Shown here piece after piece: positions 1 to 38,269 of a stretch of DNA of 38,269 nucleotides. How positions within the stretch are numbered: position 1 is the stretch's first letter; every line of letters begins with the position of its first letter. The notes below the pieces were generated by a model, which was not told the origin of the DNA, ran no database searches, and saw only the letters and a list, made by a program, of their open reading frames with translations. Made by a program: the position numbers and the translations under genes. This DNA is from a virus: the IMG/VR virus record IMGVR_UViG_3300036790_000824, positions 1 through 38,269 of that record. The stretch is one strand, 5' to 3'.

Positions 1-348
1 TCAGAGCGACAACCCATCCAGTGAGATCGCCGCGTTGGCGACCATGCGAGCGGTGCGGATGCAATTGATTGCTCCGACGCGATCATTTCCAGCCGGGCAG
101 TTCTGTAAAACAACTTCGGCGAAATTCTTAGCCGCCTGATTGATGGCCGCGTACTTCGGGATGGTGACTTCGTTGGGTGCGTGGTACTTAAAAAGTTCGG
201 CGAGAATTTCCGCGTCACTGTAAGGACGCGATGGCGAAGTGCAGCCGCCGGTTGATTTCGGGTCGAATTTATCTCCCCGTAAATATCCTCGCTCGTGAAT
301 CGGGCCTTGCGTTTTTTCTACATCAGCTTCCGGGTAAATTGGCGGCAT
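1..348 (-). CDS. acb2: Acb2/Tad1-family anti-CBASS nucleotide sponge
   Basis: The protein has 115 aa. Residues 50-110 carry the small helical-hairpin signature of the Acb2/Tad1 domain: F-K-Y-H-A-P at 53-58, then a K-Y-xx-I-N-x-A-A-K segment, the C-P-x-G-N-D-R turn near 84-90 and a closing R-M-V-A-N-A-A-I helix. Family members known from Pseudomonas phages and T4 (Vs.4) bind and sequester the cyclic nucleotides that activate CBASS effectors. The first 45 residues are an extension without a recognisable domain. An AGGA Shine-Dalgarno lies about 9 nt before the ATG at 348. The gene occupies the window edge; if the genome is circular, its TGA directly abuts the ATG of the OB-fold-like gene at 38269, making it the first gene of the minus-strand early operon. 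The family call rests on remembered motif similarity; the ligand (cyclic dinucleotide, cyclic trinucleotide or gcADPR) cannot be told from sequence. Confidence 0.75.
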   Translation of the reverse strand: MPPIYPEADVEKTQGPIHERGYLRGDKFDPKSTGGCTSPSRPYSDAEILAELFKYHAPNEVTIPKYAAINQAAKNFAEVVLQNCPAGNDRVGAINCIRTARMVANAAISLDGLSL

Positions 349-572
349 GCGCGAAATCCTAACTTCTCACCCGCGTCTCACCTAGCGGTTTCAGTCTGAG
401 ATTGAAACGGAAGTAATGAGACGGGCGAAAAGTTTCCTTCAGACTTTCCGGAGTTTCCGTCACACGCGGCGGAGTGTTTACCAATCTGAGTCCCGCCAGA
501 AGCCCTTTCCCTGCCTCCGGAGAACGAATTAGGATGGCATCCTGAGTTTATTAATAAACTCCCGGAGAGGTC
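349..572. promoter_or_regulatory. Divergent intergenic region with three palindromes
   Basis: These 224 bp separate the Acb2-like gene (minus) from the plus-strand gene at 573. They hold an imperfect 19-bp palindrome at 389-407 (TTTCA-G-TCT-G-AGA-T-TGAAA, one G/T mismatch pair), a 13-bp palindrome at 531-543 (AGGAT-GGC-ATCCT) and a perfect 18-bp palindrome at 544-561. I see no convincing -35/-10 pair. The region probably holds promoters for both flanking genes with operator or attenuator elements, but this is inference from position and symmetry. Confidence 0.45.
544..561. repeat. Perfect 18-bp palindrome before plus-strand gene
   Basis: The sequence GAGTTTATTAATAAACTC is its own reverse complement. 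It ends 2 nt before a strong GGAGAGG ribosome binding site (563-569) for the gene at 573, and abuts another palindrome (531-543). It could be an operator or an RNA hairpin controlling that gene; its AT-rich centre fits either. Confidence 0.6.
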
Positions 573-950
573 ATGGGAAGACCGAGAAAGCCGCAAATAT
601 GCTGTTCTTCACTGTGTCGCAAGGAGATTCTGCCTTCCGAGAAGGGAATCGCCGTCAGTCTCTTCGCTCAGACCTTCGGCATGGGCAAGCAGAGAACTTC
701 GAAATCGCAGCGGCTTTACTTGTGTCCGCGTTGCGCCATGCGAACCATCATCGGAAAGGTTCCCACCGAAAGCGCGCCTGTGGATCTGGCGTTTTTCAAA
801 ATCATCCTCGATCTCGCGGGATCGGAAATGGATGTGGGGCAGGCGCTCGGCGAACAACTGGCACAGATGCGGCAGGCATTACTCTATCCCGAACAGAAAG
901 CCTTAGAAGGGGAAGTCCTGCCGCCCGCGCGGACGCTCAAGGCGAGCTAA
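573..950 (+). CDS. Small zinc-binding protein, unknown function
   Basis: A 125-aa protein. Cysteines at 10, 11 and 15 (C-C-S-S-L-C) and a C-P-R-C knuckle near residue 50 suggest a zinc-ribbon fold in the first 60 residues. The rest is a helical segment (about 65-105) with an L-A-x-M-R-Q-A-L stretch. The ATG at 573 has a good Shine-Dalgarno (GGAGAGG) 3 nt upstream. It is transcribed against the late operon and overlaps the convergent gene at 947 by 4 bp. I do not recognise a family. Its orientation and promoter-proximal palindromes suggest an independently expressed cargo gene. Confidence 0.65.
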   Translation: MGRPRKPQICCSSLCRKEILPSEKGIAVSLFAQTFGMGKQRTSKSQRLYLCPRCAMRTIIGKVPTESAPVDLAFFKIILDLAGSEMDVGQALGEQLAQMRQALLYPEQKALEGEVLPPARTLKAS

Positions 951-1384
951 CTTTTCGCGTCGGCTTCGAGCTGCTTCAATCCCGCAAGCACCGTGGAATC
1001 CAGTGTGCGCGTGTCGGCCACAAGCTGATCTATGGCCGCGATCATGTCCTGCACATTCTCCGCGTTGAAGTCTTTTACGAAGGCTTCAAAGGCCGCGACC
1101 ACAGCGGCATCGGCGGAAATGTTTAAGGCTTTCGCGGCAATGGCAATCGTGATGGCGCCCGTCAGATTGGCGAAGGCGATTAGAAATACGCCGCTGTCTT
1201 TCACGACGGCCGTGGACAATGCGCCCGCATCTTTCAAGACGGCGATGGTTTCCGGGATGGCGTTCTGGGCTACTTTCTCGCCGTCCTTGGTGAGCCGGAT
1301 GATCTTCGGGAGTTCGGTGAAGGCTTTTCCTACTTCCTTGCCGAACCATTCAATGCCGCGAAATATTTTGCGAAAGAAGTTCAT
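947..1384 (-). CDS. Hypothetical membrane-active protein of the lysis cassette
   Basis: 145 aa starting at the ATG at 1384, chosen because AGGAGA lies 7 nt upstream; a longer reading from 1504 would run through the neighbouring small gene. The N-terminus (residues 1-35) is basic and aromatic, followed by an Ala-rich helical region and one hydrophobic stretch at about 66-87 that could span a membrane. The last 50 residues are acidic amphipathic helix. It is the last gene of the leftward late operon, next to a holin-like protein and endolysin, so a lysis-related role is plausible, but no family is recognised. Confidence 0.6.
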   Translation of the reverse strand: MNFFRKIFRGIEWFGKEVGKAFTELPKIIRLTKDGEKVAQNAIPETIAVLKDAGALSTAVVKDSGVFLIAFANLTGAITIAIAAKALNISADAAVVAAFEAFVKDFNAENVQDMIAAIDQLVADTRTLDSTVLAGLKQLEADAKS

Positions 1385-1458
1385 GGTAGTTTTTCTCCTG
1401 AAAAAGTTGAGAGGAATGGAAATGGAAATTCCGTTGCGGGTGAGGGCGGAGAAGAGCT

Positions 1459-1632
1459 TCACTTCTGCGCCGGTGGCTTGGCGCGTTGCAACAGTAGTCC
1501 CCACAAAGCCGCGATGGGCACGGCATACACGGGATGCGCCTTTGCAAAGGCATCCACCGAGGGCGCGAGAAACAGAATAGCCACGCCGCCGATGTGAACG
1601 ATGGTGGGCCAGTATTTTTTAAGCCGGTTCAT
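1459..1632 (-). CDS. 57-aa holin-like membrane protein
   Basis: This short gene starts at the ATG at 1632, preceded by a strong GGAGG 8 nt away, and ends at TGA 1459-1461. The product begins M-N-R-L-K-K-Y-W and has two hydrophobic stretches (about 11-24 and 34-48) separated by a short polar turn containing Asp27, with a basic proline-containing tail (R-A-K-P-P-A-Q-K). It overlaps the 3' end of the endolysin gene by 14 nt in another frame. Two short membrane segments, small size and placement right after the endolysin fit a class II-type holin or an antiholin. The function is inferred from topology and context only. Confidence 0.7.
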   Translation of the reverse strand: MNRLKKYWPTIVHIGGVAILFLAPSVDAFAKAHPVYAVPIAALWGLLLQRAKPPAQK

Positions 1633-2086
1633 TTTGATTTCCTCCGAGAAATTCTTTGTAGATGGCCAACACTTTATTTCCCCGCTGCGGATCGGTAGCC
1701 CAGGTCTGGGAAACTTCGGCGATGTAGGTTTCCGCGTCCGGCGCGTTCAATGCGGCTTTGTAATGCGGGTAAGCGTTCGAGAGTCTTTCGAGCGTGGCCA
1801 GTCGGTCGGCGAAGCAGGCCCGCCAGTCGGGGTACTTTACCCACTGCGACGTGACGACCTTCCATGCGCCCAGAAGAAATTCCCGCGTCGGTAAAGTCAT
1901 AGTTCCGTACACCGGATGCGCGTGCTGCTTCATGCCGAAAAGATTGTTGGAATCTTTCGCCAGCTCGCTTTCGCCGAACGCCGATTCGAGCGCGGCTTCA
2001 CACGCGGCCATGGAAGGGAAGGGATGATTGCCCTTGATGGCGGCGGCTTTCGCCGATTCCAGAAAATTAAGTTGTGAGGGATTCAC
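1619..2086 (-). CDS. Endolysin, GH73-type glucosaminidase
   Basis: A 155-aa single-domain enzyme predicted to cut the glycan strands of peptidoglycan at N-acetylglucosamine, releasing progeny phage. The FlgJ/GH73 signature is clear: A-L-E34-S with the likely catalytic Glu, S-x-L-A, then N-N-L-F-G-M-K at 47-53. Downstream are the conserved W-x-x-Y-P-D-W segment and a W-A-T-D-P motif near 132 followed by K-V-L-A-I-Y. No signal peptide or binding domain is present, so access to the wall would need a holin; the adjacent 57-aa membrane protein is the candidate. The start is GTG at 2086 with no obvious Shine-Dalgarno, so translation may depend on the gene upstream (2093-2329), which ends 6 nt before. 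Confidence 0.85.
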   Translation of the reverse strand: MNPSQLNFLESAKAAAIKGNHPFPSMAACEAALESAFGESELAKDSNNLFGMKQHAHPVYGTMTLPTREFLLGAWKVVTSQWVKYPDWRACFADRLATLERLSNAYPHYKAALNAPDAETYIAEVSQTWATDPQRGNKVLAIYKEFLGGNQNEPA

Positions 2087-2092
2087 GGAAAT

Positions 2093-2329
2093 TTAGTGGA
2101 TGTGCAGCGCGAGTTCGGCGAGAAACTTCACCACTTCCCAGAGCGCGACCAGCGCGGCGCTCGCAATCCAGAGTTTCAGCTTTGCAGCGCGGAGTTTGTC
2201 TTTGAGATCTTCAATTTCTACTTGCTGGCGGTCGTTCGTTCCGGAAAGTTTCTTGATGCGGTCCCAGGCGGCGTTCAGATCGGCGAGCTGCTGGTCCGGG
2301 GTGCGGCGGTTGTAGTCGGAGAAGTTCAT
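2093..2329 (-). CDS. Coiled-coil protein with C-terminal membrane anchor
   Basis: 78 aa from the ATG at 2329, which overlaps the stop of the preceding tail gene as ATGA. The first 50 residues form a charged helical region likely to be a coiled coil (Q-Q-L-A-D-L-N-A-A-W-D-R-I-K-K). This is followed by a hydrophobic helix at about 55-76 near the C-terminus. The layout resembles phage tail-anchored proteins found beside holin/endolysin genes (spanin-like or pinholin-like accessory proteins), but no family is certain. A lysis role is inferred from its position directly before the endolysin. Confidence 0.6.
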   Translation of the reverse strand: MNFSDYNRRTPDQQLADLNAAWDRIKKLSGTNDRQQVEIEDLKDKLRAAKLKLWIASAALVALWEVVKFLAELALHIH

Positions 2330-3363
2330 GGCTCCCAGGCCACGCACGGAATTCCAAATTCGTCCGAAGGCAGCGCGGTGATGACTCCGAGAGTTGCGGG
2401 AAGCACACCAGAGACCGAAGCATTCGCGCTTAATCCAACTTTCACCGTCACGGTATTCAAGATCAGATGCTCATTGACTGGGAAGGAGACAAAGGACAAG
2501 CTATTTCCGGCTGCTTGCGTGGCAGCCATCCAATACGTACCGGGCTGGAGTGTCACCTGAGTAAACGAGGCACTGAAAGTTCCGTTGCGCTGCGTTTGCA
2601 CTCCGGTGTCCACCAACTTAGAACCGCTGCTGGAGTAAATCCCAAAAGCATAAGTCACCGAAGAGGTGCCGCTCGTAGTGGTCCATGTTGCGTGACCAAT
2701 AGTGATCGGCTGAGTAATCGAAAATTTCCTCACTAAGACGAGAGAGTTTGTGCCTTCTATTGCAGCCGTCGAGGAAGTCACATCGAACAGCCCTGGCCCG
2801 AACATAAAAGGCAGCGGAGCGCTCTGGGTGGCAGCCTGTACGTTAGTGTTTCCGGAGCCGTCGTCAGTCAAGATGATTGAACTGTCCGAGCTGTGCAGAT
2901 TTAATTTCGACTGGCTGCCATTGTTGGTGCCGTTGGTCTGCAAAAGTAAACTGCCCGCGCCGCCGGTCGCGGTGATGGTATAGGGTCCCAGGCAGGTCAC
3001 CGTGTTTTCAATGCAGACCGTGTAGTCGTAGGTTCCCGGATTCACCCAGAAGCCGAGATTGCCTTCCGCGTCTCCCGTGGCCTGGCAGTCGGAAGGTTGC
3101 GGATCGGGCGTATCCTGCGCTCCATTTGAGCAAGCCACTCCCAGCGATGTGTAAGTGGTCGCGTAGTTGGTGCAGGGCGTTCCGTTCGCGGGAGAGTTGC
3201 AGACCGCGATCACCGGCAAATTCGGCGCGATGTTCGCCTGCAAGAGCGGCGAGTATTGATTGCTGATGGAAGGGAAGGGAACCGGGACGCGCACTAGTTG
3301 CGCGAAGCAGAGCGGCGCAGGCAAGAGCACGAAGGAGAGCAAGTTGAGAATTAGTTTTTTCAT
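2326..3363 (-). CDS. Secreted tail/fibre-like protein with Sec signal peptide
   Basis: 345 aa. It starts with a textbook Sec signal peptide: M-K-K, a leucine-rich core, then P-L-C-F-A with cleavage before Q22. The mature part is a beta-rich, Ser/Thr/Gly-rich protein with several paired cysteines (residues 55-130, e.g. C-N-S-P-A-N-G-T-P-C). A P-G-T-Y-D-Y-T-V segment recalls carboxypeptidase-regulatory-like repeats found in tail proteins. The C-terminal half is typical phage fibre or receptor-binding beta structure. It lies downstream of two other genes whose products have the same kind of signal peptide. Cysteine pairs fit export to an oxidising compartment. A virion role is inferred from position and composition. 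Confidence 0.65.
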   Translation of the reverse strand: MKKLILNLLSFVLLPAPLCFAQLVRVPVPFPSISNQYSPLLQANIAPNLPVIAVCNSPANGTPCTNYATTYTSLGVACSNGAQDTPDPQPSDCQATGDAEGNLGFWVNPGTYDYTVCIENTVTCLGPYTITATGGAGSLLLQTNGTNNGSQSKLNLHSSDSSIILTDDGSGNTNVQAATQSAPLPFMFGPGLFDVTSSTAAIEGTNSLVLVRKFSITQPITIGHATWTTTSGTSSVTYAFGIYSSSGSKLVDTGVQTQRNGTFSASFTQVTLQPGTYWMAATQAAGNSLSFVSFPVNEHLILNTVTVKVGLSANASVSGVLPATLGVITALPSDEFGIPCVAWEP

Positions 3364-3367
3364 GAAA

Positions 3368-3706
3368 CTATTTCCAGGTGACGGTGATGTCCACGGTTCC
3401 CCCCGTGGTTACGCACACGCCGTTTTTCGTGGTGATATCGAAGACGAGAATTTCTCCGGCAGTTACATCGCTCGTGCCAGTGATCGCGATTCCGCCGGTG
3501 CAGTCAGGCTTGCTGGTGTCTACAACTACAATCGTTCCACTGCTCGATGAATTCACTACGATCGAATGCAGTTGCGTCAGTGGAGCGGAAGAAATCGGCG
3601 TATTGGTCGCGCTGGAGATGTGAGTGTAATGATTGTTGCCGACAATCTGCGCCCACACGGGCAGGCAAAGAAGACCAAAGACTAAAAGCAGTAAGAGTTT
3701 TTTCAT
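3368..3706 (-). CDS. Small secreted beta-rich protein with Sec signal peptide
   Basis: 112 aa. A signal peptide (M-K-K, six-residue Leu/Val core, P-V-W-A, cleavage before Q20) is followed by about 93 residues of predicted beta sandwich rich in Thr, Ser, Val and Ile. Two cysteines (near residues 70 and 98) could form a disulfide. The C-terminal half (I-L-V-F-D-I-T-T-K-N-G-V-C-V-T) resembles short fibre or decoration domains. It sits between the two larger secreted tail-like genes with gaps of 4 and 12 nt, so the three are surely co-transcribed. No specific family is recognised. Confidence 0.65.
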   Translation of the reverse strand: MKKLLLLLVFGLLCLPVWAQIVGNNHYTHISSATNTPISSAPLTQLHSIVVNSSSSGTIVVVDTSKPDCTGGIAITGTSDVTAGEILVFDITTKNGVCVTTGGTVDITVTWK

Positions 3707-3718
3707 GGAGTTCCTTTT

Positions 3719-5368
3719 CTAGTTTGAAGTGAGGATGGCGACGTTCAACCACGCACCCTGAGGGGAGAACTGCGAATTCTGTTTCACGGTGATGGCCTGC
3801 TCGGACTCCACCTTCCAGGTAAAGGTGATCGTGGCGCTGTTTGCATAGGTCGTCGGCGAATAACTTCCCGCCGTCATGTGGAATTGTGTCCCCCCCATAT
3901 CAACCGATCCAGTGGTATTCATGCCGCCCGTAGAGAAATTCGAGGTACCGTCATTGATCCACATCTCGATGCCGCCAGAATTCGATGTCTGCGCTCCCGC
4001 TTCATAACTCACAAATGCACGGCAGGGGCAGCCAGAGGAAGGCATGGTCACAGCCTTGGTAGCTACCGTGGTCACCGTTGTCGCGGAAACTGAAACATCG
4101 CTTCCCAGTGTGGTAATCGAACTGGCCTGCACCGCGATTCCCGCGCCGGAATTTGCTGCCGTGCAATATTCCTTACTGCTGGAATCAAGCGCGCACCAAC
4201 CTTTTCCGGCGACAAAATAACCTTCCTGCGTTGCGCTGGCGGGCGCGCTTCCCGGCGTTGCAACTTCCGGGCCGAGAGCGACTACCGTGGAAGATGTCGA
4301 GGTGAATACATCGCTCAATCCCAGCCTGGATGCGGTAATTGGAGCGTCGGCGGAATCATCGCCCAAGCGGAAATTAATGGCTGTGCCGTTGCGTTTCAGT
4401 CGCGGGAAACTTGCCGTCACCCCGCCGAGAAAAATATCTGGAACGGTTCCGGTGGTCTCCAATCCGCCCGCCGCGTTCAAGACAAAGCGGTCATTGGCAT
4501 CAATGGTGATGCCTTCATTCGATGCGTCGGTGGAATTCCGCCAGTTGATGATGTCCGCATTACAGAGCCGGAAGACACCCAGAGTTGCCGGACTCGCGCA
4601 AGCGGAAGCGAAAATGGAGGCATGAATGGTGCCTACATCAATTTCCGGCCCATCCCCGATCACGCAAGGGCCCACCGCCGTGGCGTCCGTGCCGTTGTAA
4701 ACAAATTCCTGCGTGGTCACCTGATTCGCGGTCGAGCCGATGGTGCAGCCGCCCACGGAATTCGCGGGCCAGGAGAAGGTATGCCCGCCGGAACCGTCCT
4801 GGGTGATCTGAAACCAGACGATGCTCGGCGGAGTGACTCCCACGAAAGTTAAAAGCTGCGCCGAAGCATCGCCAGTAAGGGTGATTTCAAAAAGCTGGTT
4901 CTGGGCCTGCACCGGGAATGCCGGCGTGGGTGAATAGGGAATGATCGTTGTTAAAGTGGTGCTTCCGCCGCCGATGCCGTTCACCGTGTAAAGCGTCTGT
5001 CCGGATGAGCAATGGAATCCGCCCGCTGATTTCACCCGGAAGGTGTAGGCCTGCCCTGCTTGTAGCCAGATATTCGCCGAGCCGCCCGCCGACAGGATCA
5101 CCGGATTCTGATTGAGTGTGGTTCCGGTGTAATCGGTGTAGGTCGAAAGCGGCGTGGTGGTGCCTACTTCGTAGGTGAATACGCAGCCAAAGGACAGCGG
5201 AGTGCCTGTCTGGTCGAAGAATTGGAGCTGCGGGACCGGAGAGAGCACTACGGCGACCTGTGCGGCGGCGGAGGCACAAAAGTAACCTGCGAGTAATGCC
5301 ACGAACAGGCTATGGGTAACAAGTCGTTTGTGCTCTACGAAAAATCGGCGGAAGAAATTAGAGTTCAT
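3719..5368 (-). CDS. Tail fibre/spike protein with an N-terminal signal peptide
   Basis: 549 aa from ATG 5368, which has AAGG 8 nt upstream. Residues 1-36 are a long signal peptide: a basic N-region with R-R, a hydrophobic core, then A-S-A-A-A and cleavage before Q. Right after it comes the widespread podovirus fibre N-terminal domain (about 45-120): L-Q-F-F-D-Q-T-G-T-P-L, then T-Y-E-V-G-T-T-T-P, a Y-T-D-Y-T-G-T segment, and N-P-V-I-L followed by I-W-L. In other phages this module usually starts the protein and attaches it to the tail. The C-terminal 150 residues are a beta-rich jelly-roll-like receptor-binding region ending N-V-A-I-L. An internal GTG could skip the signal peptide but has only a weak ribosome site. 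The start lies 2 bp from the divergent plus-strand gene. Confidence 0.7.
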   Translation of the reverse strand: MNSNFFRRFFVEHKRLVTHSLFVALLAGYFCASAAAQVAVVLSPVPQLQFFDQTGTPLSFGCVFTYEVGTTTPLSTYTDYTGTTLNQNPVILSAGGSANIWLQAGQAYTFRVKSAGGFHCSSGQTLYTVNGIGGGSTTLTTIIPYSPTPAFPVQAQNQLFEITLTGDASAQLLTFVGVTPPSIVWFQITQDGSGGHTFSWPANSVGGCTIGSTANQVTTQEFVYNGTDATAVGPCVIGDGPEIDVGTIHASIFASACASPATLGVFRLCNADIINWRNSTDASNEGITIDANDRFVLNAAGGLETTGTVPDIFLGGVTASFPRLKRNGTAINFRLGDDSADAPITASRLGLSDVFTSTSSTVVALGPEVATPGSAPASATQEGYFVAGKGWCALDSSSKEYCTAANSGAGIAVQASSITTLGSDVSVSATTVTTVATKAVTMPSSGCPCRAFVSYEAGAQTSNSGGIEMWINDGTSNFSTGGMNTTGSVDMGGTQFHMTAGSYSPTTYANSATITFTWKVESEQAITVKQNSQFSPQGAWLNVAILTSN

Positions 5369-5370
5369 AC

Positions 5371-5757
5371 ATGACCTTTCAAGTCCCAGCCCACTGGCGC
5401 GTCTTCGTCCTTGATGACACCCAAGAGCGCCTCGACTGGTTTCGAGAACGCCTGCCGCAAATGCGCTTCGCCAAGACGGCGGCGCAAGCAATCGAGATCC
5501 TCGCGGCGGAACAATTCGATCTGGTTTTTCTCGATCACGATTTGAGCTTCATGGACGCCGGATTCCCGGACCGGAACTTCGGCAACGGAAAAGAAGTAGC
5601 GCGGTTTTTAGCAATCCGAAAGTTCGCGGGGAAAATTGTGATTCACTCGCACGCCGATGCCGCCGCCACTATGCAAAAGATTCTTCCGCAAGCCGAGCGC
5701 TGCAGGTTCGACCAGTTAGAGATCGTCACTGCACACTCCCAAGCCGCCGGACAATAA
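5371..5757 (+). CDS. Cyclic-phosphate-processing receiver (cREC) domain protein
   Basis: 128 aa forming one receiver-like domain. The acidic pair D15-D16 ends the first strand (V-F-V-L-D-D), and the phosphoacceptor-like strand reads L-V-F-L-D55-H-D57. A G-N-G-K loop at 71-74 and an I-V-I-H-S-H strand (H92, H94) complete the conserved set. This D-D, D-H-D, GNGK and H-S-H pattern is that of the cREC family, predicted from comparative genomics to process cyclic phosphates, probably 2',3'-cyclic ends in RNA repair, rather than to act in two-component signalling. The gene is opposite to the late operon: its ATG is 2 bp from the divergent fibre start and its 3' end overlaps the convergent ejection gene by 32 bp. 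A counter-defence or RNA-repair role is inference. Confidence 0.7.
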   Translation: MTFQVPAHWRVFVLDDTQERLDWFRERLPQMRFAKTAAQAIEILAAEQFDLVFLDHDLSFMDAGFPDRNFGNGKEVARFLAIRKFAGKIVIHSHADAAATMQKILPQAERCRFDQLEIVTAHSQAAGQ

Positions 5758-7621
5758 CTGGAATTCTTTGAATCCCTGCTTTTTGCGCCGCGATCGCTCG
5801 GTGTCTTCCATCCACGGAAATGATGTTGTTATTCGCGTCGCGCGTCTCCATCACTGGTTCAACCGGTCGGCCCTTCTTGTAAGACTCCGCGAGTTTATTG
5901 ATGTAGTCCTGCGATTGCTGGGCATTCATGCCGCGCAAATTAGAGTCGGTATCCACGATGGATTTCTCATCCACGCCCCAGCGCTTCGTGAGATCAGCGG
6001 GAGCTGCGGTAGTGGAGACTCCGCCTTTCGGTATAGCCGCATCCAGCGCGCTTTTCGGCGGAACTACTGTTGCTTTTCCGTTCTGCGTGGTCAGTTGGCC
6101 GAGATCGGTGCGCGTGGTTTGCTTCCGCGCTTGAGCGTCCTCTAAAGACTTTTGCAGGATGTCGGTCAGATCGCCTTCCGGTGCCTCCGCAGCTTGCGGC
6201 GCTGCTTTTGTTTGCGCGACTGGCTGGGCTTGCGGAGTTTGTTTCGCTGGCGCCGGCACGGCTTGTTCTGCTCCGGGAGCAACATCATCGGGAGTCGCGG
6301 ACTGCGAAGCTACGCGCACGGCGCGGGGAGCACCATTTTTCGTGTTGATGACTCCCGGCGAATCTTTCAGAATTTGCCACGCTCGGCCTTTCGAGTTGGC
6401 CCCTTCAAAGGCTGCCACCTGGTCCGGAGTAATTCCCATGCGGCCATAGCGGGAGCCTTCCGGTGTGATGATTTCAAAATGCTCAGTTTCGGGATCGTAC
6501 TTGTAGCCTTGCATCGCGGAAGACTTTACCGAAGTGAAACCTTCCGGCAGGGAAGTGGCTGCTGTCGCGCCTTTCGCGGGAATTTGGTTCTTGAGTGGAA
6601 CATTCGGCTGTAACGGTTTTCCGCCCAGCGCGTCGTTTAGCTTTTGCTGGATGGCGGCGGGGGAAGTATCGGGCGCGGGCGCTTGTTTTGCCGCAATCAC
6701 ATCTGAGAATTCCGGTTTTCCGGTCGCGGGATCAATTTCAATGGTGCGCGGTTTAATCGTACTCAGCGCTTCCCCGGTTTGTGATTGAGGTTTCGCTCCG
6801 GTAGATTTTGCAGTGGAAAGTTCTGACCCTAATTTTGCGGGTGGCTCGGTTGGGGTTTCCTGTTCCGCCGCACTTGCTGCCGATTCGGTTTGTGGTGAAG
6901 TGCCGGGTTCGCGGAAATCTTCAGCGGCGGCAGCTTCCGGCGCAGCGGCAGTTTCGGCAACGGGAGCAGTATATTTCTCGGCAACTTTGGCGGCCCGTTG
7001 CGCGACTTTCAAACTGTGCGCAGCGCGGGGCGAAATAATTCCCACGACGTCAGGATCAACCGTCCTTACCGCTCCGGCAGTTTTATTGACAGCAGTTCTG
7101 GCCGCGTCTTTTATCGCTTCGGCAGCGGCAGGAATTTCCGGAGCCACTCTCGCCGCGCCTTCGGTTCCCAAGGCTGTAAGAGCTTGCCCCGCGCCCTCTC
7201 CCGCCGTCCGTCCGGCAACGCCGAGATAAGTTCCCGTAGGATCCGCGGATTGGTTGATGTCGTGAATCGCGCCGGGTACTTCCGTTGCTTGTTCGGCGGT
7301 CTGCGCAACCCCGTGCAACATGCGGTAAGACGCCAGCGCTGGCGGCCCACCGATGGCAAAAATGGCCGCTTCGCCTTTTGTCTGCGGAGGTTTACCTGCA
7401 TCCCATGCGCCTTGCACGGCCTGTTTAACTCCGCGTCCAATATTTTGCAAGCCTTGCTCGGTCGCGTGCGCGTAGGAGTCGAGGGGAATTTCCCGGTCGA
7501 GGATTCCCGACTGCGCGGCGGCTTGCGCGGGCGGAACTTTCTGATAGCTCGCGCCGGGATCAAACGCTGGAGGCGCGGCGGCCTGATAATCAGAATTCGG
7601 ATTGAATGCGGGTGTTGCCAT
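5726..7621 (-). CDS. Large ejection/polyvalent protein with KTSC and ParB-like domains
   Basis: 631 aa. The N-terminus repeats a short motif (P-A-F-N-P-N-S-D-Y-Q and P-A-F-D-P-G-A-S-Y-Q), followed by an Ala/Gly-rich helical region (60-220) typical of virion proteins injected with the DNA and then long Pro/Gln-rich linkers. Residues about 363-425 match the KTSC domain (S-S-A-M-Q-G-Y-K-Y-D-P, then a beta hairpin and A-N-S-K-G-R). Residues about 555-626 match a ParB/sulfiredoxin-like fold with D-G-R-H-R-A-I-A-A and R-I-P-V-I-V. Mixed enzymatic and linker domains of this type define phage polyvalent proteins delivered at infection. Its place after the gp7-like and another ejection gene equals that of gp16 in P22. 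The ATG abuts the upstream stop (TAAATG). Confidence 0.7.
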   Translation of the reverse strand: MATPAFNPNSDYQAAAPPAFDPGASYQKVPPAQAAAQSGILDREIPLDSYAHATEQGLQNIGRGVKQAVQGAWDAGKPPQTKGEAAIFAIGGPPALASYRMLHGVAQTAEQATEVPGAIHDINQSADPTGTYLGVAGRTAGEGAGQALTALGTEGAARVAPEIPAAAEAIKDAARTAVNKTAGAVRTVDPDVVGIISPRAAHSLKVAQRAAKVAEKYTAPVAETAAAPEAAAAEDFREPGTSPQTESAASAAEQETPTEPPAKLGSELSTAKSTGAKPQSQTGEALSTIKPRTIEIDPATGKPEFSDVIAAKQAPAPDTSPAAIQQKLNDALGGKPLQPNVPLKNQIPAKGATAATSLPEGFTSVKSSAMQGYKYDPETEHFEIITPEGSRYGRMGITPDQVAAFEGANSKGRAWQILKDSPGVINTKNGAPRAVRVASQSATPDDVAPGAEQAVPAPAKQTPQAQPVAQTKAAPQAAEAPEGDLTDILQKSLEDAQARKQTTRTDLGQLTTQNGKATVVPPKSALDAAIPKGGVSTTAAPADLTKRWGVDEKSIVDTDSNLRGMNAQQSQDYINKLAESYKKGRPVEPVMETRDANNNIISVDGRHRAIAAQKAGIQRIPVIVRRLGSVQ

Positions 7622-9325
7622 TTAGAGGGGATCGGCGGCGAGAACTTTTCCGTTTTGCACTTTCGTGGCGCGGTAGCGATGGCCGTTTTGCGTGATGACA
7701 TCGCCAACCTGGTGCGCGGCAGCCGCTCCACCATTCTGCTGATTCACTCGCGCCGCATAAGCCGGGTCGAGTTCCGCCCTTGATTGCCGGGCTTTCGCGG
7801 AGATTCCCGGCAGTGGTGCCTGGTATTCTTTGCTGGGCGCGGCATTCTGCCATTGCTGCTCGTAAGCATCCAGTTTGTCGCCCATGGATTGCGCTTGGGT
7901 GCGGATGGCGGCCTCGCGATTTCCGGGTAGCGTGCTGGTCAGCGTGTCTTTGATCGCATCAATCGCGGGAATTGTGGGATCGCCGTAAAACTTCGCGAGT
8001 TCCGCGGAAACTGTGGCAGCTTTGTTCTGGTATGCCGTCCATGCGGGCGTGTTGGGAATGTGGCTGGCTACGGTATTGAGGTCTAGCAGTTCCTTGAGAT
8101 GACCGAGCCCTGTGCCGCCGGAGTTGAGGGCTTTACTGGTCGGCCCGGAGGTGAAATCTTTGTAAGTGTTGACGTAAGACTGTGCTTTTGAAGAATCGAA
8201 GTCCGGGTACGCCCGCGTGACCGCATCGAGAATGGTTGGATTCCGCGAAAGTAAATAGTCGAGCCGATTAAGCGCCATGTGTCCGGTGCCGATTGCCTGT
8301 ACTGTGTCACGCAAAGCAGGCGGTAAGGTTTGGATGTAGGCATCACCTGAGAGATTGGGGTTTCCCGGAACTGGCGGGTTATTGATGGCATTCTGCCGCG
8401 CCGCGCCCTCCGCCGCCGCTACTGCGATCTTGCCTTGCTGCACCTGCGGGTTCGTGGCCAGGGCGATTCCTTTATTGAGTTCGAGTTGACTCTGATATGC
8501 CTGGTCAATGAATTTCTGCGCTCCCGGCACATCTCCCCGATTAAGCGCTGCATTCACTTGAACCTTCGTGAAGTTGTTCGGCCCAGCGGTTTGCGGATTC
8601 TTGGGCGGTAAAAGCGAATCAATCTGGGAGTCGAAGTCTCCCGGCTTTGAATTCTGGGAGAGCTTGTTGATAATTTCCTGATGCGCAGCGACAGCGTTTT
8701 CTTGTCGCGCCTTAGCTGCATTCTGATCCGCATCGCGCTGCTTCGCGGCATCGTTCACGATGGCGGAGTGCAACTGGATGGGGGCTAAGTGCTGCGCGAA
8801 GACATCGTCGCCGGGATAGTCGGGCGGTTCCTTGGAAACATCCACGCCCGACCCAGCCAGGCGCTGCAATCCTGCCTGGTACGTAGCATTCTTCCGATCG
8901 GCGGGCGCTTGCGAAACTTCATCATGCACGCCTTGAATCAAATCCGCCTGTTTCTGCTGTTGCGCAAACTGATCGTCGGAAAGTTTTAGAAGATTTTGCT
9001 TTTGGGTGACGAGTCCCTGCTGTGCTTTTATTGCAGCCTCTCCCGAACCTCCATTCGCGGTCACCATCTTGGGAATATCGGCGATGGTGTTTTTTGCGGG
9101 ATCAAATTGCGAGATAGTTTTAGTGAATGCGTCTTGGTCGTTCATCTGGCGCTGTTGAAGCTGCTGCGCTTGTTGAAGGCCCGCCGTCTGTTGCTGCTCT
9201 TCCGCCGTTTGCGCCTTCAGTTGTGCGACACGCGCATACTCCGCCAGCGCGTTCTGTGGCGCTTGCGCGATCTGAAGCCCATTTGGTGCGTTCGCTAATG
9301 AAGTGAGTCCGGGTAATGCGCCCAT
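7622..9325 (-). CDS. Putative DNA ejection (pilot) protein
   Basis: 567 aa, almost wholly helical and rich in Gln and Ala. Residues 25-75 form a strong coiled coil with Q-Q-L-Q-Q-R-Q type repeats. A central region has charged helices. Beyond residue 330 there is a more conserved-looking block (G-T-G-H-M-A-L-N-R-L-D-Y-L-L) of a type seen in other podovirus internal proteins. The C-terminus has a G-D-V-I-T-Q-N-G-H-R-Y-R-A-T-K-V-Q-N-G-K beta motif. Its position between the gp7-like and the gp16-position genes corresponds to P22 gp20. It probably leaves the capsid with the DNA and helps cross the envelope. The assignment rests on composition and gene order. Confidence 0.65.
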   Translation of the reverse strand: MGALPGLTSLANAPNGLQIAQAPQNALAEYARVAQLKAQTAEEQQQTAGLQQAQQLQQRQMNDQDAFTKTISQFDPAKNTIADIPKMVTANGGSGEAAIKAQQGLVTQKQNLLKLSDDQFAQQQKQADLIQGVHDEVSQAPADRKNATYQAGLQRLAGSGVDVSKEPPDYPGDDVFAQHLAPIQLHSAIVNDAAKQRDADQNAAKARQENAVAAHQEIINKLSQNSKPGDFDSQIDSLLPPKNPQTAGPNNFTKVQVNAALNRGDVPGAQKFIDQAYQSQLELNKGIALATNPQVQQGKIAVAAAEGAARQNAINNPPVPGNPNLSGDAYIQTLPPALRDTVQAIGTGHMALNRLDYLLSRNPTILDAVTRAYPDFDSSKAQSYVNTYKDFTSGPTSKALNSGGTGLGHLKELLDLNTVASHIPNTPAWTAYQNKAATVSAELAKFYGDPTIPAIDAIKDTLTSTLPGNREAAIRTQAQSMGDKLDAYEQQWQNAAPSKEYQAPLPGISAKARQSRAELDPAYAARVNQQNGGAAAAHQVGDVITQNGHRYRATKVQNGKVLAADPL

Positions 9326-9338
9326 AAAAGTGTCCTTT

Positions 9339-10070
9339 CTAGGCGAAGGCGAAGTTCCCCAACTGCTCTAGCGCGGAAGAACCGCCGGTCGTGTCGAGAT
9401 TGCCGAAGCCGTTACTCGCGGCCCCGAGCATGTTTCCGTAAGCCGCCGCCGAATTCAGATAACCAGAGGCTCTTGCCGCCGCCGCATTGTTGACCTGTGC
9501 GCCTTGCTGGTTTGCTGCGTTCAAATCGGTATTTGAAATATTGTTCGCCGCCGCCTGCCCTGCCTGCGCTACTTGCCCGGTTGAGGTGAGGCCGCTGTTC
9601 ACTCCACCTTGCAAGGTGTTGTAATTACTCATATACGTGTTCAGCGCATCGTTATAGGTGTTCTGGTATGCGGTCTGGGCGAGGTTCTGCCCATAATTCT
9701 GCAAGGCCGTTCCCGTGTTGCCGGTAAGCAGCGTTCCATTCGCCGCCGCGTTCTGGTCAATCGCCTGCGTCCCTTGCTGCAACTGGAACTGGTAACCCGG
9801 CGTGCTTTCGGCTTGCTGAAGCGTGGGCGCCTGGAAGCCCTGTTGCAGCAGGTTATTCAGCGAGTTCGCGGAGGTCGAGCCGAGCGTCTGGTAAGGCTGC
9901 TCCGCCGCCGTGGTGGTGGCGAGAACATTCTGCTGGTTCTGGTTGGCGTTGGTCTGGTTCTGCTGCGAGATAGCTTGCGCCTGCTGCGCGCCTTTTTCTT
10001 CCGCATTGGCCGCATTGTTCGACGCATTCGCGCCGAGAATTCCCCCCACCAGTGAACTAACGATGCTCAT
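9339..10070 (-). CDS. DNA transfer protein, P22 gp7-like
   Basis: 243 aa. The N-terminus is a hydrophobic Gly/Ala helix (S-L-V-G-G-I-L-G-A-N-A-S) followed by a Gln/Asn-rich coiled coil. The central block with S-T-P-G-Y-Q-F, Q-G-T-Q-A-I-D and N-Y-G-Q-N-L-A-Q-T-A-Y-Q-N-T-Y-N is the hallmark of gp7-type DNA transfer proteins in podoviruses and many soil phages. The product is expected inside the capsid and to be ejected to form part of the trans-envelope channel. The rest is Ala/Asn-rich low-complexity sequence. The gene directly precedes the two larger ejection genes, as in P22. Confidence 0.8.
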   Translation of the reverse strand: MSIVSSLVGGILGANASNNAANAEEKGAQQAQAISQQNQTNANQNQQNVLATTTAAEQPYQTLGSTSANSLNNLLQQGFQAPTLQQAESTPGYQFQLQQGTQAIDQNAAANGTLLTGNTGTALQNYGQNLAQTAYQNTYNDALNTYMSNYNTLQGGVNSGLTSTGQVAQAGQAAANNISNTDLNAANQQGAQVNNAAAARASGYLNSAAAYGNMLGAASNGFGNLDTTGGSSALEQLGNFAFA

Positions 10071-10088
10071 AAGTTTTTCCTGAAATGA

Positions 10089-10562
10089 TTACGGTTTGGA
10101 AATTCCTAGACAGACCTGATCTCGCAGGATGCCGCCGCGCAGGGTGCTTTTCTGATTGACGCCGTACTGCTCAAATCCCGCGCGCACCGCGAACTTGATG
10201 GCCCTGCGGTTTTCCTGCGCAATCTCTCCGGTGATACGCCGAGCAGTGGTTTCTTTCCACATACGTTCCAGCATTTCCTTGAAACTCGCAGCCGCTTTGT
10301 CGCCATACGCTCTCGGCAAAAAAGCGATGTGGGCTTTCCAGTGAACATTGTTTTCCGCCACGAAGATGCCGAAACCGCACGGCCCGTCATCGTCAGAAAC
10401 CGCGAAGCAGCGCAGATGCTCATTGTTGAGGTCGGGCACGCTCCATTCATCGGGCCGCGAAAAGAAGTCGTCGGCGATGAAAGGGAAAATCTTCGGGTCG
10501 CTGGCCAGTTTATAAACCAGCTTCGCATCACGGGTGCGGTACACGATTAATCCGTCTTCCAT
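10089..10562 (-). CDS. GNAT-family acetyltransferase
   Basis: 157 aa. The order of elements matches the GNAT fold: an N-terminal helix pair, a central beta sheet with C-G-F-G-I-F-V, then A-H-I-A-F-L-P-R, a helix containing G-D-K-A-A (acetyl-CoA pyrophosphate loop region) and a late strand/helix with E-N-R-R-A-I-K-F-A-V-R-A-G-F. The substrate is unknown. GNAT genes recur within or beside the ejection cluster of P22-like phages, so the protein may modify a virion or host protein. It lies 18 nt upstream of the gp7-like gene in the same operon. Confidence 0.75.
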   Translation of the reverse strand: MEDGLIVYRTRDAKLVYKLASDPKIFPFIADDFFSRPDEWSVPDLNNEHLRCFAVSDDDGPCGFGIFVAENNVHWKAHIAFLPRAYGDKAAASFKEMLERMWKETTARRITGEIAQENRRAIKFAVRAGFEQYGVNQKSTLRGGILRDQVCLGISKP

Positions 10563-10611
10563 TTAGCTTTTGGTTCGCGGCTGCCGAAGCGGTTTTAGCA
10601 GCGACCGGGCA

Positions 10612-10977
10612 TTAACTATCTGTCCTATAAAATCCCGACCCATAAATAATTCCTGCCGCTCTAGTCTCCGTGAAGGTAGGAAAAAAGCAGTTGCCTAAGT
10701 GTATTTGGAGTGAATTAGATAGTTCGTTATTGTTGTCACCCATGACGGCGACTGAATCAAAATTGGAAGTGAAGGGTAGAGAGCAAAACGTGCCTCCGCC
10801 GCCTGTTGCTGAAATCGTACTCCCTGGAACGCCATCTCCCGTGATAGTCAACTCAAATAATACGAGCCCGCCAATTTTCGTGTACTGACCTGCGAAAGTC
10901 CAAGTTCCCACTGTAGTGAATCCAGTAGGAATGGGAGTCCAGATTCCAGTGGTGTACGGAATTGGGTTGTTTATCAC
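10612..10977 (-). CDS. Small beta-rich tail fibre/receptor-binding protein
   Basis: 121 aa. The sequence has the pattern of C-terminal trimerising fibre domains: G-I-W-T-P-I-P, V-G-T-W-T-F-A-G-Q-Y, then G-G-L-V-L-F-E-L-T-I strands, an F-C-S-L-P-F strand and a closing G-S-G-F-Y. There is no signal peptide here, unlike the 2-5 kb fibre genes. It starts with GTG at 10977 overlapping the stop of the gene upstream (GTGA), so it is translationally coupled to the 415-aa protein, and the two may form one fibre. Confidence 0.6.
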   Translation of the reverse strand: MINNPIPYTTGIWTPIPTGFTTVGTWTFAGQYTKIGGLVLFELTITGDGVPGSTISATGGGGTFCSLPFTSNFDSVAVMGDNNNELSNSLQIHLGNCFFPTFTETRAAGIIYGSGFYRTDS

Positions 10978-12221
10978 GCAAATTCCTGGATGGCTAGATT
11001 AGAGGATGCTGCCGCAGCAATCGCAAACACCTGAGCCGTCGTGAAGGTGAATTCATCCATTACAAAAGTTCCGCCATTAGGATTTAGCGTGATACCTGAA
11101 TTTAGAACCGCCGCAGCACCAAGCCCGAGAGAAATTATTGCGTTGCTGGTATTGATTAAAACTAAACCTGTCCTGTCAGCGTCTGCAGCGACCGCCGAGC
11201 CTGAAGACGTTCCAACTGTCGCCGCCGAGGGGGAAGATGGAGTCAGGGCAGTCTTTGTAGAAACTAAGCCAGTCACATTAATTTTTCCGCCTGATACCGC
11301 TCCAGCAAGAGTGTCTGTGTCCGCCTTGATTGCCGCCAGATTGCCGCCTGTTTCCTGCGCTGCATTTGTCGGCAGCACTGAAGCGGTGACATCCACATCG
11401 AGTGTTGCTCCAAGCGCGGCAAGGATCGCCGCCAAGCCTGCAATCTCCGTGGTTTGGTTGGCCGCCGTGGCCGCGCCCGTGGCCAGCGTGCTCGATTGGA
11501 CGTTGACGCCAATATTGCCGTCCGCGTCGCAGGCAACGTCTTTTAATTTCGCATCGGCAGTATTGCGCGCCCCCATGAGCACGGGATTGATGGGAGCGCC
11601 GCCGTTGCCTGTATCCGCGTTTGTGTCTGGGGGAAAGAGTCCTTGAACCAGCGGATCGGCAAACACCGCAGTATCCCCGCCCTGCCCAATGGGAATCTTT
11701 CCGAGAGAAGGTGTGCCGGTAATTTTTATTCCGTTGATTTCAGTCGCATCAATCACCCCATCATCTACAGCGGAGAGAGACGCGCCAGTCCCCACCACCA
11801 TAGTTGCGCTGTCATTTTCTCCAGAAGTCAGTAAAGCGAAACTCGCCGAGCCGGGACCAGCGGAGCTACCTACGCCGGAATTCAACCAATTTGTGCCATC
11901 CGATTTGAAGCGCGCAGAGTCCCACTGCTTAGTGAGTAGCATCGCTCCGGTTTCCGCTCCGGTAATGGTCGCGGTGTTCGCATCGGCGGAAATCTTGACG
12001 TAAACAATTTCTTGGTTCTGATTCGATTGCCCGGTAGCGGAATTCAGTCCGGCCGGCGGCAATGCGAAGCTCTGATCTCCGCTGCTGGTGTCCACTTCTA
12101 CCAGCGGTAAAAGATTTTGCAGGGTGAAAAGCCACTGCCGGAGCGGAATAGCGAGAAAGCCTTTATCGTCCACGGCATTGGAGCGCGTGGGCGGCGGAAA
12201 GAGCATAGTTTGACTGGTCAT
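10974..12221 (-). CDS. Tail fibre-like structural protein
   Basis: 415 aa. The N-terminal 45 residues (L-F-P-P-P-T-R-S then I-P-L-R-Q-W-L-F-T-L-Q-N) look like a short virion-binding segment. The remainder is a Gly/Ala/Thr/Asn-rich chain with repeated I-T-G, A-T-L-D-V-D-V-T-A-S and N-Q-T-T-E-I-A-G-L-A motifs suggestive of beta-helical or coiled fibre structure. The C-terminal 90 residues (T-G-L-V-L-I-N-T-S-N-A-I-I-S-L-G) resemble a small receptor-binding or decoration fold seen in other phage proteins. It lies between the gp10-like tail hub and the ejection proteins, where P22 has gp26 and gp14. Identity with either is not supported. Confidence 0.6.
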   Translation of the reverse strand: MTSQTMLFPPPTRSNAVDDKGFLAIPLRQWLFTLQNLLPLVEVDTSSGDQSFALPPAGLNSATGQSNQNQEIVYVKISADANTATITGAETGAMLLTKQWDSARFKSDGTNWLNSGVGSSAGPGSASFALLTSGENDSATMVVGTGASLSAVDDGVIDATEINGIKITGTPSLGKIPIGQGGDTAVFADPLVQGLFPPDTNADTGNGGAPINPVLMGARNTADAKLKDVACDADGNIGVNVQSSTLATGAATAANQTTEIAGLAAILAALGATLDVDVTASVLPTNAAQETGGNLAAIKADTDTLAGAVSGGKINVTGLVSTKTALTPSSPSAATVGTSSGSAVAADADRTGLVLINTSNAIISLGLGAAAVLNSGITLNPNGGTFVMDEFTFTTAQVFAIAAAASSNLAIQEFA

Positions 12222-12236
12222 GCGAAAATAGAAAAC

Positions 12237-12419
12237 ATGAAAATCTATCTTGATTTACCGATGCCCCATTGCGCGGAATGCGGACAAGCGCTCACAATCA
12301 TTCAAGTAACCAAATCACGAGTAGTTGCTGCACATGGAGAAGGCTGGCCAGCTAATTGTTCCAATGGGGGAAAGATGGTGGAACTTCGCCGGGATGTAAC
12401 TGAGGCCGCTGAAATTTAA
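12237..12419 (+). CDS. 60-aa plus-strand zinc-finger-like protein
   Basis: The ATG at 12237 gives M-K-I-Y-L-D-L-P-M-P-H-C-A-E-C-G-Q; H11, C12 and C15 plus C41 could bind zinc. The stop TAA abuts the convergent stop of the gp10-like gene at 12420 exactly, and the start is 15 bp from the divergent fibre-like gene, so the gene fills its gap with no spare room. No strong Shine-Dalgarno is visible. I do not recognise the family; similar short CxxC proteins recur across this genome. Confidence 0.55.
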   Translation: MKIYLDLPMPHCAECGQALTIIQVTKSRVVAAHGEGWPANCSNGGKMVELRRDVTEAAEI

Positions 12420-13871
12420 TCACTGGATCGCCGCCTCGCCCTTCACGAACGCATCATTGAAGGCATACGGGTAAGGATCAGTCCAGCTCACGTCCCACAA
12501 TCTTTTCCGCGCGCGGCCCAGCATCCGCTTAATGACCCGCTTGTTGTACTCGCCCTGAAATCCCACGCTCAGGTAATAAGTGTTCGACCAGGTTTTTCCG
12601 CCGTCACTCGACCAGCGCAACATCAGTTGCGGCGGGCGGGGATTGTCGTCGCCGTCGAAGAGCGGAACACTCGGCGCAAGTCCGGTCTCCATCACGAATT
12701 CAATCTGGTCGTAATAAATCCATTTATTTTCCTCGTCCACGGTCGGGCTTCGGCGATTTCCCCGGATGATGGCGCCGTCGTCGTCATAGAAGTTCGCGCT
12801 CAGTTCGTACACGTTGCCAGAGGCCCAATCGCCCACCAGATGTTTTCCGAAGGCAAAGACGTGGCACATAGCGCGGTCCGCGATATAACTTCCATTGGCT
12901 TCCACCCAGAATCCCCGCTGGTGCCAGAGGTTTTGCGAGATGTCGTAGCACCAGGTCGCATTGGCGGTAGGGAAGTAGAGCACCCAGAAGGTATGGCCGC
13001 GCTCCTGATATGTCCACCCCACGGCATCCGAGGCGGTCTTGAACTGCTGCCACGCCAGTTCCACCGCATGTGTGGAGATGCGGTCGCCGTTATAGCCGTT
13101 CAATCTTCGCGCCACCATATACCCGCGTTCATCCTGATCGAGCCAGAAGACTGAGTTGTCGGCCTGCACGGTGGCGTAGGTCGCGCCGGCGCCGTTCTCC
13201 ATCAATGCCCCTTGAATGGGAATCAGCGGCGGGAAGGTCAAGCCTTGACTCACGTAGTAGCCGAAGGCTTTCTTCCCTGACCATAGCCAGGTTTCATTGT
13301 GATCGCAGATCATGGACATGATGTTGTCCGGGGCGTAAGAGAGCGTGGCAATGTCCAGACCGCTCCATGTCGTCGCATCTTCGAGGGCGGAAACTTGAAA
13401 GGTATGCGAGTTTTGAATCGTGGCCACGATGTAGCCGGAATTGAAGCCAATCTGTGATACCGGGCCATTGAACTGCCCCATGTCCACGGCCACAAAGACA
13501 TTGGTCGAAAGCGTGAGCACAAACAGGTTGCCGTTATTGAGAACGACAAGCTGGGTCTCATTCGAGGTCAGCATGGTCGGCGTAGTGGGGGCCGCTCCCA
13601 GCGATCCGCGATTGGTCTTCAAGCCTGAGGCGTTCACTTCCCAGAGGTTCGCGCCCGCGAAAAATACACGGCCATTAACTTCGTAGCTGCCGGGAACTTT
13701 ACCTTCGGAAAGAGTCACAAATTTCTTGCGCCCGGGAGTGCGAAGCAGGGCCATCGGCGTGGCCGCGCCCTTCGATTCCGAGGCTTCGCAAAAACAGTTC
13801 ATCGCCAACTCGTCATCAATGATGGGAGACTGGGCGGTGTAGCTGGGACCGCAGAAGTTAAAAGGGGGCAT
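12420..13871 (-). CDS. Tail hub / packaged-DNA stabilisation protein, P22 gp10-like
   Basis: 483 aa, close to the 472 aa of P22 gp10. The protein has the beta-propeller-like organisation of that family. The most telling stretch is near residues 235-262: V-F-W-L-D-Q-D-E-R-G-Y, then V-A-R-R-L-N-G-Y and R-I-S-T-H-A-V-E. This is followed by W-C-Y-D-I and L-W-H-Q-R-G motifs and a C-terminal beta domain with S-D-D-G-G-K-T-W-like turns (W-S-S-D-G-G-K-T-W-S-N). It should form the hexameric tail hub that plugs the portal after packaging. Order portal, scaffold, coat, gp4-like, gp10-like agrees with P22. Confidence 0.85.
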   Translation of the reverse strand: MPPFNFCGPSYTAQSPIIDDELAMNCFCEASESKGAATPMALLRTPGRKKFVTLSEGKVPGSYEVNGRVFFAGANLWEVNASGLKTNRGSLGAAPTTPTMLTSNETQLVVLNNGNLFVLTLSTNVFVAVDMGQFNGPVSQIGFNSGYIVATIQNSHTFQVSALEDATTWSGLDIATLSYAPDNIMSMICDHNETWLWSGKKAFGYYVSQGLTFPPLIPIQGALMENGAGATYATVQADNSVFWLDQDERGYMVARRLNGYNGDRISTHAVELAWQQFKTASDAVGWTYQERGHTFWVLYFPTANATWCYDISQNLWHQRGFWVEANGSYIADRAMCHVFAFGKHLVGDWASGNVYELSANFYDDDGAIIRGNRRSPTVDEENKWIYYDQIEFVMETGLAPSVPLFDGDDNPRPPQLMLRWSSDGGKTWSNTYYLSVGFQGEYNKRVIKRMLGRARKRLWDVSWTDPYPYAFNDAFVKGEAAIQ

Positions 13872-13970
13872 GGGTTAAGATTCGGTGTGAGGGACTTGCC
13901 TATCCGAGCCGTGCAGGGCATGGGCCTGCGCTAATCGCGTCTAATAACGCCTCCATGCGGCGAAGCGGCG

Positions 13971-14165
13971 CTACGGCAAGTCCTTCAACTGCTCCAACTC
14001 CGCCAACTTCGGAGTGACATACTTCGCGGCGAACTGCTCCGGCGCGAGCTTCAAATCTTCGCGTGATACTTCCACCACAACCCAAGAAGCCGCCAGCTTC
14101 GCGTCTTTCTTTTCCTTGGGATCGTGAATGCGAATGGTGAGGGTGAGAGTGTCTTTGTCGGGCAT
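13971..14165 (-). CDS. Small hypothetical protein (64 aa)
   Basis: A 64-aa soluble protein with a beta strand opening (T-L-T-L-T-I-R-I-H-D), a second strand (W-V-V-V-E-V) and a Lys/Glu-rich C-terminal helix. It is placed between the gp4-like and gp10-like genes, and about 100 bp of non-coding sequence follows it. The ATG at 14165 is 14 bp from the divergent Tat-signal gene. Codon pattern and coupling to the late operon support a real gene; no family is recognised. Confidence 0.6.
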   Translation of the reverse strand: MPDKDTLTLTIRIHDPKEKKDAKLAASWVVVEVSREDLKLAPEQFAAKYVTPKLAELEQLKDLP

Positions 14166-14179
14166 GTTAAATTGACCTT

Positions 14180-14566
14180 ATGGATCGGCGGAAATTCTTA
14201 TCACTCTTTGGCATCGGTGTCGCGGGCGTTGCGATCAAGCAGGCGATCCCCTTTGGCAGAGTGTGGAGCTTCCCCAAGAAGATTGTCATCCCACAGACGT
14301 TAACCGATCCTAATTACGTCCCCTTCTTCTACGGCGGCATTCGCGTCGGCAGCACGATCCGAATTCGCATACCCCAGCGTTTCATCATTAAGCACAGTCC
14401 GTTCGACTTGTCGCGGCCGTCGAGTTTTCGTTATGAGACATATTTAGGTGGCCCACTGCCGGAAGGAATAGATACAGAGTTCATGGTCACCCACGTTTAC
14501 TCGGGTCTCCCGCCCGGAACGCCGCCAGTCGCCCAATTGAAGTCCGCAATCGTCCCTGATTTCTGA
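14180..14566 (+). CDS. Tat-signal protein, unknown function
   Basis: 128 aa. It opens with a twin-arginine signal: D-R-R-K-F-L-S, then a hydrophobic Gly/Ala/Val stretch to about residue 20. A clear A-x-A cleavage site is lacking, so it may stay anchored. The mature part (30-128) has beta-rich segments (R-V-G-S-T-I-R-I-R-I-P-Q-R-F) and ends A-I-V-P-D-F. Proteins of this build are seen in other environmental phage genomes, and their role is unknown. The gene runs against the late operon; its start is 14 bp from a divergent gene and its last 70 bp overlap the convergent gp4-like gene. Confidence 0.6.
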   Translation: MDRRKFLSLFGIGVAGVAIKQAIPFGRVWSFPKKIVIPQTLTDPNYVPFFYGGIRVGSTIRIRIPQRFIIKHSPFDLSRPSSFRYETYLGGPLPEGIDTEFMVTHVYSGLPPGTPPVAQLKSAIVPDF

Positions 14567-15336
14567 CCCGCTCGTGGCATCCCTGAATCCTGCGTGCTGA
14601 TCCGGGGCGATTTGGGGTTATTGCCGAAGATCGCCACTCGCGCCTTACGTGCCGCGTCCGCCAGCGATGCCGAAACCGGACGATTCGATCCTGCGCAGAG
14701 CATCTCGGCGAGGGTGAGCATCAAGCCATTGCGGTAGCCTTGCGGAAGCGTTCCCGGCCCTCCGGGGCCGCCGATGGGGTCTTGAATATTCGTGAACTGC
14801 GCAACCGTCTGCCAGATTTGCAAGCGCACCTGATTGCCCGCATTCGGCACCGGCCAGAAATAAAGCGAGCCATCCGGGTTGGTGGGATCGTAAAAAAGAT
14901 CGGTTGGAACATTCGTCTGAATGTTTTTGACCTGATTATTGGCCCACCATTCTTTGTCGCGGAGGTTCATCGGCAAGTCCACCACGCCGACCGAATCACT
15001 TTCATTCAGTAATAGCGCGGCGGATTCGATTCGCACGGGACGCGGCGCACCGTTGGTTGAGAAGTTCGCCAGCACACTCGGCCCGATCAGATGCGGCGAA
15101 ACTCCCGGCACCAGTGTGTACACATTGAAGGCATAGGAATACACGAAGGCCCGCAGCGAGGCCCAGTAGTCCGTCAAATAATTAAATTTCCGGAATCCCC
15201 ACTGGGCTTCTTCGGGGTTATTGTTTACATCTTCGCCCGGCGCCCACGCGCCGATTTCAATGAACGCATCGGTGATGATGCTGCTCACCGTATAGGAAAG
15301 CGGCGGAGGCGGCGGAACTGAAGGGCCGGTGGGCAT
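14497..15336 (-). CDS. Head completion / tail accessory factor, P22 gp4-like
   Basis: 279 aa, longer than P22 gp4 (166 aa). After a Pro-rich leader (about 12 residues), the helical domain reads S-S-I-I-T-D-A-F-I-E-I-G-A, then E-E-A-Q-W-G-F-R-K-F-N-Y-L, typical of adaptor proteins that dock under the portal. Middle motifs K-E-W-W, V-P-T-D-L-F-Y-D-P-T-N-P-D-G and L-Y-F-W-P-V-P are shared with gp4-type proteins of many podoviruses. C-terminal 60 residues are likely disordered (S-G-M-P-R-A-G-Q-K-S). It should bind the portal ring and receive the gp10-like hub encoded downstream. Confidence 0.75.
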   Translation of the reverse strand: MPTGPSVPPPPPLSYTVSSIITDAFIEIGAWAPGEDVNNNPEEAQWGFRKFNYLTDYWASLRAFVYSYAFNVYTLVPGVSPHLIGPSVLANFSTNGAPRPVRIESAALLLNESDSVGVVDLPMNLRDKEWWANNQVKNIQTNVPTDLFYDPTNPDGSLYFWPVPNAGNQVRLQIWQTVAQFTNIQDPIGGPGGPGTLPQGYRNGLMLTLAEMLCAGSNRPVSASLADAARKARVAIFGNNPKSPRISTQDSGMPRAGQKSGTIADFNWATGGVPGGRPE

Positions 15337-15342
15337 GGGTTC

Positions 15343-15370
15343 GCTTTTCGATTAACGCTTTTCGATTAAC
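15343..15370. repeat. 14-bp perfect tandem duplication
   Basis: GCTTTTCGATTAAC occurs twice with no spacer (15343-15356 and 15357-15370). The second copy contains the TAA stop codon (15366-15368 on the minus strand) of the 177-aa gene, so it probably arose by recent slippage in the short intergenic gap before the gp4-like gene. Confidence 0.85.
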
Positions 15371-15899
15371 GACGACGGCGCGGGCGTGATTCCTGCTCTG
15401 CGTCCTGCGATTCCGGCGCAGCATCATTCGCGTCCGCAAATCCGGCCAGAGTTTCGTCGGTTTGCGCGGTTGCTGCGGCTTCAGCTTCACTTTGCTGCGC
15501 GAGCAACTCTTCATCTTCCAGATCATTCACGGTGATGGTTTCCGGGCGCGTGGCGGCGGCCATTTTCACGGCGGCGATGCCGTTTTTCACCTGCGAATAG
15601 TCATGGTTGAGTGATGGCTCTTTCTGAAAGCCCTTTTTCTCCGCGAGCTGCAACTGGCGGTCATCGTGAACCGTGACCACATGCCCCGTCTGGTGGTGAT
15701 AGACCATGCGCGGGAAGGGGTTATTCCGGTAGCGATTCACCGGAGGTTTCGAGAGATCAAACTCTTTTCCTTGTCCGCCGGAGATGAAGGAATCGAGCAA
15801 ATTTTTCAGCATGTTCTGCTGTTCCGGCGAAAGGTTCATATTGTTAAGGTTCTGCACTCCCGCCGATTTGTCCGCGGCGAAAGAATTTGTAGGTTGCAT
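15366..15899 (-). CDS. Hypothetical virion-associated protein with acidic/basic tail
   Basis: 177 aa from ATG 15899, supported by AAGGAG 6 nt upstream; the reading frame stays open further upstream but without a better ribosome site. A Met/Asn/Gln-rich helical N-terminus (N-L-S-P-E-Q-Q-N-M-L-K-N) leads to a compact region at about 55-100 with R-M-V-Y-H-H-Q-T-G-H-V and V-T-V-H-D-D, which looks like a small beta domain. The Ala/Glu-rich tail ends in a run of five Arg with one Pro. It lies between the coat-region genes and the gp4-like gene. No family is recognised. Confidence 0.6.
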   Translation of the reverse strand: MQPTNSFAADKSAGVQNLNNMNLSPEQQNMLKNLLDSFISGGQGKEFDLSKPPVNRYRNNPFPRMVYHHQTGHVVTVHDDRQLQLAEKKGFQKEPSLNHDYSQVKNGIAAVKMAAATRPETITVNDLEDEELLAQQSEAEAAATAQTDETLAGFADANDAAPESQDAEQESRPRRRR

Positions 15900-16044
15900 T
15901 TCAGTCTCCTTGACTACTTTCAATAATGTGTCGCGCACTCGTCCGTTGCGCGGAACTCCGAGTAAATCGAATTGCAGCGGATGCCGCTCGTTGCGCGTCT
16001 TCTGTGTGCTTTCGTTGAGTGGCACGGAAATCTTTTTGAAATCG

Positions 16045-16116
16045 GCGGGGCTTAATCAGGTTCGATCAAGCCCCGCGTAGCCCGTCATATAAGGGGTGTG
16101 AAAAGAGGACGACGGG
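16045..16116. promoter_or_regulatory. Two consecutive inverted repeats in a 228-bp gap
   Basis: A 9-bp perfect stem (GCGGGGCTT at 16045-16053 with AAGCCCCGC at 16068-16076) has a 14-nt loop. It is followed by a second inverted repeat (CCCGTC at 16081-16086, GACGGG at 16111-16116). Neither strand shows a T-run after the strong stem, so it is not a standard intrinsic terminator. It may be an attenuator or processing site that changes expression between the coat/secreted protein block and the tail genes. Confidence 0.5.
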
Positions 16117-16127
16117 CAAACAGCGTT

Positions 16128-17117
16128 CTAATACAACTCCCAGTACGGGCCGACAACCGTTGTGAATGTAGTCGGGACGGTAAAGGTTGAAGCAATCGTG
16201 CCGAACACCTGCCCAGTCACAGCTTTGGTCGTGGTGTTGTCTCCTTGCCCGGTGGTCAGCATTTGTAATTTATCCGTGGTTCCATTCGATTGCGCGCAGG
16301 CATAGTACTTGGCAGGCCCCACGACGTAATAGGGAGTCGTAAAGGCATATTTCTGCCAAGTGCTGGCACCTGACGTGGTGGCTCCGGCTGTGGCGGAATT
16401 GGCAATTAAGTTTCCCGTCCCGTCGTAAAGAATGACGAGATGTTTGTCGGTGCCTACGGTCGCACCGTTCAAAACACCTAAGCCGGTCACATACTTTGAA
16501 GCGCGAACATCGATTTCCGAGCAGTACATGGACGTAGCCGCCGCAATCGCAGTGTTCGTGCCGCAACTGGTGTACGCCGTACTGCAAGGTGTCACCTGGG
16601 CCGCAGTGAACGTATTCGCATTCAATGAACTCAGCGAAGACACCCACTGTCCGCCCACGCAATCGTTGATCGTGGTCGGCTGCCCCACAAGCCCAAAGGC
16701 AATCACCGGCAAATAGTTGTTATTGATGCCGATGCTTGTCCGGGAGCAGGAGCCGGTCGGTTGCACGGTCACCGAGAATGCGATGGCCGGGCCGACAAAG
16801 ACAACTGTGCCTGATGCGTGCGGGGCTGCGCTGCCTAAAGTCTGGTAGCCGCGCTGCACGGTCAAGGTAGTGCCGTTCACTGCATTCACGAATACCGCTT
16901 CGCCGGTCGAGCCGGAATCCGCGATATAGAGAACGGTTGAGCCCGCCGTGATTCCACTGGCCGAGGCGACAACAATGTGTGTCGTCGCGGAGCTGGAAAT
17001 CGCGGCGGAAAGCGTGGTGGTTGTGAGTAGCGTCTGTGCGTCGGCTGAAGGAGCCAGGACTGCCAGAGCCACGAAGGAAAACAGGGCAAAGAGTATTGAA
17101 ACGATTTTCTTTTTCAT
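16128..17117 (-). CDS. Secreted putative decoration/fibre protein with Sec signal peptide
   Basis: 329 aa from the ATG at 17117. It has a classical signal peptide (M-K-K-K, hydrophobic core to about residue 21, S-A-D-A, cleavage before Q28). The mature chain starts with Ser/Thr-rich strands and an I-T-A-G-S-T-V-L-Y-I, then T-L-T-V-Q-R-G-Y motif seen in phage structural proteins. Cysteines occur as C-S, C-G and C-S-T-A-Y-T-S-C pairs. The C-terminal 120 residues (V-T-G-L-G-V-L-N-G, then K-Y-Y-A-C-A-Q) look like a beta-sandwich carbohydrate or receptor-binding module. It lies immediately after the coat gene, a place where podoviruses usually keep head proteins, so an export signal is surprising. 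Confidence 0.65.
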   Translation of the reverse strand: MKKKIVSILFALFSFVALAVLAPSADAQTLLTTTTLSAAISSSATTHIVVASASGITAGSTVLYIADSGSTGEAVFVNAVNGTTLTVQRGYQTLGSAAPHASGTVVFVGPAIAFSVTVQPTGSCSRTSIGINNNYLPVIAFGLVGQPTTINDCVGGQWVSSLSSLNANTFTAAQVTPCSTAYTSCGTNTAIAAATSMYCSEIDVRASKYVTGLGVLNGATVGTDKHLVILYDGTGNLIANSATAGATTSGASTWQKYAFTTPYYVVGPAKYYACAQSNGTTDKLQMLTTGQGDNTTTKAVTGQVFGTIASTFTVPTTFTTVVGPYWELY

Positions 17118-17184
17118 GGTTGGTTTTGGGATTTCTTTCCACTCAGAGATTTCAAGTTTCAGGAAATACCAATTCTCCTTTTCC

Positions 17185-18426
17185 TTAAGCTCCCAACAGC
17201 GCAACCGCGCAGTTGTCTTGGTACAGGTTGCCGAAGCCGACGACCGTATCGAAACGGTGAATCTGCATCGAGCGGACCGGGTCCCATGCCTTCACGAAGC
17301 GCACCGGAATGCCAGTCTGTTTATCTTCCGCCTGGGATTTCGCTTCCACCGCCTTCGGCAGATAGAAACGCATTCCCACAATGGCGAACGCCTGGTCGCT
17401 GAGGGCCAGACCCACAGTTCCCAGAGCAGCGTTCGGGTTGGTGGTTCCGGGCCAGAGTGTCAACGCGGCCCCTGTTGCAGGCAGCGAATCCACGTTCTGA
17501 TACTGCGAACCAGGGCCATAAATCGCGGGCAAAATGTTGATGGTGTCCGCGCCGCCACTCAGGATGTAATCCTGCGTCACGGTGAAGGTCTGCACCTGCG
17601 CCGGACCGGGAATACGCCGCGAGCGCGGGTTGACGAAGTTCACATTGGCAATTCCGAACTTGTCGCCAGCCTTGATCGTGTCGTTCGCCGTTCCGGTGAT
17701 GACCAGAGCGCTTCCGCTCTGCCCGGCGCCAGTGATGGTGACCGCTCCCGCCCAAGTCCCCGCCGTGTGGTTGTACAAGTTCTGCTCTTCAAACACGTCG
17801 AAGGTTTTCAGCTTGCCCATCGCTCCCTCTTTGAACGCCATCGTGATGTCGTCCGAAGGGTTAAAGAGCGATGTAACCGGAGTGTTGATGGAGTTGGTCT
17901 GCATCGAAGAGGAAATCAATGCAGCGCGTTTCTTCGCCAGAGCCGAACCTGCCTTTTGCAGCAAGCGGGCGCGGGCCTGATCCAAAAACACGATGCTCGT
18001 AGGATCAACGCCGAGGGAGCCGACGATCTGCGAGGTGTTGTTCTTGGCGAACATGGCGGCGCGGGAGTCAATTTCGTTCGCGAGCTGCGCGCCGGCAGGT
18101 TCGAGGTACTCTTCGCGGATCTCTTCTTCCGAGCGTTCCGCTTTCACCGCGGCTTCGTAATCGTCCCACTGGAAGTCAATGCCAAAGGGCTGATCGAGCG
18201 AAATCGTGGTGGAGATCCGGTCAATGCCTTGCGGGTTGTAGCCGAGGCCGTCGCGGATGGTGAACTGTTGCGGGAATTTCACCTGAATAGTGCTTCCCAC
18301 GGCGAAGGTCTTGGTGTAGTCCTTCTGCCACTTATTGTTGAAGTACGCCGCAACCTTCAGCATGTTGAGCAGGTTGCGGAGCACGTCCATGGAAATCCAG
18401 GACGTGTTGAGGAATTGGTTGGCCAT
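17185..18426 (-). CDS. Major capsid protein, P22 gp5-like coat
   Basis: 413 aa (P22 coat is 430). Typical gp5-family features are the N-terminal W-I-S-M-D-V-L-R-N-L helix, F-A-V-G-S-T-I-Q-V-K-F-P and the E-E-I-R-E-E-Y-L-E-P-A helix of the HK97 fold core. An inserted beta domain lies near 215-300 (V-T-I-T-G-A-G, D-T-I-K-A-G-D-K-F), and a late P-V-R-F-V-K-A-W-D-P segment follows. It forms the icosahedral shell with the scaffold encoded 2 bp upstream. The 3' neighbour is the secreted protein gene. Confidence 0.88.
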   Translation of the reverse strand: MANQFLNTSWISMDVLRNLLNMLKVAAYFNNKWQKDYTKTFAVGSTIQVKFPQQFTIRDGLGYNPQGIDRISTTISLDQPFGIDFQWDDYEAAVKAERSEEEIREEYLEPAGAQLANEIDSRAAMFAKNNTSQIVGSLGVDPTSIVFLDQARARLLQKAGSALAKKRAALISSSMQTNSINTPVTSLFNPSDDITMAFKEGAMGKLKTFDVFEEQNLYNHTAGTWAGAVTITGAGQSGSALVITGTANDTIKAGDKFGIANVNFVNPRSRRIPGPAQVQTFTVTQDYILSGGADTINILPAIYGPGSQYQNVDSLPATGAALTLWPGTTNPNAALGTVGLALSDQAFAIVGMRFYLPKAVEAKSQAEDKQTGIPVRFVKAWDPVRSMQIHRFDTVVGFGNLYQDNCAVALLGA

Positions 18427-18428
18427 CT

Positions 18429-19502
18429 CTATTTTCCTTTTTTGCGACGTGCGAGTTCGCGCTGATTCATCTCGCGCTGGTAAACCTCGAAGTCGCCTTC
18501 TTCGGCTGCCTGCGCCGCTGCGTCTTTAACGACGGCACCTTTCCCATTGGTCTGGTGCGGCGGGCGTGGGGCCTGGCTGATGGGTTTCTCAGAAGAAGAG
18601 GAAGATTTGTCGCCGGATTCGCCGCCGGATTTCTCGGCTTTGTCGCTTGCGAGTTTGAATGCGATCTCCGAAAGCGCGTAGGCCGCATCTATCGGACTCA
18701 TGGCGTTGATCTGATCTAACACCGGGCGGTTCGCGCCTAAGTGGTAAAGCACATCGGTGCCGTTGGGACGCGAGAGGATAAATACGTCCACAACCGAGCC
18801 TTGCTTGATGGGAAGTTCGGGATTCAGTGCGACGGATTCGTAGTCGTTATACTTCGACTTCGCCGATTCGACACGCTTTCCCCACTCCGTGGCGATGGTC
18901 TGCTGCGCTTGCTGAAAATCGCGTTCCTTGGCCGTTTTCGCCGACGTTTCATTGAATTCCCGGACAGCTTCCTTGCGGTTCCACTCGTCTTTTGCATCGT
19001 CAAATTCTGCATAGGACGAATACTTCGGCTTTCCGGTTTTCGCGTCAACGTCGTCAATCTTCGGCTTGGGATTTGCGGCAGTCTTTGCTTCGGTCTTCGC
19101 TTCCGTCTTGGTTTCGGCGGCAGGGCGTTGCTCTGTCTTGCCCGCTTCCAGACGGTCTAAGCGTTCGCGGAGCTTCCGGCTTTCCTCACGCGATTCACGC
19201 AGTTCGCGCTCCCGTTTTTGCCAGCGGTTTTCTCTGGACTCCGGGGACTTTTCCTGCGCCGCGCTTTTCTTCTCTTCCTTCTGGGACTTTGCGGCTTCCG
19301 AGGCCGCTGCGGTTTTAACGTCGTCTTCTTCCGAAGACGTGGGTTCTTTCTCTTTCGGTTTTTCCTCGTCCGCGGTTTCTTCGGACGGCAGCACTCCGGT
19401 TTTCCGGTATTCCTTGTCAGTGGGCAAGATGACCGAATTCGGAGTGCTTAATTCTTCAAATGACGCTGCCGAGGCGTCGGGAGTGACGGGCCGTGTAGCC
19501 AT
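18429..19502 (-). CDS. Scaffolding protein, P22 gp8-like
   Basis: 357 aa, highly charged and helical as expected for a scaffold. Residues 45-125 are Lys/Glu/Ser-rich and disordered to coiled-coil (R-E-L-R-E-S-R-E-E-S-R-K-L-R-E-R-L). A middle K-Y-S-S-Y-A-E-F motif precedes a second coiled region, and residues 215-285 form a folded-looking block with V-D-V-F-I-L-S-R-P-N-G. The tail is basic (R-K-K-G-K), matching coat-binding ends of P22-type scaffolds. ATG 19502 has AAGGAA upstream. It is encoded directly before the coat gene and after the portal, as in P22. Confidence 0.82.
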   Translation of the reverse strand: MATRPVTPDASAASFEELSTPNSVILPTDKEYRKTGVLPSEETADEEKPKEKEPTSSEEDDVKTAAASEAAKSQKEEKKSAAQEKSPESRENRWQKRERELRESREESRKLRERLDRLEAGKTEQRPAAETKTEAKTEAKTAANPKPKIDDVDAKTGKPKYSSYAEFDDAKDEWNRKEAVREFNETSAKTAKERDFQQAQQTIATEWGKRVESAKSKYNDYESVALNPELPIKQGSVVDVFILSRPNGTDVLYHLGANRPVLDQINAMSPIDAAYALSEIAFKLASDKAEKSGGESGDKSSSSSEKPISQAPRPPHQTNGKGAVVKDAAAQAAEEGDFEVYQREMNQRELARRKKGK

Positions 19503-19576
19503 GATTTGTTTCCTTGTGTGGTGAGTGCCGGATGTGACGTGAGACCGGCGGCGCGTGGTGGTGCTAAAGTCTGGAA

Positions 19577-19798
19577 ATGAAGTTATTCCCGCCCTTTAAT
19601 CTGGTCATCGAGTTGTCCGACATCCTGACGTTTGGGAAGAGTTCCGAAAAATGGCAAGTGATTGAACTGGCCGAAGATGGAAGCTCGTTCACGATCATGT
19701 CGGTGCGAGACAATTTCCGAAAAGTAAAAATCATTCTGCCGGTTGATTCTGCTCCTGCTGTTGTTCTTGCGCCGCCTGCTGCTGTTGAGCAGCCATAG
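19577..19798 (+). CDS. Small plus-strand protein (73 aa), unknown
   Basis: 73 aa, with a beta-rich pattern (L-V-I-E-L-S-D-I-L, W-Q-V-I-E-L, S-F-T-I-M-S-V-R, V-K-I-I-L-P-V) that resembles a compact SH3-like barrel, and a Pro/Ala/Val tail that lies antisense to the 3' end of the portal gene (68-bp overlap). The ribosome site is weak (CTGGA). It occupies the 74-bp-plus gap between scaffold and portal genes in the opposite direction. Only moderately certain to be a gene. Confidence 0.5.
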   Translation: MKLFPPFNLVIELSDILTFGKSSEKWQVIELAEDGSSFTIMSVRDNFRKVKIILPVDSAPAVVLAPPAAVEQP

Positions 19799-21941
19799 TC
19801 GCGGCGGCGGTTTCTTTCGCGTGTTGCTGATCGCTCGCCTGTAACGCCGCTTCGTGGGCCGCGCCGTGATTTTCCAGCCAGAATTCCTTAAACATCTGAA
19901 TACGCTCGGCGGAATCCTGAGACTTCGCTTGCACCTCGGCGATCAGGACCTTAATGTCGTTCGACAACTGCGCCATCTTCTCGTCGCTCTCGTTCTTCAT
20001 TTGCTGGATGGTCAGCTTAGTTTGCTGCTCTAAGACTCGTCCGGCGCGGTCGGCGTGCAGCGCAGCATTCTCCTGCTGTAAGCCTTGCATCTGGCCTTGC
20101 AGTTGAGTAATGGCGGCCTGCGCTTCGGGTGGAAGGTTCCCGGTTGGCGGCGGATCGAAGACGTCGGCAATCTCTTTGGCGATGGGGCCGAGTTCGGGGC
20201 GCATCCGGATTCCCAGGGCGAACACTTTCGCGGCGGGCGTTCCCGGCTGCGGCAGGTTCGCCATGTTCTGAATCAGGGTATCTACGAAATCATCCTGCAT
20301 CTCGCGTTCAGAGTCATAGCTTGGCCCAGAAGCAATTGTTAAATCGAAATCACCTTTTCCGGTGTGAAGATGATCGTCCGGTAAACCCTGCACGTTATAT
20401 GCGCCGTCTTCGCCCATCGGGTGCGAAGTGTTCCCCACAATATGTAAAGTGCTGCGCGTGCCGTCCGGCTGCGCCACGGGCATCTCCCGCTGCGTGTCCA
20501 TGATGGGAGTGATGAGTTCATTGATCTGCCAGCCGAGGTTGTGTAGATAGCCGTTCTCAAAGTTGTCGAGGAATGCTTGCGTGCCAATGTCTTCCTCGTT
20601 CTGAATCTTTTCTAAAGCCACGCCGGATTTCTGGTTGGCGCGTTGCGCGGCGGTCGGCAGGGGACTGATTCCCATCGCGGCTTGTAAGGAGCGGCCCGTG
20701 GAATCCTTTGCCAGCTCGTATTGTTGAAAGTTGGCTTCATACTGCGGGCGACTCGGCGGCGGGAGCGCATTCTGGCCGGTGGCATCGGTAATCGCGTCAT
20801 ATTCAACGAACGGATGCGGAACTTTATTCAACTCAGTCCAGGTTTCGCGGTCGGTTTCAAACTGTCCACTTGCGCCGACGAAGGGAACTTTCGGCACCAG
20901 TCCGGCTTCTTCCGCTTCCTGTGAGGCAAGGAAGTCGAAGAGCATCTGCGGATCTCGCGCAAATCGCACCAGTGAAAGTAGAGTTCTCTTCGCCGAGCCG
21001 CCTTCGGTAGTCCACCGCTCCGGGCCAAGGCAGGAGATGATCGGGATGCGCGAACCGGCCCAGGGGATCTCATCGAGAATTTCCACGCCATTCGTCATGT
21101 ACTGCACCACGCGGGGAATCTGCACTTCACGTTCTCGGACAACCTCGAAACCATCGTGCAGCTTCAGTTTCTTGTAGCGGCGGTCGCGCTCTTCGCTGGT
21201 CAGCTCATCCTTGAAAACAATCTTCTGGCCTTGCGGAGTATTCAGCAGTAAAAGGGTGCGGATGTCTTTCTCGATCTTCCAGTACTCGGCGCGGACAATG
21301 TAGTTGGTCTTCACCCAGTCGGAAATATTCAGTCCGTTGACCGCTTCGCCTTCAAAGTCGGTGATCTCCGCATCCGGATAGAGTGACTCGAAATCTTTTT
21401 TCAGGATGATGTCGAGCAGAAAGGCGTCTTCGATGTCGCAGGCGTTGGGCTGTTTGTAATAAGGCGAGATCAGTACGCAATCGGGGTTGGCGATGGGCTT
21501 GACGAGAATTTCCTGATCGAAGCTGGAATCGTCCTTGTACTCCGTCCGGATCACCGAGAAGCCGTAGCTTCTCTGCGCGGCGCTCTCCGCGGCGGGAATA
21601 TAAACCGCTGTCGGCGCGTTCGATTTATCTTCAATGCCGCGAATCACACTCGAACGCTTGGCGGCGTCCTGGTCATTGGCCCCGTTGCCTTTGGGCGTGA
21701 CCTGAATTGCCCGTTTCGTCTTTCGTAGATTTCCCGTGTACTGATGTAGATATTGATTGATCTGGTCGAGGTGAATACAGGGACGTGCCGCATCTTCGCG
21801 GGCCGCACGGTCGCTCGCCGTCCACGGGCCAAGGGTGGAGATGGCCTGCATGTCAGCAGAGCCTTCGTCGCGAGTGGGCTGCCACTCGTTACGATAATCG
21901 GAGTACTTCTCTCGAATTTCTTTGGGTGTAGGGGTGGACAT
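19731..21941 (-). CDS. Portal protein, P22 gp1-like
   Basis: 736 aa (P22 portal 725). Recognisable blocks include R-P-C-I-H-L-D-Q-I-N-Q-Y near 55-66, K-R-A-I-Q-V-T-P-K, the S-Y-G-F-S-V-I-R-T-E-Y segment and A-N-P-D-C-V-L-I-S-P-Y. These are followed by the wing and stem regions with P-W-A-G-S-R-I-P-I-I. A long Gln/Ala-rich helical C-terminus (from about 610) corresponds to the P22 portal barrel. The dodecamer is the packaging channel and docks the terminase and gp4-like adaptor. The tRNA gene lies just upstream on the other strand. Confidence 0.88.
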   Translation of the reverse strand: MSTPTPKEIREKYSDYRNEWQPTRDEGSADMQAISTLGPWTASDRAAREDAARPCIHLDQINQYLHQYTGNLRKTKRAIQVTPKGNGANDQDAAKRSSVIRGIEDKSNAPTAVYIPAAESAAQRSYGFSVIRTEYKDDSSFDQEILVKPIANPDCVLISPYYKQPNACDIEDAFLLDIILKKDFESLYPDAEITDFEGEAVNGLNISDWVKTNYIVRAEYWKIEKDIRTLLLLNTPQGQKIVFKDELTSEERDRRYKKLKLHDGFEVVREREVQIPRVVQYMTNGVEILDEIPWAGSRIPIISCLGPERWTTEGGSAKRTLLSLVRFARDPQMLFDFLASQEAEEAGLVPKVPFVGASGQFETDRETWTELNKVPHPFVEYDAITDATGQNALPPPSRPQYEANFQQYELAKDSTGRSLQAAMGISPLPTAAQRANQKSGVALEKIQNEEDIGTQAFLDNFENGYLHNLGWQINELITPIMDTQREMPVAQPDGTRSTLHIVGNTSHPMGEDGAYNVQGLPDDHLHTGKGDFDLTIASGPSYDSEREMQDDFVDTLIQNMANLPQPGTPAAKVFALGIRMRPELGPIAKEIADVFDPPPTGNLPPEAQAAITQLQGQMQGLQQENAALHADRAGRVLEQQTKLTIQQMKNESDEKMAQLSNDIKVLIAEVQAKSQDSAERIQMFKEFWLENHGAAHEAALQASDQQHAKETAAATMAAQQQQAAQEQQQEQNQPAE

Positions 21942-21955
21942 TTAGAATTGCGTTA

Positions 21956-22043
21956 GGAGAGTTGGGTGAGAGGTTTAAACCAGCACACTGCTAACGTGCC
22001 GAAGAGTAATCTTCCGCCAGTTCGAATCTGGCACTCTCCGCCA
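21956..22043 (+). tRNA. tRNA-Ser (anticodon GCU)
   Basis: An 88-nt class II tRNA. The acceptor GGAGAGT (21956-21962) pairs with ACTCTCC (22033-22039), followed by G and an encoded CCA. The D-arm is GGT/ACC with the conserved GG. The anticodon loop CTGCTAA has GCT at 21990-21992. The anticodon stem has one A-C mismatch at its base. A long variable arm (GAAGA/TCTTC) and a perfect T-arm (GCCAG-TTCGAAT-CTGGC) confirm serine identity, reading AGC/AGU. It is antisense to late transcription and fills the gap between the portal gene and the 224-aa gene. Confidence 0.92.
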
Positions 22044-22044
22044 A

Positions 22045-22719
22045 TTACTGAATCAACTTCTTCGCCGAGCACTCCGGGCAGATCGCCGAATCCTCAATGA
22101 CCCATCCTGCGAGTCGTGCTTTGGTATAACCGTCTTGCTCGTCCCAGGCGCGAATATCTTGCCGCCGTCCACACTCTTCATTGGAGCAGGTGAGTTTTGT
22201 GGTGAGTCGCGAGGGAATGTGCTGCGGACAGTAATCTTTACATCCATCCGTGCGCCAGCCTTCGGAGTGAAAATCTTTCTCGGCTTCCTTGCGGTTCCTG
22301 CCGCGAAAAACTTTCGTGGTCAGGCAGTGCGCGCAAACCGCTTCGAGGCCGCCTTTCGCTTCAAAGACATTCTCCCGGATGGCGTTCTCGGCCATCTCCG
22401 TAAGCGTTGGCGTTTTAAATGCCTTCGGGTAGGCGCTGCCGTCGAAGGTGTCCCACTGCTCGCGCTCCGCTTTCTCTTTGATCTCGCGTTCGTACACATC
22501 GAGCGGCTTCGGCGTGAAGCGAAGATGGGGACGGAGCGCGTCATAGGCGATCTGCCGCTGGTCGGGCGCGGTGGACATCAGCAGGCCACGGAAAGAGTTG
22601 TGGTTCTGGTAGAGCACCGCGATCTGGGCGAATAAGTTGACATCCTCAATACCGCCAAAGCCCATCTTTTTAAGCTCATGGCTGATCTTGAGGCGGTCTT
22701 TGGTCTTCATCAACGGCAT
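22045..22719 (-). CDS. Hypothetical protein with C-terminal zinc ribbons
   Basis: 224 aa. The N-terminal 60 residues are helical (L-F-A-Q-I-A-V-L-Y-Q-N-H). From about residue 130 come several metal-binding pairs: C-A-H-C, then C-P-Q-H, C-S-N-E-E-C and C-P-E-C near the end, i.e. at least two zinc ribbons. Related phage proteins near the portal are of unknown role. Its ATG abuts the stop of the gene upstream (TAAATG). Confidence 0.65.
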   Translation of the reverse strand: MPLMKTKDRLKISHELKKMGFGGIEDVNLFAQIAVLYQNHNSFRGLLMSTAPDQRQIAYDALRPHLRFTPKPLDVYEREIKEKAEREQWDTFDGSAYPKAFKTPTLTEMAENAIRENVFEAKGGLEAVCAHCLTTKVFRGRNRKEAEKDFHSEGWRTDGCKDYCPQHIPSRLTTKLTCSNEECGRRQDIRAWDEQDGYTKARLAGWVIEDSAICPECSAKKLIQ

Positions 22720-23157
22720 TTAGGACTCTTCTTCCTCGTCATTTTCCGGAGACTCGGAAGCGGGTGCGCTGGCTTTGGCCGATGCTCCGGCAGGTTCGCC
22801 GCCGAGATGCTCGTCAATGTGATCTATCATCTCGTCGTGTTGTTTGGCACCGAAGGGAAAAGAGTGATGCGTCTCTTCCATGAACGCGCCGGAATTAGAG
22901 GTTTTGCGCGGCTCCATGTGGTGGTGGACGGTGTACCCGCTTTTCTTGCCGTCTTTGCCGCGATGGATTTCAATTCGCATCTCCCGCATTTTGGAAGCTG
23001 GTGCTGATTCTTTTTTCATGTGCTTTTTCTCCATTTCGCGGCCTTTGGCCGTTTCTTTGTTGCCGTGCATCGCGCCGATTTCGTTCATCGTGCCGTAGAT
23101 GGCATGGGGATTGTTGCCGTACTCGGCGCGGAGCTTGTCTTCCAGGAATTTAGGCAT
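22720..23157 (-). CDS. Conserved phage protein of unknown function (MPKFL family)
   Basis: 145 aa from the ATG at 23157. The N-terminus M-P-K-F-L-E-D-K-L, then Y-G-N-N-P-H-A-I-Y-G-T-M-N and I-G-A-M-H-G-N-K-E-T-A-K-G is a pattern seen in many P22-like environmental phages next to portal/terminase genes. The central part is basic with a histidine cluster (V-H-H-H-M), and the C-terminus is acidic and Ala/Pro/Glu-rich. The start overlaps the upstream gene by 8 nt. Function unknown, perhaps DNA-packaging associated. Confidence 0.65.
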   Translation of the reverse strand: MPKFLEDKLRAEYGNNPHAIYGTMNEIGAMHGNKETAKGREMEKKHMKKESAPASKMREMRIEIHRGKDGKKSGYTVHHHMEPRKTSNSGAFMEETHHSFPFGAKQHDEMIDHIDEHLGGEPAGASAKASAPASESPENDEEEES

Positions 23158-23503
23158 ACTCGACTCGAAATAAACCATCGAACCGCTCGATAACTCGACG
23201 CTCACCGACTGAGTCGAACAATTTCAAATGTCGCAGTAAGACTCTATTTGCCGCGTCGCGTACTTGCTCACCGCTCTCGATGGCGCGCGGGATTTCCAGT
23301 GGGGCGAAAATCACTTTTATGCCTGACGTGCCGCCAGCGAAAAAGAAAATCGCTTTCTTTTTCCAGTTATGGTCGCTAGGGTCAATTGAAATCATGCGAT
23401 CAAACCCATCCTGTCCCATACGCAAAGAATCAACATCCTCTGCGATTGAGGAAGTAATTTGCATTTCCCGCAAGAGAGCGGCTAATTCGTCGGCAATTGT
23501 CAC
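23150..23503 (-). CDS. Hypothetical protein (117 aa)
   Basis: The start is taken as GTG at 23503, because it overlaps the stop of the zinc-ribbon gene upstream as GTGA and has GGGAG 7 nt before it. The protein is alpha/beta: an N-terminal helix (T-I-A-D-E-L-A-A-L-L-R-E-M), a D-R-M-I-S-I-D-P segment, K-K-A-I-F-F-F-A-G-G and a C-terminal basic region. No family is recognised. Confidence 0.55.
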   Translation of the reverse strand: MTIADELAALLREMQITSSIAEDVDSLRMGQDGFDRMISIDPSDHNWKKKAIFFFAGGTSGIKVIFAPLEIPRAIESGEQVRDAANRVLLRHLKLFDSVGERRVIERFDGLFRVEYA

Positions 23504-23646
23504 TTCTTGACTCCCATCTTCGCCGAGCAGTCGCGGCAGAAAACCATGACCGAATTCTTTCCCGCCATACACTCCCGTCCACAACCCGAGCAGGGAAGTA
23601 CTTTCGTGGATTGCGGTATCTCGATGATCTGTGCAGATTGGTTCAT
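23500..23646 (-). CDS. 48-aa zinc-ribbon protein
   Basis: ATG 23646 to TGA 23500-23502. The product has C-S-G-C-G-R-E-C at 19-26 and C-R-D-C at 37-40, a four-cysteine zinc ribbon of the kind found in small phage proteins, with a basic end (M-G-V-K-K). The 4-nt GTGA overlap with the following gene supports translation of both. No strong Shine-Dalgarno is visible. The function is unknown. Confidence 0.65.
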   Translation of the reverse strand: MNQSAQIIEIPQSTKVLPCSGCGRECMAGKNSVMVFCRDCSAKMGVKK

Positions 23647-23807
23647 TTTTAATTTTCGCGGCCCAGAATTCTCCGCGCTGCCCTCTGACCCGTTAGTCGC
23701 TCCGATGGAGACGTTTTCAGGCTAGGTAAGCACCCCGGAAGTGGAGGCATCGTTGCCCCGTGCGCTCCCCGCTGGGCCGCCCGGAGAGTTCTTCGCGCGG
23801 AGAATAA

Positions 23808-24182
23808 TTAAGACGTGAGCGAGGTTGCCTGCTCGTTTAATACAATCCACTTTCCCTGATACGCCATAAGTAAGGCCGAAGCTCCCGCATGAGCGGGGAA
23901 AGTCAGCACGTTCGTGTTGGCGGTACCGTCTTCAAACAGCGCGGCCGTCGTCACGGTATGGGCATTGGCCGTCGCCGAAGCAATCTGGATCAGTAGCCCA
24001 TCATCAGCTCCCGCTGTGGGCGCGGCCAACGTCAATGCGGCCACTCCGGCTTTAGTGATGATGTAACGGTTTGCGGTGTGCGGATCGACGGCGCCGGAAG
24101 CGGGAAGCGCAACCAGAGCAGCGGCCAGCAACTTCTGCACCGCGTCTTGCGTGAATACGCCAACTTGTAAGGCTGAGTTCAT
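23808..24182 (-). CDS. Putative head decoration-like protein
   Basis: 124 aa from ATG 24182, with AAGGAA upstream. An N-terminal helix (T-Q-D-A-V-Q-K-L-L-A-A-A-L) is followed by a beta-rich domain with Y-I-I-T-K-A-G-V-A, a D-D-G-L-L-I-Q-I-A-S-A-T segment and a closing W-I-V-L-N-E. Similar small beta proteins near portal/coat genes decorate heads or form fibre tips. Role inferred from pattern and place; 160 bp of featureless sequence precede the next gene. Confidence 0.5.
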   Translation of the reverse strand: MNSALQVGVFTQDAVQKLLAAALVALPASGAVDPHTANRYIITKAGVAALTLAAPTAGADDGLLIQIASATANAHTVTTAALFEDGTANTNVLTFPAHAGASALLMAYQGKWIVLNEQATSLTS

Positions 24183-24216
24183 GGGATTTTCCTTGGGTGA
24201 ATTTTGAAAATGAAAT

Positions 24217-24423
24217 CTAGCGGCCCCGCAGTTTGCGGTTGGCCTTGCGGTCGATCTGGGCTTCCTGTGTACGAGTGATATTGCCAATTCTTTCCGCGCG
24301 GGATGCGCCGCTCTTTGCCAGGCGCGCATGCTTCTTATCGGGCATGGGATACGCGCGTTGCTTCGGCAGGCCGAAGACGCGATCGGCGAAAGCGTTGCGG
24401 GATTTGGAGGTTAGTTTCGCCAT
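24217..24423 (-). CDS. Small basic protein, conserved in environmental phages
   Basis: 68 aa, strongly basic. The opening K-L-T-S-K-S-R-N-A-F-A-D-R-V-F-G-L-P and the following R-A-Y-P-M-P-D-K-K-H-A-R match a family seen repeatedly beside terminase/portal genes of phages from soil metagenomes. It probably binds nucleic acid or protein; the function is unknown. The ATG at 24423 shares one base with the upstream stop (TGATG). Confidence 0.65.
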   Translation of the reverse strand: MAKLTSKSRNAFADRVFGLPKQRAYPMPDKKHARLAKSGASRAERIGNITRTQEAQIDRKANRKLRGR

Positions 24424-24833
24424 CAGTACATCCCCATTCTCATCCGCATGGCGTTCATCACCTGCGGAGGAAGCTGCTGCTGTGGATTCATTCCCGCCGC
24501 CGGCATCGGAGCAGAAGGCCGCGCAAAGGGTTGTGGAGCGGCTTGCATTTGTGCCGGCGGCAGAAATCTGTTCAAAGCGTTTTGCGTGGCGGGCATCGCT
24601 CCCGATTGCGGAGCGGCCATGGAAGGCGGAATCTGTGGAACCGGCAGTGGGCGCTGCATCGCCGGGACTGCGCCGCTTTGAATTTGTGCGGGATTCGGTG
24701 GCTGCATTTGCGGCGGCGCTGCCTGCGGTTGCGGTTGTGCTGCCGGAGGTTGCGCCGTTTGCTGCATCATGGAAGGCTGCGCGGCCATCGGGCCACCGAG
24801 AGAGCGTTGCGCGAAGATGTTTGCGGGCATCAT
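24423..24833 (-). CDS. Pro/Gln/Ala-rich low-complexity protein
   Basis: 136 aa composed largely of Pro, Gln, Ala and Met (for example P-P-A-A-Q-P-Q-P-Q-A-A-P-P), probably disordered throughout. It ends M-R-M-R-M-G-M-Y. The start overlaps the stop of the 51-aa gene as ATGA. Such proteins may act as flexible virion or scaffold linkers; no domain is present. Confidence 0.6.
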   Translation of the reverse strand: MMPANIFAQRSLGGPMAAQPSMMQQTAQPPAAQPQPQAAPPQMQPPNPAQIQSGAVPAMQRPLPVPQIPPSMAAPQSGAMPATQNALNRFLPPAQMQAAPQPFARPSAPMPAAGMNPQQQLPPQVMNAMRMRMGMY

Positions 24834-24985
24834 GAGATCACTAAGACTTCCAATTCGGAATGGTGGTAATCCGGACTGACTTCCAGTTTCGTCACATCGC
24901 GGTTTATATTTTCACCATCAGGCCGCGTGACTAATAGGGTGGGGTCAAGTTTTTGCAGGGCTTCAATAAGCTGGGAAATTTTCAT
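24830..24985 (-). CDS. 51-aa hypothetical protein
   Basis: ATG 24985 to TGA 24830-24832, directly after the terminase gene. The product begins M-K-I-S-Q-L-I-E-A-L-Q-K-L and contains L-L-V-T-R-P-D-G-E-N-I and E-L-E-V-L-V-I-S. This pattern of a helix followed by short strands is common in tiny phage proteins predicted to bind partners. ATGA overlap with the next gene supports expression. Confidence 0.6.
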   Translation of the reverse strand: MKISQLIEALQKLDPTLLVTRPDGENINRDVTKLEVSPDYHHSELEVLVIS

Positions 24986-24993
24986 TGATTTAT

Positions 24994-26514
24994 TTATCCC
25001 CAAGCCGAGTAAGAACGCGGTTTACTCTGATTCGACTTTGGTTTCGGTTTTGGCAGCACCGGCATAGCGAAGGTCAGCGCCAGTGCGTCTGCATCGTCGG
25101 GCGAAGAGGAATCAAGGCCCATCTTCGATAGGCGTTTCTTCATCGCGTCTTTCGGTTCTAGCTTGATTCGCTGACTGGTATCCGACATTAAGACTGGCTT
25201 TTGCAGGTCGGTCGCAAGTTCCGAATCCCGATCAATACAGCCGCCGTCCCGCAGCCAGTCCTTCATTTTGCCCCACATCTCATCACGGCGAAGCACGTAG
25301 AACCTGTCGTTAAGCGCCGAATCGCCGAAGTTGATACCCATCACATTTCGTAAATTGAGATTTTGCAGCCCCGCGAGAATCGCGCCGGCATTTCCGCCCA
25401 CGCCGGAGTTGTCGAGAAACATCATCGTGACCGGCTGGCCGTTGTAGTTTGAACGTAATATGTCCGCCAGGCGCTCGCGAATCACGGCGGGGTTTTTGGT
25501 GAACTGGCCGCGTATCTTTATCGCGGGAATCGCGCGGGCATCGAAGCCGCGGCGAAAACGAATCACCGTATCGTCTGAGCCGCCCCAGGACAGATCCACG
25601 CCAGCGATCAGCGCGTCATCATTGAAAGTAGGTAAATGACGCGATTGCGCATTCTGTACCATCTCTAAATCAATAAACTTGCCTTCGCCAGCGAGAGGGA
25701 AGAGACCTAACCAACGCACGCGGACGTGATCGGAATTCGGTCCATAAACTTTAATGTCTTCGTTGATCTCTTCGACGTTCACGCCTTCCACGTCGCGCGA
25801 ATCAATCACCTCCGGATGCCAGCGATGCTTTTGTGTGCCGAAAACCGCTTCGTAAAAGAATCCCTCGGAGCGCGTGCATTGACTGATGGCGATCCAGATG
25901 ATTTCTGTATCTGCATCGGTCATTGCGCCTTCCTGCGTCTTCCAGATGGTGTCAGGAATGCCGGCGGCTTCTTCGTAAATGATGATGAGACGCTTGCGCC
26001 GATTGTGGGCGCCGGCGGAGGCTTGCGGGTTTTCTTCCGACCATGTAGTGAAATCCGCGCGCCAGGTCTGCTCGTGTCCTTCTTCGCGCGCTTTAATTGA
26101 GGTCACATTGACTTCAAAGAAATCCGCGTTCAATCCCAGGCGAAACCACTTCGCCACTTCTGGCTGGGTTTTGGTCTTCAACTGATCGCCGGTGCCGGCC
26201 ATCAGAATTACTTTGCAATCTTCGAAGGTGGAGAGTCCCCAATGTGTGAGCCAACTGATCTCGGCGGTCTTACCGATGCCATGGCCGGAGCTAACTGTTT
26301 TACGGAAGGGTTTGTAGCGGGTTTCGGGATTCTGGAGATGGTCGCCCAGCTCGCGGAGTAGTTTTCTCTGGTGCGCGCGCGGTCCAGCTTCGCCGGCCAG
26401 GTCCCCGTGTCCCCACGGGTAGGCGCACATCACAAATCCCAGCGGATCGTGGACGAACTCGGCCAGCTCGCGTTGCACTTCGGCCAAGGGGTTAGCGGTT
26501 TCGGCTGCGCTCAT
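24994..26514 (-). CDS. terL: Terminase large subunit (packaging ATPase/nuclease)
   Basis: 506 aa. Walker A is S-S-G-H-G-I-G-K82-T. The Walker B region L-I-I-I-Y-E-E-A (176-183) has Glu where most families have Asp. A C-terminal RNase-H-like nuclease carries G-V-D307-L-S-W-G-G, F-L-D368-N-S-G-V-G and D-D-A-D-A-L-A-L (473-480). It pumps and cuts concatemeric DNA at the portal. The C-tail (P-K-P-K-P-K-S-N-Q-S) is basic. The start overlaps the small subunit by 23 nt. A headful mechanism is suggested by the P22-like context but not shown. Confidence 0.93.
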   Translation of the reverse strand: MSAAETANPLAEVQRELAEFVHDPLGFVMCAYPWGHGDLAGEAGPRAHQRKLLRELGDHLQNPETRYKPFRKTVSSGHGIGKTAEISWLTHWGLSTFEDCKVILMAGTGDQLKTKTQPEVAKWFRLGLNADFFEVNVTSIKAREEGHEQTWRADFTTWSEENPQASAGAHNRRKRLIIIYEEAAGIPDTIWKTQEGAMTDADTEIIWIAISQCTRSEGFFYEAVFGTQKHRWHPEVIDSRDVEGVNVEEINEDIKVYGPNSDHVRVRWLGLFPLAGEGKFIDLEMVQNAQSRHLPTFNDDALIAGVDLSWGGSDDTVIRFRRGFDARAIPAIKIRGQFTKNPAVIRERLADILRSNYNGQPVTMMFLDNSGVGGNAGAILAGLQNLNLRNVMGINFGDSALNDRFYVLRRDEMWGKMKDWLRDGGCIDRDSELATDLQKPVLMSDTSQRIKLEPKDAMKKRLSKMGLDSSSPDDADALALTFAMPVLPKPKPKSNQSKPRSYSAWG

Positions 26515-26863
26515 AGTTCAATTTGCGTTCCCGCACTTCGCGGACGATTTCGGAGATTTTTATGGTGGCTTCCACTTGAATGGGTTCTTTGTGGACGTGG
26601 TTCACGGTGTCCATGGGCTTTCCGAGGTCCCGATCATCCAGATACATCAGCGTGCGCTTGAGTGGCCCGGTGTCCTGCTTCTTCTCGGCCAACTCGATTT
26701 CGATTTCGAGAATCTTCAGCCATTGCTTTTCCGCCGCGATCTTGGCCTTAAGCCTGCGTGCCAGGTTAGCGTCGGTAGGACGGGATCCCGCGCCTTTGTC
26801 CTGACACTTCTCGCATTCACAACCCCGCTTGTGCCGCCCAGCTCCTTGTCGCTTTCCGCCCAC
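26492..26863 (-). CDS. terS: Terminase small subunit (putative)
   Basis: 123 aa with a GTG start (26863). The opening G-G-K-R-Q-G-A-G-R is a frequent small-terminase leader. A C-E-C-E-K-C cluster at about 15-20 is unusual and may bind zinc. Helices at 30-80 include L-E-I-E-I-E-L-A-E-K-K, and the C-terminus is basic and helical. It lies directly upstream of the large subunit and overlaps it, which is the main support. No Shine-Dalgarno is visible. Confidence 0.7.
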   Translation of the reverse strand: MGGKRQGAGRHKRGCECEKCQDKGAGSRPTDANLARRLKAKIAAEKQWLKILEIEIELAEKKQDTGPLKRTLMYLDDRDLGKPMDTVNHVHKEPIQVEATIKISEIVREVRERKLNYERSRNR

Positions 26864-26893
26864 GTTTGAAATCGCTGTACTAAATCAAAACAA

Positions 26894-27448
26894 TCAAGCG
26901 ACCGAAAGGGGTATCTTCCCGAATGCGGCGCGCACCAGCGGCTCCGTCTCCTCTCGCGTGAAGCCAGAATAGACATTCAGAGAATCCACATGCTTGTGGC
27001 CTGAATAGGGCCGTAACTGGTCTATATCCATACCGTTACGGCGGAGAAAGAAGAGAATGGAGTGCTTGAGAGTATGGGGATGACAGAGTAATTCGGGGAG
27101 TCCGGCGCTCTCGCCGGCGGCGTGGACCCAGCGCTGGAAGGTCCTGGTAGTGACAGGAAAGAGGCGTTGATTAAATTTGATTCTCGAAGCTAATTCAAGC
27201 AGTGGTTTTCGCTCGCTGATGAGTATATTTTCATGCTCCACCAGCTCGTCGTTCACATCATTCGAACGCTTCTTGCGCCGCATTGTGATCTTCCCATCCA
27301 CCAGAAAACTCGGTTTAATTGCAATCACTTCCGAAGCCCGGAGCGCGTGATTGAAAGCTACGGCCATCGCCAACCAATGCAACTCGTCCTGTTCTTTCGC
27401 CGCCTGTAGAAGCCTAAGAATTTGCTGAATTGAGAGCTCGTGCGGCAT
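26894..27448 (-). CDS. Short tyrosine recombinase (catalytic domain only)
   Basis: 184 aa, about half a phage integrase, lacking an arm-binding domain, like FimB-type inverters. Catalytic set: R37 (H-A-L-R-A-S-E), K near 59-61, H125-T-L-K128-H, H151 in S-G-H-K-H, and the nucleophile Y160 (L-N-V-Y-S-G). The second catalytic Arg of the usual HxxR is Lys here, a variant I believe also occurs in some short environmental recombinases. The gene sits just before the terminase genes and after a terminator-like hairpin. It could be an integrase, a dimer resolvase or an inverter. There is no clear Shine-Dalgarno before the ATG. Confidence 0.82.
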   Translation of the reverse strand: MPHELSIQQILRLLQAAKEQDELHWLAMAVAFNHALRASEVIAIKPSFLVDGKITMRRKKRSNDVNDELVEHENILISERKPLLELASRIKFNQRLFPVTTRTFQRWVHAAGESAGLPELLCHPHTLKHSILFFLRRNGMDIDQLRPYSGHKHVDSLNVYSGFTREETEPLVRAAFGKIPLSVA

Positions 27449-27458
27449 TTGAATTCAA

Positions 27459-27501
27459 TCAAAAAGAATCAAAAATGTCCGAAAATAATAGATTCGGACA
27501 T
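27459..27501 (-). terminator. Intrinsic terminator-like hairpin before the recombinase
   Basis: Read on the minus strand, a perfect 9-bp stem (ATGTCCGAA with TTCGGACAT, 27493-27501 and 27475-27483) with a 9-nt loop is followed by TTTTTG and, a few bases on, CTTTTTG. It would stop transcripts of the 27.5-29.3 kb genes before the recombinase and terminase operon. The same symmetry could also serve as a recombinase or repressor site. Confidence 0.7.
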
Positions 27502-27509
27502 GCGCGCGC

Positions 27510-27710
27510 CTAGTCTTCACAGCACACGCAGCGGCAGCCCTCACAAAAAGCATGGGCGCCGGTTAGACAGTTAAAGCAGATCAGGTGCGAGGCGCGCGGC
27601 CGGGCGCGGTCCTTCATTACTCGAGTAATCAGATCCTCAGTCGTAAGCATGCGGTCCACGTTGAGAAAAACGGTCTCGGTCTGGGTTTGTGGGGAAGAGT
27701 TCGTATTCAT
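27510..27710 (-). CDS. Cysteine-rich small protein
   Basis: 66 aa if started at ATG 27710, or 46 aa from ATG 27650. The C-terminus is C-F-N-C, H-x-F-C-E-G-C and C-V-C-C-E-D, a compact metal-binding knuckle. The longer start overlaps the previous gene by 74 bp in another frame; the shorter one overlaps by 14 bp, closer to the local pattern. Function unknown. Confidence 0.55.
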   Translation of the reverse strand: MNTNSSPQTQTETVFLNVDRMLTTEDLITRVMKDRARPRASHLICFNCLTGAHAFCEGCRCVCCED

Positions 27711-27825
27711 CGTAGATCACCAGCGCCAGAATTTCTGTCATCTCCCGCGAGAGTTCGTCTCCGCCTGGCGTGCGGCGGATGAGTTCCATTTCCACGATCA
27801 GCTTGATCTCGCCGAATTTGACCAC
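27637..27825 (-). CDS. Hypothetical protein (62 aa)
   Basis: 62 aa: a beta strand (F-G-E-I-K-L-I-V-E-M-E-L), then a helix (E-L-S-R-E-M-T-E-I-L-A-L-V-I-Y) and a polar tail. It follows the 109-aa gene by 6 nt. The sequence looks protein-like up to about residue 48, where the frame of the next gene begins to compete. No family is recognised. Confidence 0.5.
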   Translation of the reverse strand: MVKFGEIKLIVEMELIRRTPGGDELSREMTEILALVIYDEYELFPTNPDRDRFSQRGPHAYD

Positions 27826-27831
27826 TCATTC

Positions 27832-28161
27832 CTAATTCGCTTTTTGGGCACATGTTTCGCGCCACCATATCCGAGTCAAGGCCCGGAGCACTACGACATT
27901 GCGACGATTTTTATAACTCGTGGAAATGTATTTCACGCCAGGAATTTCGCCGGAAGTAAGCCGCTCCGGAATATAACGAGCCTGTGGGTTCAGTGGCCGA
28001 AATTGCCGGAAAGTGGAATCGAGCGGCAAAAATCGGATCACCTTGCGCGAAATTCTTTCGGCGACCATTCGCTGCACGAGAAATTCCGCGCCATCGCGAT
28101 CGGTGAACTGAGAAGGCTTCGCCCCAATAGGCTGAGAAGAATTCAGCACGCCTACATTCAT
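27832..28161 (-). CDS. Hypothetical protein (109 aa)
   Basis: 109 aa, soluble and basic. Middle motifs are L-V-Q-R-M-V-A-E-R-I-S-R and I-R-F-L-P-L-D-S-T-F-R; the C-terminus ends W-W-R-E-T. A TATAAA box (minus strand, 28176-28171) ends 9 nt before the ATG without a good -35, so a near-leaderless promoter is possible. The 152 bp upstream hold no other feature I can support. The family is unknown. Confidence 0.5.
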   Translation of the reverse strand: MNVGVLNSSQPIGAKPSQFTDRDGAEFLVQRMVAERISRKVIRFLPLDSTFRQFRPLNPQARYIPERLTSGEIPGVKYISTSYKNRRNVVVLRALTRIWWRETCAQKAN

Positions 28162-28313
28162 AAATTTGGTTTTATAGAGACACGACTAGCAGGGGACTAC
28201 TTGGGAACATCCGCATGGCGCGGAAGGTGCCTTACATGGGGAGGTGCGAAATCACTCTAATGCCAAAGCGGGAAGGAAGGGAAGTTACTGATGGGCTATG
28301 CCGGGTGGGGAAG

Positions 28314-28601
28314 TCAGGGCTTGGCGGGAGTCACGGCGGCACAAATTTGCCGCTCCCAGCGGTCTTTCACTTTAGCCGCCGCAACGCTTTGCCATTGCAT
28401 GTTGGAGATCGCGTCCGGCCCGCCCGCGCAAAGTGGTTTGATGTGATCTTTGATGTAGCCGGGACAAGTTCCTGATCTCTGTCCGGTGGAAGGGCAGGGG
28501 GATATTCGCTGAAAGTCGCGCCGCACTTTCGCGGAGCGATGGGTTCGCGCCGAACAGGTGAGGGCGAAAAGTAGAAGACAGATGAGGAAAAAGGTTCGCA
28601 T
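28314..28601 (-). CDS. Secreted HNH endonuclease-like protein
   Basis: 95 aa from ATG 28601 (a GTG lies one codon earlier). A hydrophobic signal sequence (residues 3-16) precedes a basic stretch and the HNH core: C-P-G-Y-I-K-D-H-I-K-P-L-C-A-G-G, then S-N-M-Q-W-Q and a K-D-R-W-E-R-Q-I-C end. Cysteines flank the metal site. Secreted members of this HNH family occur in phages and their hosts. An HNH nuclease near the terminase could aid packaging, but the export signal argues for a periplasmic role such as attacking incoming DNA. Its last codons duplicate those of the next upstream gene. Confidence 0.75.
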   Translation of the reverse strand: MRTFFLICLLLFALTCSARTHRSAKVRRDFQRISPCPSTGQRSGTCPGYIKDHIKPLCAGGPDAISNMQWQSVAAAKVKDRWERQICAAVTPAKP

Positions 28602-28604
28602 CAC

Positions 28605-29036
28605 TCAGGGTTTCGCGGGAGTCGCGGCGGCAATGACTTGCTTAATGTCACCACTAATCTGATCGAGTTTCGCCAGTAAAGTTCCCGACATCTCGTCAAC
28701 CTTCTCGCTTCCCACGATGTATATTTCGTGATCCAACGGCCAACGACACATCTTGCAATCTTGCGAGACGCCCTCAAATTCAATTGTGACGGAGATCGCA
28801 GTTTGATGCTGGGTATCTATTCCCGAATCAGGATTAATTGAAACCAACTCCACCCTAAAATCAGTACCGGACGTGGGTACTAGGCTCCATGTTGCAGATT
28901 TGCGAACCGCTTCTTTTAAAGCAAAAGTAAAACGCTGACCGATGATGTCATTGGCCGAGGAAGTCACATAAACTTTTTGCGCGGCGACCTGGCTTACGCT
29001 TAGCGCGAGAAATAAAGTTATCAAAACACTTTTCAT
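28605..29036 (-). CDS. Secreted protein of unknown function with Sec signal peptide
   Basis: 143 aa from ATG 29036, with GGAG 8 nt upstream. The signal peptide (M-K-S-V-L-I-T-L-F-L-A-L, S-Q-V-A-A, cleavage before Q21) leads to an alpha/beta domain: V-Y-V-T-S-S-A-N-D-I-I-G-Q, a helix with K-E-A-V-R-K-S, then F-R-V-E-L-V-S-I-N-P-D. Two cysteines (C-K-M-C) lie near residue 95. Similar secreted proteins are scattered in phages and bacteria, role unknown. The stop is 3 nt from the HNH start, and both proteins end T-P-A-K-P. Confidence 0.65.
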   Translation of the reverse strand: MKSVLITLFLALSVSQVAAQKVYVTSSANDIIGQRFTFALKEAVRKSATWSLVPTSGTDFRVELVSINPDSGIDTQHQTAISVTIEFEGVSQDCKMCRWPLDHEIYIVGSEKVDEMSGTLLAKLDQISGDIKQVIAAATPAKP

Positions 29037-29108
29037 GATTCGCTCCAATCGAGACCATCTTGCCAGCACGGTGAAACATTGACAAGGGCACGAATGGGCG
29101 ATTACGCA

Positions 29109-29264
29109 CTAGGTACTTTTGGGCTTTTTCTTCTGGCGGGCTTTGGCGGTACGAGCCACAGCGGCGGCTTTCGAGGCTTTCCTGGCGGATTCCCGCCGCT
29201 CTTTCGCCGTCATAGACTTTGCACGAGCTAATCCGCCCATGCGCCCCATTTCTCGTACGTCCAT
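29109..29264 (-). CDS. Small basic G-R-x-G-G protein
   Basis: 51 aa from ATG 29264. M-G-R-M-G-G-L-A-R-A, M-T-A-K-E-R-R and a Lys/Ala/Arg-rich tail match small basic proteins often annotated in phages and plasmids and thought to bind nucleic acid. The predicted minus-strand promoter -10 box ends 7 nt before the ATG, so a leaderless message is possible. It heads the leftward 29-27.5 kb gene group. Confidence 0.6.
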   Translation of the reverse strand: MDVREMGRMGGLARAKSMTAKERRESARKASKAAAVARTAKARQKKKPKST

Positions 29265-29271
29265 GCGCCGG

Positions 29272-29301
29272 ATATTACCATCGTACCTCTTCGATATGCA
29301 A
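29272..29301 (-). promoter_or_regulatory. Sigma70-like promoter, leftward
   Basis: On the minus strand, TTGCAT (29301-29296) and TAATAT (29277-29272) are separated by 18 bp. The -10 box ends 7 nt before the ATG at 29264, which would give a message with almost no leader. It faces away from the stronger rightward promoter, the two -35 boxes lying 10 bp apart. Confidence 0.45.
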
Positions 29302-29311
29302 GAAAATACTC

Positions 29312-29340
29312 TTGACACCGTAGAGCTACGGTGAAATAAT
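29312..29340 (+). promoter_or_regulatory. Sigma70-like early promoter with palindromic operator in the spacer
   Basis: A consensus TTGACA (29312-29317), a 17-bp spacer and AATAAT (29335-29340, 5 of 6). The spacer opens with a 14-bp inverted repeat CCGTAG-AG-CTACGG (29318-29331), so a dimeric protein bound there would block polymerase. It leads into the plus-strand operon starting at 29426, leaving a leader of about 80 nt. Confidence 0.7.
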
Positions 29341-29425
29341 TGTTTCAGTAAAACGATAGCGGACTGACCGAGTGGTTGCACACCCGATCAGCCCTAACCC
29401 AAGCAAGCCTTGATTGGAGGCTCAC

Positions 29426-29689
29426 ATGGTTTCCCACACTGTAGCAGTAATCCACCACCCCGAATTTCCACAGGTCTATTCCGCGGCCATTGACGACGCT
29501 ATAGCGTGCGTGGATCGCGTCCTGCTGGCCCACAGCGCACTGCAACTCGGTTCCTGCCAGTATGAGTACCCCGAAACCGTCTCCGGGGCTTGTAATGGCG
29601 AACTTTGCGCAGCACGGGCCACCGTATTCGATCTTTCCGAGGAAATGGAGTACTGCGGGAAGCATTTTCGGGAGGTGAGCCGTGGATAA
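29426..29689 (+). CDS. First gene of the plus-strand early operon, hypothetical
   Basis: 87 aa from ATG 29426, with GGAGG 7 nt upstream. The protein has a beta opening (H-T-V-A-V-I-H-H-P-E-F), a helix (A-A-I-D-D-A-I-A-C-V-D-R-V-L) and four cysteines in the middle and end. Its position right behind the strong promoter suggests early, abundant expression, as for many host-takeover proteins. No family is recognised. It ends in the 18-nt junction also found after the next gene. Confidence 0.6.
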   Translation: MVSHTVAVIHHPEFPQVYSAAIDDAIACVDRVLLAHSALQLGSCQYEYPETVSGACNGELCAARATVFDLSEEMEYCGKHFREVSRG

Positions 29690-30104
29690 AACTCTCGAAG
29701 TTCACGAGCACCTTATCTGCGGCGGGCCTTTCGCGCACGGCGGCTTGTACGACCGTACCGGGAAATGGGACAACGGAAGAATTGTGCATTCTCATTCCGG
29801 CGGGGAAATTCCCCATACTCATCCCGGAACCGGACCAGCAAGCTACACGATTGACAAAAATGAATGGCAGAAAGCCACGGGGTTGCGCGGTGGAGGACGA
29901 AAGAAATTTACCGCTAAACCTTCCGGCCAGCAAATGCCTTTAGTGGCTCGGACTGAGGAAGAAAATACATTTGAACTGATTCTGTGTAAGCCTACTCCGC
30001 CCGAATGGGGACTTGGCCCGGGAATCGCACTGCCCGCGAGAATGATTTTCGGTTCACGCTTGAAGTGGATTGTGCGCGATGAAAGTGAGGTGAGCCGTGG
30101 ATAA
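29682..30104 (+). CDS. Hypothetical protein with His-rich metal motif
   Basis: 140 aa starting at GTG 29682, overlapping the previous stop by 8 nt. Residues 30-50 hold four histidines spaced as H36-S-H38 and H45-T-H47, probably binding a metal, followed by a G-P-A-S-Y-T-I-D-K motif and a basic G-G-G-R-K-K. The C-terminus (R-M-I-F-G-S-R-L-K-W) is beta-rich. Proteins with the same His/Gly motif occur in other phages, and I know no function for them. Confidence 0.6.
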   Translation: MDKTLEVHEHLICGGPFAHGGLYDRTGKWDNGRIVHSHSGGEIPHTHPGTGPASYTIDKNEWQKATGLRGGGRKKFTAKPSGQQMPLVARTEEENTFELILCKPTPPEWGLGPGIALPARMIFGSRLKWIVRDESEVSRG

Positions 30105-30279
30105 GCAACTCGAAGCGCTCACCGAAGCCTACAAGATTCTCACCCGTGCCAAAGTTGATTGCGCCAGCTACGCCGCCATGCAGCCTTACCGCCTGGTGAG
30201 TCACGCCCAGGACTACATCCAGAAGCAAGCCGACGAACTCTTGAAACCGATTTTCGCGGACGAAACGGTCAGCGCATGA
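30097..30279 (+). CDS. 60-aa helical protein
   Basis: GTG start at 30097 in the second copy of the repeated junction. The product is one or two helices (L-T-E-A-Y-K-I-L-T-R-A-K and A-Q-D-Y-I-Q-K-Q-A-D-E-L-L-K). The stop overlaps the next ATG (ATGA). The function is unknown. Confidence 0.6.
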   Translation: MDKQLEALTEAYKILTRAKVDCASYAAMQPYRLVSHAQDYIQKQADELLKPIFADETVSA

Positions 30280-30380
30280 AGCCCAACCGTCCCTTCGGCA
30301 TTGCCTTGATGCTTGCAGGTCTCGTCCTGGTGATCTACGGACTCGGAGAGATCGCCGCGTTTTTCATGCACTGGAAATAA
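30276..30380 (+). CDS. 34-aa single-span membrane protein
   Basis: ATG 30276 overlaps the previous stop (ATGA). A basic N-terminus (M-K-P-N-R-P) precedes a hydrophobic helix (about 7-29) and a short end F-M-H-W-K. It should insert in the inner membrane, N-terminus inside. Small early phage membrane peptides often tune host envelope or exclusion functions; this is inference. Confidence 0.6.
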   Translation: MKPNRPFGIALMLAGLVLVIYGLGEIAAFFMHWK

Positions 30381-30400
30381 AAATTGGAGGAAATAAAAAC

Positions 30401-31249
30401 ATGGCAACCGCTCGACCGTTGAACGCGCAATTGGAGGCTTTTCCGAACCGTAAGAAGCCGCCACAATCGGAACGCTGGTGGAAGAAGTTCATTCCCGCGT
30501 CCCAGGCTATCGAGGTATTACCTACGGCCATTCAGAATATCGAAGCGGCCACGCCGAACGAGCTGCTCCGCATCGCGGTATCGCAGAAAGCCAACGTCGA
30601 AGAATTAAATCGCTTGATGGATTTGCAGGAGCGTTGGGAGAAAAACGAAGCCAAGAAAGCCTACGTCGTGGCGATGAACGCTTTCAAAGCCAACCCGCCG
30701 GAGATCACCAAAAACGAGCTTGCCAAATTTACCAGTGTGAAAAATGGCAAAGAAATTGAGATCGAATGGTGGTATTCCACGCTCGATCACATTCACGGAA
30801 TCATCCTGGCGGAGATGAGCAAGCATGGCATCTCGCATCGCTGGGTCACCGAGCAACCGAATACCGAAACCATCCGCGTGACCTGCATTCTCACCCATAA
30901 GCTCGGCCACAGTGAGCAGACCACCCTGCAAGGCCCGATTGACCATTCGGGAAGTAAGAACGCCATCCAAGCGATCGGCTCAAGCGCAAAGTACCTCGAA
31001 CGCTATACGTTGATGGCGGCAACCGGGCTCGCCGACGGAACTCCCGATGTGGACGGAAGCGCATCCGCAGCCAATCAACCCTCCGCTAGCGTGAATGACA
31101 CGATGAAGAAGATACGCGCTGCCCGGAACGCGGCGGAACTTCGGGAAATCTTCACCACCGCCTATACGCAAGCGGAAAACGCCAAAGATAACCAAGCGAA
31201 AGCCACCTTGATTGCCGCCAAGGATGCCAGACTGCGAGAGCTACGATGA
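30401..31249 (+). CDS. erf: ERF-family single-strand annealing protein
   Basis: 282 aa (P22 Erf 204). The ERF domain covers about 85-215: Y-V-V-A-M-N-A-F-K, then Y-S-T-L-D-H-I-H-G, and S-K-N-A-I-Q-A-I-G-S-S-A-K-Y-L-E-R-Y followed by G-L-A-D-G. It anneals complementary single strands and, with an exonuclease, circularises or concatenates phage DNA. The first 80 residues are an extra helical region, and the tail after 225 is a helical acidic/basic segment. GGAGG lies about 10 nt before the ATG. It overlaps the exonuclease gene by 4 nt, making a recombination module. Confidence 0.88.
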   Translation: MATARPLNAQLEAFPNRKKPPQSERWWKKFIPASQAIEVLPTAIQNIEAATPNELLRIAVSQKANVEELNRLMDLQERWEKNEAKKAYVVAMNAFKANPPEITKNELAKFTSVKNGKEIEIEWWYSTLDHIHGIILAEMSKHGISHRWVTEQPNTETIRVTCILTHKLGHSEQTTLQGPIDHSGSKNAIQAIGSSAKYLERYTLMAATGLADGTPDVDGSASAANQPSASVNDTMKKIRAARNAAELREIFTTAYTQAENAKDNQAKATLIAAKDARLRELR

Positions 31250-31944
31250 GCGCCGCGCCTCTCTATGTCGAATGCGAACACGGCAGCCCGGAGTGGAAGG
31301 AAGCCCGGCGCGGATTAGTCACTGCTTCGCGCTGTGCCGACGTGCTGGCCATGCTAAAGAAAGGCGGGGAGGGAGCGCCGCGCCGAAACTACCGCATGGA
31401 GCTGGCCATTGAAATTCTCACAGGGCACTCCACGAAGCATTACGTTTCGCCGGAGATGCAGTGGGGACTCGACCAGGAACAATTCGCCCGTGCAGCCTAC
31501 GAAGTCAAACAGAACACGCTGGTAGAAACCTGCGGCTTCTATGTACATCCGCTGGTGAATCGTTTTGGCGCGTCTCCCGATGGACTGGTGGGCAGCGAAG
31601 GCCTCACGCAATTCAAATGTCCTTCGACTTCCACCCATCTTGCATGGATCCTCGAAGGCCAACTGCCTCTCGACCACGCCCCGCAAATGCTGGCGGAAAT
31701 CGCTTGCACCGGGCGTGCGTGGAATGATTTCGTCAGCTTCGACCCGCGACTGCCGAAACATTTGCAACTCTTTATCCGGCGAATGGAGCGCCGTGATCAC
31801 GAGCCACTCATCGCGCAACTGGAAAGCGAAGTGCAGCGGTTCAATGACGAATTGGACGCAATGCTGGCCGAACTTCCGCAGATCGAAGGACAGCCAATCA
31901 TTGCAGCCATGGACTATACGGACCCGGACGAATTGATCGTATGA
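31246..31944 (+). CDS. YqaJ-type phage exonuclease with an altered catalytic motif
   Basis: 232 aa. The fold elements of the YqaJ/lambda-exonuclease family are present: W-K-E-A-R-R-G-L-V-T-A-S, Glu78 in G-L-D-Q-E-Q-F-A-R-A-A-Y, and F-G-A-S-P-D112-G-L-V-G. The next strand normally carries E-x-K, but here it reads L-T-Q122-F-K124-C-P (codon CAA at 31609-31611); Q147 lies in A-P-Q-M-L-A. An active enzyme would resect DNA ends for the ERF protein. Loss of the Glu may reduce or abolish cleavage unless another acidic residue replaces it. ATGA overlaps join it to both neighbours. Confidence 0.82.
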   Translation: MSAAPLYVECEHGSPEWKEARRGLVTASRCADVLAMLKKGGEGAPRRNYRMELAIEILTGHSTKHYVSPEMQWGLDQEQFARAAYEVKQNTLVETCGFYVHPLVNRFGASPDGLVGSEGLTQFKCPSTSTHLAWILEGQLPLDHAPQMLAEIACTGRAWNDFVSFDPRLPKHLQLFIRRMERRDHEPLIAQLESEVQRFNDELDAMLAELPQIEGQPIIAAMDYTDPDELIV

Positions 31945-32156
31945 CCCACGCCTGCGAACAACATCAGGACTGTACGCACCCGGCAGTGAAAGAATGCTGC
32001 CGGTGCCAGATCGGACTCTGCTCCGCGCATCTGGTGGAATGCCTGGATTGTCACCAGGTCTTTTGCCGGGAGTGCGCGAGAGAACACCAGAGGGCAGTTA
32101 GCCCCGATGAGAGGATGGGAGAGCCAGAGCCCGCTAGCCGAATGGGGAAACCATGA
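31941..32156 (+). CDS. B-box-like zinc finger protein
   Basis: 71 aa. A dense Cys/His array (C-E-Q-H-x-x-C, C-C-R-C, C-S-A-H, C-L-D-C, C-R-E-C-A-R-E-H) fits a two-zinc B-box or treble-clef fold in the first 50 residues; the tail is polar. It is coupled to the exonuclease gene (ATGA) and may be a cofactor of the recombination module. A T-rich stretch (CTTTTTTTAA) follows it before the next gene. Confidence 0.6.
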   Translation: MTHACEQHQDCTHPAVKECCRCQIGLCSAHLVECLDCHQVFCRECAREHQRAVSPDERMGEPEPASRMGKP

Positions 32157-32189
32157 CCCTCTGTACCTCCCCCTTTTTTAACTTTAATT

Positions 32190-32372
32190 ATGGCCAACAT
32201 AAACATCAGCGACGATATTTACCGGGAGTTGCAGACCATCATTAAACTCCATGCCCACGCGAAATCCTGCAAGAAAATCGGCAACGCGGCGGAAGCGAAA
32301 ACTTACCAGCAAAAAGCCGACAAGCTCGCCGTCATGTGGTTCCGCAAAATTCGGTTCCACAGTAAGTCCTGA
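32190..32372 (+). CDS. 60-aa helical protein
   Basis: M-A-N-I-N-I-S-D-D-I-Y opens like a ribbon-helix-helix strand, followed by helices (E-L-Q-T-I-I-K-L-H-A-H-A-K) and a basic end. It has no visible Shine-Dalgarno; the leader is T/A-rich. Its stop shares one base with the next start (TGATG). The function is unknown; a small DNA-binding role is possible. Confidence 0.55.
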   Translation: MANINISDDIYRELQTIIKLHAHAKSCKKIGNAAEAKTYQQKADKLAVMWFRKIRFHSKS

Positions 32373-32725
32373 TGCGCCGCCCCATCTTCCGCCAGCCCTA
32401 CCGCTGGCAACCCAAACCTAAACCGTCATCACTTCGCTATGAACTCATTCTCGACGGCGCGGTGCGAGTGTATCCCGGCGGAAGGGAAGTCTGTCAGGAT
32501 TCTCCGGCGGGATGGCGGGAGTACAAACGAAGGGTTGAGGTCATGGTGCAGCGTCAGAACTTCCGTTGCTCTCTCTGTGGGAAGCGCATCAGCGTATCCA
32601 CGGCCACTTTTGAGCATCAGCGAAGACGCGGCATGGGCGCGGCGTGGCGGGACGACCGAATCACGATTGACGGGAAGGATTGGAACTCGGCGGCACACTG
32701 GGTATGCAATGGGGAGAGAGGCTAG
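32372..32725 (+). CDS. HNH-family nuclease-like protein
   Basis: 117 aa. A basic N-terminus (R-R-P-I-F-R-Q-P-Y-R-W) leads to the core: R-Q-N-F-R-C-S-L-C-G-K, then A-T-F-E-H-Q-R-R-R-G-M-G and D-W-N-S-A-A-H-W-V-C-N-G. One CxxC knuckle is present and the second is reduced to a single Cys, so the zinc site may be incomplete. The conserved His in E-H-Q and N-G are where HNH catalytic residues lie. It ends the plus-strand operon, its last 4 bp overlapping the convergent operon end. Confidence 0.65.
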   Translation: MRRPIFRQPYRWQPKPKPSSLRYELILDGAVRVYPGGREVCQDSPAGWREYKRRVEVMVQRQNFRCSLCGKRISVSTATFEHQRRRGMGAAWRDDRITIDGKDWNSAAHWVCNGERG

Positions 32726-32970
32726 TGCGTAGTTTCATCATGGTTCGCTATTACTGCGCCGCGAATTCCGCAAACTTCTTCTAAGCCATCCATCACGAAG
32801 CGCAGAACCGCATAGGCTTCCAACGGGCCTATAGTCTTCGCCCGCAGCAAATCAATAATTTCGTGGGATACGCGCTCGAATTTCTCTCGCAGCTCCGGAG
32901 TTATTTCGATTTTAACGCCCCTAATATCCTGCTCTTTCAATGGGGCGGCAGCTTGATTGTTGATTTTCAC
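32722..32970 (-). CDS. Hypothetical helical protein (82 aa)
   Basis: The GTG start at 32970 overlaps the stop upstream (GTGA). A short beta strand (V-K-I-E-I-T-P-E-L) and two helices (E-K-F-E-R-V-S-H-E-I-I-D-L-L; A-Y-A-V-L-R-F-V-M-D-G-L-E-E-V) make a compact domain. Last gene of the 16-gene overlapping array. The family is unknown. Confidence 0.6.
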   Translation of the reverse strand: MKINNQAAAPLKEQDIRGVKIEITPELREKFERVSHEIIDLLRAKTIGPLEAYAVLRFVMDGLEEVCGIRGAVIANHDETTH

Positions 32971-33179
32971 TTCTTCTCCGGCACCTGGTACGGAGTGTAA
33001 TGCGGGTTGCCCTCGTTCAAGCGGTTCAGCAAATCCATCACCGCATAGGGAGCTAAGAGCGTTGTTTCGCCACTGAATCCTCGGCCGGCCGCTTCGCCCA
33101 AGACGAAGACCAGACGTTCATAATCCACGCGGCTCATGGTGAGCACTATTTTGCCGTCGGGAGTTTCGGAGTAGCTCAA
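32967..33179 (-). CDS. Hypothetical protein (70 aa)
   Basis: TTG start at 33179 in a TTGA overlap. The product reads I-V-L-T-M-S-R-V-D-Y-E-R-L-V-F-V-L-G-E-A and contains a helix (V-M-D-L-L-N-R-L-N) with a polar Tyr/Pro-rich end. No domain is recognised. Confidence 0.6.
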   Translation of the reverse strand: MSYSETPDGKIVLTMSRVDYERLVFVLGEAAGRGFSGETTLLAPYAVMDLLNRLNEGNPHYTPYQVPEKK

Positions 33180-33412
33180 TTGCCCACTCTTAGCTTGGCC
33201 CGAAAATCTTCTTCGTTCCAGCTCCGTGCGCCTTCTTCGCAGCGCGGATTGTCATTGCAGTACTTCACATTCCGCGTCGCTATTCCCGGCAATAAACTCT
33301 TGGGCCCGATGTCCACTTTGCGAACGCTTATTTTCGCATCGGGCCGCTCGGCTCCGCAGATTTGGCAGCGCCAGGTAAAAGTCGAGGGATCGAAACTCAC
33401 TTGTTTGCTCAC
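33176..33412 (-). CDS. Zinc-ribbon protein (78 aa)
   Basis: GTG 33412 is chosen over the GTG at 33418, because it forms the GTGA overlap used throughout this operon and has AAAGGA at the right distance. C-Q-I-C-G-A-E-R near residue 16 and C-N-D-N-P-R-C near 52 form a four-cysteine site; the tail is acidic. The function is unknown. Confidence 0.6.
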   Translation of the reverse strand: MSKQVSFDPSTFTWRCQICGAERPDAKISVRKVDIGPKSLLPGIATRNVKYCNDNPRCEEGARSWNEEDFRAKLRVGN

Positions 33413-33618
33413 AGCCACATTCCTTTCTTCGCTTCTTCGCGCCAGACCTGCTTGCGCGTTTCATCCACTGCATCTTCCGCTTCCGTCCACCAGTCGTCAG
33501 CCTCTCTCCGGCCAGCTTCGTAGCCTGCCTTGTAGCCTAAATCGCGGAACCAGCAGAGCCAGAAGACCTCGCAGATGAGAACCAGAATCCAGAAGAAGAT
33601 GTATCCGAGGATCGTCAC
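33409..33618 (-). CDS. Single-span membrane protein with charged tail
   Basis: 69 aa from GTG 33618 (GTGA overlap, GGAGG 7 nt upstream). A hydrophobic, Phe/Trp-rich helix (2-24) is followed by a Gly/Ala/Tyr motif (G-Y-K-A-G-Y-E-A-G-R-R) and an acidic coiled segment. It probably sits in the inner membrane with the tail in the cytoplasm. Confidence 0.6.
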   Translation of the reverse strand: MTILGYIFFWILVLICEVFWLCWFRDLGYKAGYEAGRREADDWWTEAEDAVDETRKQVWREEAKKGMWL

Positions 33619-33998
33619 GCCGAAGCCTCCGCCTCGCTTGATTCTGTCCAATGCCAGATTCCTTGATGGCCTTTGGCTAAAACCGGCATTTCCAGCCTTC
33701 TTCGCATCGTCAGCAAAATCCCGAAGCGGCCAGCCTCGAAATTTCCATATTCATCCGGGGGCGCGAGTTCATGGGGTAATCGCACGCAACCAACTACATC
33801 CACGATGCACAAAATAGCGCCCAGCGGAACCGTCAATGGGTCATAGCCGAATTGTTCGCAAGCAAATTTATTCACGGTTTTCGCCGCATGAATTGCCAAT
33901 GGGCCGCGAAACAGCATTTCCCATCCCCGCGTTTCTATTTTCTTGCGCCCGTCATGAATCAGCGAAGCCCACGGCTGATGCAAACTCAAAGCTCTCAC
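33615..33998 (-). CDS. ASCH-domain protein
   Basis: 127 aa from GTG 33998 (GTGA overlap, GGAGG 8 nt upstream). M-R-A-L-S-L-H-Q-P-W-A-S-L-I, K-K-I-E-T-R-G-W, R-G-P-L-A-I-H-A-A-K and a later G-A-I-L-C-I-V-D-V-V strand are the ASCH signature, a PUA-like beta barrel predicted to bind RNA or modified nucleotides. Some ASCH proteins act as nucleases or nucleoside hydrolases; which applies here is unknown. As an early phage gene it may act on host RNA or DNA modification. Confidence 0.8.
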   Translation of the reverse strand: MRALSLHQPWASLIHDGRKKIETRGWEMLFRGPLAIHAAKTVNKFACEQFGYDPLTVPLGAILCIVDVVGCVRLPHELAPPDEYGNFEAGRFGILLTMRRRLEMPVLAKGHQGIWHWTESSEAEASA

Positions 33999-34366
33999 GC
34001 CCTGACCTCCATCCTGCATCCGCACTTCCGCCCGCCGCCCATCTCCATCTCGCACTCTCCTTGGTGAACGTGACCGCAACCGTGGCAGGTGTTTTCCCAG
34101 TTGCGATTCTGCGGGGCCGGAGGAAGCCCGTTTCCGTTCGAGGTTACTTTCAGCCCTGTACTTCTTTCCGCCGAAACTGAGACTTCCGTGCTTGCCGAAA
34201 GATCGCCCAACTCCTTCAACCAGCGGACAACATCAATGATTTCCGAAAGATGGTCGCCGTTCTGCAAGCGTGCGGAGTACAGATTTTCCGCGATGATGTA
34301 GAAGACTGCCCGCGTGTTATTCGGCGGAAGTTTGCGGATCATCAACATCTGGTCGGTGGCGTTCAA
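33995..34366 (-). CDS. Hypothetical protein with Cys/His tail (123 aa)
   Basis: The start is probably TTG 34366 (TTGA overlap); ATG 34348 is an alternative. A helical domain (A-V-F-Y-I-I-A-E-N-L-Y-S-A-R; L-S-E-I-I-D-V-V-R-W-L-K-E-L) precedes a polar linker and a C-terminal metal site (C-H-G-C-G-H-V-H, then C-x-x-x and C-G-C). The family is unknown. Confidence 0.55.
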   Translation of the reverse strand: MNATDQMLMIRKLPPNNTRAVFYIIAENLYSARLQNGDHLSEIIDVVRWLKELGDLSASTEVSVSAERSTGLKVTSNGNGLPPAPQNRNWENTCHGCGHVHQGECEMEMGGGRKCGCRMEVRA

Positions 34367-34452
34367 TGCTGCACCGCCGGAAGTACGATATAAGCAACCC
34401 AAAGTCCCAACAAAATTCCCATCGCGAAGATTGCGGCTAAACGGGCGATCAT
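34363..34452 (-). CDS. 29-aa membrane peptide
   Basis: ATG 34452 overlaps the stop upstream (ATGA), and the stop overlaps the next start (TTGA). The whole product is one membrane helix (A-A-I-F-A-M-G-I-L-L-G-L-W-V-A-Y-I-V-L) with a short basic head. Overlaps on both sides are the main evidence that it is translated. Confidence 0.55.
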   Translation of the reverse strand: MIARLAAIFAMGILLGLWVAYIVLPAVQH

Positions 34453-34709
34453 GCCTTGTTTTTCTCCCGTTCGCGGATTTCCTCTTTCACCCGGTCGCTG
34501 GGTTCGTACTCGGTGTACTTCGCGCGCATGAACATGACCAGCGGGCGAATCAGTAGATAGTTTTCTTCGTCGGCACGCAAGGCTGCATTCGCCAGTGATT
34601 GCACAAAGCCGCCGCCGCGTTGACTTGCCGCCGAGAGCCATTCCAGTAATTCGGGATCGTCGTTTTGCGCGATGAGAAATACTGCATTTGAGCCATCGTG
34701 ACCAGTCAT
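34449..34709 (-). CDS. Hypothetical helical protein (86 aa)
   Basis: ATG 34709 in an ATGA overlap. Helices at about 18-48 (P-E-L-L-E-W-L-S-A-A-S) and a basic/acidic end (V-K-E-E-I-R-E-R-E-K). No family is recognised. Confidence 0.6.
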   Translation of the reverse strand: MTGHDGSNAVFLIAQNDDPELLEWLSAASQRGGGFVQSLANAALRADEENYLLIRPLVMFMRAKYTEYEPSDRVKEEIREREKNKA

Positions 34710-34999
34710 GCGACCTCCTGAAATAAACCTTGCTGCTCTCCGCGCCGTGCATCGCTGTCGGGATGCTTCCGTTTCCAGCGGTCGTACTCAAGCTGGTGTT
34801 CGGGGCAGAGATGCTTTCCCGGTGCGACTTCTTTGGCGTGCTTGGCGCAGATGGGCTTGTCGCAGGTGCCGGATTTTCTCGCCGATATTTTCCAGTCGCA
34901 GAGAAATGTTCCCCGGTGGCCGCACTCGCAGTACTTCGCAGTCACCCGCACGCCGCAGACGATTACGTCCTGCCCGTTGATGTTGATGTGCTCACACAC
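34706..34999 (-). CDS. Zinc-finger protein (97 aa)
   Basis: GTG 34999, with AGGAG upstream; this junction overlaps by 8 nt rather than 4. C-E-H near the start and C-E-C-G-H-R, C-D-W, C-D-K-P-I-C-A-K-H and C-P-E-H across residues 20-70 could bind two zincs in a treble-clef or HIT-type finger. The end G-L-F-Q resembles a beta-clamp-like or partner-binding peptide (Q-G-L-F), also seen at the end of the 60-aa protein at 35225. Confidence 0.65.
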   Translation of the reverse strand: MCEHININGQDVIVCGVRVTAKYCECGHRGTFLCDWKISARKSGTCDKPICAKHAKEVAPGKHLCPEHQLEYDRWKRKHPDSDARRGEQQGLFQEVA

Positions 35000-35228
35000 G
35001 CGGCAAACTCCTTGCCTCTACCGGAACAAATAGCATTCCCTCAGCGTAAATACGTCGTTCGCATTGAAGTGAAGTTCTGAATCCCAATAGCTTCACGCGC
35101 TCCAAATGCCCGTTCGCATCGCCAGCCATACTCGGCTGCACTAGTGGAAAACCGCTGTATTCGGTCACAGTAAAGCCAGCGGCCCGCAATTCCGCCGAAA
35201 TTTTGGCCGTCCATTCACTCAATGTCAC
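34992..35228 (-). CDS. Hypothetical protein (78 aa)
   Basis: GTG 35228 (GTGA overlap). A helix (W-T-A-K-I-S-A-E-L-R-A-A-G-F) and beta strands (V-T-E-Y-S-G-F-P-L-V-Q-P; G-M-L-F-V-P-V-E-A) form a small alpha/beta protein. The family is unknown. Confidence 0.6.
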   Translation of the reverse strand: MTLSEWTAKISAELRAAGFTVTEYSGFPLVQPSMAGDANGHLERVKLLGFRTSLQCERRIYAEGMLFVPVEARSLPRV

Positions 35229-35407
35229 GAGAAAAGTCCTCCCTGCTTCTCCACTGGCTTCGCTTGGCCCTGCCGGGAATTCAAATTGCGGATGCACTCC
35301 AGGCACGGCCCTTTGCGAACGCCGTCCACCCGGTGCTGAGTTTTCTTTCCGCACTTCGAGCAGTAGCCGGAGACGGAGACGGTGTTGCGGGTGTAGTGCT
35401 CGGTCAC
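35225..35407 (-). CDS. Zinc-ribbon protein (60 aa)
   Basis: GTG 35407 (GTGA overlap). C-S-K-C-G-K-K-T and C-L-E-C-I-R-N form a classical four-cysteine ribbon, followed by a flexible tail ending Q-G-G-L-F-S. This ending is similar to sliding-clamp binding peptides, so an interaction with the host replisome is conceivable but unproven. Confidence 0.65.
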   Translation of the reverse strand: MTEHYTRNTVSVSGYCSKCGKKTQHRVDGVRKGPCLECIRNLNSRQGQAKPVEKQGGLFS

Positions 35408-35622
35408 AAACTTTCTCCGAAGCCTTGCATGAGTGGCTTATGAGTTGTTTTCACGCGATCCGCATTGATGCGCTTGAAATCCTCGAACATTTCGCGGCCT
35501 TCAAATTGTTCGGCAATTCCGCCCAGCGCGTAATCCCATCCTGGTCGCGAGAGCGCGAGTTCGGCCAGTGCCAACAAAATCATCTGTCGTTCGCCTTCCT
35601 CGAAAACTTGCTGCACCATCAT
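35404..35622 (-). CDS. Hypothetical helical protein (72 aa)
   Basis: ATG 35622 (ATGA overlap). Mostly helical: E-R-Q-M-I-L-L-A-L-A-E-L-A-L, then R-P-G-W-D-Y-A-L-G-G-I-A-E and F-E-D-F-K-R-I. Similar short helical proteins occur in many phages; the role is unknown. Confidence 0.6.
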   Translation of the reverse strand: MMVQQVFEEGERQMILLALAELALSRPGWDYALGGIAEQFEGREMFEDFKRINADRVKTTHKPLMQGFGESL

Positions 35623-35828
35623 GCGACCTTCTTTCCCTTCGCCGGAGGATTGGGATTCACCCACACTCGCCAACTCTCCGGAAGTTTGCGGGCAGGGACC
35701 CGCTCGTAATTCGCCCACGTCCGTGCGGCGTAGAAAATGAAAATCATGGGCGTCAATCCAGTGATGAACGAGACCTTCACGATGGCCGCGGCGAAGAATG
35801 CAAGATTCAGGAGTTCGGGTTTCATCAT
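35619..35828 (-). CDS. Small membrane protein (69 aa)
   Basis: ATG 35828 (ATGA overlap). Two hydrophobic runs (about 6-20 and 24-36; L-L-N-L-A-F-F-A-A-A-I-V and G-L-T-P-M-I-F-I-F-Y) form a hairpin or one long membrane segment, followed by a Pro-rich basic tail. The family is unknown. Confidence 0.6.
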   Translation of the reverse strand: MMKPELLNLAFFAAAIVKVSFITGLTPMIFIFYAARTWANYERVPARKLPESWRVWVNPNPPAKGKKVA

Positions 35829-36043
35829 CGCGTCCCTTTTTTGCCGAGCAGTAAATCGGCGGCCAAAGCTAAATCCTTCAACGCATCCATCACGCATCGC
35901 AGCGTGTAATCATCATCCGGAGATCGTCCGCGTCCCGGCGGGGTAGATTCTTCCCGAATATTCAACTCGAAAACTGCGCGATTGATCGCCGTTTGTGCGT
36001 TTACGAGATCCTGTCCGCAGCGATCGGTGCGAGTTTGCTTCAC
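35825..36043 (-). CDS. Hypothetical helical protein (72 aa)
   Basis: GTG 36043 (GTGA overlap). N-terminal and C-terminal helices (L-V-N-A-Q-T-A-I-N-R-A-V-F-E-L; C-V-M-D-A-L-K-D-L-A-L-A-A-D-L-L-L) flank a polar G-R-G-R-S loop. Its end resembles that of the 82-aa protein at 32722 (C/F-V-M-D-x-L), so the two may be related. Confidence 0.55.
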   Translation of the reverse strand: MKQTRTDRCGQDLVNAQTAINRAVFELNIREESTPPGRGRSPDDDYTLRCVMDALKDLALAADLLLGKKGTR

Positions 36044-36243
36044 GCCGCCTCCCCAATCGTCCTCGTGAACGGCAAAAACTTCTCTTCCCCGCACCCCATA
36101 CAGACTCCCAAGCGTCCCGACTCAATCTCAAATATTGCAATCAAGAGCTGCAATCCTCCGCAGTTCACGCACCAGCGCATGTCCTGGTAGAGCCAGGGAT
36201 CGAGGGTGATGGCCGGGGATTCGGGAGTGGAGAGGGAAGTCAT
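36040..36243 (-). CDS. Zinc-ribbon protein (67 aa)
   Basis: ATG 36243 (ATGA overlap with the ATPase). C-V-N-C-G-G near 25 and C-M-G-C-G-E-E near 48 form a four-cysteine ribbon with beta strands between. Directly behind the ATPase gene, it could be an accessory subunit. The family is unknown. Confidence 0.65.
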   Translation of the reverse strand: MTSLSTPESPAITLDPWLYQDMRWCVNCGGLQLLIAIFEIESGRLGVCMGCGEEKFLPFTRTIGEAA

Positions 36244-37844
36244 GCGACCGTCCGAACCTCTTTGACGTTGACCTTCATGGTTGGCACCGCCTGATAAGTT
36301 GCCTGTCCGACAACTCTCAGAAATCCCATCTCGGCAAGTTTCGCCAAGGGCAAATTCAACGGAGTGGGCCGTCCGGTTTGCGCCATCCAGCCACGCGCGC
36401 GAAATTCTTCGTTTAGATTGGCGATCTTCATGGGGCTATCGAAGAAGCCATCGGAAATCAATAAAGCAATCCGGCCTTGGCTGTCGTCGTCGTTCATCTC
36501 GATCACAAAGCGCCGCACGGTAACATTCAGTTCCGGCTTTTTCACGTCGAGATTGAGAACAACTTCTTGACCGTCCGCGATTGGAACAGCCTGCTTATCG
36601 GCCACGTAGGGCGGACGCGAAGAGGGAACTGTGCGGTTTTGCATGGCGGCGTCCTTCTCCAATTGCTCAATCCGCGCTTCCAGCCGCTGGATAGTAGCCA
36701 CATTGTCCCGGATGGTTTCCTGCGCTTCCTGCCATTCCTGTTTGTAGTCCACGTTTTTGTTCTCCTCGCGCCGCGATGGTTGCGGCTGAAATTTCGCAAC
36801 AGCTTCTCGCATGGTTGCTTCCGCGCGCGCCGCATTACGCGGAAAATCCACGGCAATGCCGTGTCCGATGGCCTCTTTCATCCAGCGCGGCAATACATAA
36901 ACTCGCTTGAGCGTTTCGCCGAAGCTCACAAAGAATTCTCCCCGCCGCAAGGTCATCACCTCATCCGCCGGAGGTTTCAACTTCTTCGGCACCGCCATCT
37001 GGGAAAGGGTGTGCTCCACTTCATTGGCCTCGCGCTGCACGCCGAGAATCCACACGCCCACCTGTTTCAGGATTCGCTTGTCCACGCCGCTGATGTCCTG
37101 CGAATCCAGCCACATGAAATTCTGCGCCGCCGCGCCTTTGCGGATCAGCGACTCGCCCGCCACTTTCACCGGAGTGTTGCGGCCCTGCGGTAAAAACTCC
37201 CACGCTTCCGGGATGACCGTGATGACATTGCGCCGCAAATAAACTTCTTCCATCGCGGAGGCAATGGCCAGTGATTGCATCTCGGCGGAGTACTCGCTTA
37301 AATCCATGACGTTCATGCCTGGCTGCAATTCGAGCCGCGTGCCGCGCTGCGACATATCGAGCTTCAACCGCCGCAACTCCGGCATCAGCAATTTGAAATA
37401 CTCACTCAGTTGTAAGTACATCCCGGCGGCGTATCCGGTGGCGGGCTTCGATTTCTTTCCGCCGCCATGCAAAGCGGTTTCCACGTTCGCCGCAACCTGT
37501 TCGAGAGATCGCGCGCCTTGGCAAACGCGAATGATCCACTGGCGTTCGTACTTCATGCGCTCCCGCATCATGGCTTCGAGAATGGATTCCACGAATTGCC
37601 AGTCGGCGCGGTCTTTGAAGTAGGGCGGAATTCTCCTGGCTTCGGCGAATGCGCTCTCCGCTTGCTTGGTGAGAAAGGCCAGCGCGGGACGCGGCGGATC
37701 GCCGGAGCGTGACAGCATGGCTTCGAGCGTCGTAGTTTTTCCGCTGGCCTGAGTCTGGCCGCAGACTACCGTGTGCGCGAAGGGAACATGCACCGCTTTC
37801 CCGGAACCAATTTCATAGCCCAACAAAATTTCGTGTGCGCTCAA
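36240..37844 (-). CDS. HerA-like ATPase with coiled coil and winged helix
   Basis: 534 aa from TTG 37844, which has AAAGGA at the proper distance. GTG 37865 is possible but sits at the foot of a hairpin. Positions here count from GTG. Walker A is G36-Q-T-Q-A-S-G-K43-T-T, one residue longer than the canonical loop. The Walker B strand V-I-T-V-I-P-E220-A-W has Pro in place of Asp. D-S-Q-D-I-S-G (254-260) is the sensor region of the HerA/FtsK class. A coiled coil (375-408) and a C-terminal winged helix (455-525; I-A-L-L-I-S-D-G-F-F) follow. Related proteins exist in environmental viruses. It may translocate DNA or protein; the step is unknown. Confidence 0.75.
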   Translation of the reverse strand: MSAHEILLGYEIGSGKAVHVPFAHTVVCGQTQASGKTTTLEAMLSRSGDPPRPALAFLTKQAESAFAEARRIPPYFKDRADWQFVESILEAMMRERMKYERQWIIRVCQGARSLEQVAANVETALHGGGKKSKPATGYAAGMYLQLSEYFKLLMPELRRLKLDMSQRGTRLELQPGMNVMDLSEYSAEMQSLAIASAMEEVYLRRNVITVIPEAWEFLPQGRNTPVKVAGESLIRKGAAAQNFMWLDSQDISGVDKRILKQVGVWILGVQREANEVEHTLSQMAVPKKLKPPADEVMTLRRGEFFVSFGETLKRVYVLPRWMKEAIGHGIAVDFPRNAARAEATMREAVAKFQPQPSRREENKNVDYKQEWQEAQETIRDNVATIQRLEARIEQLEKDAAMQNRTVPSSRPPYVADKQAVPIADGQEVVLNLDVKKPELNVTVRRFVIEMNDDDSQGRIALLISDGFFDSPMKIANLNEEFRARGWMAQTGRPTPLNLPLAKLAEMGFLRVVGQATYQAVPTMKVNVKEVRTVA

Positions 37845-37866
37845 AAGTTTTCCTTTCCGAACCACA

Positions 37867-37895
37867 GGGCCAGAGTTTCCCCGAAACTCCGGCCC
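37867..37895. promoter_or_regulatory. Stable hairpin upstream of the ATPase gene
   Basis: GGGCC-A-GAGTTT pairs with AAACTC-C-GGCCC around a CCCCG loop, with one A-C mismatch. It lies in the 62-bp gap between the OB-fold-like gene and the ATPase start. No T-run follows on the minus strand, so it looks more like an attenuator or mRNA-stabilising structure than a terminator. Confidence 0.6.
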
Positions 37896-37906
37896 TCTCT
37901 TGCTGG

Positions 37907-38269
37907 CTACAACGCCTCGAAACCTGGCTCCCGTTCCTTGCTGGCCTTCACTTCAAACACCCGCATTGGACTTTGGCCTTCTTTCTGAAAACTCGAATCA
38001 TCGGTGGCATAACGAATTTCCAGCCAATGCCCGATGTGGCCGGGATTTATTTTCTTGTTGAGATCGGCAGTGCCCAGGCAAGTCATACGCTGCCGATTTT
38101 CCCCTTCCAGCATGTACTCGATAGCATCTTTCCCCTTAATTACCGTAGGTTCAATGCGGATCAGAACGCCAGCAAGTACCTGGCCTTGTTTCGTGAATTG
38201 GAATTGTTCCGGCGCTTTTACTTCCTGCATCTCACGCCGACGTCCGATTGATTGTGGTGCTGTAGCCAT
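37907..38269 (-). CDS. OB-fold-like protein, possibly ssDNA-binding
   Basis: 120 aa starting at the ATG at the window's last base. After a basic, polar N-terminus (I-G-R-R-R-E), beta strands G-Q-V-L-A-G-V-L-I-R-I-E-P, a Y-M-L-E-G-E strand, R-M-T-C-L-G-T-A-D-L and W-L-E-I-R-Y suggest a five-strand barrel. Similar early phage proteins have been proposed to bind single-stranded DNA; here this is only a fold-level guess. If the genome is circular, its ATG follows the Acb2-like stop with no gap. A stable hairpin separates it from the ATPase. Confidence 0.55.
   Translation of the reverse strand: MATAPQSIGRRREMQEVKAPEQFQFTKQGQVLAGVLIRIEPTVIKGKDAIEYMLEGENRQRMTCLGTADLNKKINPGHIGHWLEIRYATDDSSFQKEGQSPMRVFEVKASKEREPGFEAL

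What the first reader, a model, noticed from the sequence alone, without database searches (positions are those of the whole stretch)
2326..17117. Virion-type proteins carrying Sec signal peptides
Four proteins encoded in the tail and coat regions (2326-3363, 3368-3706, 3719-5368, 16128-17117) begin with full Sec signal peptides. Tailed phages assemble in the cytoplasm, so exporting fibre-like proteins would remove them from assembly. One has the podovirus fibre attachment domain directly after the signal. All four signals end in A then Q, as does the signal of the 28605 protein, so a common selection or host preference (N-terminal pyroglutamate) is suggested. Possible meanings: fibres mounted after lysis or in the periplasm, surface display for superinfection exclusion, or capture of host exported-protein leaders.
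Basis: partly seen in the sequence, partly recalled or inferred. Interest (0 to 1): 0.85.

Follow-up and report, generated by a model that had tools for sequence, protein, structure and literature searches.

The report
Sec-exported tailspikes in uncultured podoviruses
A whole group of short-tailed bacterial viruses puts export signals on the spikes that recognise the host and on a coat-associated protein. Those parts are probably made outside the cell's interior and attached to the particle later, a route not described for tailed phages in anything I could find.

Summary
The window is a P22-like podovirus. Each of 2326-3363, 3368-3706, 3719-5368 and 16128-17117 starts with a signal-peptidase-I-type leader ending A|Q.

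In relatives the leader is retained in 40/40 (16128), 23/23 (3719) and 16/17 (2326) homologues. About 3% of homologues of 18 other families score positive. Q follows the cleavage site in all 65 nonredundant homologues checked.

The mature 3719 protein is a tailspike head-binding domain plus a TNF-like lectin domain. Signal-less homologues (Xanthomonas phage PBR31, many uncultured phages) begin with Met where the mature protein begins with Q. All 31 signal-bearing homologues carry a Cys pair that all 45 signal-less ones lack. Cysteine counts are even in 64 of 69 signal-family proteins, but 85 even to 119 odd elsewhere. This points to folding in an oxidising compartment.

Most likely these proteins are Sec-exported, disulfide-bonded, and dock on particles after holin triggering or lysis. 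Export is well supported; virion location and docking are inferred. The signal/Cys association may be a single evolutionary event, and the host is unresolved. The A|Q ending is the commoner export style in one acidobacterium (60% against 17% in E. coli).

The parts
3719..5368 (-). Tailspike/receptor-binding protein, 549 aa: signal peptide 1-36, mature from Q37; N-terminal head-binding domain (about mature 1-98) with conserved Cys26/Cys84 of the mature protein; C-terminal TNF-like lectin-type domain
   Evidence: leader; 23/23 relatives with signal; 7eeq head-binding domain E 0.0016; PBR31 tailspike homology; TNF-like fold; Cys/signal association
5261..5368 (-). Signal-peptide coding part of the tailspike gene (36 codons, ends GCA|CAG = A|Q)
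   Evidence: conserved [AGSC]Q in 17/17 relatives
3368..3706 (-). Small signal-bearing protein of the fibre module, 112 aa, mature from Q20, two Cys in the mature part; no homologue found
2326..3363 (-). Second fibre-type protein, 345 aa: signal 1-21, mature from Q22; conserved Cys-rich N-terminal domain
   Evidence: 16/17 relatives with signal; 12/12 Q at +1; Cys pattern
16128..17117 (-). Coat-adjacent structural protein, 329 aa: signal 1-27, mature from Q28; fold like a capsid-associated chain of cyanophage A4; C-terminal half interchangeable (DUF4082-like in one subfamily, another domain in the other)
   Evidence: 40/40 plus 34/34 relatives with signal; AF2 pLDDT 81.8; 9jwb_Z E 1.2e-5; alignment
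17185..18426 (-). P22-type coat protein (no signal; control and phylogenetic marker)
   Evidence: PF11651 E 3.1e-27; tree
5726..10070 (-). Three ejection-protein-type genes (5726, 7622, 9339) without signals, directly upstream of the signal-bearing fibre module
   Evidence: 9339: phrog_598 DNA ejection E 2.3e-25; order as in PBR31; signal counts
10974..12221 (-). Signal-less protein next to the head-closure gene, at the position where PBR31 encodes its annotated tailspike adaptor; putative docking partner by position only
   Evidence: 0/27 relatives with signal; no BLAST similarity to PBR31 orf027
1619..2086 (-). Glucosaminidase-type endolysin, no signal, directly after the fibre module
   Evidence: PF01832 E 2.3e-18, phrog_3513 E 1.2e-24

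Best explanation
The window is a P22-like podovirus whose assembly is split between two compartments. The DNA-filled head, tail hub and ejection proteins are built in the cytoplasm from signal-less proteins. The tailspike/receptor-binding proteins (3719, 2326 and probably 3368) and the coat-adjacent protein (16128) are exported by Sec and cut by signal peptidase I. They expose an N-terminal glutamine (likely cyclised to pyroglutamate) and fold with disulfide bonds in the periplasm. When the holin fires or the cell lyses, released particles meet the periplasmic pool. The head-binding domains then dock, so the particle gains its receptor-binding parts last and outside the cytoplasm. Shown here by sequence: conserved leaders, the cleavage context, the head-binding and lectin domains, and the cysteine pattern. 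Inferred: actual export, disulfide formation, presence on the virion, and docking after lysis.
For: (1) Leaders are retained in 79/80 homologues of three families and absent from the other late families; leader sequences diverge (pair identity about 0.3) while charge, hydrophobic core and [AGS]Q persist. (2) The leader is added exactly at the N-terminus of a known virion-binding domain: Q-VAVVLSPVPQLQFFD corresponds to M-AVQIAPLPVMRFYD in PBR31, and the register to the 7eeq head-binding domain is preserved (PMC10975493). (3) Of 76 homologues of that domain, 31 have a signal and all carry Cys26/Cys84; 45 have none and lack both. (4) Cys parity 64 even: 5 odd and 2.08 Cys/100 aa in the signal families, against 85:119 and 0.64 in the others. 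Strictly conserved cysteines are visible in the 16128 alignment. (5) The large fibre-type genes after the ejection genes are signal-bearing in all 18 contigs examined (window and 17 relatives). The two apparent exceptions proved to be wrong start choices. So no signal-less receptor-binding protein was found there. (6) The fold of 3719's C-terminus is a TNF-like lectin, fitting receptor binding; 16128 resembles a capsid-associated chain. (7) From general knowledge, P22 tailspikes are the last part added and can be added to tailless particles in vitro, and the related phage L's Dec decoration protein binds finished capsids. These are the two part types exported here. My literature search did not retrieve a paper for this.
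Against: No protein, virion or infection data. The signal/Cys association may reflect one evolutionary event: 3 changes on an ill-resolved domain tree, 1 on supported branches. The tail-docking partner was not identified by sequence. The S3719 AlphaFold model is poor in its middle and at its first residues (mean pLDDT 58), and no disulfide distance could be measured. Head-binding domains retained on exported proteins could also serve another purpose. The codon-position test of the leaders had too few alignable pairs to be informative.
Confidence: 0.6

Rival explanations
1. The proteins are exported but are not virion parts. They are secreted or surface-bound receptor-binding proteins that coat the infected cell's receptors or act at a distance (superinfection exclusion, decoys, public-good binding proteins).
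For: Export would remove them from cytoplasmic assembly; other signal proteins without virion features are encoded at 28314 and 28605; the TNF-like lectin domain could act without a virion.
Against: The N-terminal head-binding domain is kept, with its structural register, which a decoy would not need. No signal-less receptor-binding protein was found in the fibre module of the 18 contigs examined, so the virion would have none there. The 16128 family sits beside the coat gene and resembles a capsid chain.
Confidence: 0.2
2. Dual use: part of each protein escapes export (inefficient signal or alternative start) and is assembled in the cytoplasm, while the rest is displayed or released.
For: Possible start codons lie near the mature N-terminus in many homologues (17/21, 13/15, 16/35), and the leaders are not equally strong.
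Against: None of those internal starts has a Shine-Dalgarno (0/71), although only 24/71 of the signal starts do. Signal-bearing homologues all carry the cysteine pair, pointing to the oxidised form as the selected one.
Confidence: 0.1
3. The leaders are not used by Sec for release. They act as membrane anchors or assembly guides and are removed (or not) during particle assembly at the inner face of the membrane.
For: No direct proof of cleavage; the long n-regions of many 3719 leaders are unusual.
Against: Textbook n/h/c regions with small residues at -1 and -3 and an invariant +1 Q; the cysteine parity would be unexplained in the cytoplasm.
Confidence: 0.06
4. Ordinary or artefactual: chance hydrophobic N-termini or mis-called starts.
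For: No SignalP run was possible; the scoring rule is my own.
Against: About 3% false positives in 428 control homologues against 79/80 in the three families, and 31/31 against 0/45 in the cysteine association.
Confidence: 0.02

Closest known systems
Xanthomonas phage PBR31 tailspike (orf034, MT119766; PMC10975493)
   Same: P22-type coat and portal, same gene order (coat - small gene - tail tubular genes - adaptor - ejection proteins - tailspike), homologous N-terminal virion-binding domain (49% identity)
   Different: PBR31 tailspike starts with Met where the window protein's mature part starts with Q: no signal peptide, no Cys26/Cys84 pair. PBR31's next gene, orf035 'putative structural protein', does begin with a signal-like leader
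Salmonella phage P22 tailspike gp9 and cyanophage tailspike head-binding domains (7eeq; 9vyg Pan3)
   Same: Receptor-binding spike mounted through an N-terminal head-binding domain
   Different: No signals called on P22 structural genes; the receptor-binding part here is TNF-like rather than a beta-helix
Cyanophage A4 capsid chain (9jwb_Z)
   Same: Best structural match of the 16128 protein (E 1.2e-5, TM 0.52 by target)
   Different: 16128 family has a signal peptide in every member found and conserved cysteines; only a partial structural match
Burkholderia phage BcepC6B gp19 / PBR31 orf035 ('tail fiber' / 'putative structural protein')
   Same: Isolated podoviruses with a fibre-annotated gene that begins with a signal-like leader next to the spike gene
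   Different: Cleavage context ...G|A not A|Q; unrelated sequence; their main spikes carry no signal; the signal is not discussed for orf035 in PMC10975493
SAR endolysins and other phage exported lysis proteins (e.g. JG068 gp47, PMC3765740)
   Same: Tailed-phage proteins that use the host Sec system
   Different: SAR signals are uncleaved anchors on lysis enzymes; here the leaders look cleavable and sit on fibre/capsid-type proteins

Membership tests
P22-like podovirus | P22-type coat and portal | tested here: met
   PF11651 E 3.1e-27, PF16510 E 4.5e-88
P22-like podovirus | Order portal-scaffold-coat-head closure-ejection proteins-tailspike | tested here: met
   window gene order and homologues in PBR31
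Podoviral tailspike / receptor-binding protein | N-terminal head-binding domain | tested here: met
   7eeq E 0.0016; PBR31 tailspike homology
Podoviral tailspike / receptor-binding protein | Receptor-binding C-terminal domain | tested here: inconclusive
   TNF-like lectin fold matches E 1.8e-5 to 1e-4; binding itself not tested
Podoviral tailspike / receptor-binding protein | Cytoplasmic synthesis without signal peptide | tested here: not met
   cleavable-type leader in 23/23 relatives
Podoviral tailspike / receptor-binding protein | Present in the virion | not testable with these tools
   no proteomics
Sec / signal peptidase I substrate | Positive n-region, hydrophobic h-region, small residues at -3/-1 | tested here: met
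Sec / signal peptidase I substrate | Not a lipoprotein (no Cys at +1) | tested here: met
   +1 is Q in 65/65 nonredundant relatives
Sec / signal peptidase I substrate | Exported and cleaved in vivo | not testable with these tools
   needs experiment; cysteine parity is indirect support
Capsid decoration protein (for 16128) | Fold like a capsid-associated protein | tested here: inconclusive
   9jwb_Z E 1.2e-5 over 164 columns, TM by target 0.52
Capsid decoration protein (for 16128) | Bound to capsid in the virion | not testable with these tools
   no proteomics or cryo-EM
SAR endolysin-type exported phage proteins | Uncleaved signal-anchor on a lytic enzyme | tested here: not met
   leaders have cleavage sites; no lytic domain found

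The most novel reading that the evidence does not exclude
A deep clade of tailed phages builds its particles in two compartments. Heads and tail hubs are made in the cytoplasm; receptor-binding spikes and a capsid-decorating protein are exported, disulfide-bonded and pyroglutamate-capped, and added outside the cytoplasm. The head-binding domain has acquired, in evolution, a disulfide suited to folding there.
Probability: 0.55. Interest if true: 0.9.

Novelty: new variant of a known kind. Interest (0 to 1): 0.78.

Why it matters
Tailed-phage assembly is taught as entirely cytoplasmic. Here the virion-binding domain itself carries a signal peptide and an export-linked cysteine pair, fixed across a large uncultured clade. 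That makes extracytoplasmic completion of tailed-phage particles directly testable. It also predicts oxidised receptor-binding proteins, a possible way to delay receptor binding until after lysis, and a simple sequence signature (cleavable signal on a head-binding domain) for finding more such phages. It warns annotation pipelines against trimming these leaders or filing such genes as host secreted proteins.

Tried and rejected
Host by coat search in GTDB genomes: one hit, a 29 kb contig binned in a 'Betaproteobacteria' MAG (L049). Tetranucleotide composition did not settle it: the contig resembles that MAG (0.90), but the window itself is ambiguous. A sample of 274 genomes of the MAG's class gave only distant coats otherwise. 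Prophage flanks were looked for in the 62 kb record G303: phage-like throughout by my reading, no clear host genes. Acidobacteriota genomes could not be used as a search centre.

Leader codon-position test: too few alignable pairs.

Independent origins of the signal/Cys pair: not established.

Homology of 10974 to the PBR31 tailspike adaptor: no BLAST support.

Relatives of 16128 and 2326 in isolated phages: none.

Literature: eight full-text searches (one further query failed on a short term) found no report of signal peptides on tailed-phage virion receptor-binding proteins, and a ninth for P22 tailspike addition in vitro was unhelpful. Absence in this library is not proof.

Two apparent signal-less fibres (G009 829 aa, G028 928 aa) were rejected as upstream mis-starts: the real starts give MNLRRCIYVLFLSLALSPPVWA|Q and MKTFRFFSAAGLCLLVFCSLPIFA|Q. 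L222, scored signal-less by the rule, reads MKSFTLIILLLSAAFMSA|Q.
Full report
WHAT THE WINDOW IS. The window is an IMG/VR virus record. Coat (PF11651, E 3e-27), portal (PF16510, E 4e-88), head closure (phrog_578), DNA-ejection protein (phrog_598), scaffold (phrog_8865) and a glucosaminidase endolysin identify a P22-like podovirus. Late genes run on the minus strand from the terminase (24994-26514) down to the fibre and lysis genes.

THE OBSERVATION. No SignalP was available. I wrote a rule based on n-, h- and c-region features that accepts 6 of 7 classic E. coli leaders and measured its error on homologues of the other window genes. It is positive in 13 of 428 control homologues, against 40/40 (16128 family), 23/23 (3719) and 16/17 (2326) in IMG/VR relatives. 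The single miss shows an obvious leader with no start codon close enough for the rule. An extended search for the 16128 family gave 34/34. No signal-less member of that family was found.

THE +1 GLUTAMINE. [AGSC]Q at the cleavage site is present in 65/65 nonredundant homologues of the three families and 33/34 of the extended 16128 set. In 250 kb of a Granulicella tundricola plasmid (Acidobacteriota) 21 of 35 signal genes have [AGS]Q in the c-region. The figure is 5/29 in E. coli and 7/24 in the Betaproteobacteria MAG. The motif therefore looks like a host export style that the phage follows more strictly than the host DNA sampled. N-terminal pyroglutamate is a plausible consequence, not shown.

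THE SIGNAL IS BOLTED ONTO A VIRION-BINDING DOMAIN. The mature 3719 family profile matches the solved 'Tailspike head-binding domain' 7eeq (E 0.0016, residues 28-80 against 26-79) and the Pan3 tail spikes. Xanthomonas phage PBR31's tailspike is 49% identical over this domain and begins MAVQIAPLPVMRFYD exactly where the window's mature protein begins QVAVVLSPVPQLQFFD. The PBR31 authors describe that part as apparently the virion-binding domain (PMC10975493). In an AlphaFold model (low confidence in the middle) the C-terminus has a TNF-like fold as in BC2L-C and PLTL lectins and Pgp3. The protein thus reads as a receptor-binding spike.

CYSTEINES. Among 76 nonredundant homologues of the head-binding domain, 30 scored as signal-bearing and all have Cys at mature positions 26 and 84. 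Forty-five signal-less homologues have neither. The one apparent exception, L222, has a leader my rule missed. So signal and cysteine pair coincide 31/31 against 0/45. Over whole mature proteins the three signal families have 64 even and 5 odd cysteine counts (2.08 Cys per 100 aa). All other window families have 85 even, 119 odd, 156 with none (0.64 per 100 aa). The 16128 family keeps four cysteines in almost every member although its C-terminal half is swapped between two dissimilar domains. This is what is expected of proteins that fold outside the cytoplasm. Caveat: on a tree of the domain with cysteines masked, the label changes three times on the best tree and once on supported branches. 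The association may therefore be one event.

DISTRIBUTION. On a coat tree, 32 signal-bearing phages form one side of a fully supported branch. The signal-less homologues lie on the other side with PBR31, BA3, PAE2 and other contigs. Two signal-bearing records (G305, G309) fall among the signal-less group on long branches, so a second origin or exchange is possible but not shown. In 18 contigs (the window and 17 relatives), the large fibre-type genes that follow the ejection genes carry signals, including proteins of 647-965 aa without homologues in the window, and a 421 aa protein with tail-fibre PHROG similarity. Two apparent exceptions were wrong start choices. I therefore found no signal-less receptor-binding protein in this module. 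A contig of another virion type in the same MAG (G029 C16) carries related signal-bearing fibres, suggesting that such modules move between phages of one host.

THE 16128 PROTEIN. It lies directly after the coat gene in the relatives. Its model (pLDDT 81.8) matches chain Z of the cyanophage A4 capsid (E 1.2e-5, TM by target 0.52) and, over one domain, tailspike structures. Close structural neighbours in the viral library are unnamed uncultured phage proteins and minor tail or collagen-repeat proteins. A capsid-decoration role is likely but not proven.

MECHANISM. Most likely, spikes and the decoration-type protein are exported through Sec, processed, oxidised and stored in the periplasm. They dock on particles when holin and endolysin open the cell. 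From general knowledge, P22 spikes can be added to tailless particles in vitro and Dec-type proteins bind finished capsids, so the two part types exported here are the ones that can be added last. Shown: leaders, domains, cysteines, conservation. Inferred: export in vivo, disulfides, virion location, docking order. Possible benefits are oxidative folding and preventing spikes from binding receptor or each other before release.

RIVALS. Secreted decoy or exclusion proteins (0.2), dual localisation (0.1), an uncleaved anchor (0.06) and artefact (0.02). The strongest point against decoys is the preserved head-binding domain, with no alternative receptor-binding gene found in the fibre module. The strongest point against dual use is the cysteine pair and the absence of internal starts with a Shine-Dalgarno (0 of 71; 24 of 71 signal starts have one).

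KNOWN OR NEW. I found no report of Sec-exported virion receptor-binding proteins in tailed phages in the open full-text library. Precedents that should be examined are PBR31 orf035 and BcepC6B gp19, fibre-annotated or structural-annotated genes with signal-like leaders beside the spike gene. I file the phage as P22-like and the spike as a new variant of podoviral tailspikes; the 'no signal, cytoplasmic' feature of that kind is tested and not met.

LIMITS. No SignalP, no proteomics, host unresolved. The E-value of the 7eeq match is modest, though the PBR31 homology supports it independently. Leader coding constraint could not be tested by codon position.

Noticed in passing
window 28314-28604 (-) and 28605-29036 (-): Two adjacent signal-bearing small proteins outside the late module; the first has a weak HNH-endonuclease match (phrog_6050, E 0.008) and six cysteines in all. 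A possible exported nuclease or exclusion factor.
   Followed up: partly
L160 16675-17484 (PBR31 orf035); L154 3001-4074 (BcepC6B gp19): Fibre- or structural-annotated genes of isolated podoviruses with a signal-like leader (MKKLIALFSLFCTSAFG|A, MKKLIAILLAVPALALG|A). The trait may exist in another form in cultured phages.
   Followed up: partly
G029 contigs C94 (L102/L124) and C16 (L103/L125): Two different phage types binned in one 'Betaproteobacteria' MAG share signal-bearing fibre genes, suggesting module exchange between unrelated virions of one host.
   Followed up: partly
window 16128-17117 and alignment A1: The 16128 family keeps its N-terminal domain but swaps the C-terminal half between a DUF4082-like domain and another domain, each with its own conserved cysteines.
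   Followed up: partly
window 21956-22043 (+): tRNA-Ser (GCT) gene on the strand opposite to the late genes, between the portal gene and 22045-22719.
   Followed up: no
window 10089-10562 (-): Protein conserved in 25 relatives within the tail module; PBR31 has an annotated acetyltransferase near the same position. Role unknown.
   Followed up: no
window 5726-7621 (-): Ejection-type protein whose C-terminal half has weak ParB-N and KTSC matches (E about 0.001-0.002).
   Followed up: no

Follow-up and report, generated by a model that had tools for sequence, protein, structure and literature searches.

In prokaryotes, a 4-nt overlap (-4) is by far the commonest gene spacing, followed by -1 and -8, and it is easy to evolve (PMC12548453). 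Published tests of coupled translation use joints of the NTGA type, in which a stop codon overlaps the next start codon, as their standard substrate (PMC6728339, PMC10666635). In E. coli, most of the overlapping joints tested are coupled, and removal of the Shine-Dalgarno sequence lowered reinitiation in four of five gene pairs; in most groups, the majority of overlapping downstream genes have a Shine-Dalgarno sequence in front of them (PMC6728339). Other described systems involve the DnaN sliding clamp, for which the binding consensus is QL(S/D)LF with a position 2 that tolerates substitution (PMC11139829). SocB of Caulobacter and Twort Gp168 both act on DnaN, SocB via the usual motif (PMC9690074, PMC11139829), whereas Gp168 uses the DNA channel and not the motif pocket; the likeness of both to the proteins described below is by description only.

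The array described here, which is known from sequence alone, has the same -4 joint as the coupled pairs, with the Shine-Dalgarno sequence inside the upstream gene. PMC12548453 gives -1 and -8 as the spacings enriched next after -4; the array has one -8 joint, and -1 joints occur in its relatives. It differs from the tested pairs in its run of 14 of 15 joints and in its exchangeable neighbours. The joint is an ordinary prokaryotic NTGA joint, of a known kind, in an extreme run. What is worth following is the kept order with exchangeable contents, together with the clamp-binding-like QxxLF tails of two small proteins (g6 and g8), which are what is new here. The explanation that we consider the probable one is an accessory operon with coupled NTGA joints, exchangeable genes and clamp-docking tails on g6 and g8.

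Layout of the array

The window, meaning the whole stretch of DNA analysed, is a 38,269-base record of a soil phage. It has genes for terminase, portal, head, head-closure and DNA-ejection proteins, which point to a podovirus-like phage, and for a 184-aa integrase-type protein. Between 37844 and 32722, minus-strand translation of the window gives 16 consecutive genes, the HerA-fold ATPase first:

36240..37844, minus strand: g1, HerA-fold ATPase, 534 aa, TTG start, Walker A GQTQASGKTT (translation, predicted structure)
36040..36243, minus strand: g2, 67 aa, two CxxC, zinc-type (homologues in L003, L019, L018, L054, L079 and others)
35825..36043, minus strand: g3, 72 aa, function unassigned (single weak match, L148, E 0.003)
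35619..35828, minus strand: g4, 69 aa, membrane-type (translation, homologues)
35404..35622, minus strand: g5, 72 aa, function unassigned (caller starts at the second ATG of ATGATG; homologue search empty)
35225..35407, minus strand: g6, 60 aa, zinc-ribbon-type, C-terminal QGGLFS (translation, alignments)
35231..35245, minus strand: QGGLF of g6, clamp-binding-like motif (motif scan, alignment)
34992..35228, minus strand: g7, 78 aa, orphan (translation; missed by the caller; homologue search empty)
34706..34999, minus strand: g8, 97 aa, Cys/His-rich, C-terminal QQGLFQEVA, start within the 8-nt overlap (translation, alignments, AlphaFold2)
34721..34735, minus strand: QQGLF of g8, clamp-binding-like motif (motif scan, alignment)
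34449..34709, minus strand: g9, 86 aa (79% to L018)
34363..34452, minus strand: g10, 29 aa, membrane-type (41-45% in L018 and L019, same joint)
33995..34366, minus strand: g11, 123 aa, Cys cluster at the C-terminus (translation, homologues)
33615..33998, minus strand: g12, 127 aa, ASCH-domain protein (Pfam PF04266, E 3e-5; phrog_3193, 8e-30)
33409..33618, minus strand: g13, 69 aa, membrane-type (translation, homologues)
33176..33412, minus strand: g14, 78 aa, Cys pairs (72% to L019)
32967..33179, minus strand: g15, 70 aa (translation, homologues)
32722..32970, minus strand: g16, 82 aa, last gene of the array (translation, homologues)
30401..32725, plus strand: facing module of an Erf annealing protein, a YqaJ exonuclease, two small ORFs and an HNH-like protein (profile matches, homologues)

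The first-pass annotation had described 14 of 15 joints as 4-nt overlaps and one as an 8-nt overlap, from g1 to 32722, and all frames translate accordingly. Five joints are ATGA (preceding g2, g4, g5, g9 and g10), seven are GTGA (g3, g6, g7, g12, g13, g14 and g16) and two are TTGA (g11 and g15). The sole 8-nt overlap is between g7 and g8 (GTGTGTGA). The stop codon is TGA for g1-g15 and TAG for g16. The same annotation also agrees with the translations as to the products: those of g2-g16, that is all but the ATPase, are 29-127 aa long; the zinc proteins, of which it had counted at least four, are five Cys-rich zinc-type products (g2, g6, g8, g11 and g14); its three membrane proteins are g4, g10 and g13, with membrane segments judged by eye; and its ASCH protein is g12. 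Assignment of g13 as a spanin was dropped, as it rests on a spanin-like phrog match of E 0.01. The stops of g16 and of the facing HNH-like gene, both TAG, share a CTAG palindrome at 32722-32725.

The predicted structure of g1 (AlphaFold2, pLDDT 78) has HerA as its best PDB matches (Foldseek E 1e-13, prob 1.00). In predicted fold and Walker A motif, g1 is like the HerA/FtsK-superfamily DNA translocases. It differs from the solved HerA-type structures in its low identity (10-18%) and in an added coiled-coil and C-terminal domain, and from HerA systems in that no NurA partner was noticed among the adjoining genes. Between g1 and a 120-aa upstream gene, a strong hairpin of about 13-14 bp lies at 37856-37895 (minus strand; -29.4 kcal/mol for a 71-nt stretch, z -2.9, no U run). 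L002, L003 and L007 instead have an ATPase gene whose start overlaps the gene upstream of it.

Joints and signals for translation

A TGA stop that follows A, G or T automatically includes a start codon. Because the stop supplies this free start codon, NTGA joints are easily over-called, and a gene caller blind to overlaps was therefore built. Its score draws on coding potential, the start codon and the Shine-Dalgarno sequence, and overlaps earn nothing. The caller recovers 15 of the 16 array genes, missing g7. Of the 14 joints that it calls in the array, it places 12 at -4, compared with 3/42 same-strand joints elsewhere in the window (Fisher p 6.5e-8). The -4 run is not an artefact of start choice. 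Given random relative frames (1/3), 14/15 joints at -4 has p 2e-6; at the rate of the relatives, p is about 0.02-0.04 (0.017 at 0.66; 0.04 at 0.71). The length of the run is far beyond chance, but it exceeds the habit of the phage group only mildly.

The first-pass annotation had raised the question of whether the frames are conserved. Homologues with matching frames are present for 13 of the 16 genes (g1, g2, g4, g6 and g8-g16), and their NTGA start often lies at the corresponding place. The weak match of g3 is its only one, and a search of related loci found no homologue of g5 or g7. These three genes have little or no comparative support and are predicted from the open frame, plus a coding score for g3 and g5.

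The mean Shine-Dalgarno energy at the joints is -7.97 kcal/mol, compared with -5.64 kcal/mol in synonymous shuffles, 0/300 of which are as low. In 14 of the 15 joints the energy is -5 kcal/mol or lower (9.2 expected), and the sequence sits in the terminal part of the gene upstream. Inside the array there are 2 promoters (3.9 expected; sigma-70-like type only) and 14 terminators (12.1 expected). The termination-reinitiation put forward in the first-pass annotation is plausible, given that published tests rely on NTGA joints and that neither sigma-70-like promoters nor terminators are in excess inside the array; the excess Shine-Dalgarno sequence at nearly every joint would also allow direct entry. 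Coupled translation across the joints is likely on these signals. The array would be read as a single transcript, with the ATPase gene first. Each upstream stop overlaps the next start, and the last part of the preceding gene usually provides a Shine-Dalgarno sequence, so that a terminating ribosome could begin the next gene immediately; some ribosomes probably also enter directly.

The Shine-Dalgarno excess also suits plain compaction, in which -4 is the easiest short joint, each gene is independently initiated and the run length has no further meaning. NTGA is the commonest prokaryotic spacing and easily evolved (PMC12548453), and outside the arrays in related phages -4 is also the most frequent joint (283/773). 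Under compaction, the rarity of -4 outside the array in the window and the coupling of most overlapping joints in E. coli (PMC6728339) are the difficulties, and we lean against it while regarding it as possible. With many natural joints between varying neighbours, the array is suited to measuring coupling by joint rather than by gene.

Order and contents in related contigs

Synteny in related phages, another point raised at first pass, extends to about 30 contigs, which share the array order facing HNH-YqaJ-Erf with varying contents. Insertions and losses are numerous, and g2, g4, g6, g8, g9, g10, g11, g13 and g15 stand in largely the same order. Among 168 close joints inside the arrays of the relatives, 119 are at -4 (71%), 16 at -1 and 11 at -8. 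According to the caller, the longest -4 run is 1, 3 and 5 in three deposited phages and up to 9 in related loci. The window is the far end of a habit of its phage group.

From phage to phage, a given gene is followed by different genes, yet keeps a -4 or -8 joint. For example, g6 has at least 10 different downstream genes, as distinguished by called length. In L054, L061, L079, L088 and L091, g6 and g8 are directly adjacent with an 8-nt overlap, and in L019 a homologous GTG start would give g6 the same overlap. The 8-nt joint is conserved; in the window g7 sits between g6 and g8, and the overlap is with g7. The order is common to the phages and the contents are not, probably because the joints would allow small genes to be gained, lost or swapped with translation preserved.

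Published gene pairs differ widely in coupling efficiency. The fixed ratios suggested at first pass are not supported, because neighbours change between phages. A fixed-ratio complex, meaning a multiprotein machine around the HerA ATPase with its stoichiometry determined by the overlaps, would be in line with the enrichment, in E. coli and H. volcanii, of short overlaps among heteromeric complex subunits (PMC10666635). The changing neighbours, the several genes that are orphan or missing in relatives, and the many stretches, of limited length, that keep g6, g8, g11 and g13 with no ATPase homologue make such a complex highly improbable.

A nucleotide search with the array and a protein search with the ATPase gave no match in deposited phages, and an ATPase profile search of species genomes gave no relative. 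In deposited phages g6 was not found, and g8 is present in two Erythrobacter phages only. Of the compact host-interaction island described at first pass, the compactness stands: the set is mostly accessory, and about 30 contigs share its order while differing in cargo. Host interaction is plausible, and becomes more specific for g6 and g8 through their clamp-binding-like tails.

C-terminal tails of g6 and g8

Both g6 and g8 are zinc-type proteins with the tail at the C-terminus, behind a folded domain, as in the clamp motif. In the g6 alignment, 23 of 29 rows have an exact QxxLF near the end, and five of the other six end NPxLF. Q, L and F are kept; the linker, in length and sequence, and the middle residues vary. 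The motif QxxLF, QLSLL or QMSLL is present in 21 of 77 distinct g8 homologues, including 17 of the 18 best-scoring ones, in which linkers diverge; most of the distant homologues, often of about 80 aa, are without it. The g8 family has at least 80 loci and is named by no Pfam or NCBIfam model. In the AlphaFold2 model of g8 (pLDDT 86) the tail is helical, at pLDDT about 67-70, and a fold search against the PDB gave no significant match. The single exception among the 18 close g8 homologues (L088 269-835) extends to 188 aa and is without the usual tail, maybe through a frameshift or sequencing error.

Compared with the clamp motif Q-aliphatic-x-[L/M]-[F/L] (PMC11139829), the tails have Q at position 1, L at position 4 and F or L at position 5, with F in both window tails. 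Position 3 is often S, D or E (E or D in 12 of 23 g6 motifs; S in 12 of 17 g8 motifs). Unlike in the canonical motif, the usual residue at position 2 is G, Q, R or P; the window tails have G and Q there (QGGLF, QQGLF), and an aliphatic residue occurs in some relatives only (QLSLL, QMSLL, QLALF, QIDLF, QMGLF). Because of this non-aliphatic residue, the tails are termed clamp-binding-like and not canonical, and G or Q at this position predicts weaker binding.

Y-family polymerases are established clamp clients. Those of the Acidobacteriaceae, a family picked via one exonuclease relative in a Granulicella assembly and possibly not that of the phage host, carry the identical pentapeptides QPALF, QPELF, QGSLF and QMSLL, and also QLDLL. 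These matches and the QLSLL and QMSLL variants fit the clamp better than a non-clamp role for the tails, such as docking on the phage exonuclease or a degradation signal. Such a role would agree with the non-canonical position 2 of most members and with the many g8 tails that run on to ...EAA or ...EVA. Unrelated array genes also end in Ala, as expected at GCA-TGA joints, from which the C-terminal Ala follows; the degron reading of the ...EAA tails is less likely for this reason, and a non-clamp role as a whole is rather unlikely. Binding of g6 and g8 to DnaN is a hypothesis of moderate strength. The tails would most likely dock on the host DnaN clamp, and would thereby either recruit a phage function to the replication fork or displace host clients. 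If they do bind DnaN, small phage proteins that Pfam and NCBIfam leave unnamed would gain a testable function, and phages would be seen to exploit the motif pocket through several small domains unrelated to one another.

When the motif is defined as QxxLF or Q[LM]xL[LF] in the last 15 residues, it is present in 52 of 2324 called proteins compared with 3.5 expected by shuffling; about 36 of the 52 are g6 or g8 homologues and the loci were partly fetched via these two genes, so that the fairer figure is the remaining 16 or so. Ten motif-bearing proteins were compared with Pfam: three are DNA methyltransferases, one is an FtsK-gamma/integrase protein, one is double-zinc-ribbon-like, and the rest are weak or unnamed. 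A tentative extension, which we hold with less than even confidence, is an exchangeable rack in which unrelated zinc-type domains (g6, g8 and a third family) with clamp tails would attach changing functions to the replication clamp of the host, NTGA being the connector through which genes are exchanged.

The methyltransferases and the FtsK-gamma/integrase protein with a C-terminal QxxLF are at L093 5679-7142, L073 2370-3311, L029 10387-11043 and L093 2327-3514. The third small family, double-zinc-ribbon-like and QxxLF-ended, occurs in the same arrays (L081 3800-4051, L055 3879-4121). A candidate g8 tail at L003 3471-3533 was rejected, as it belongs to this third family, which has further members at L056 3658-3900 and L003 3408-3542.
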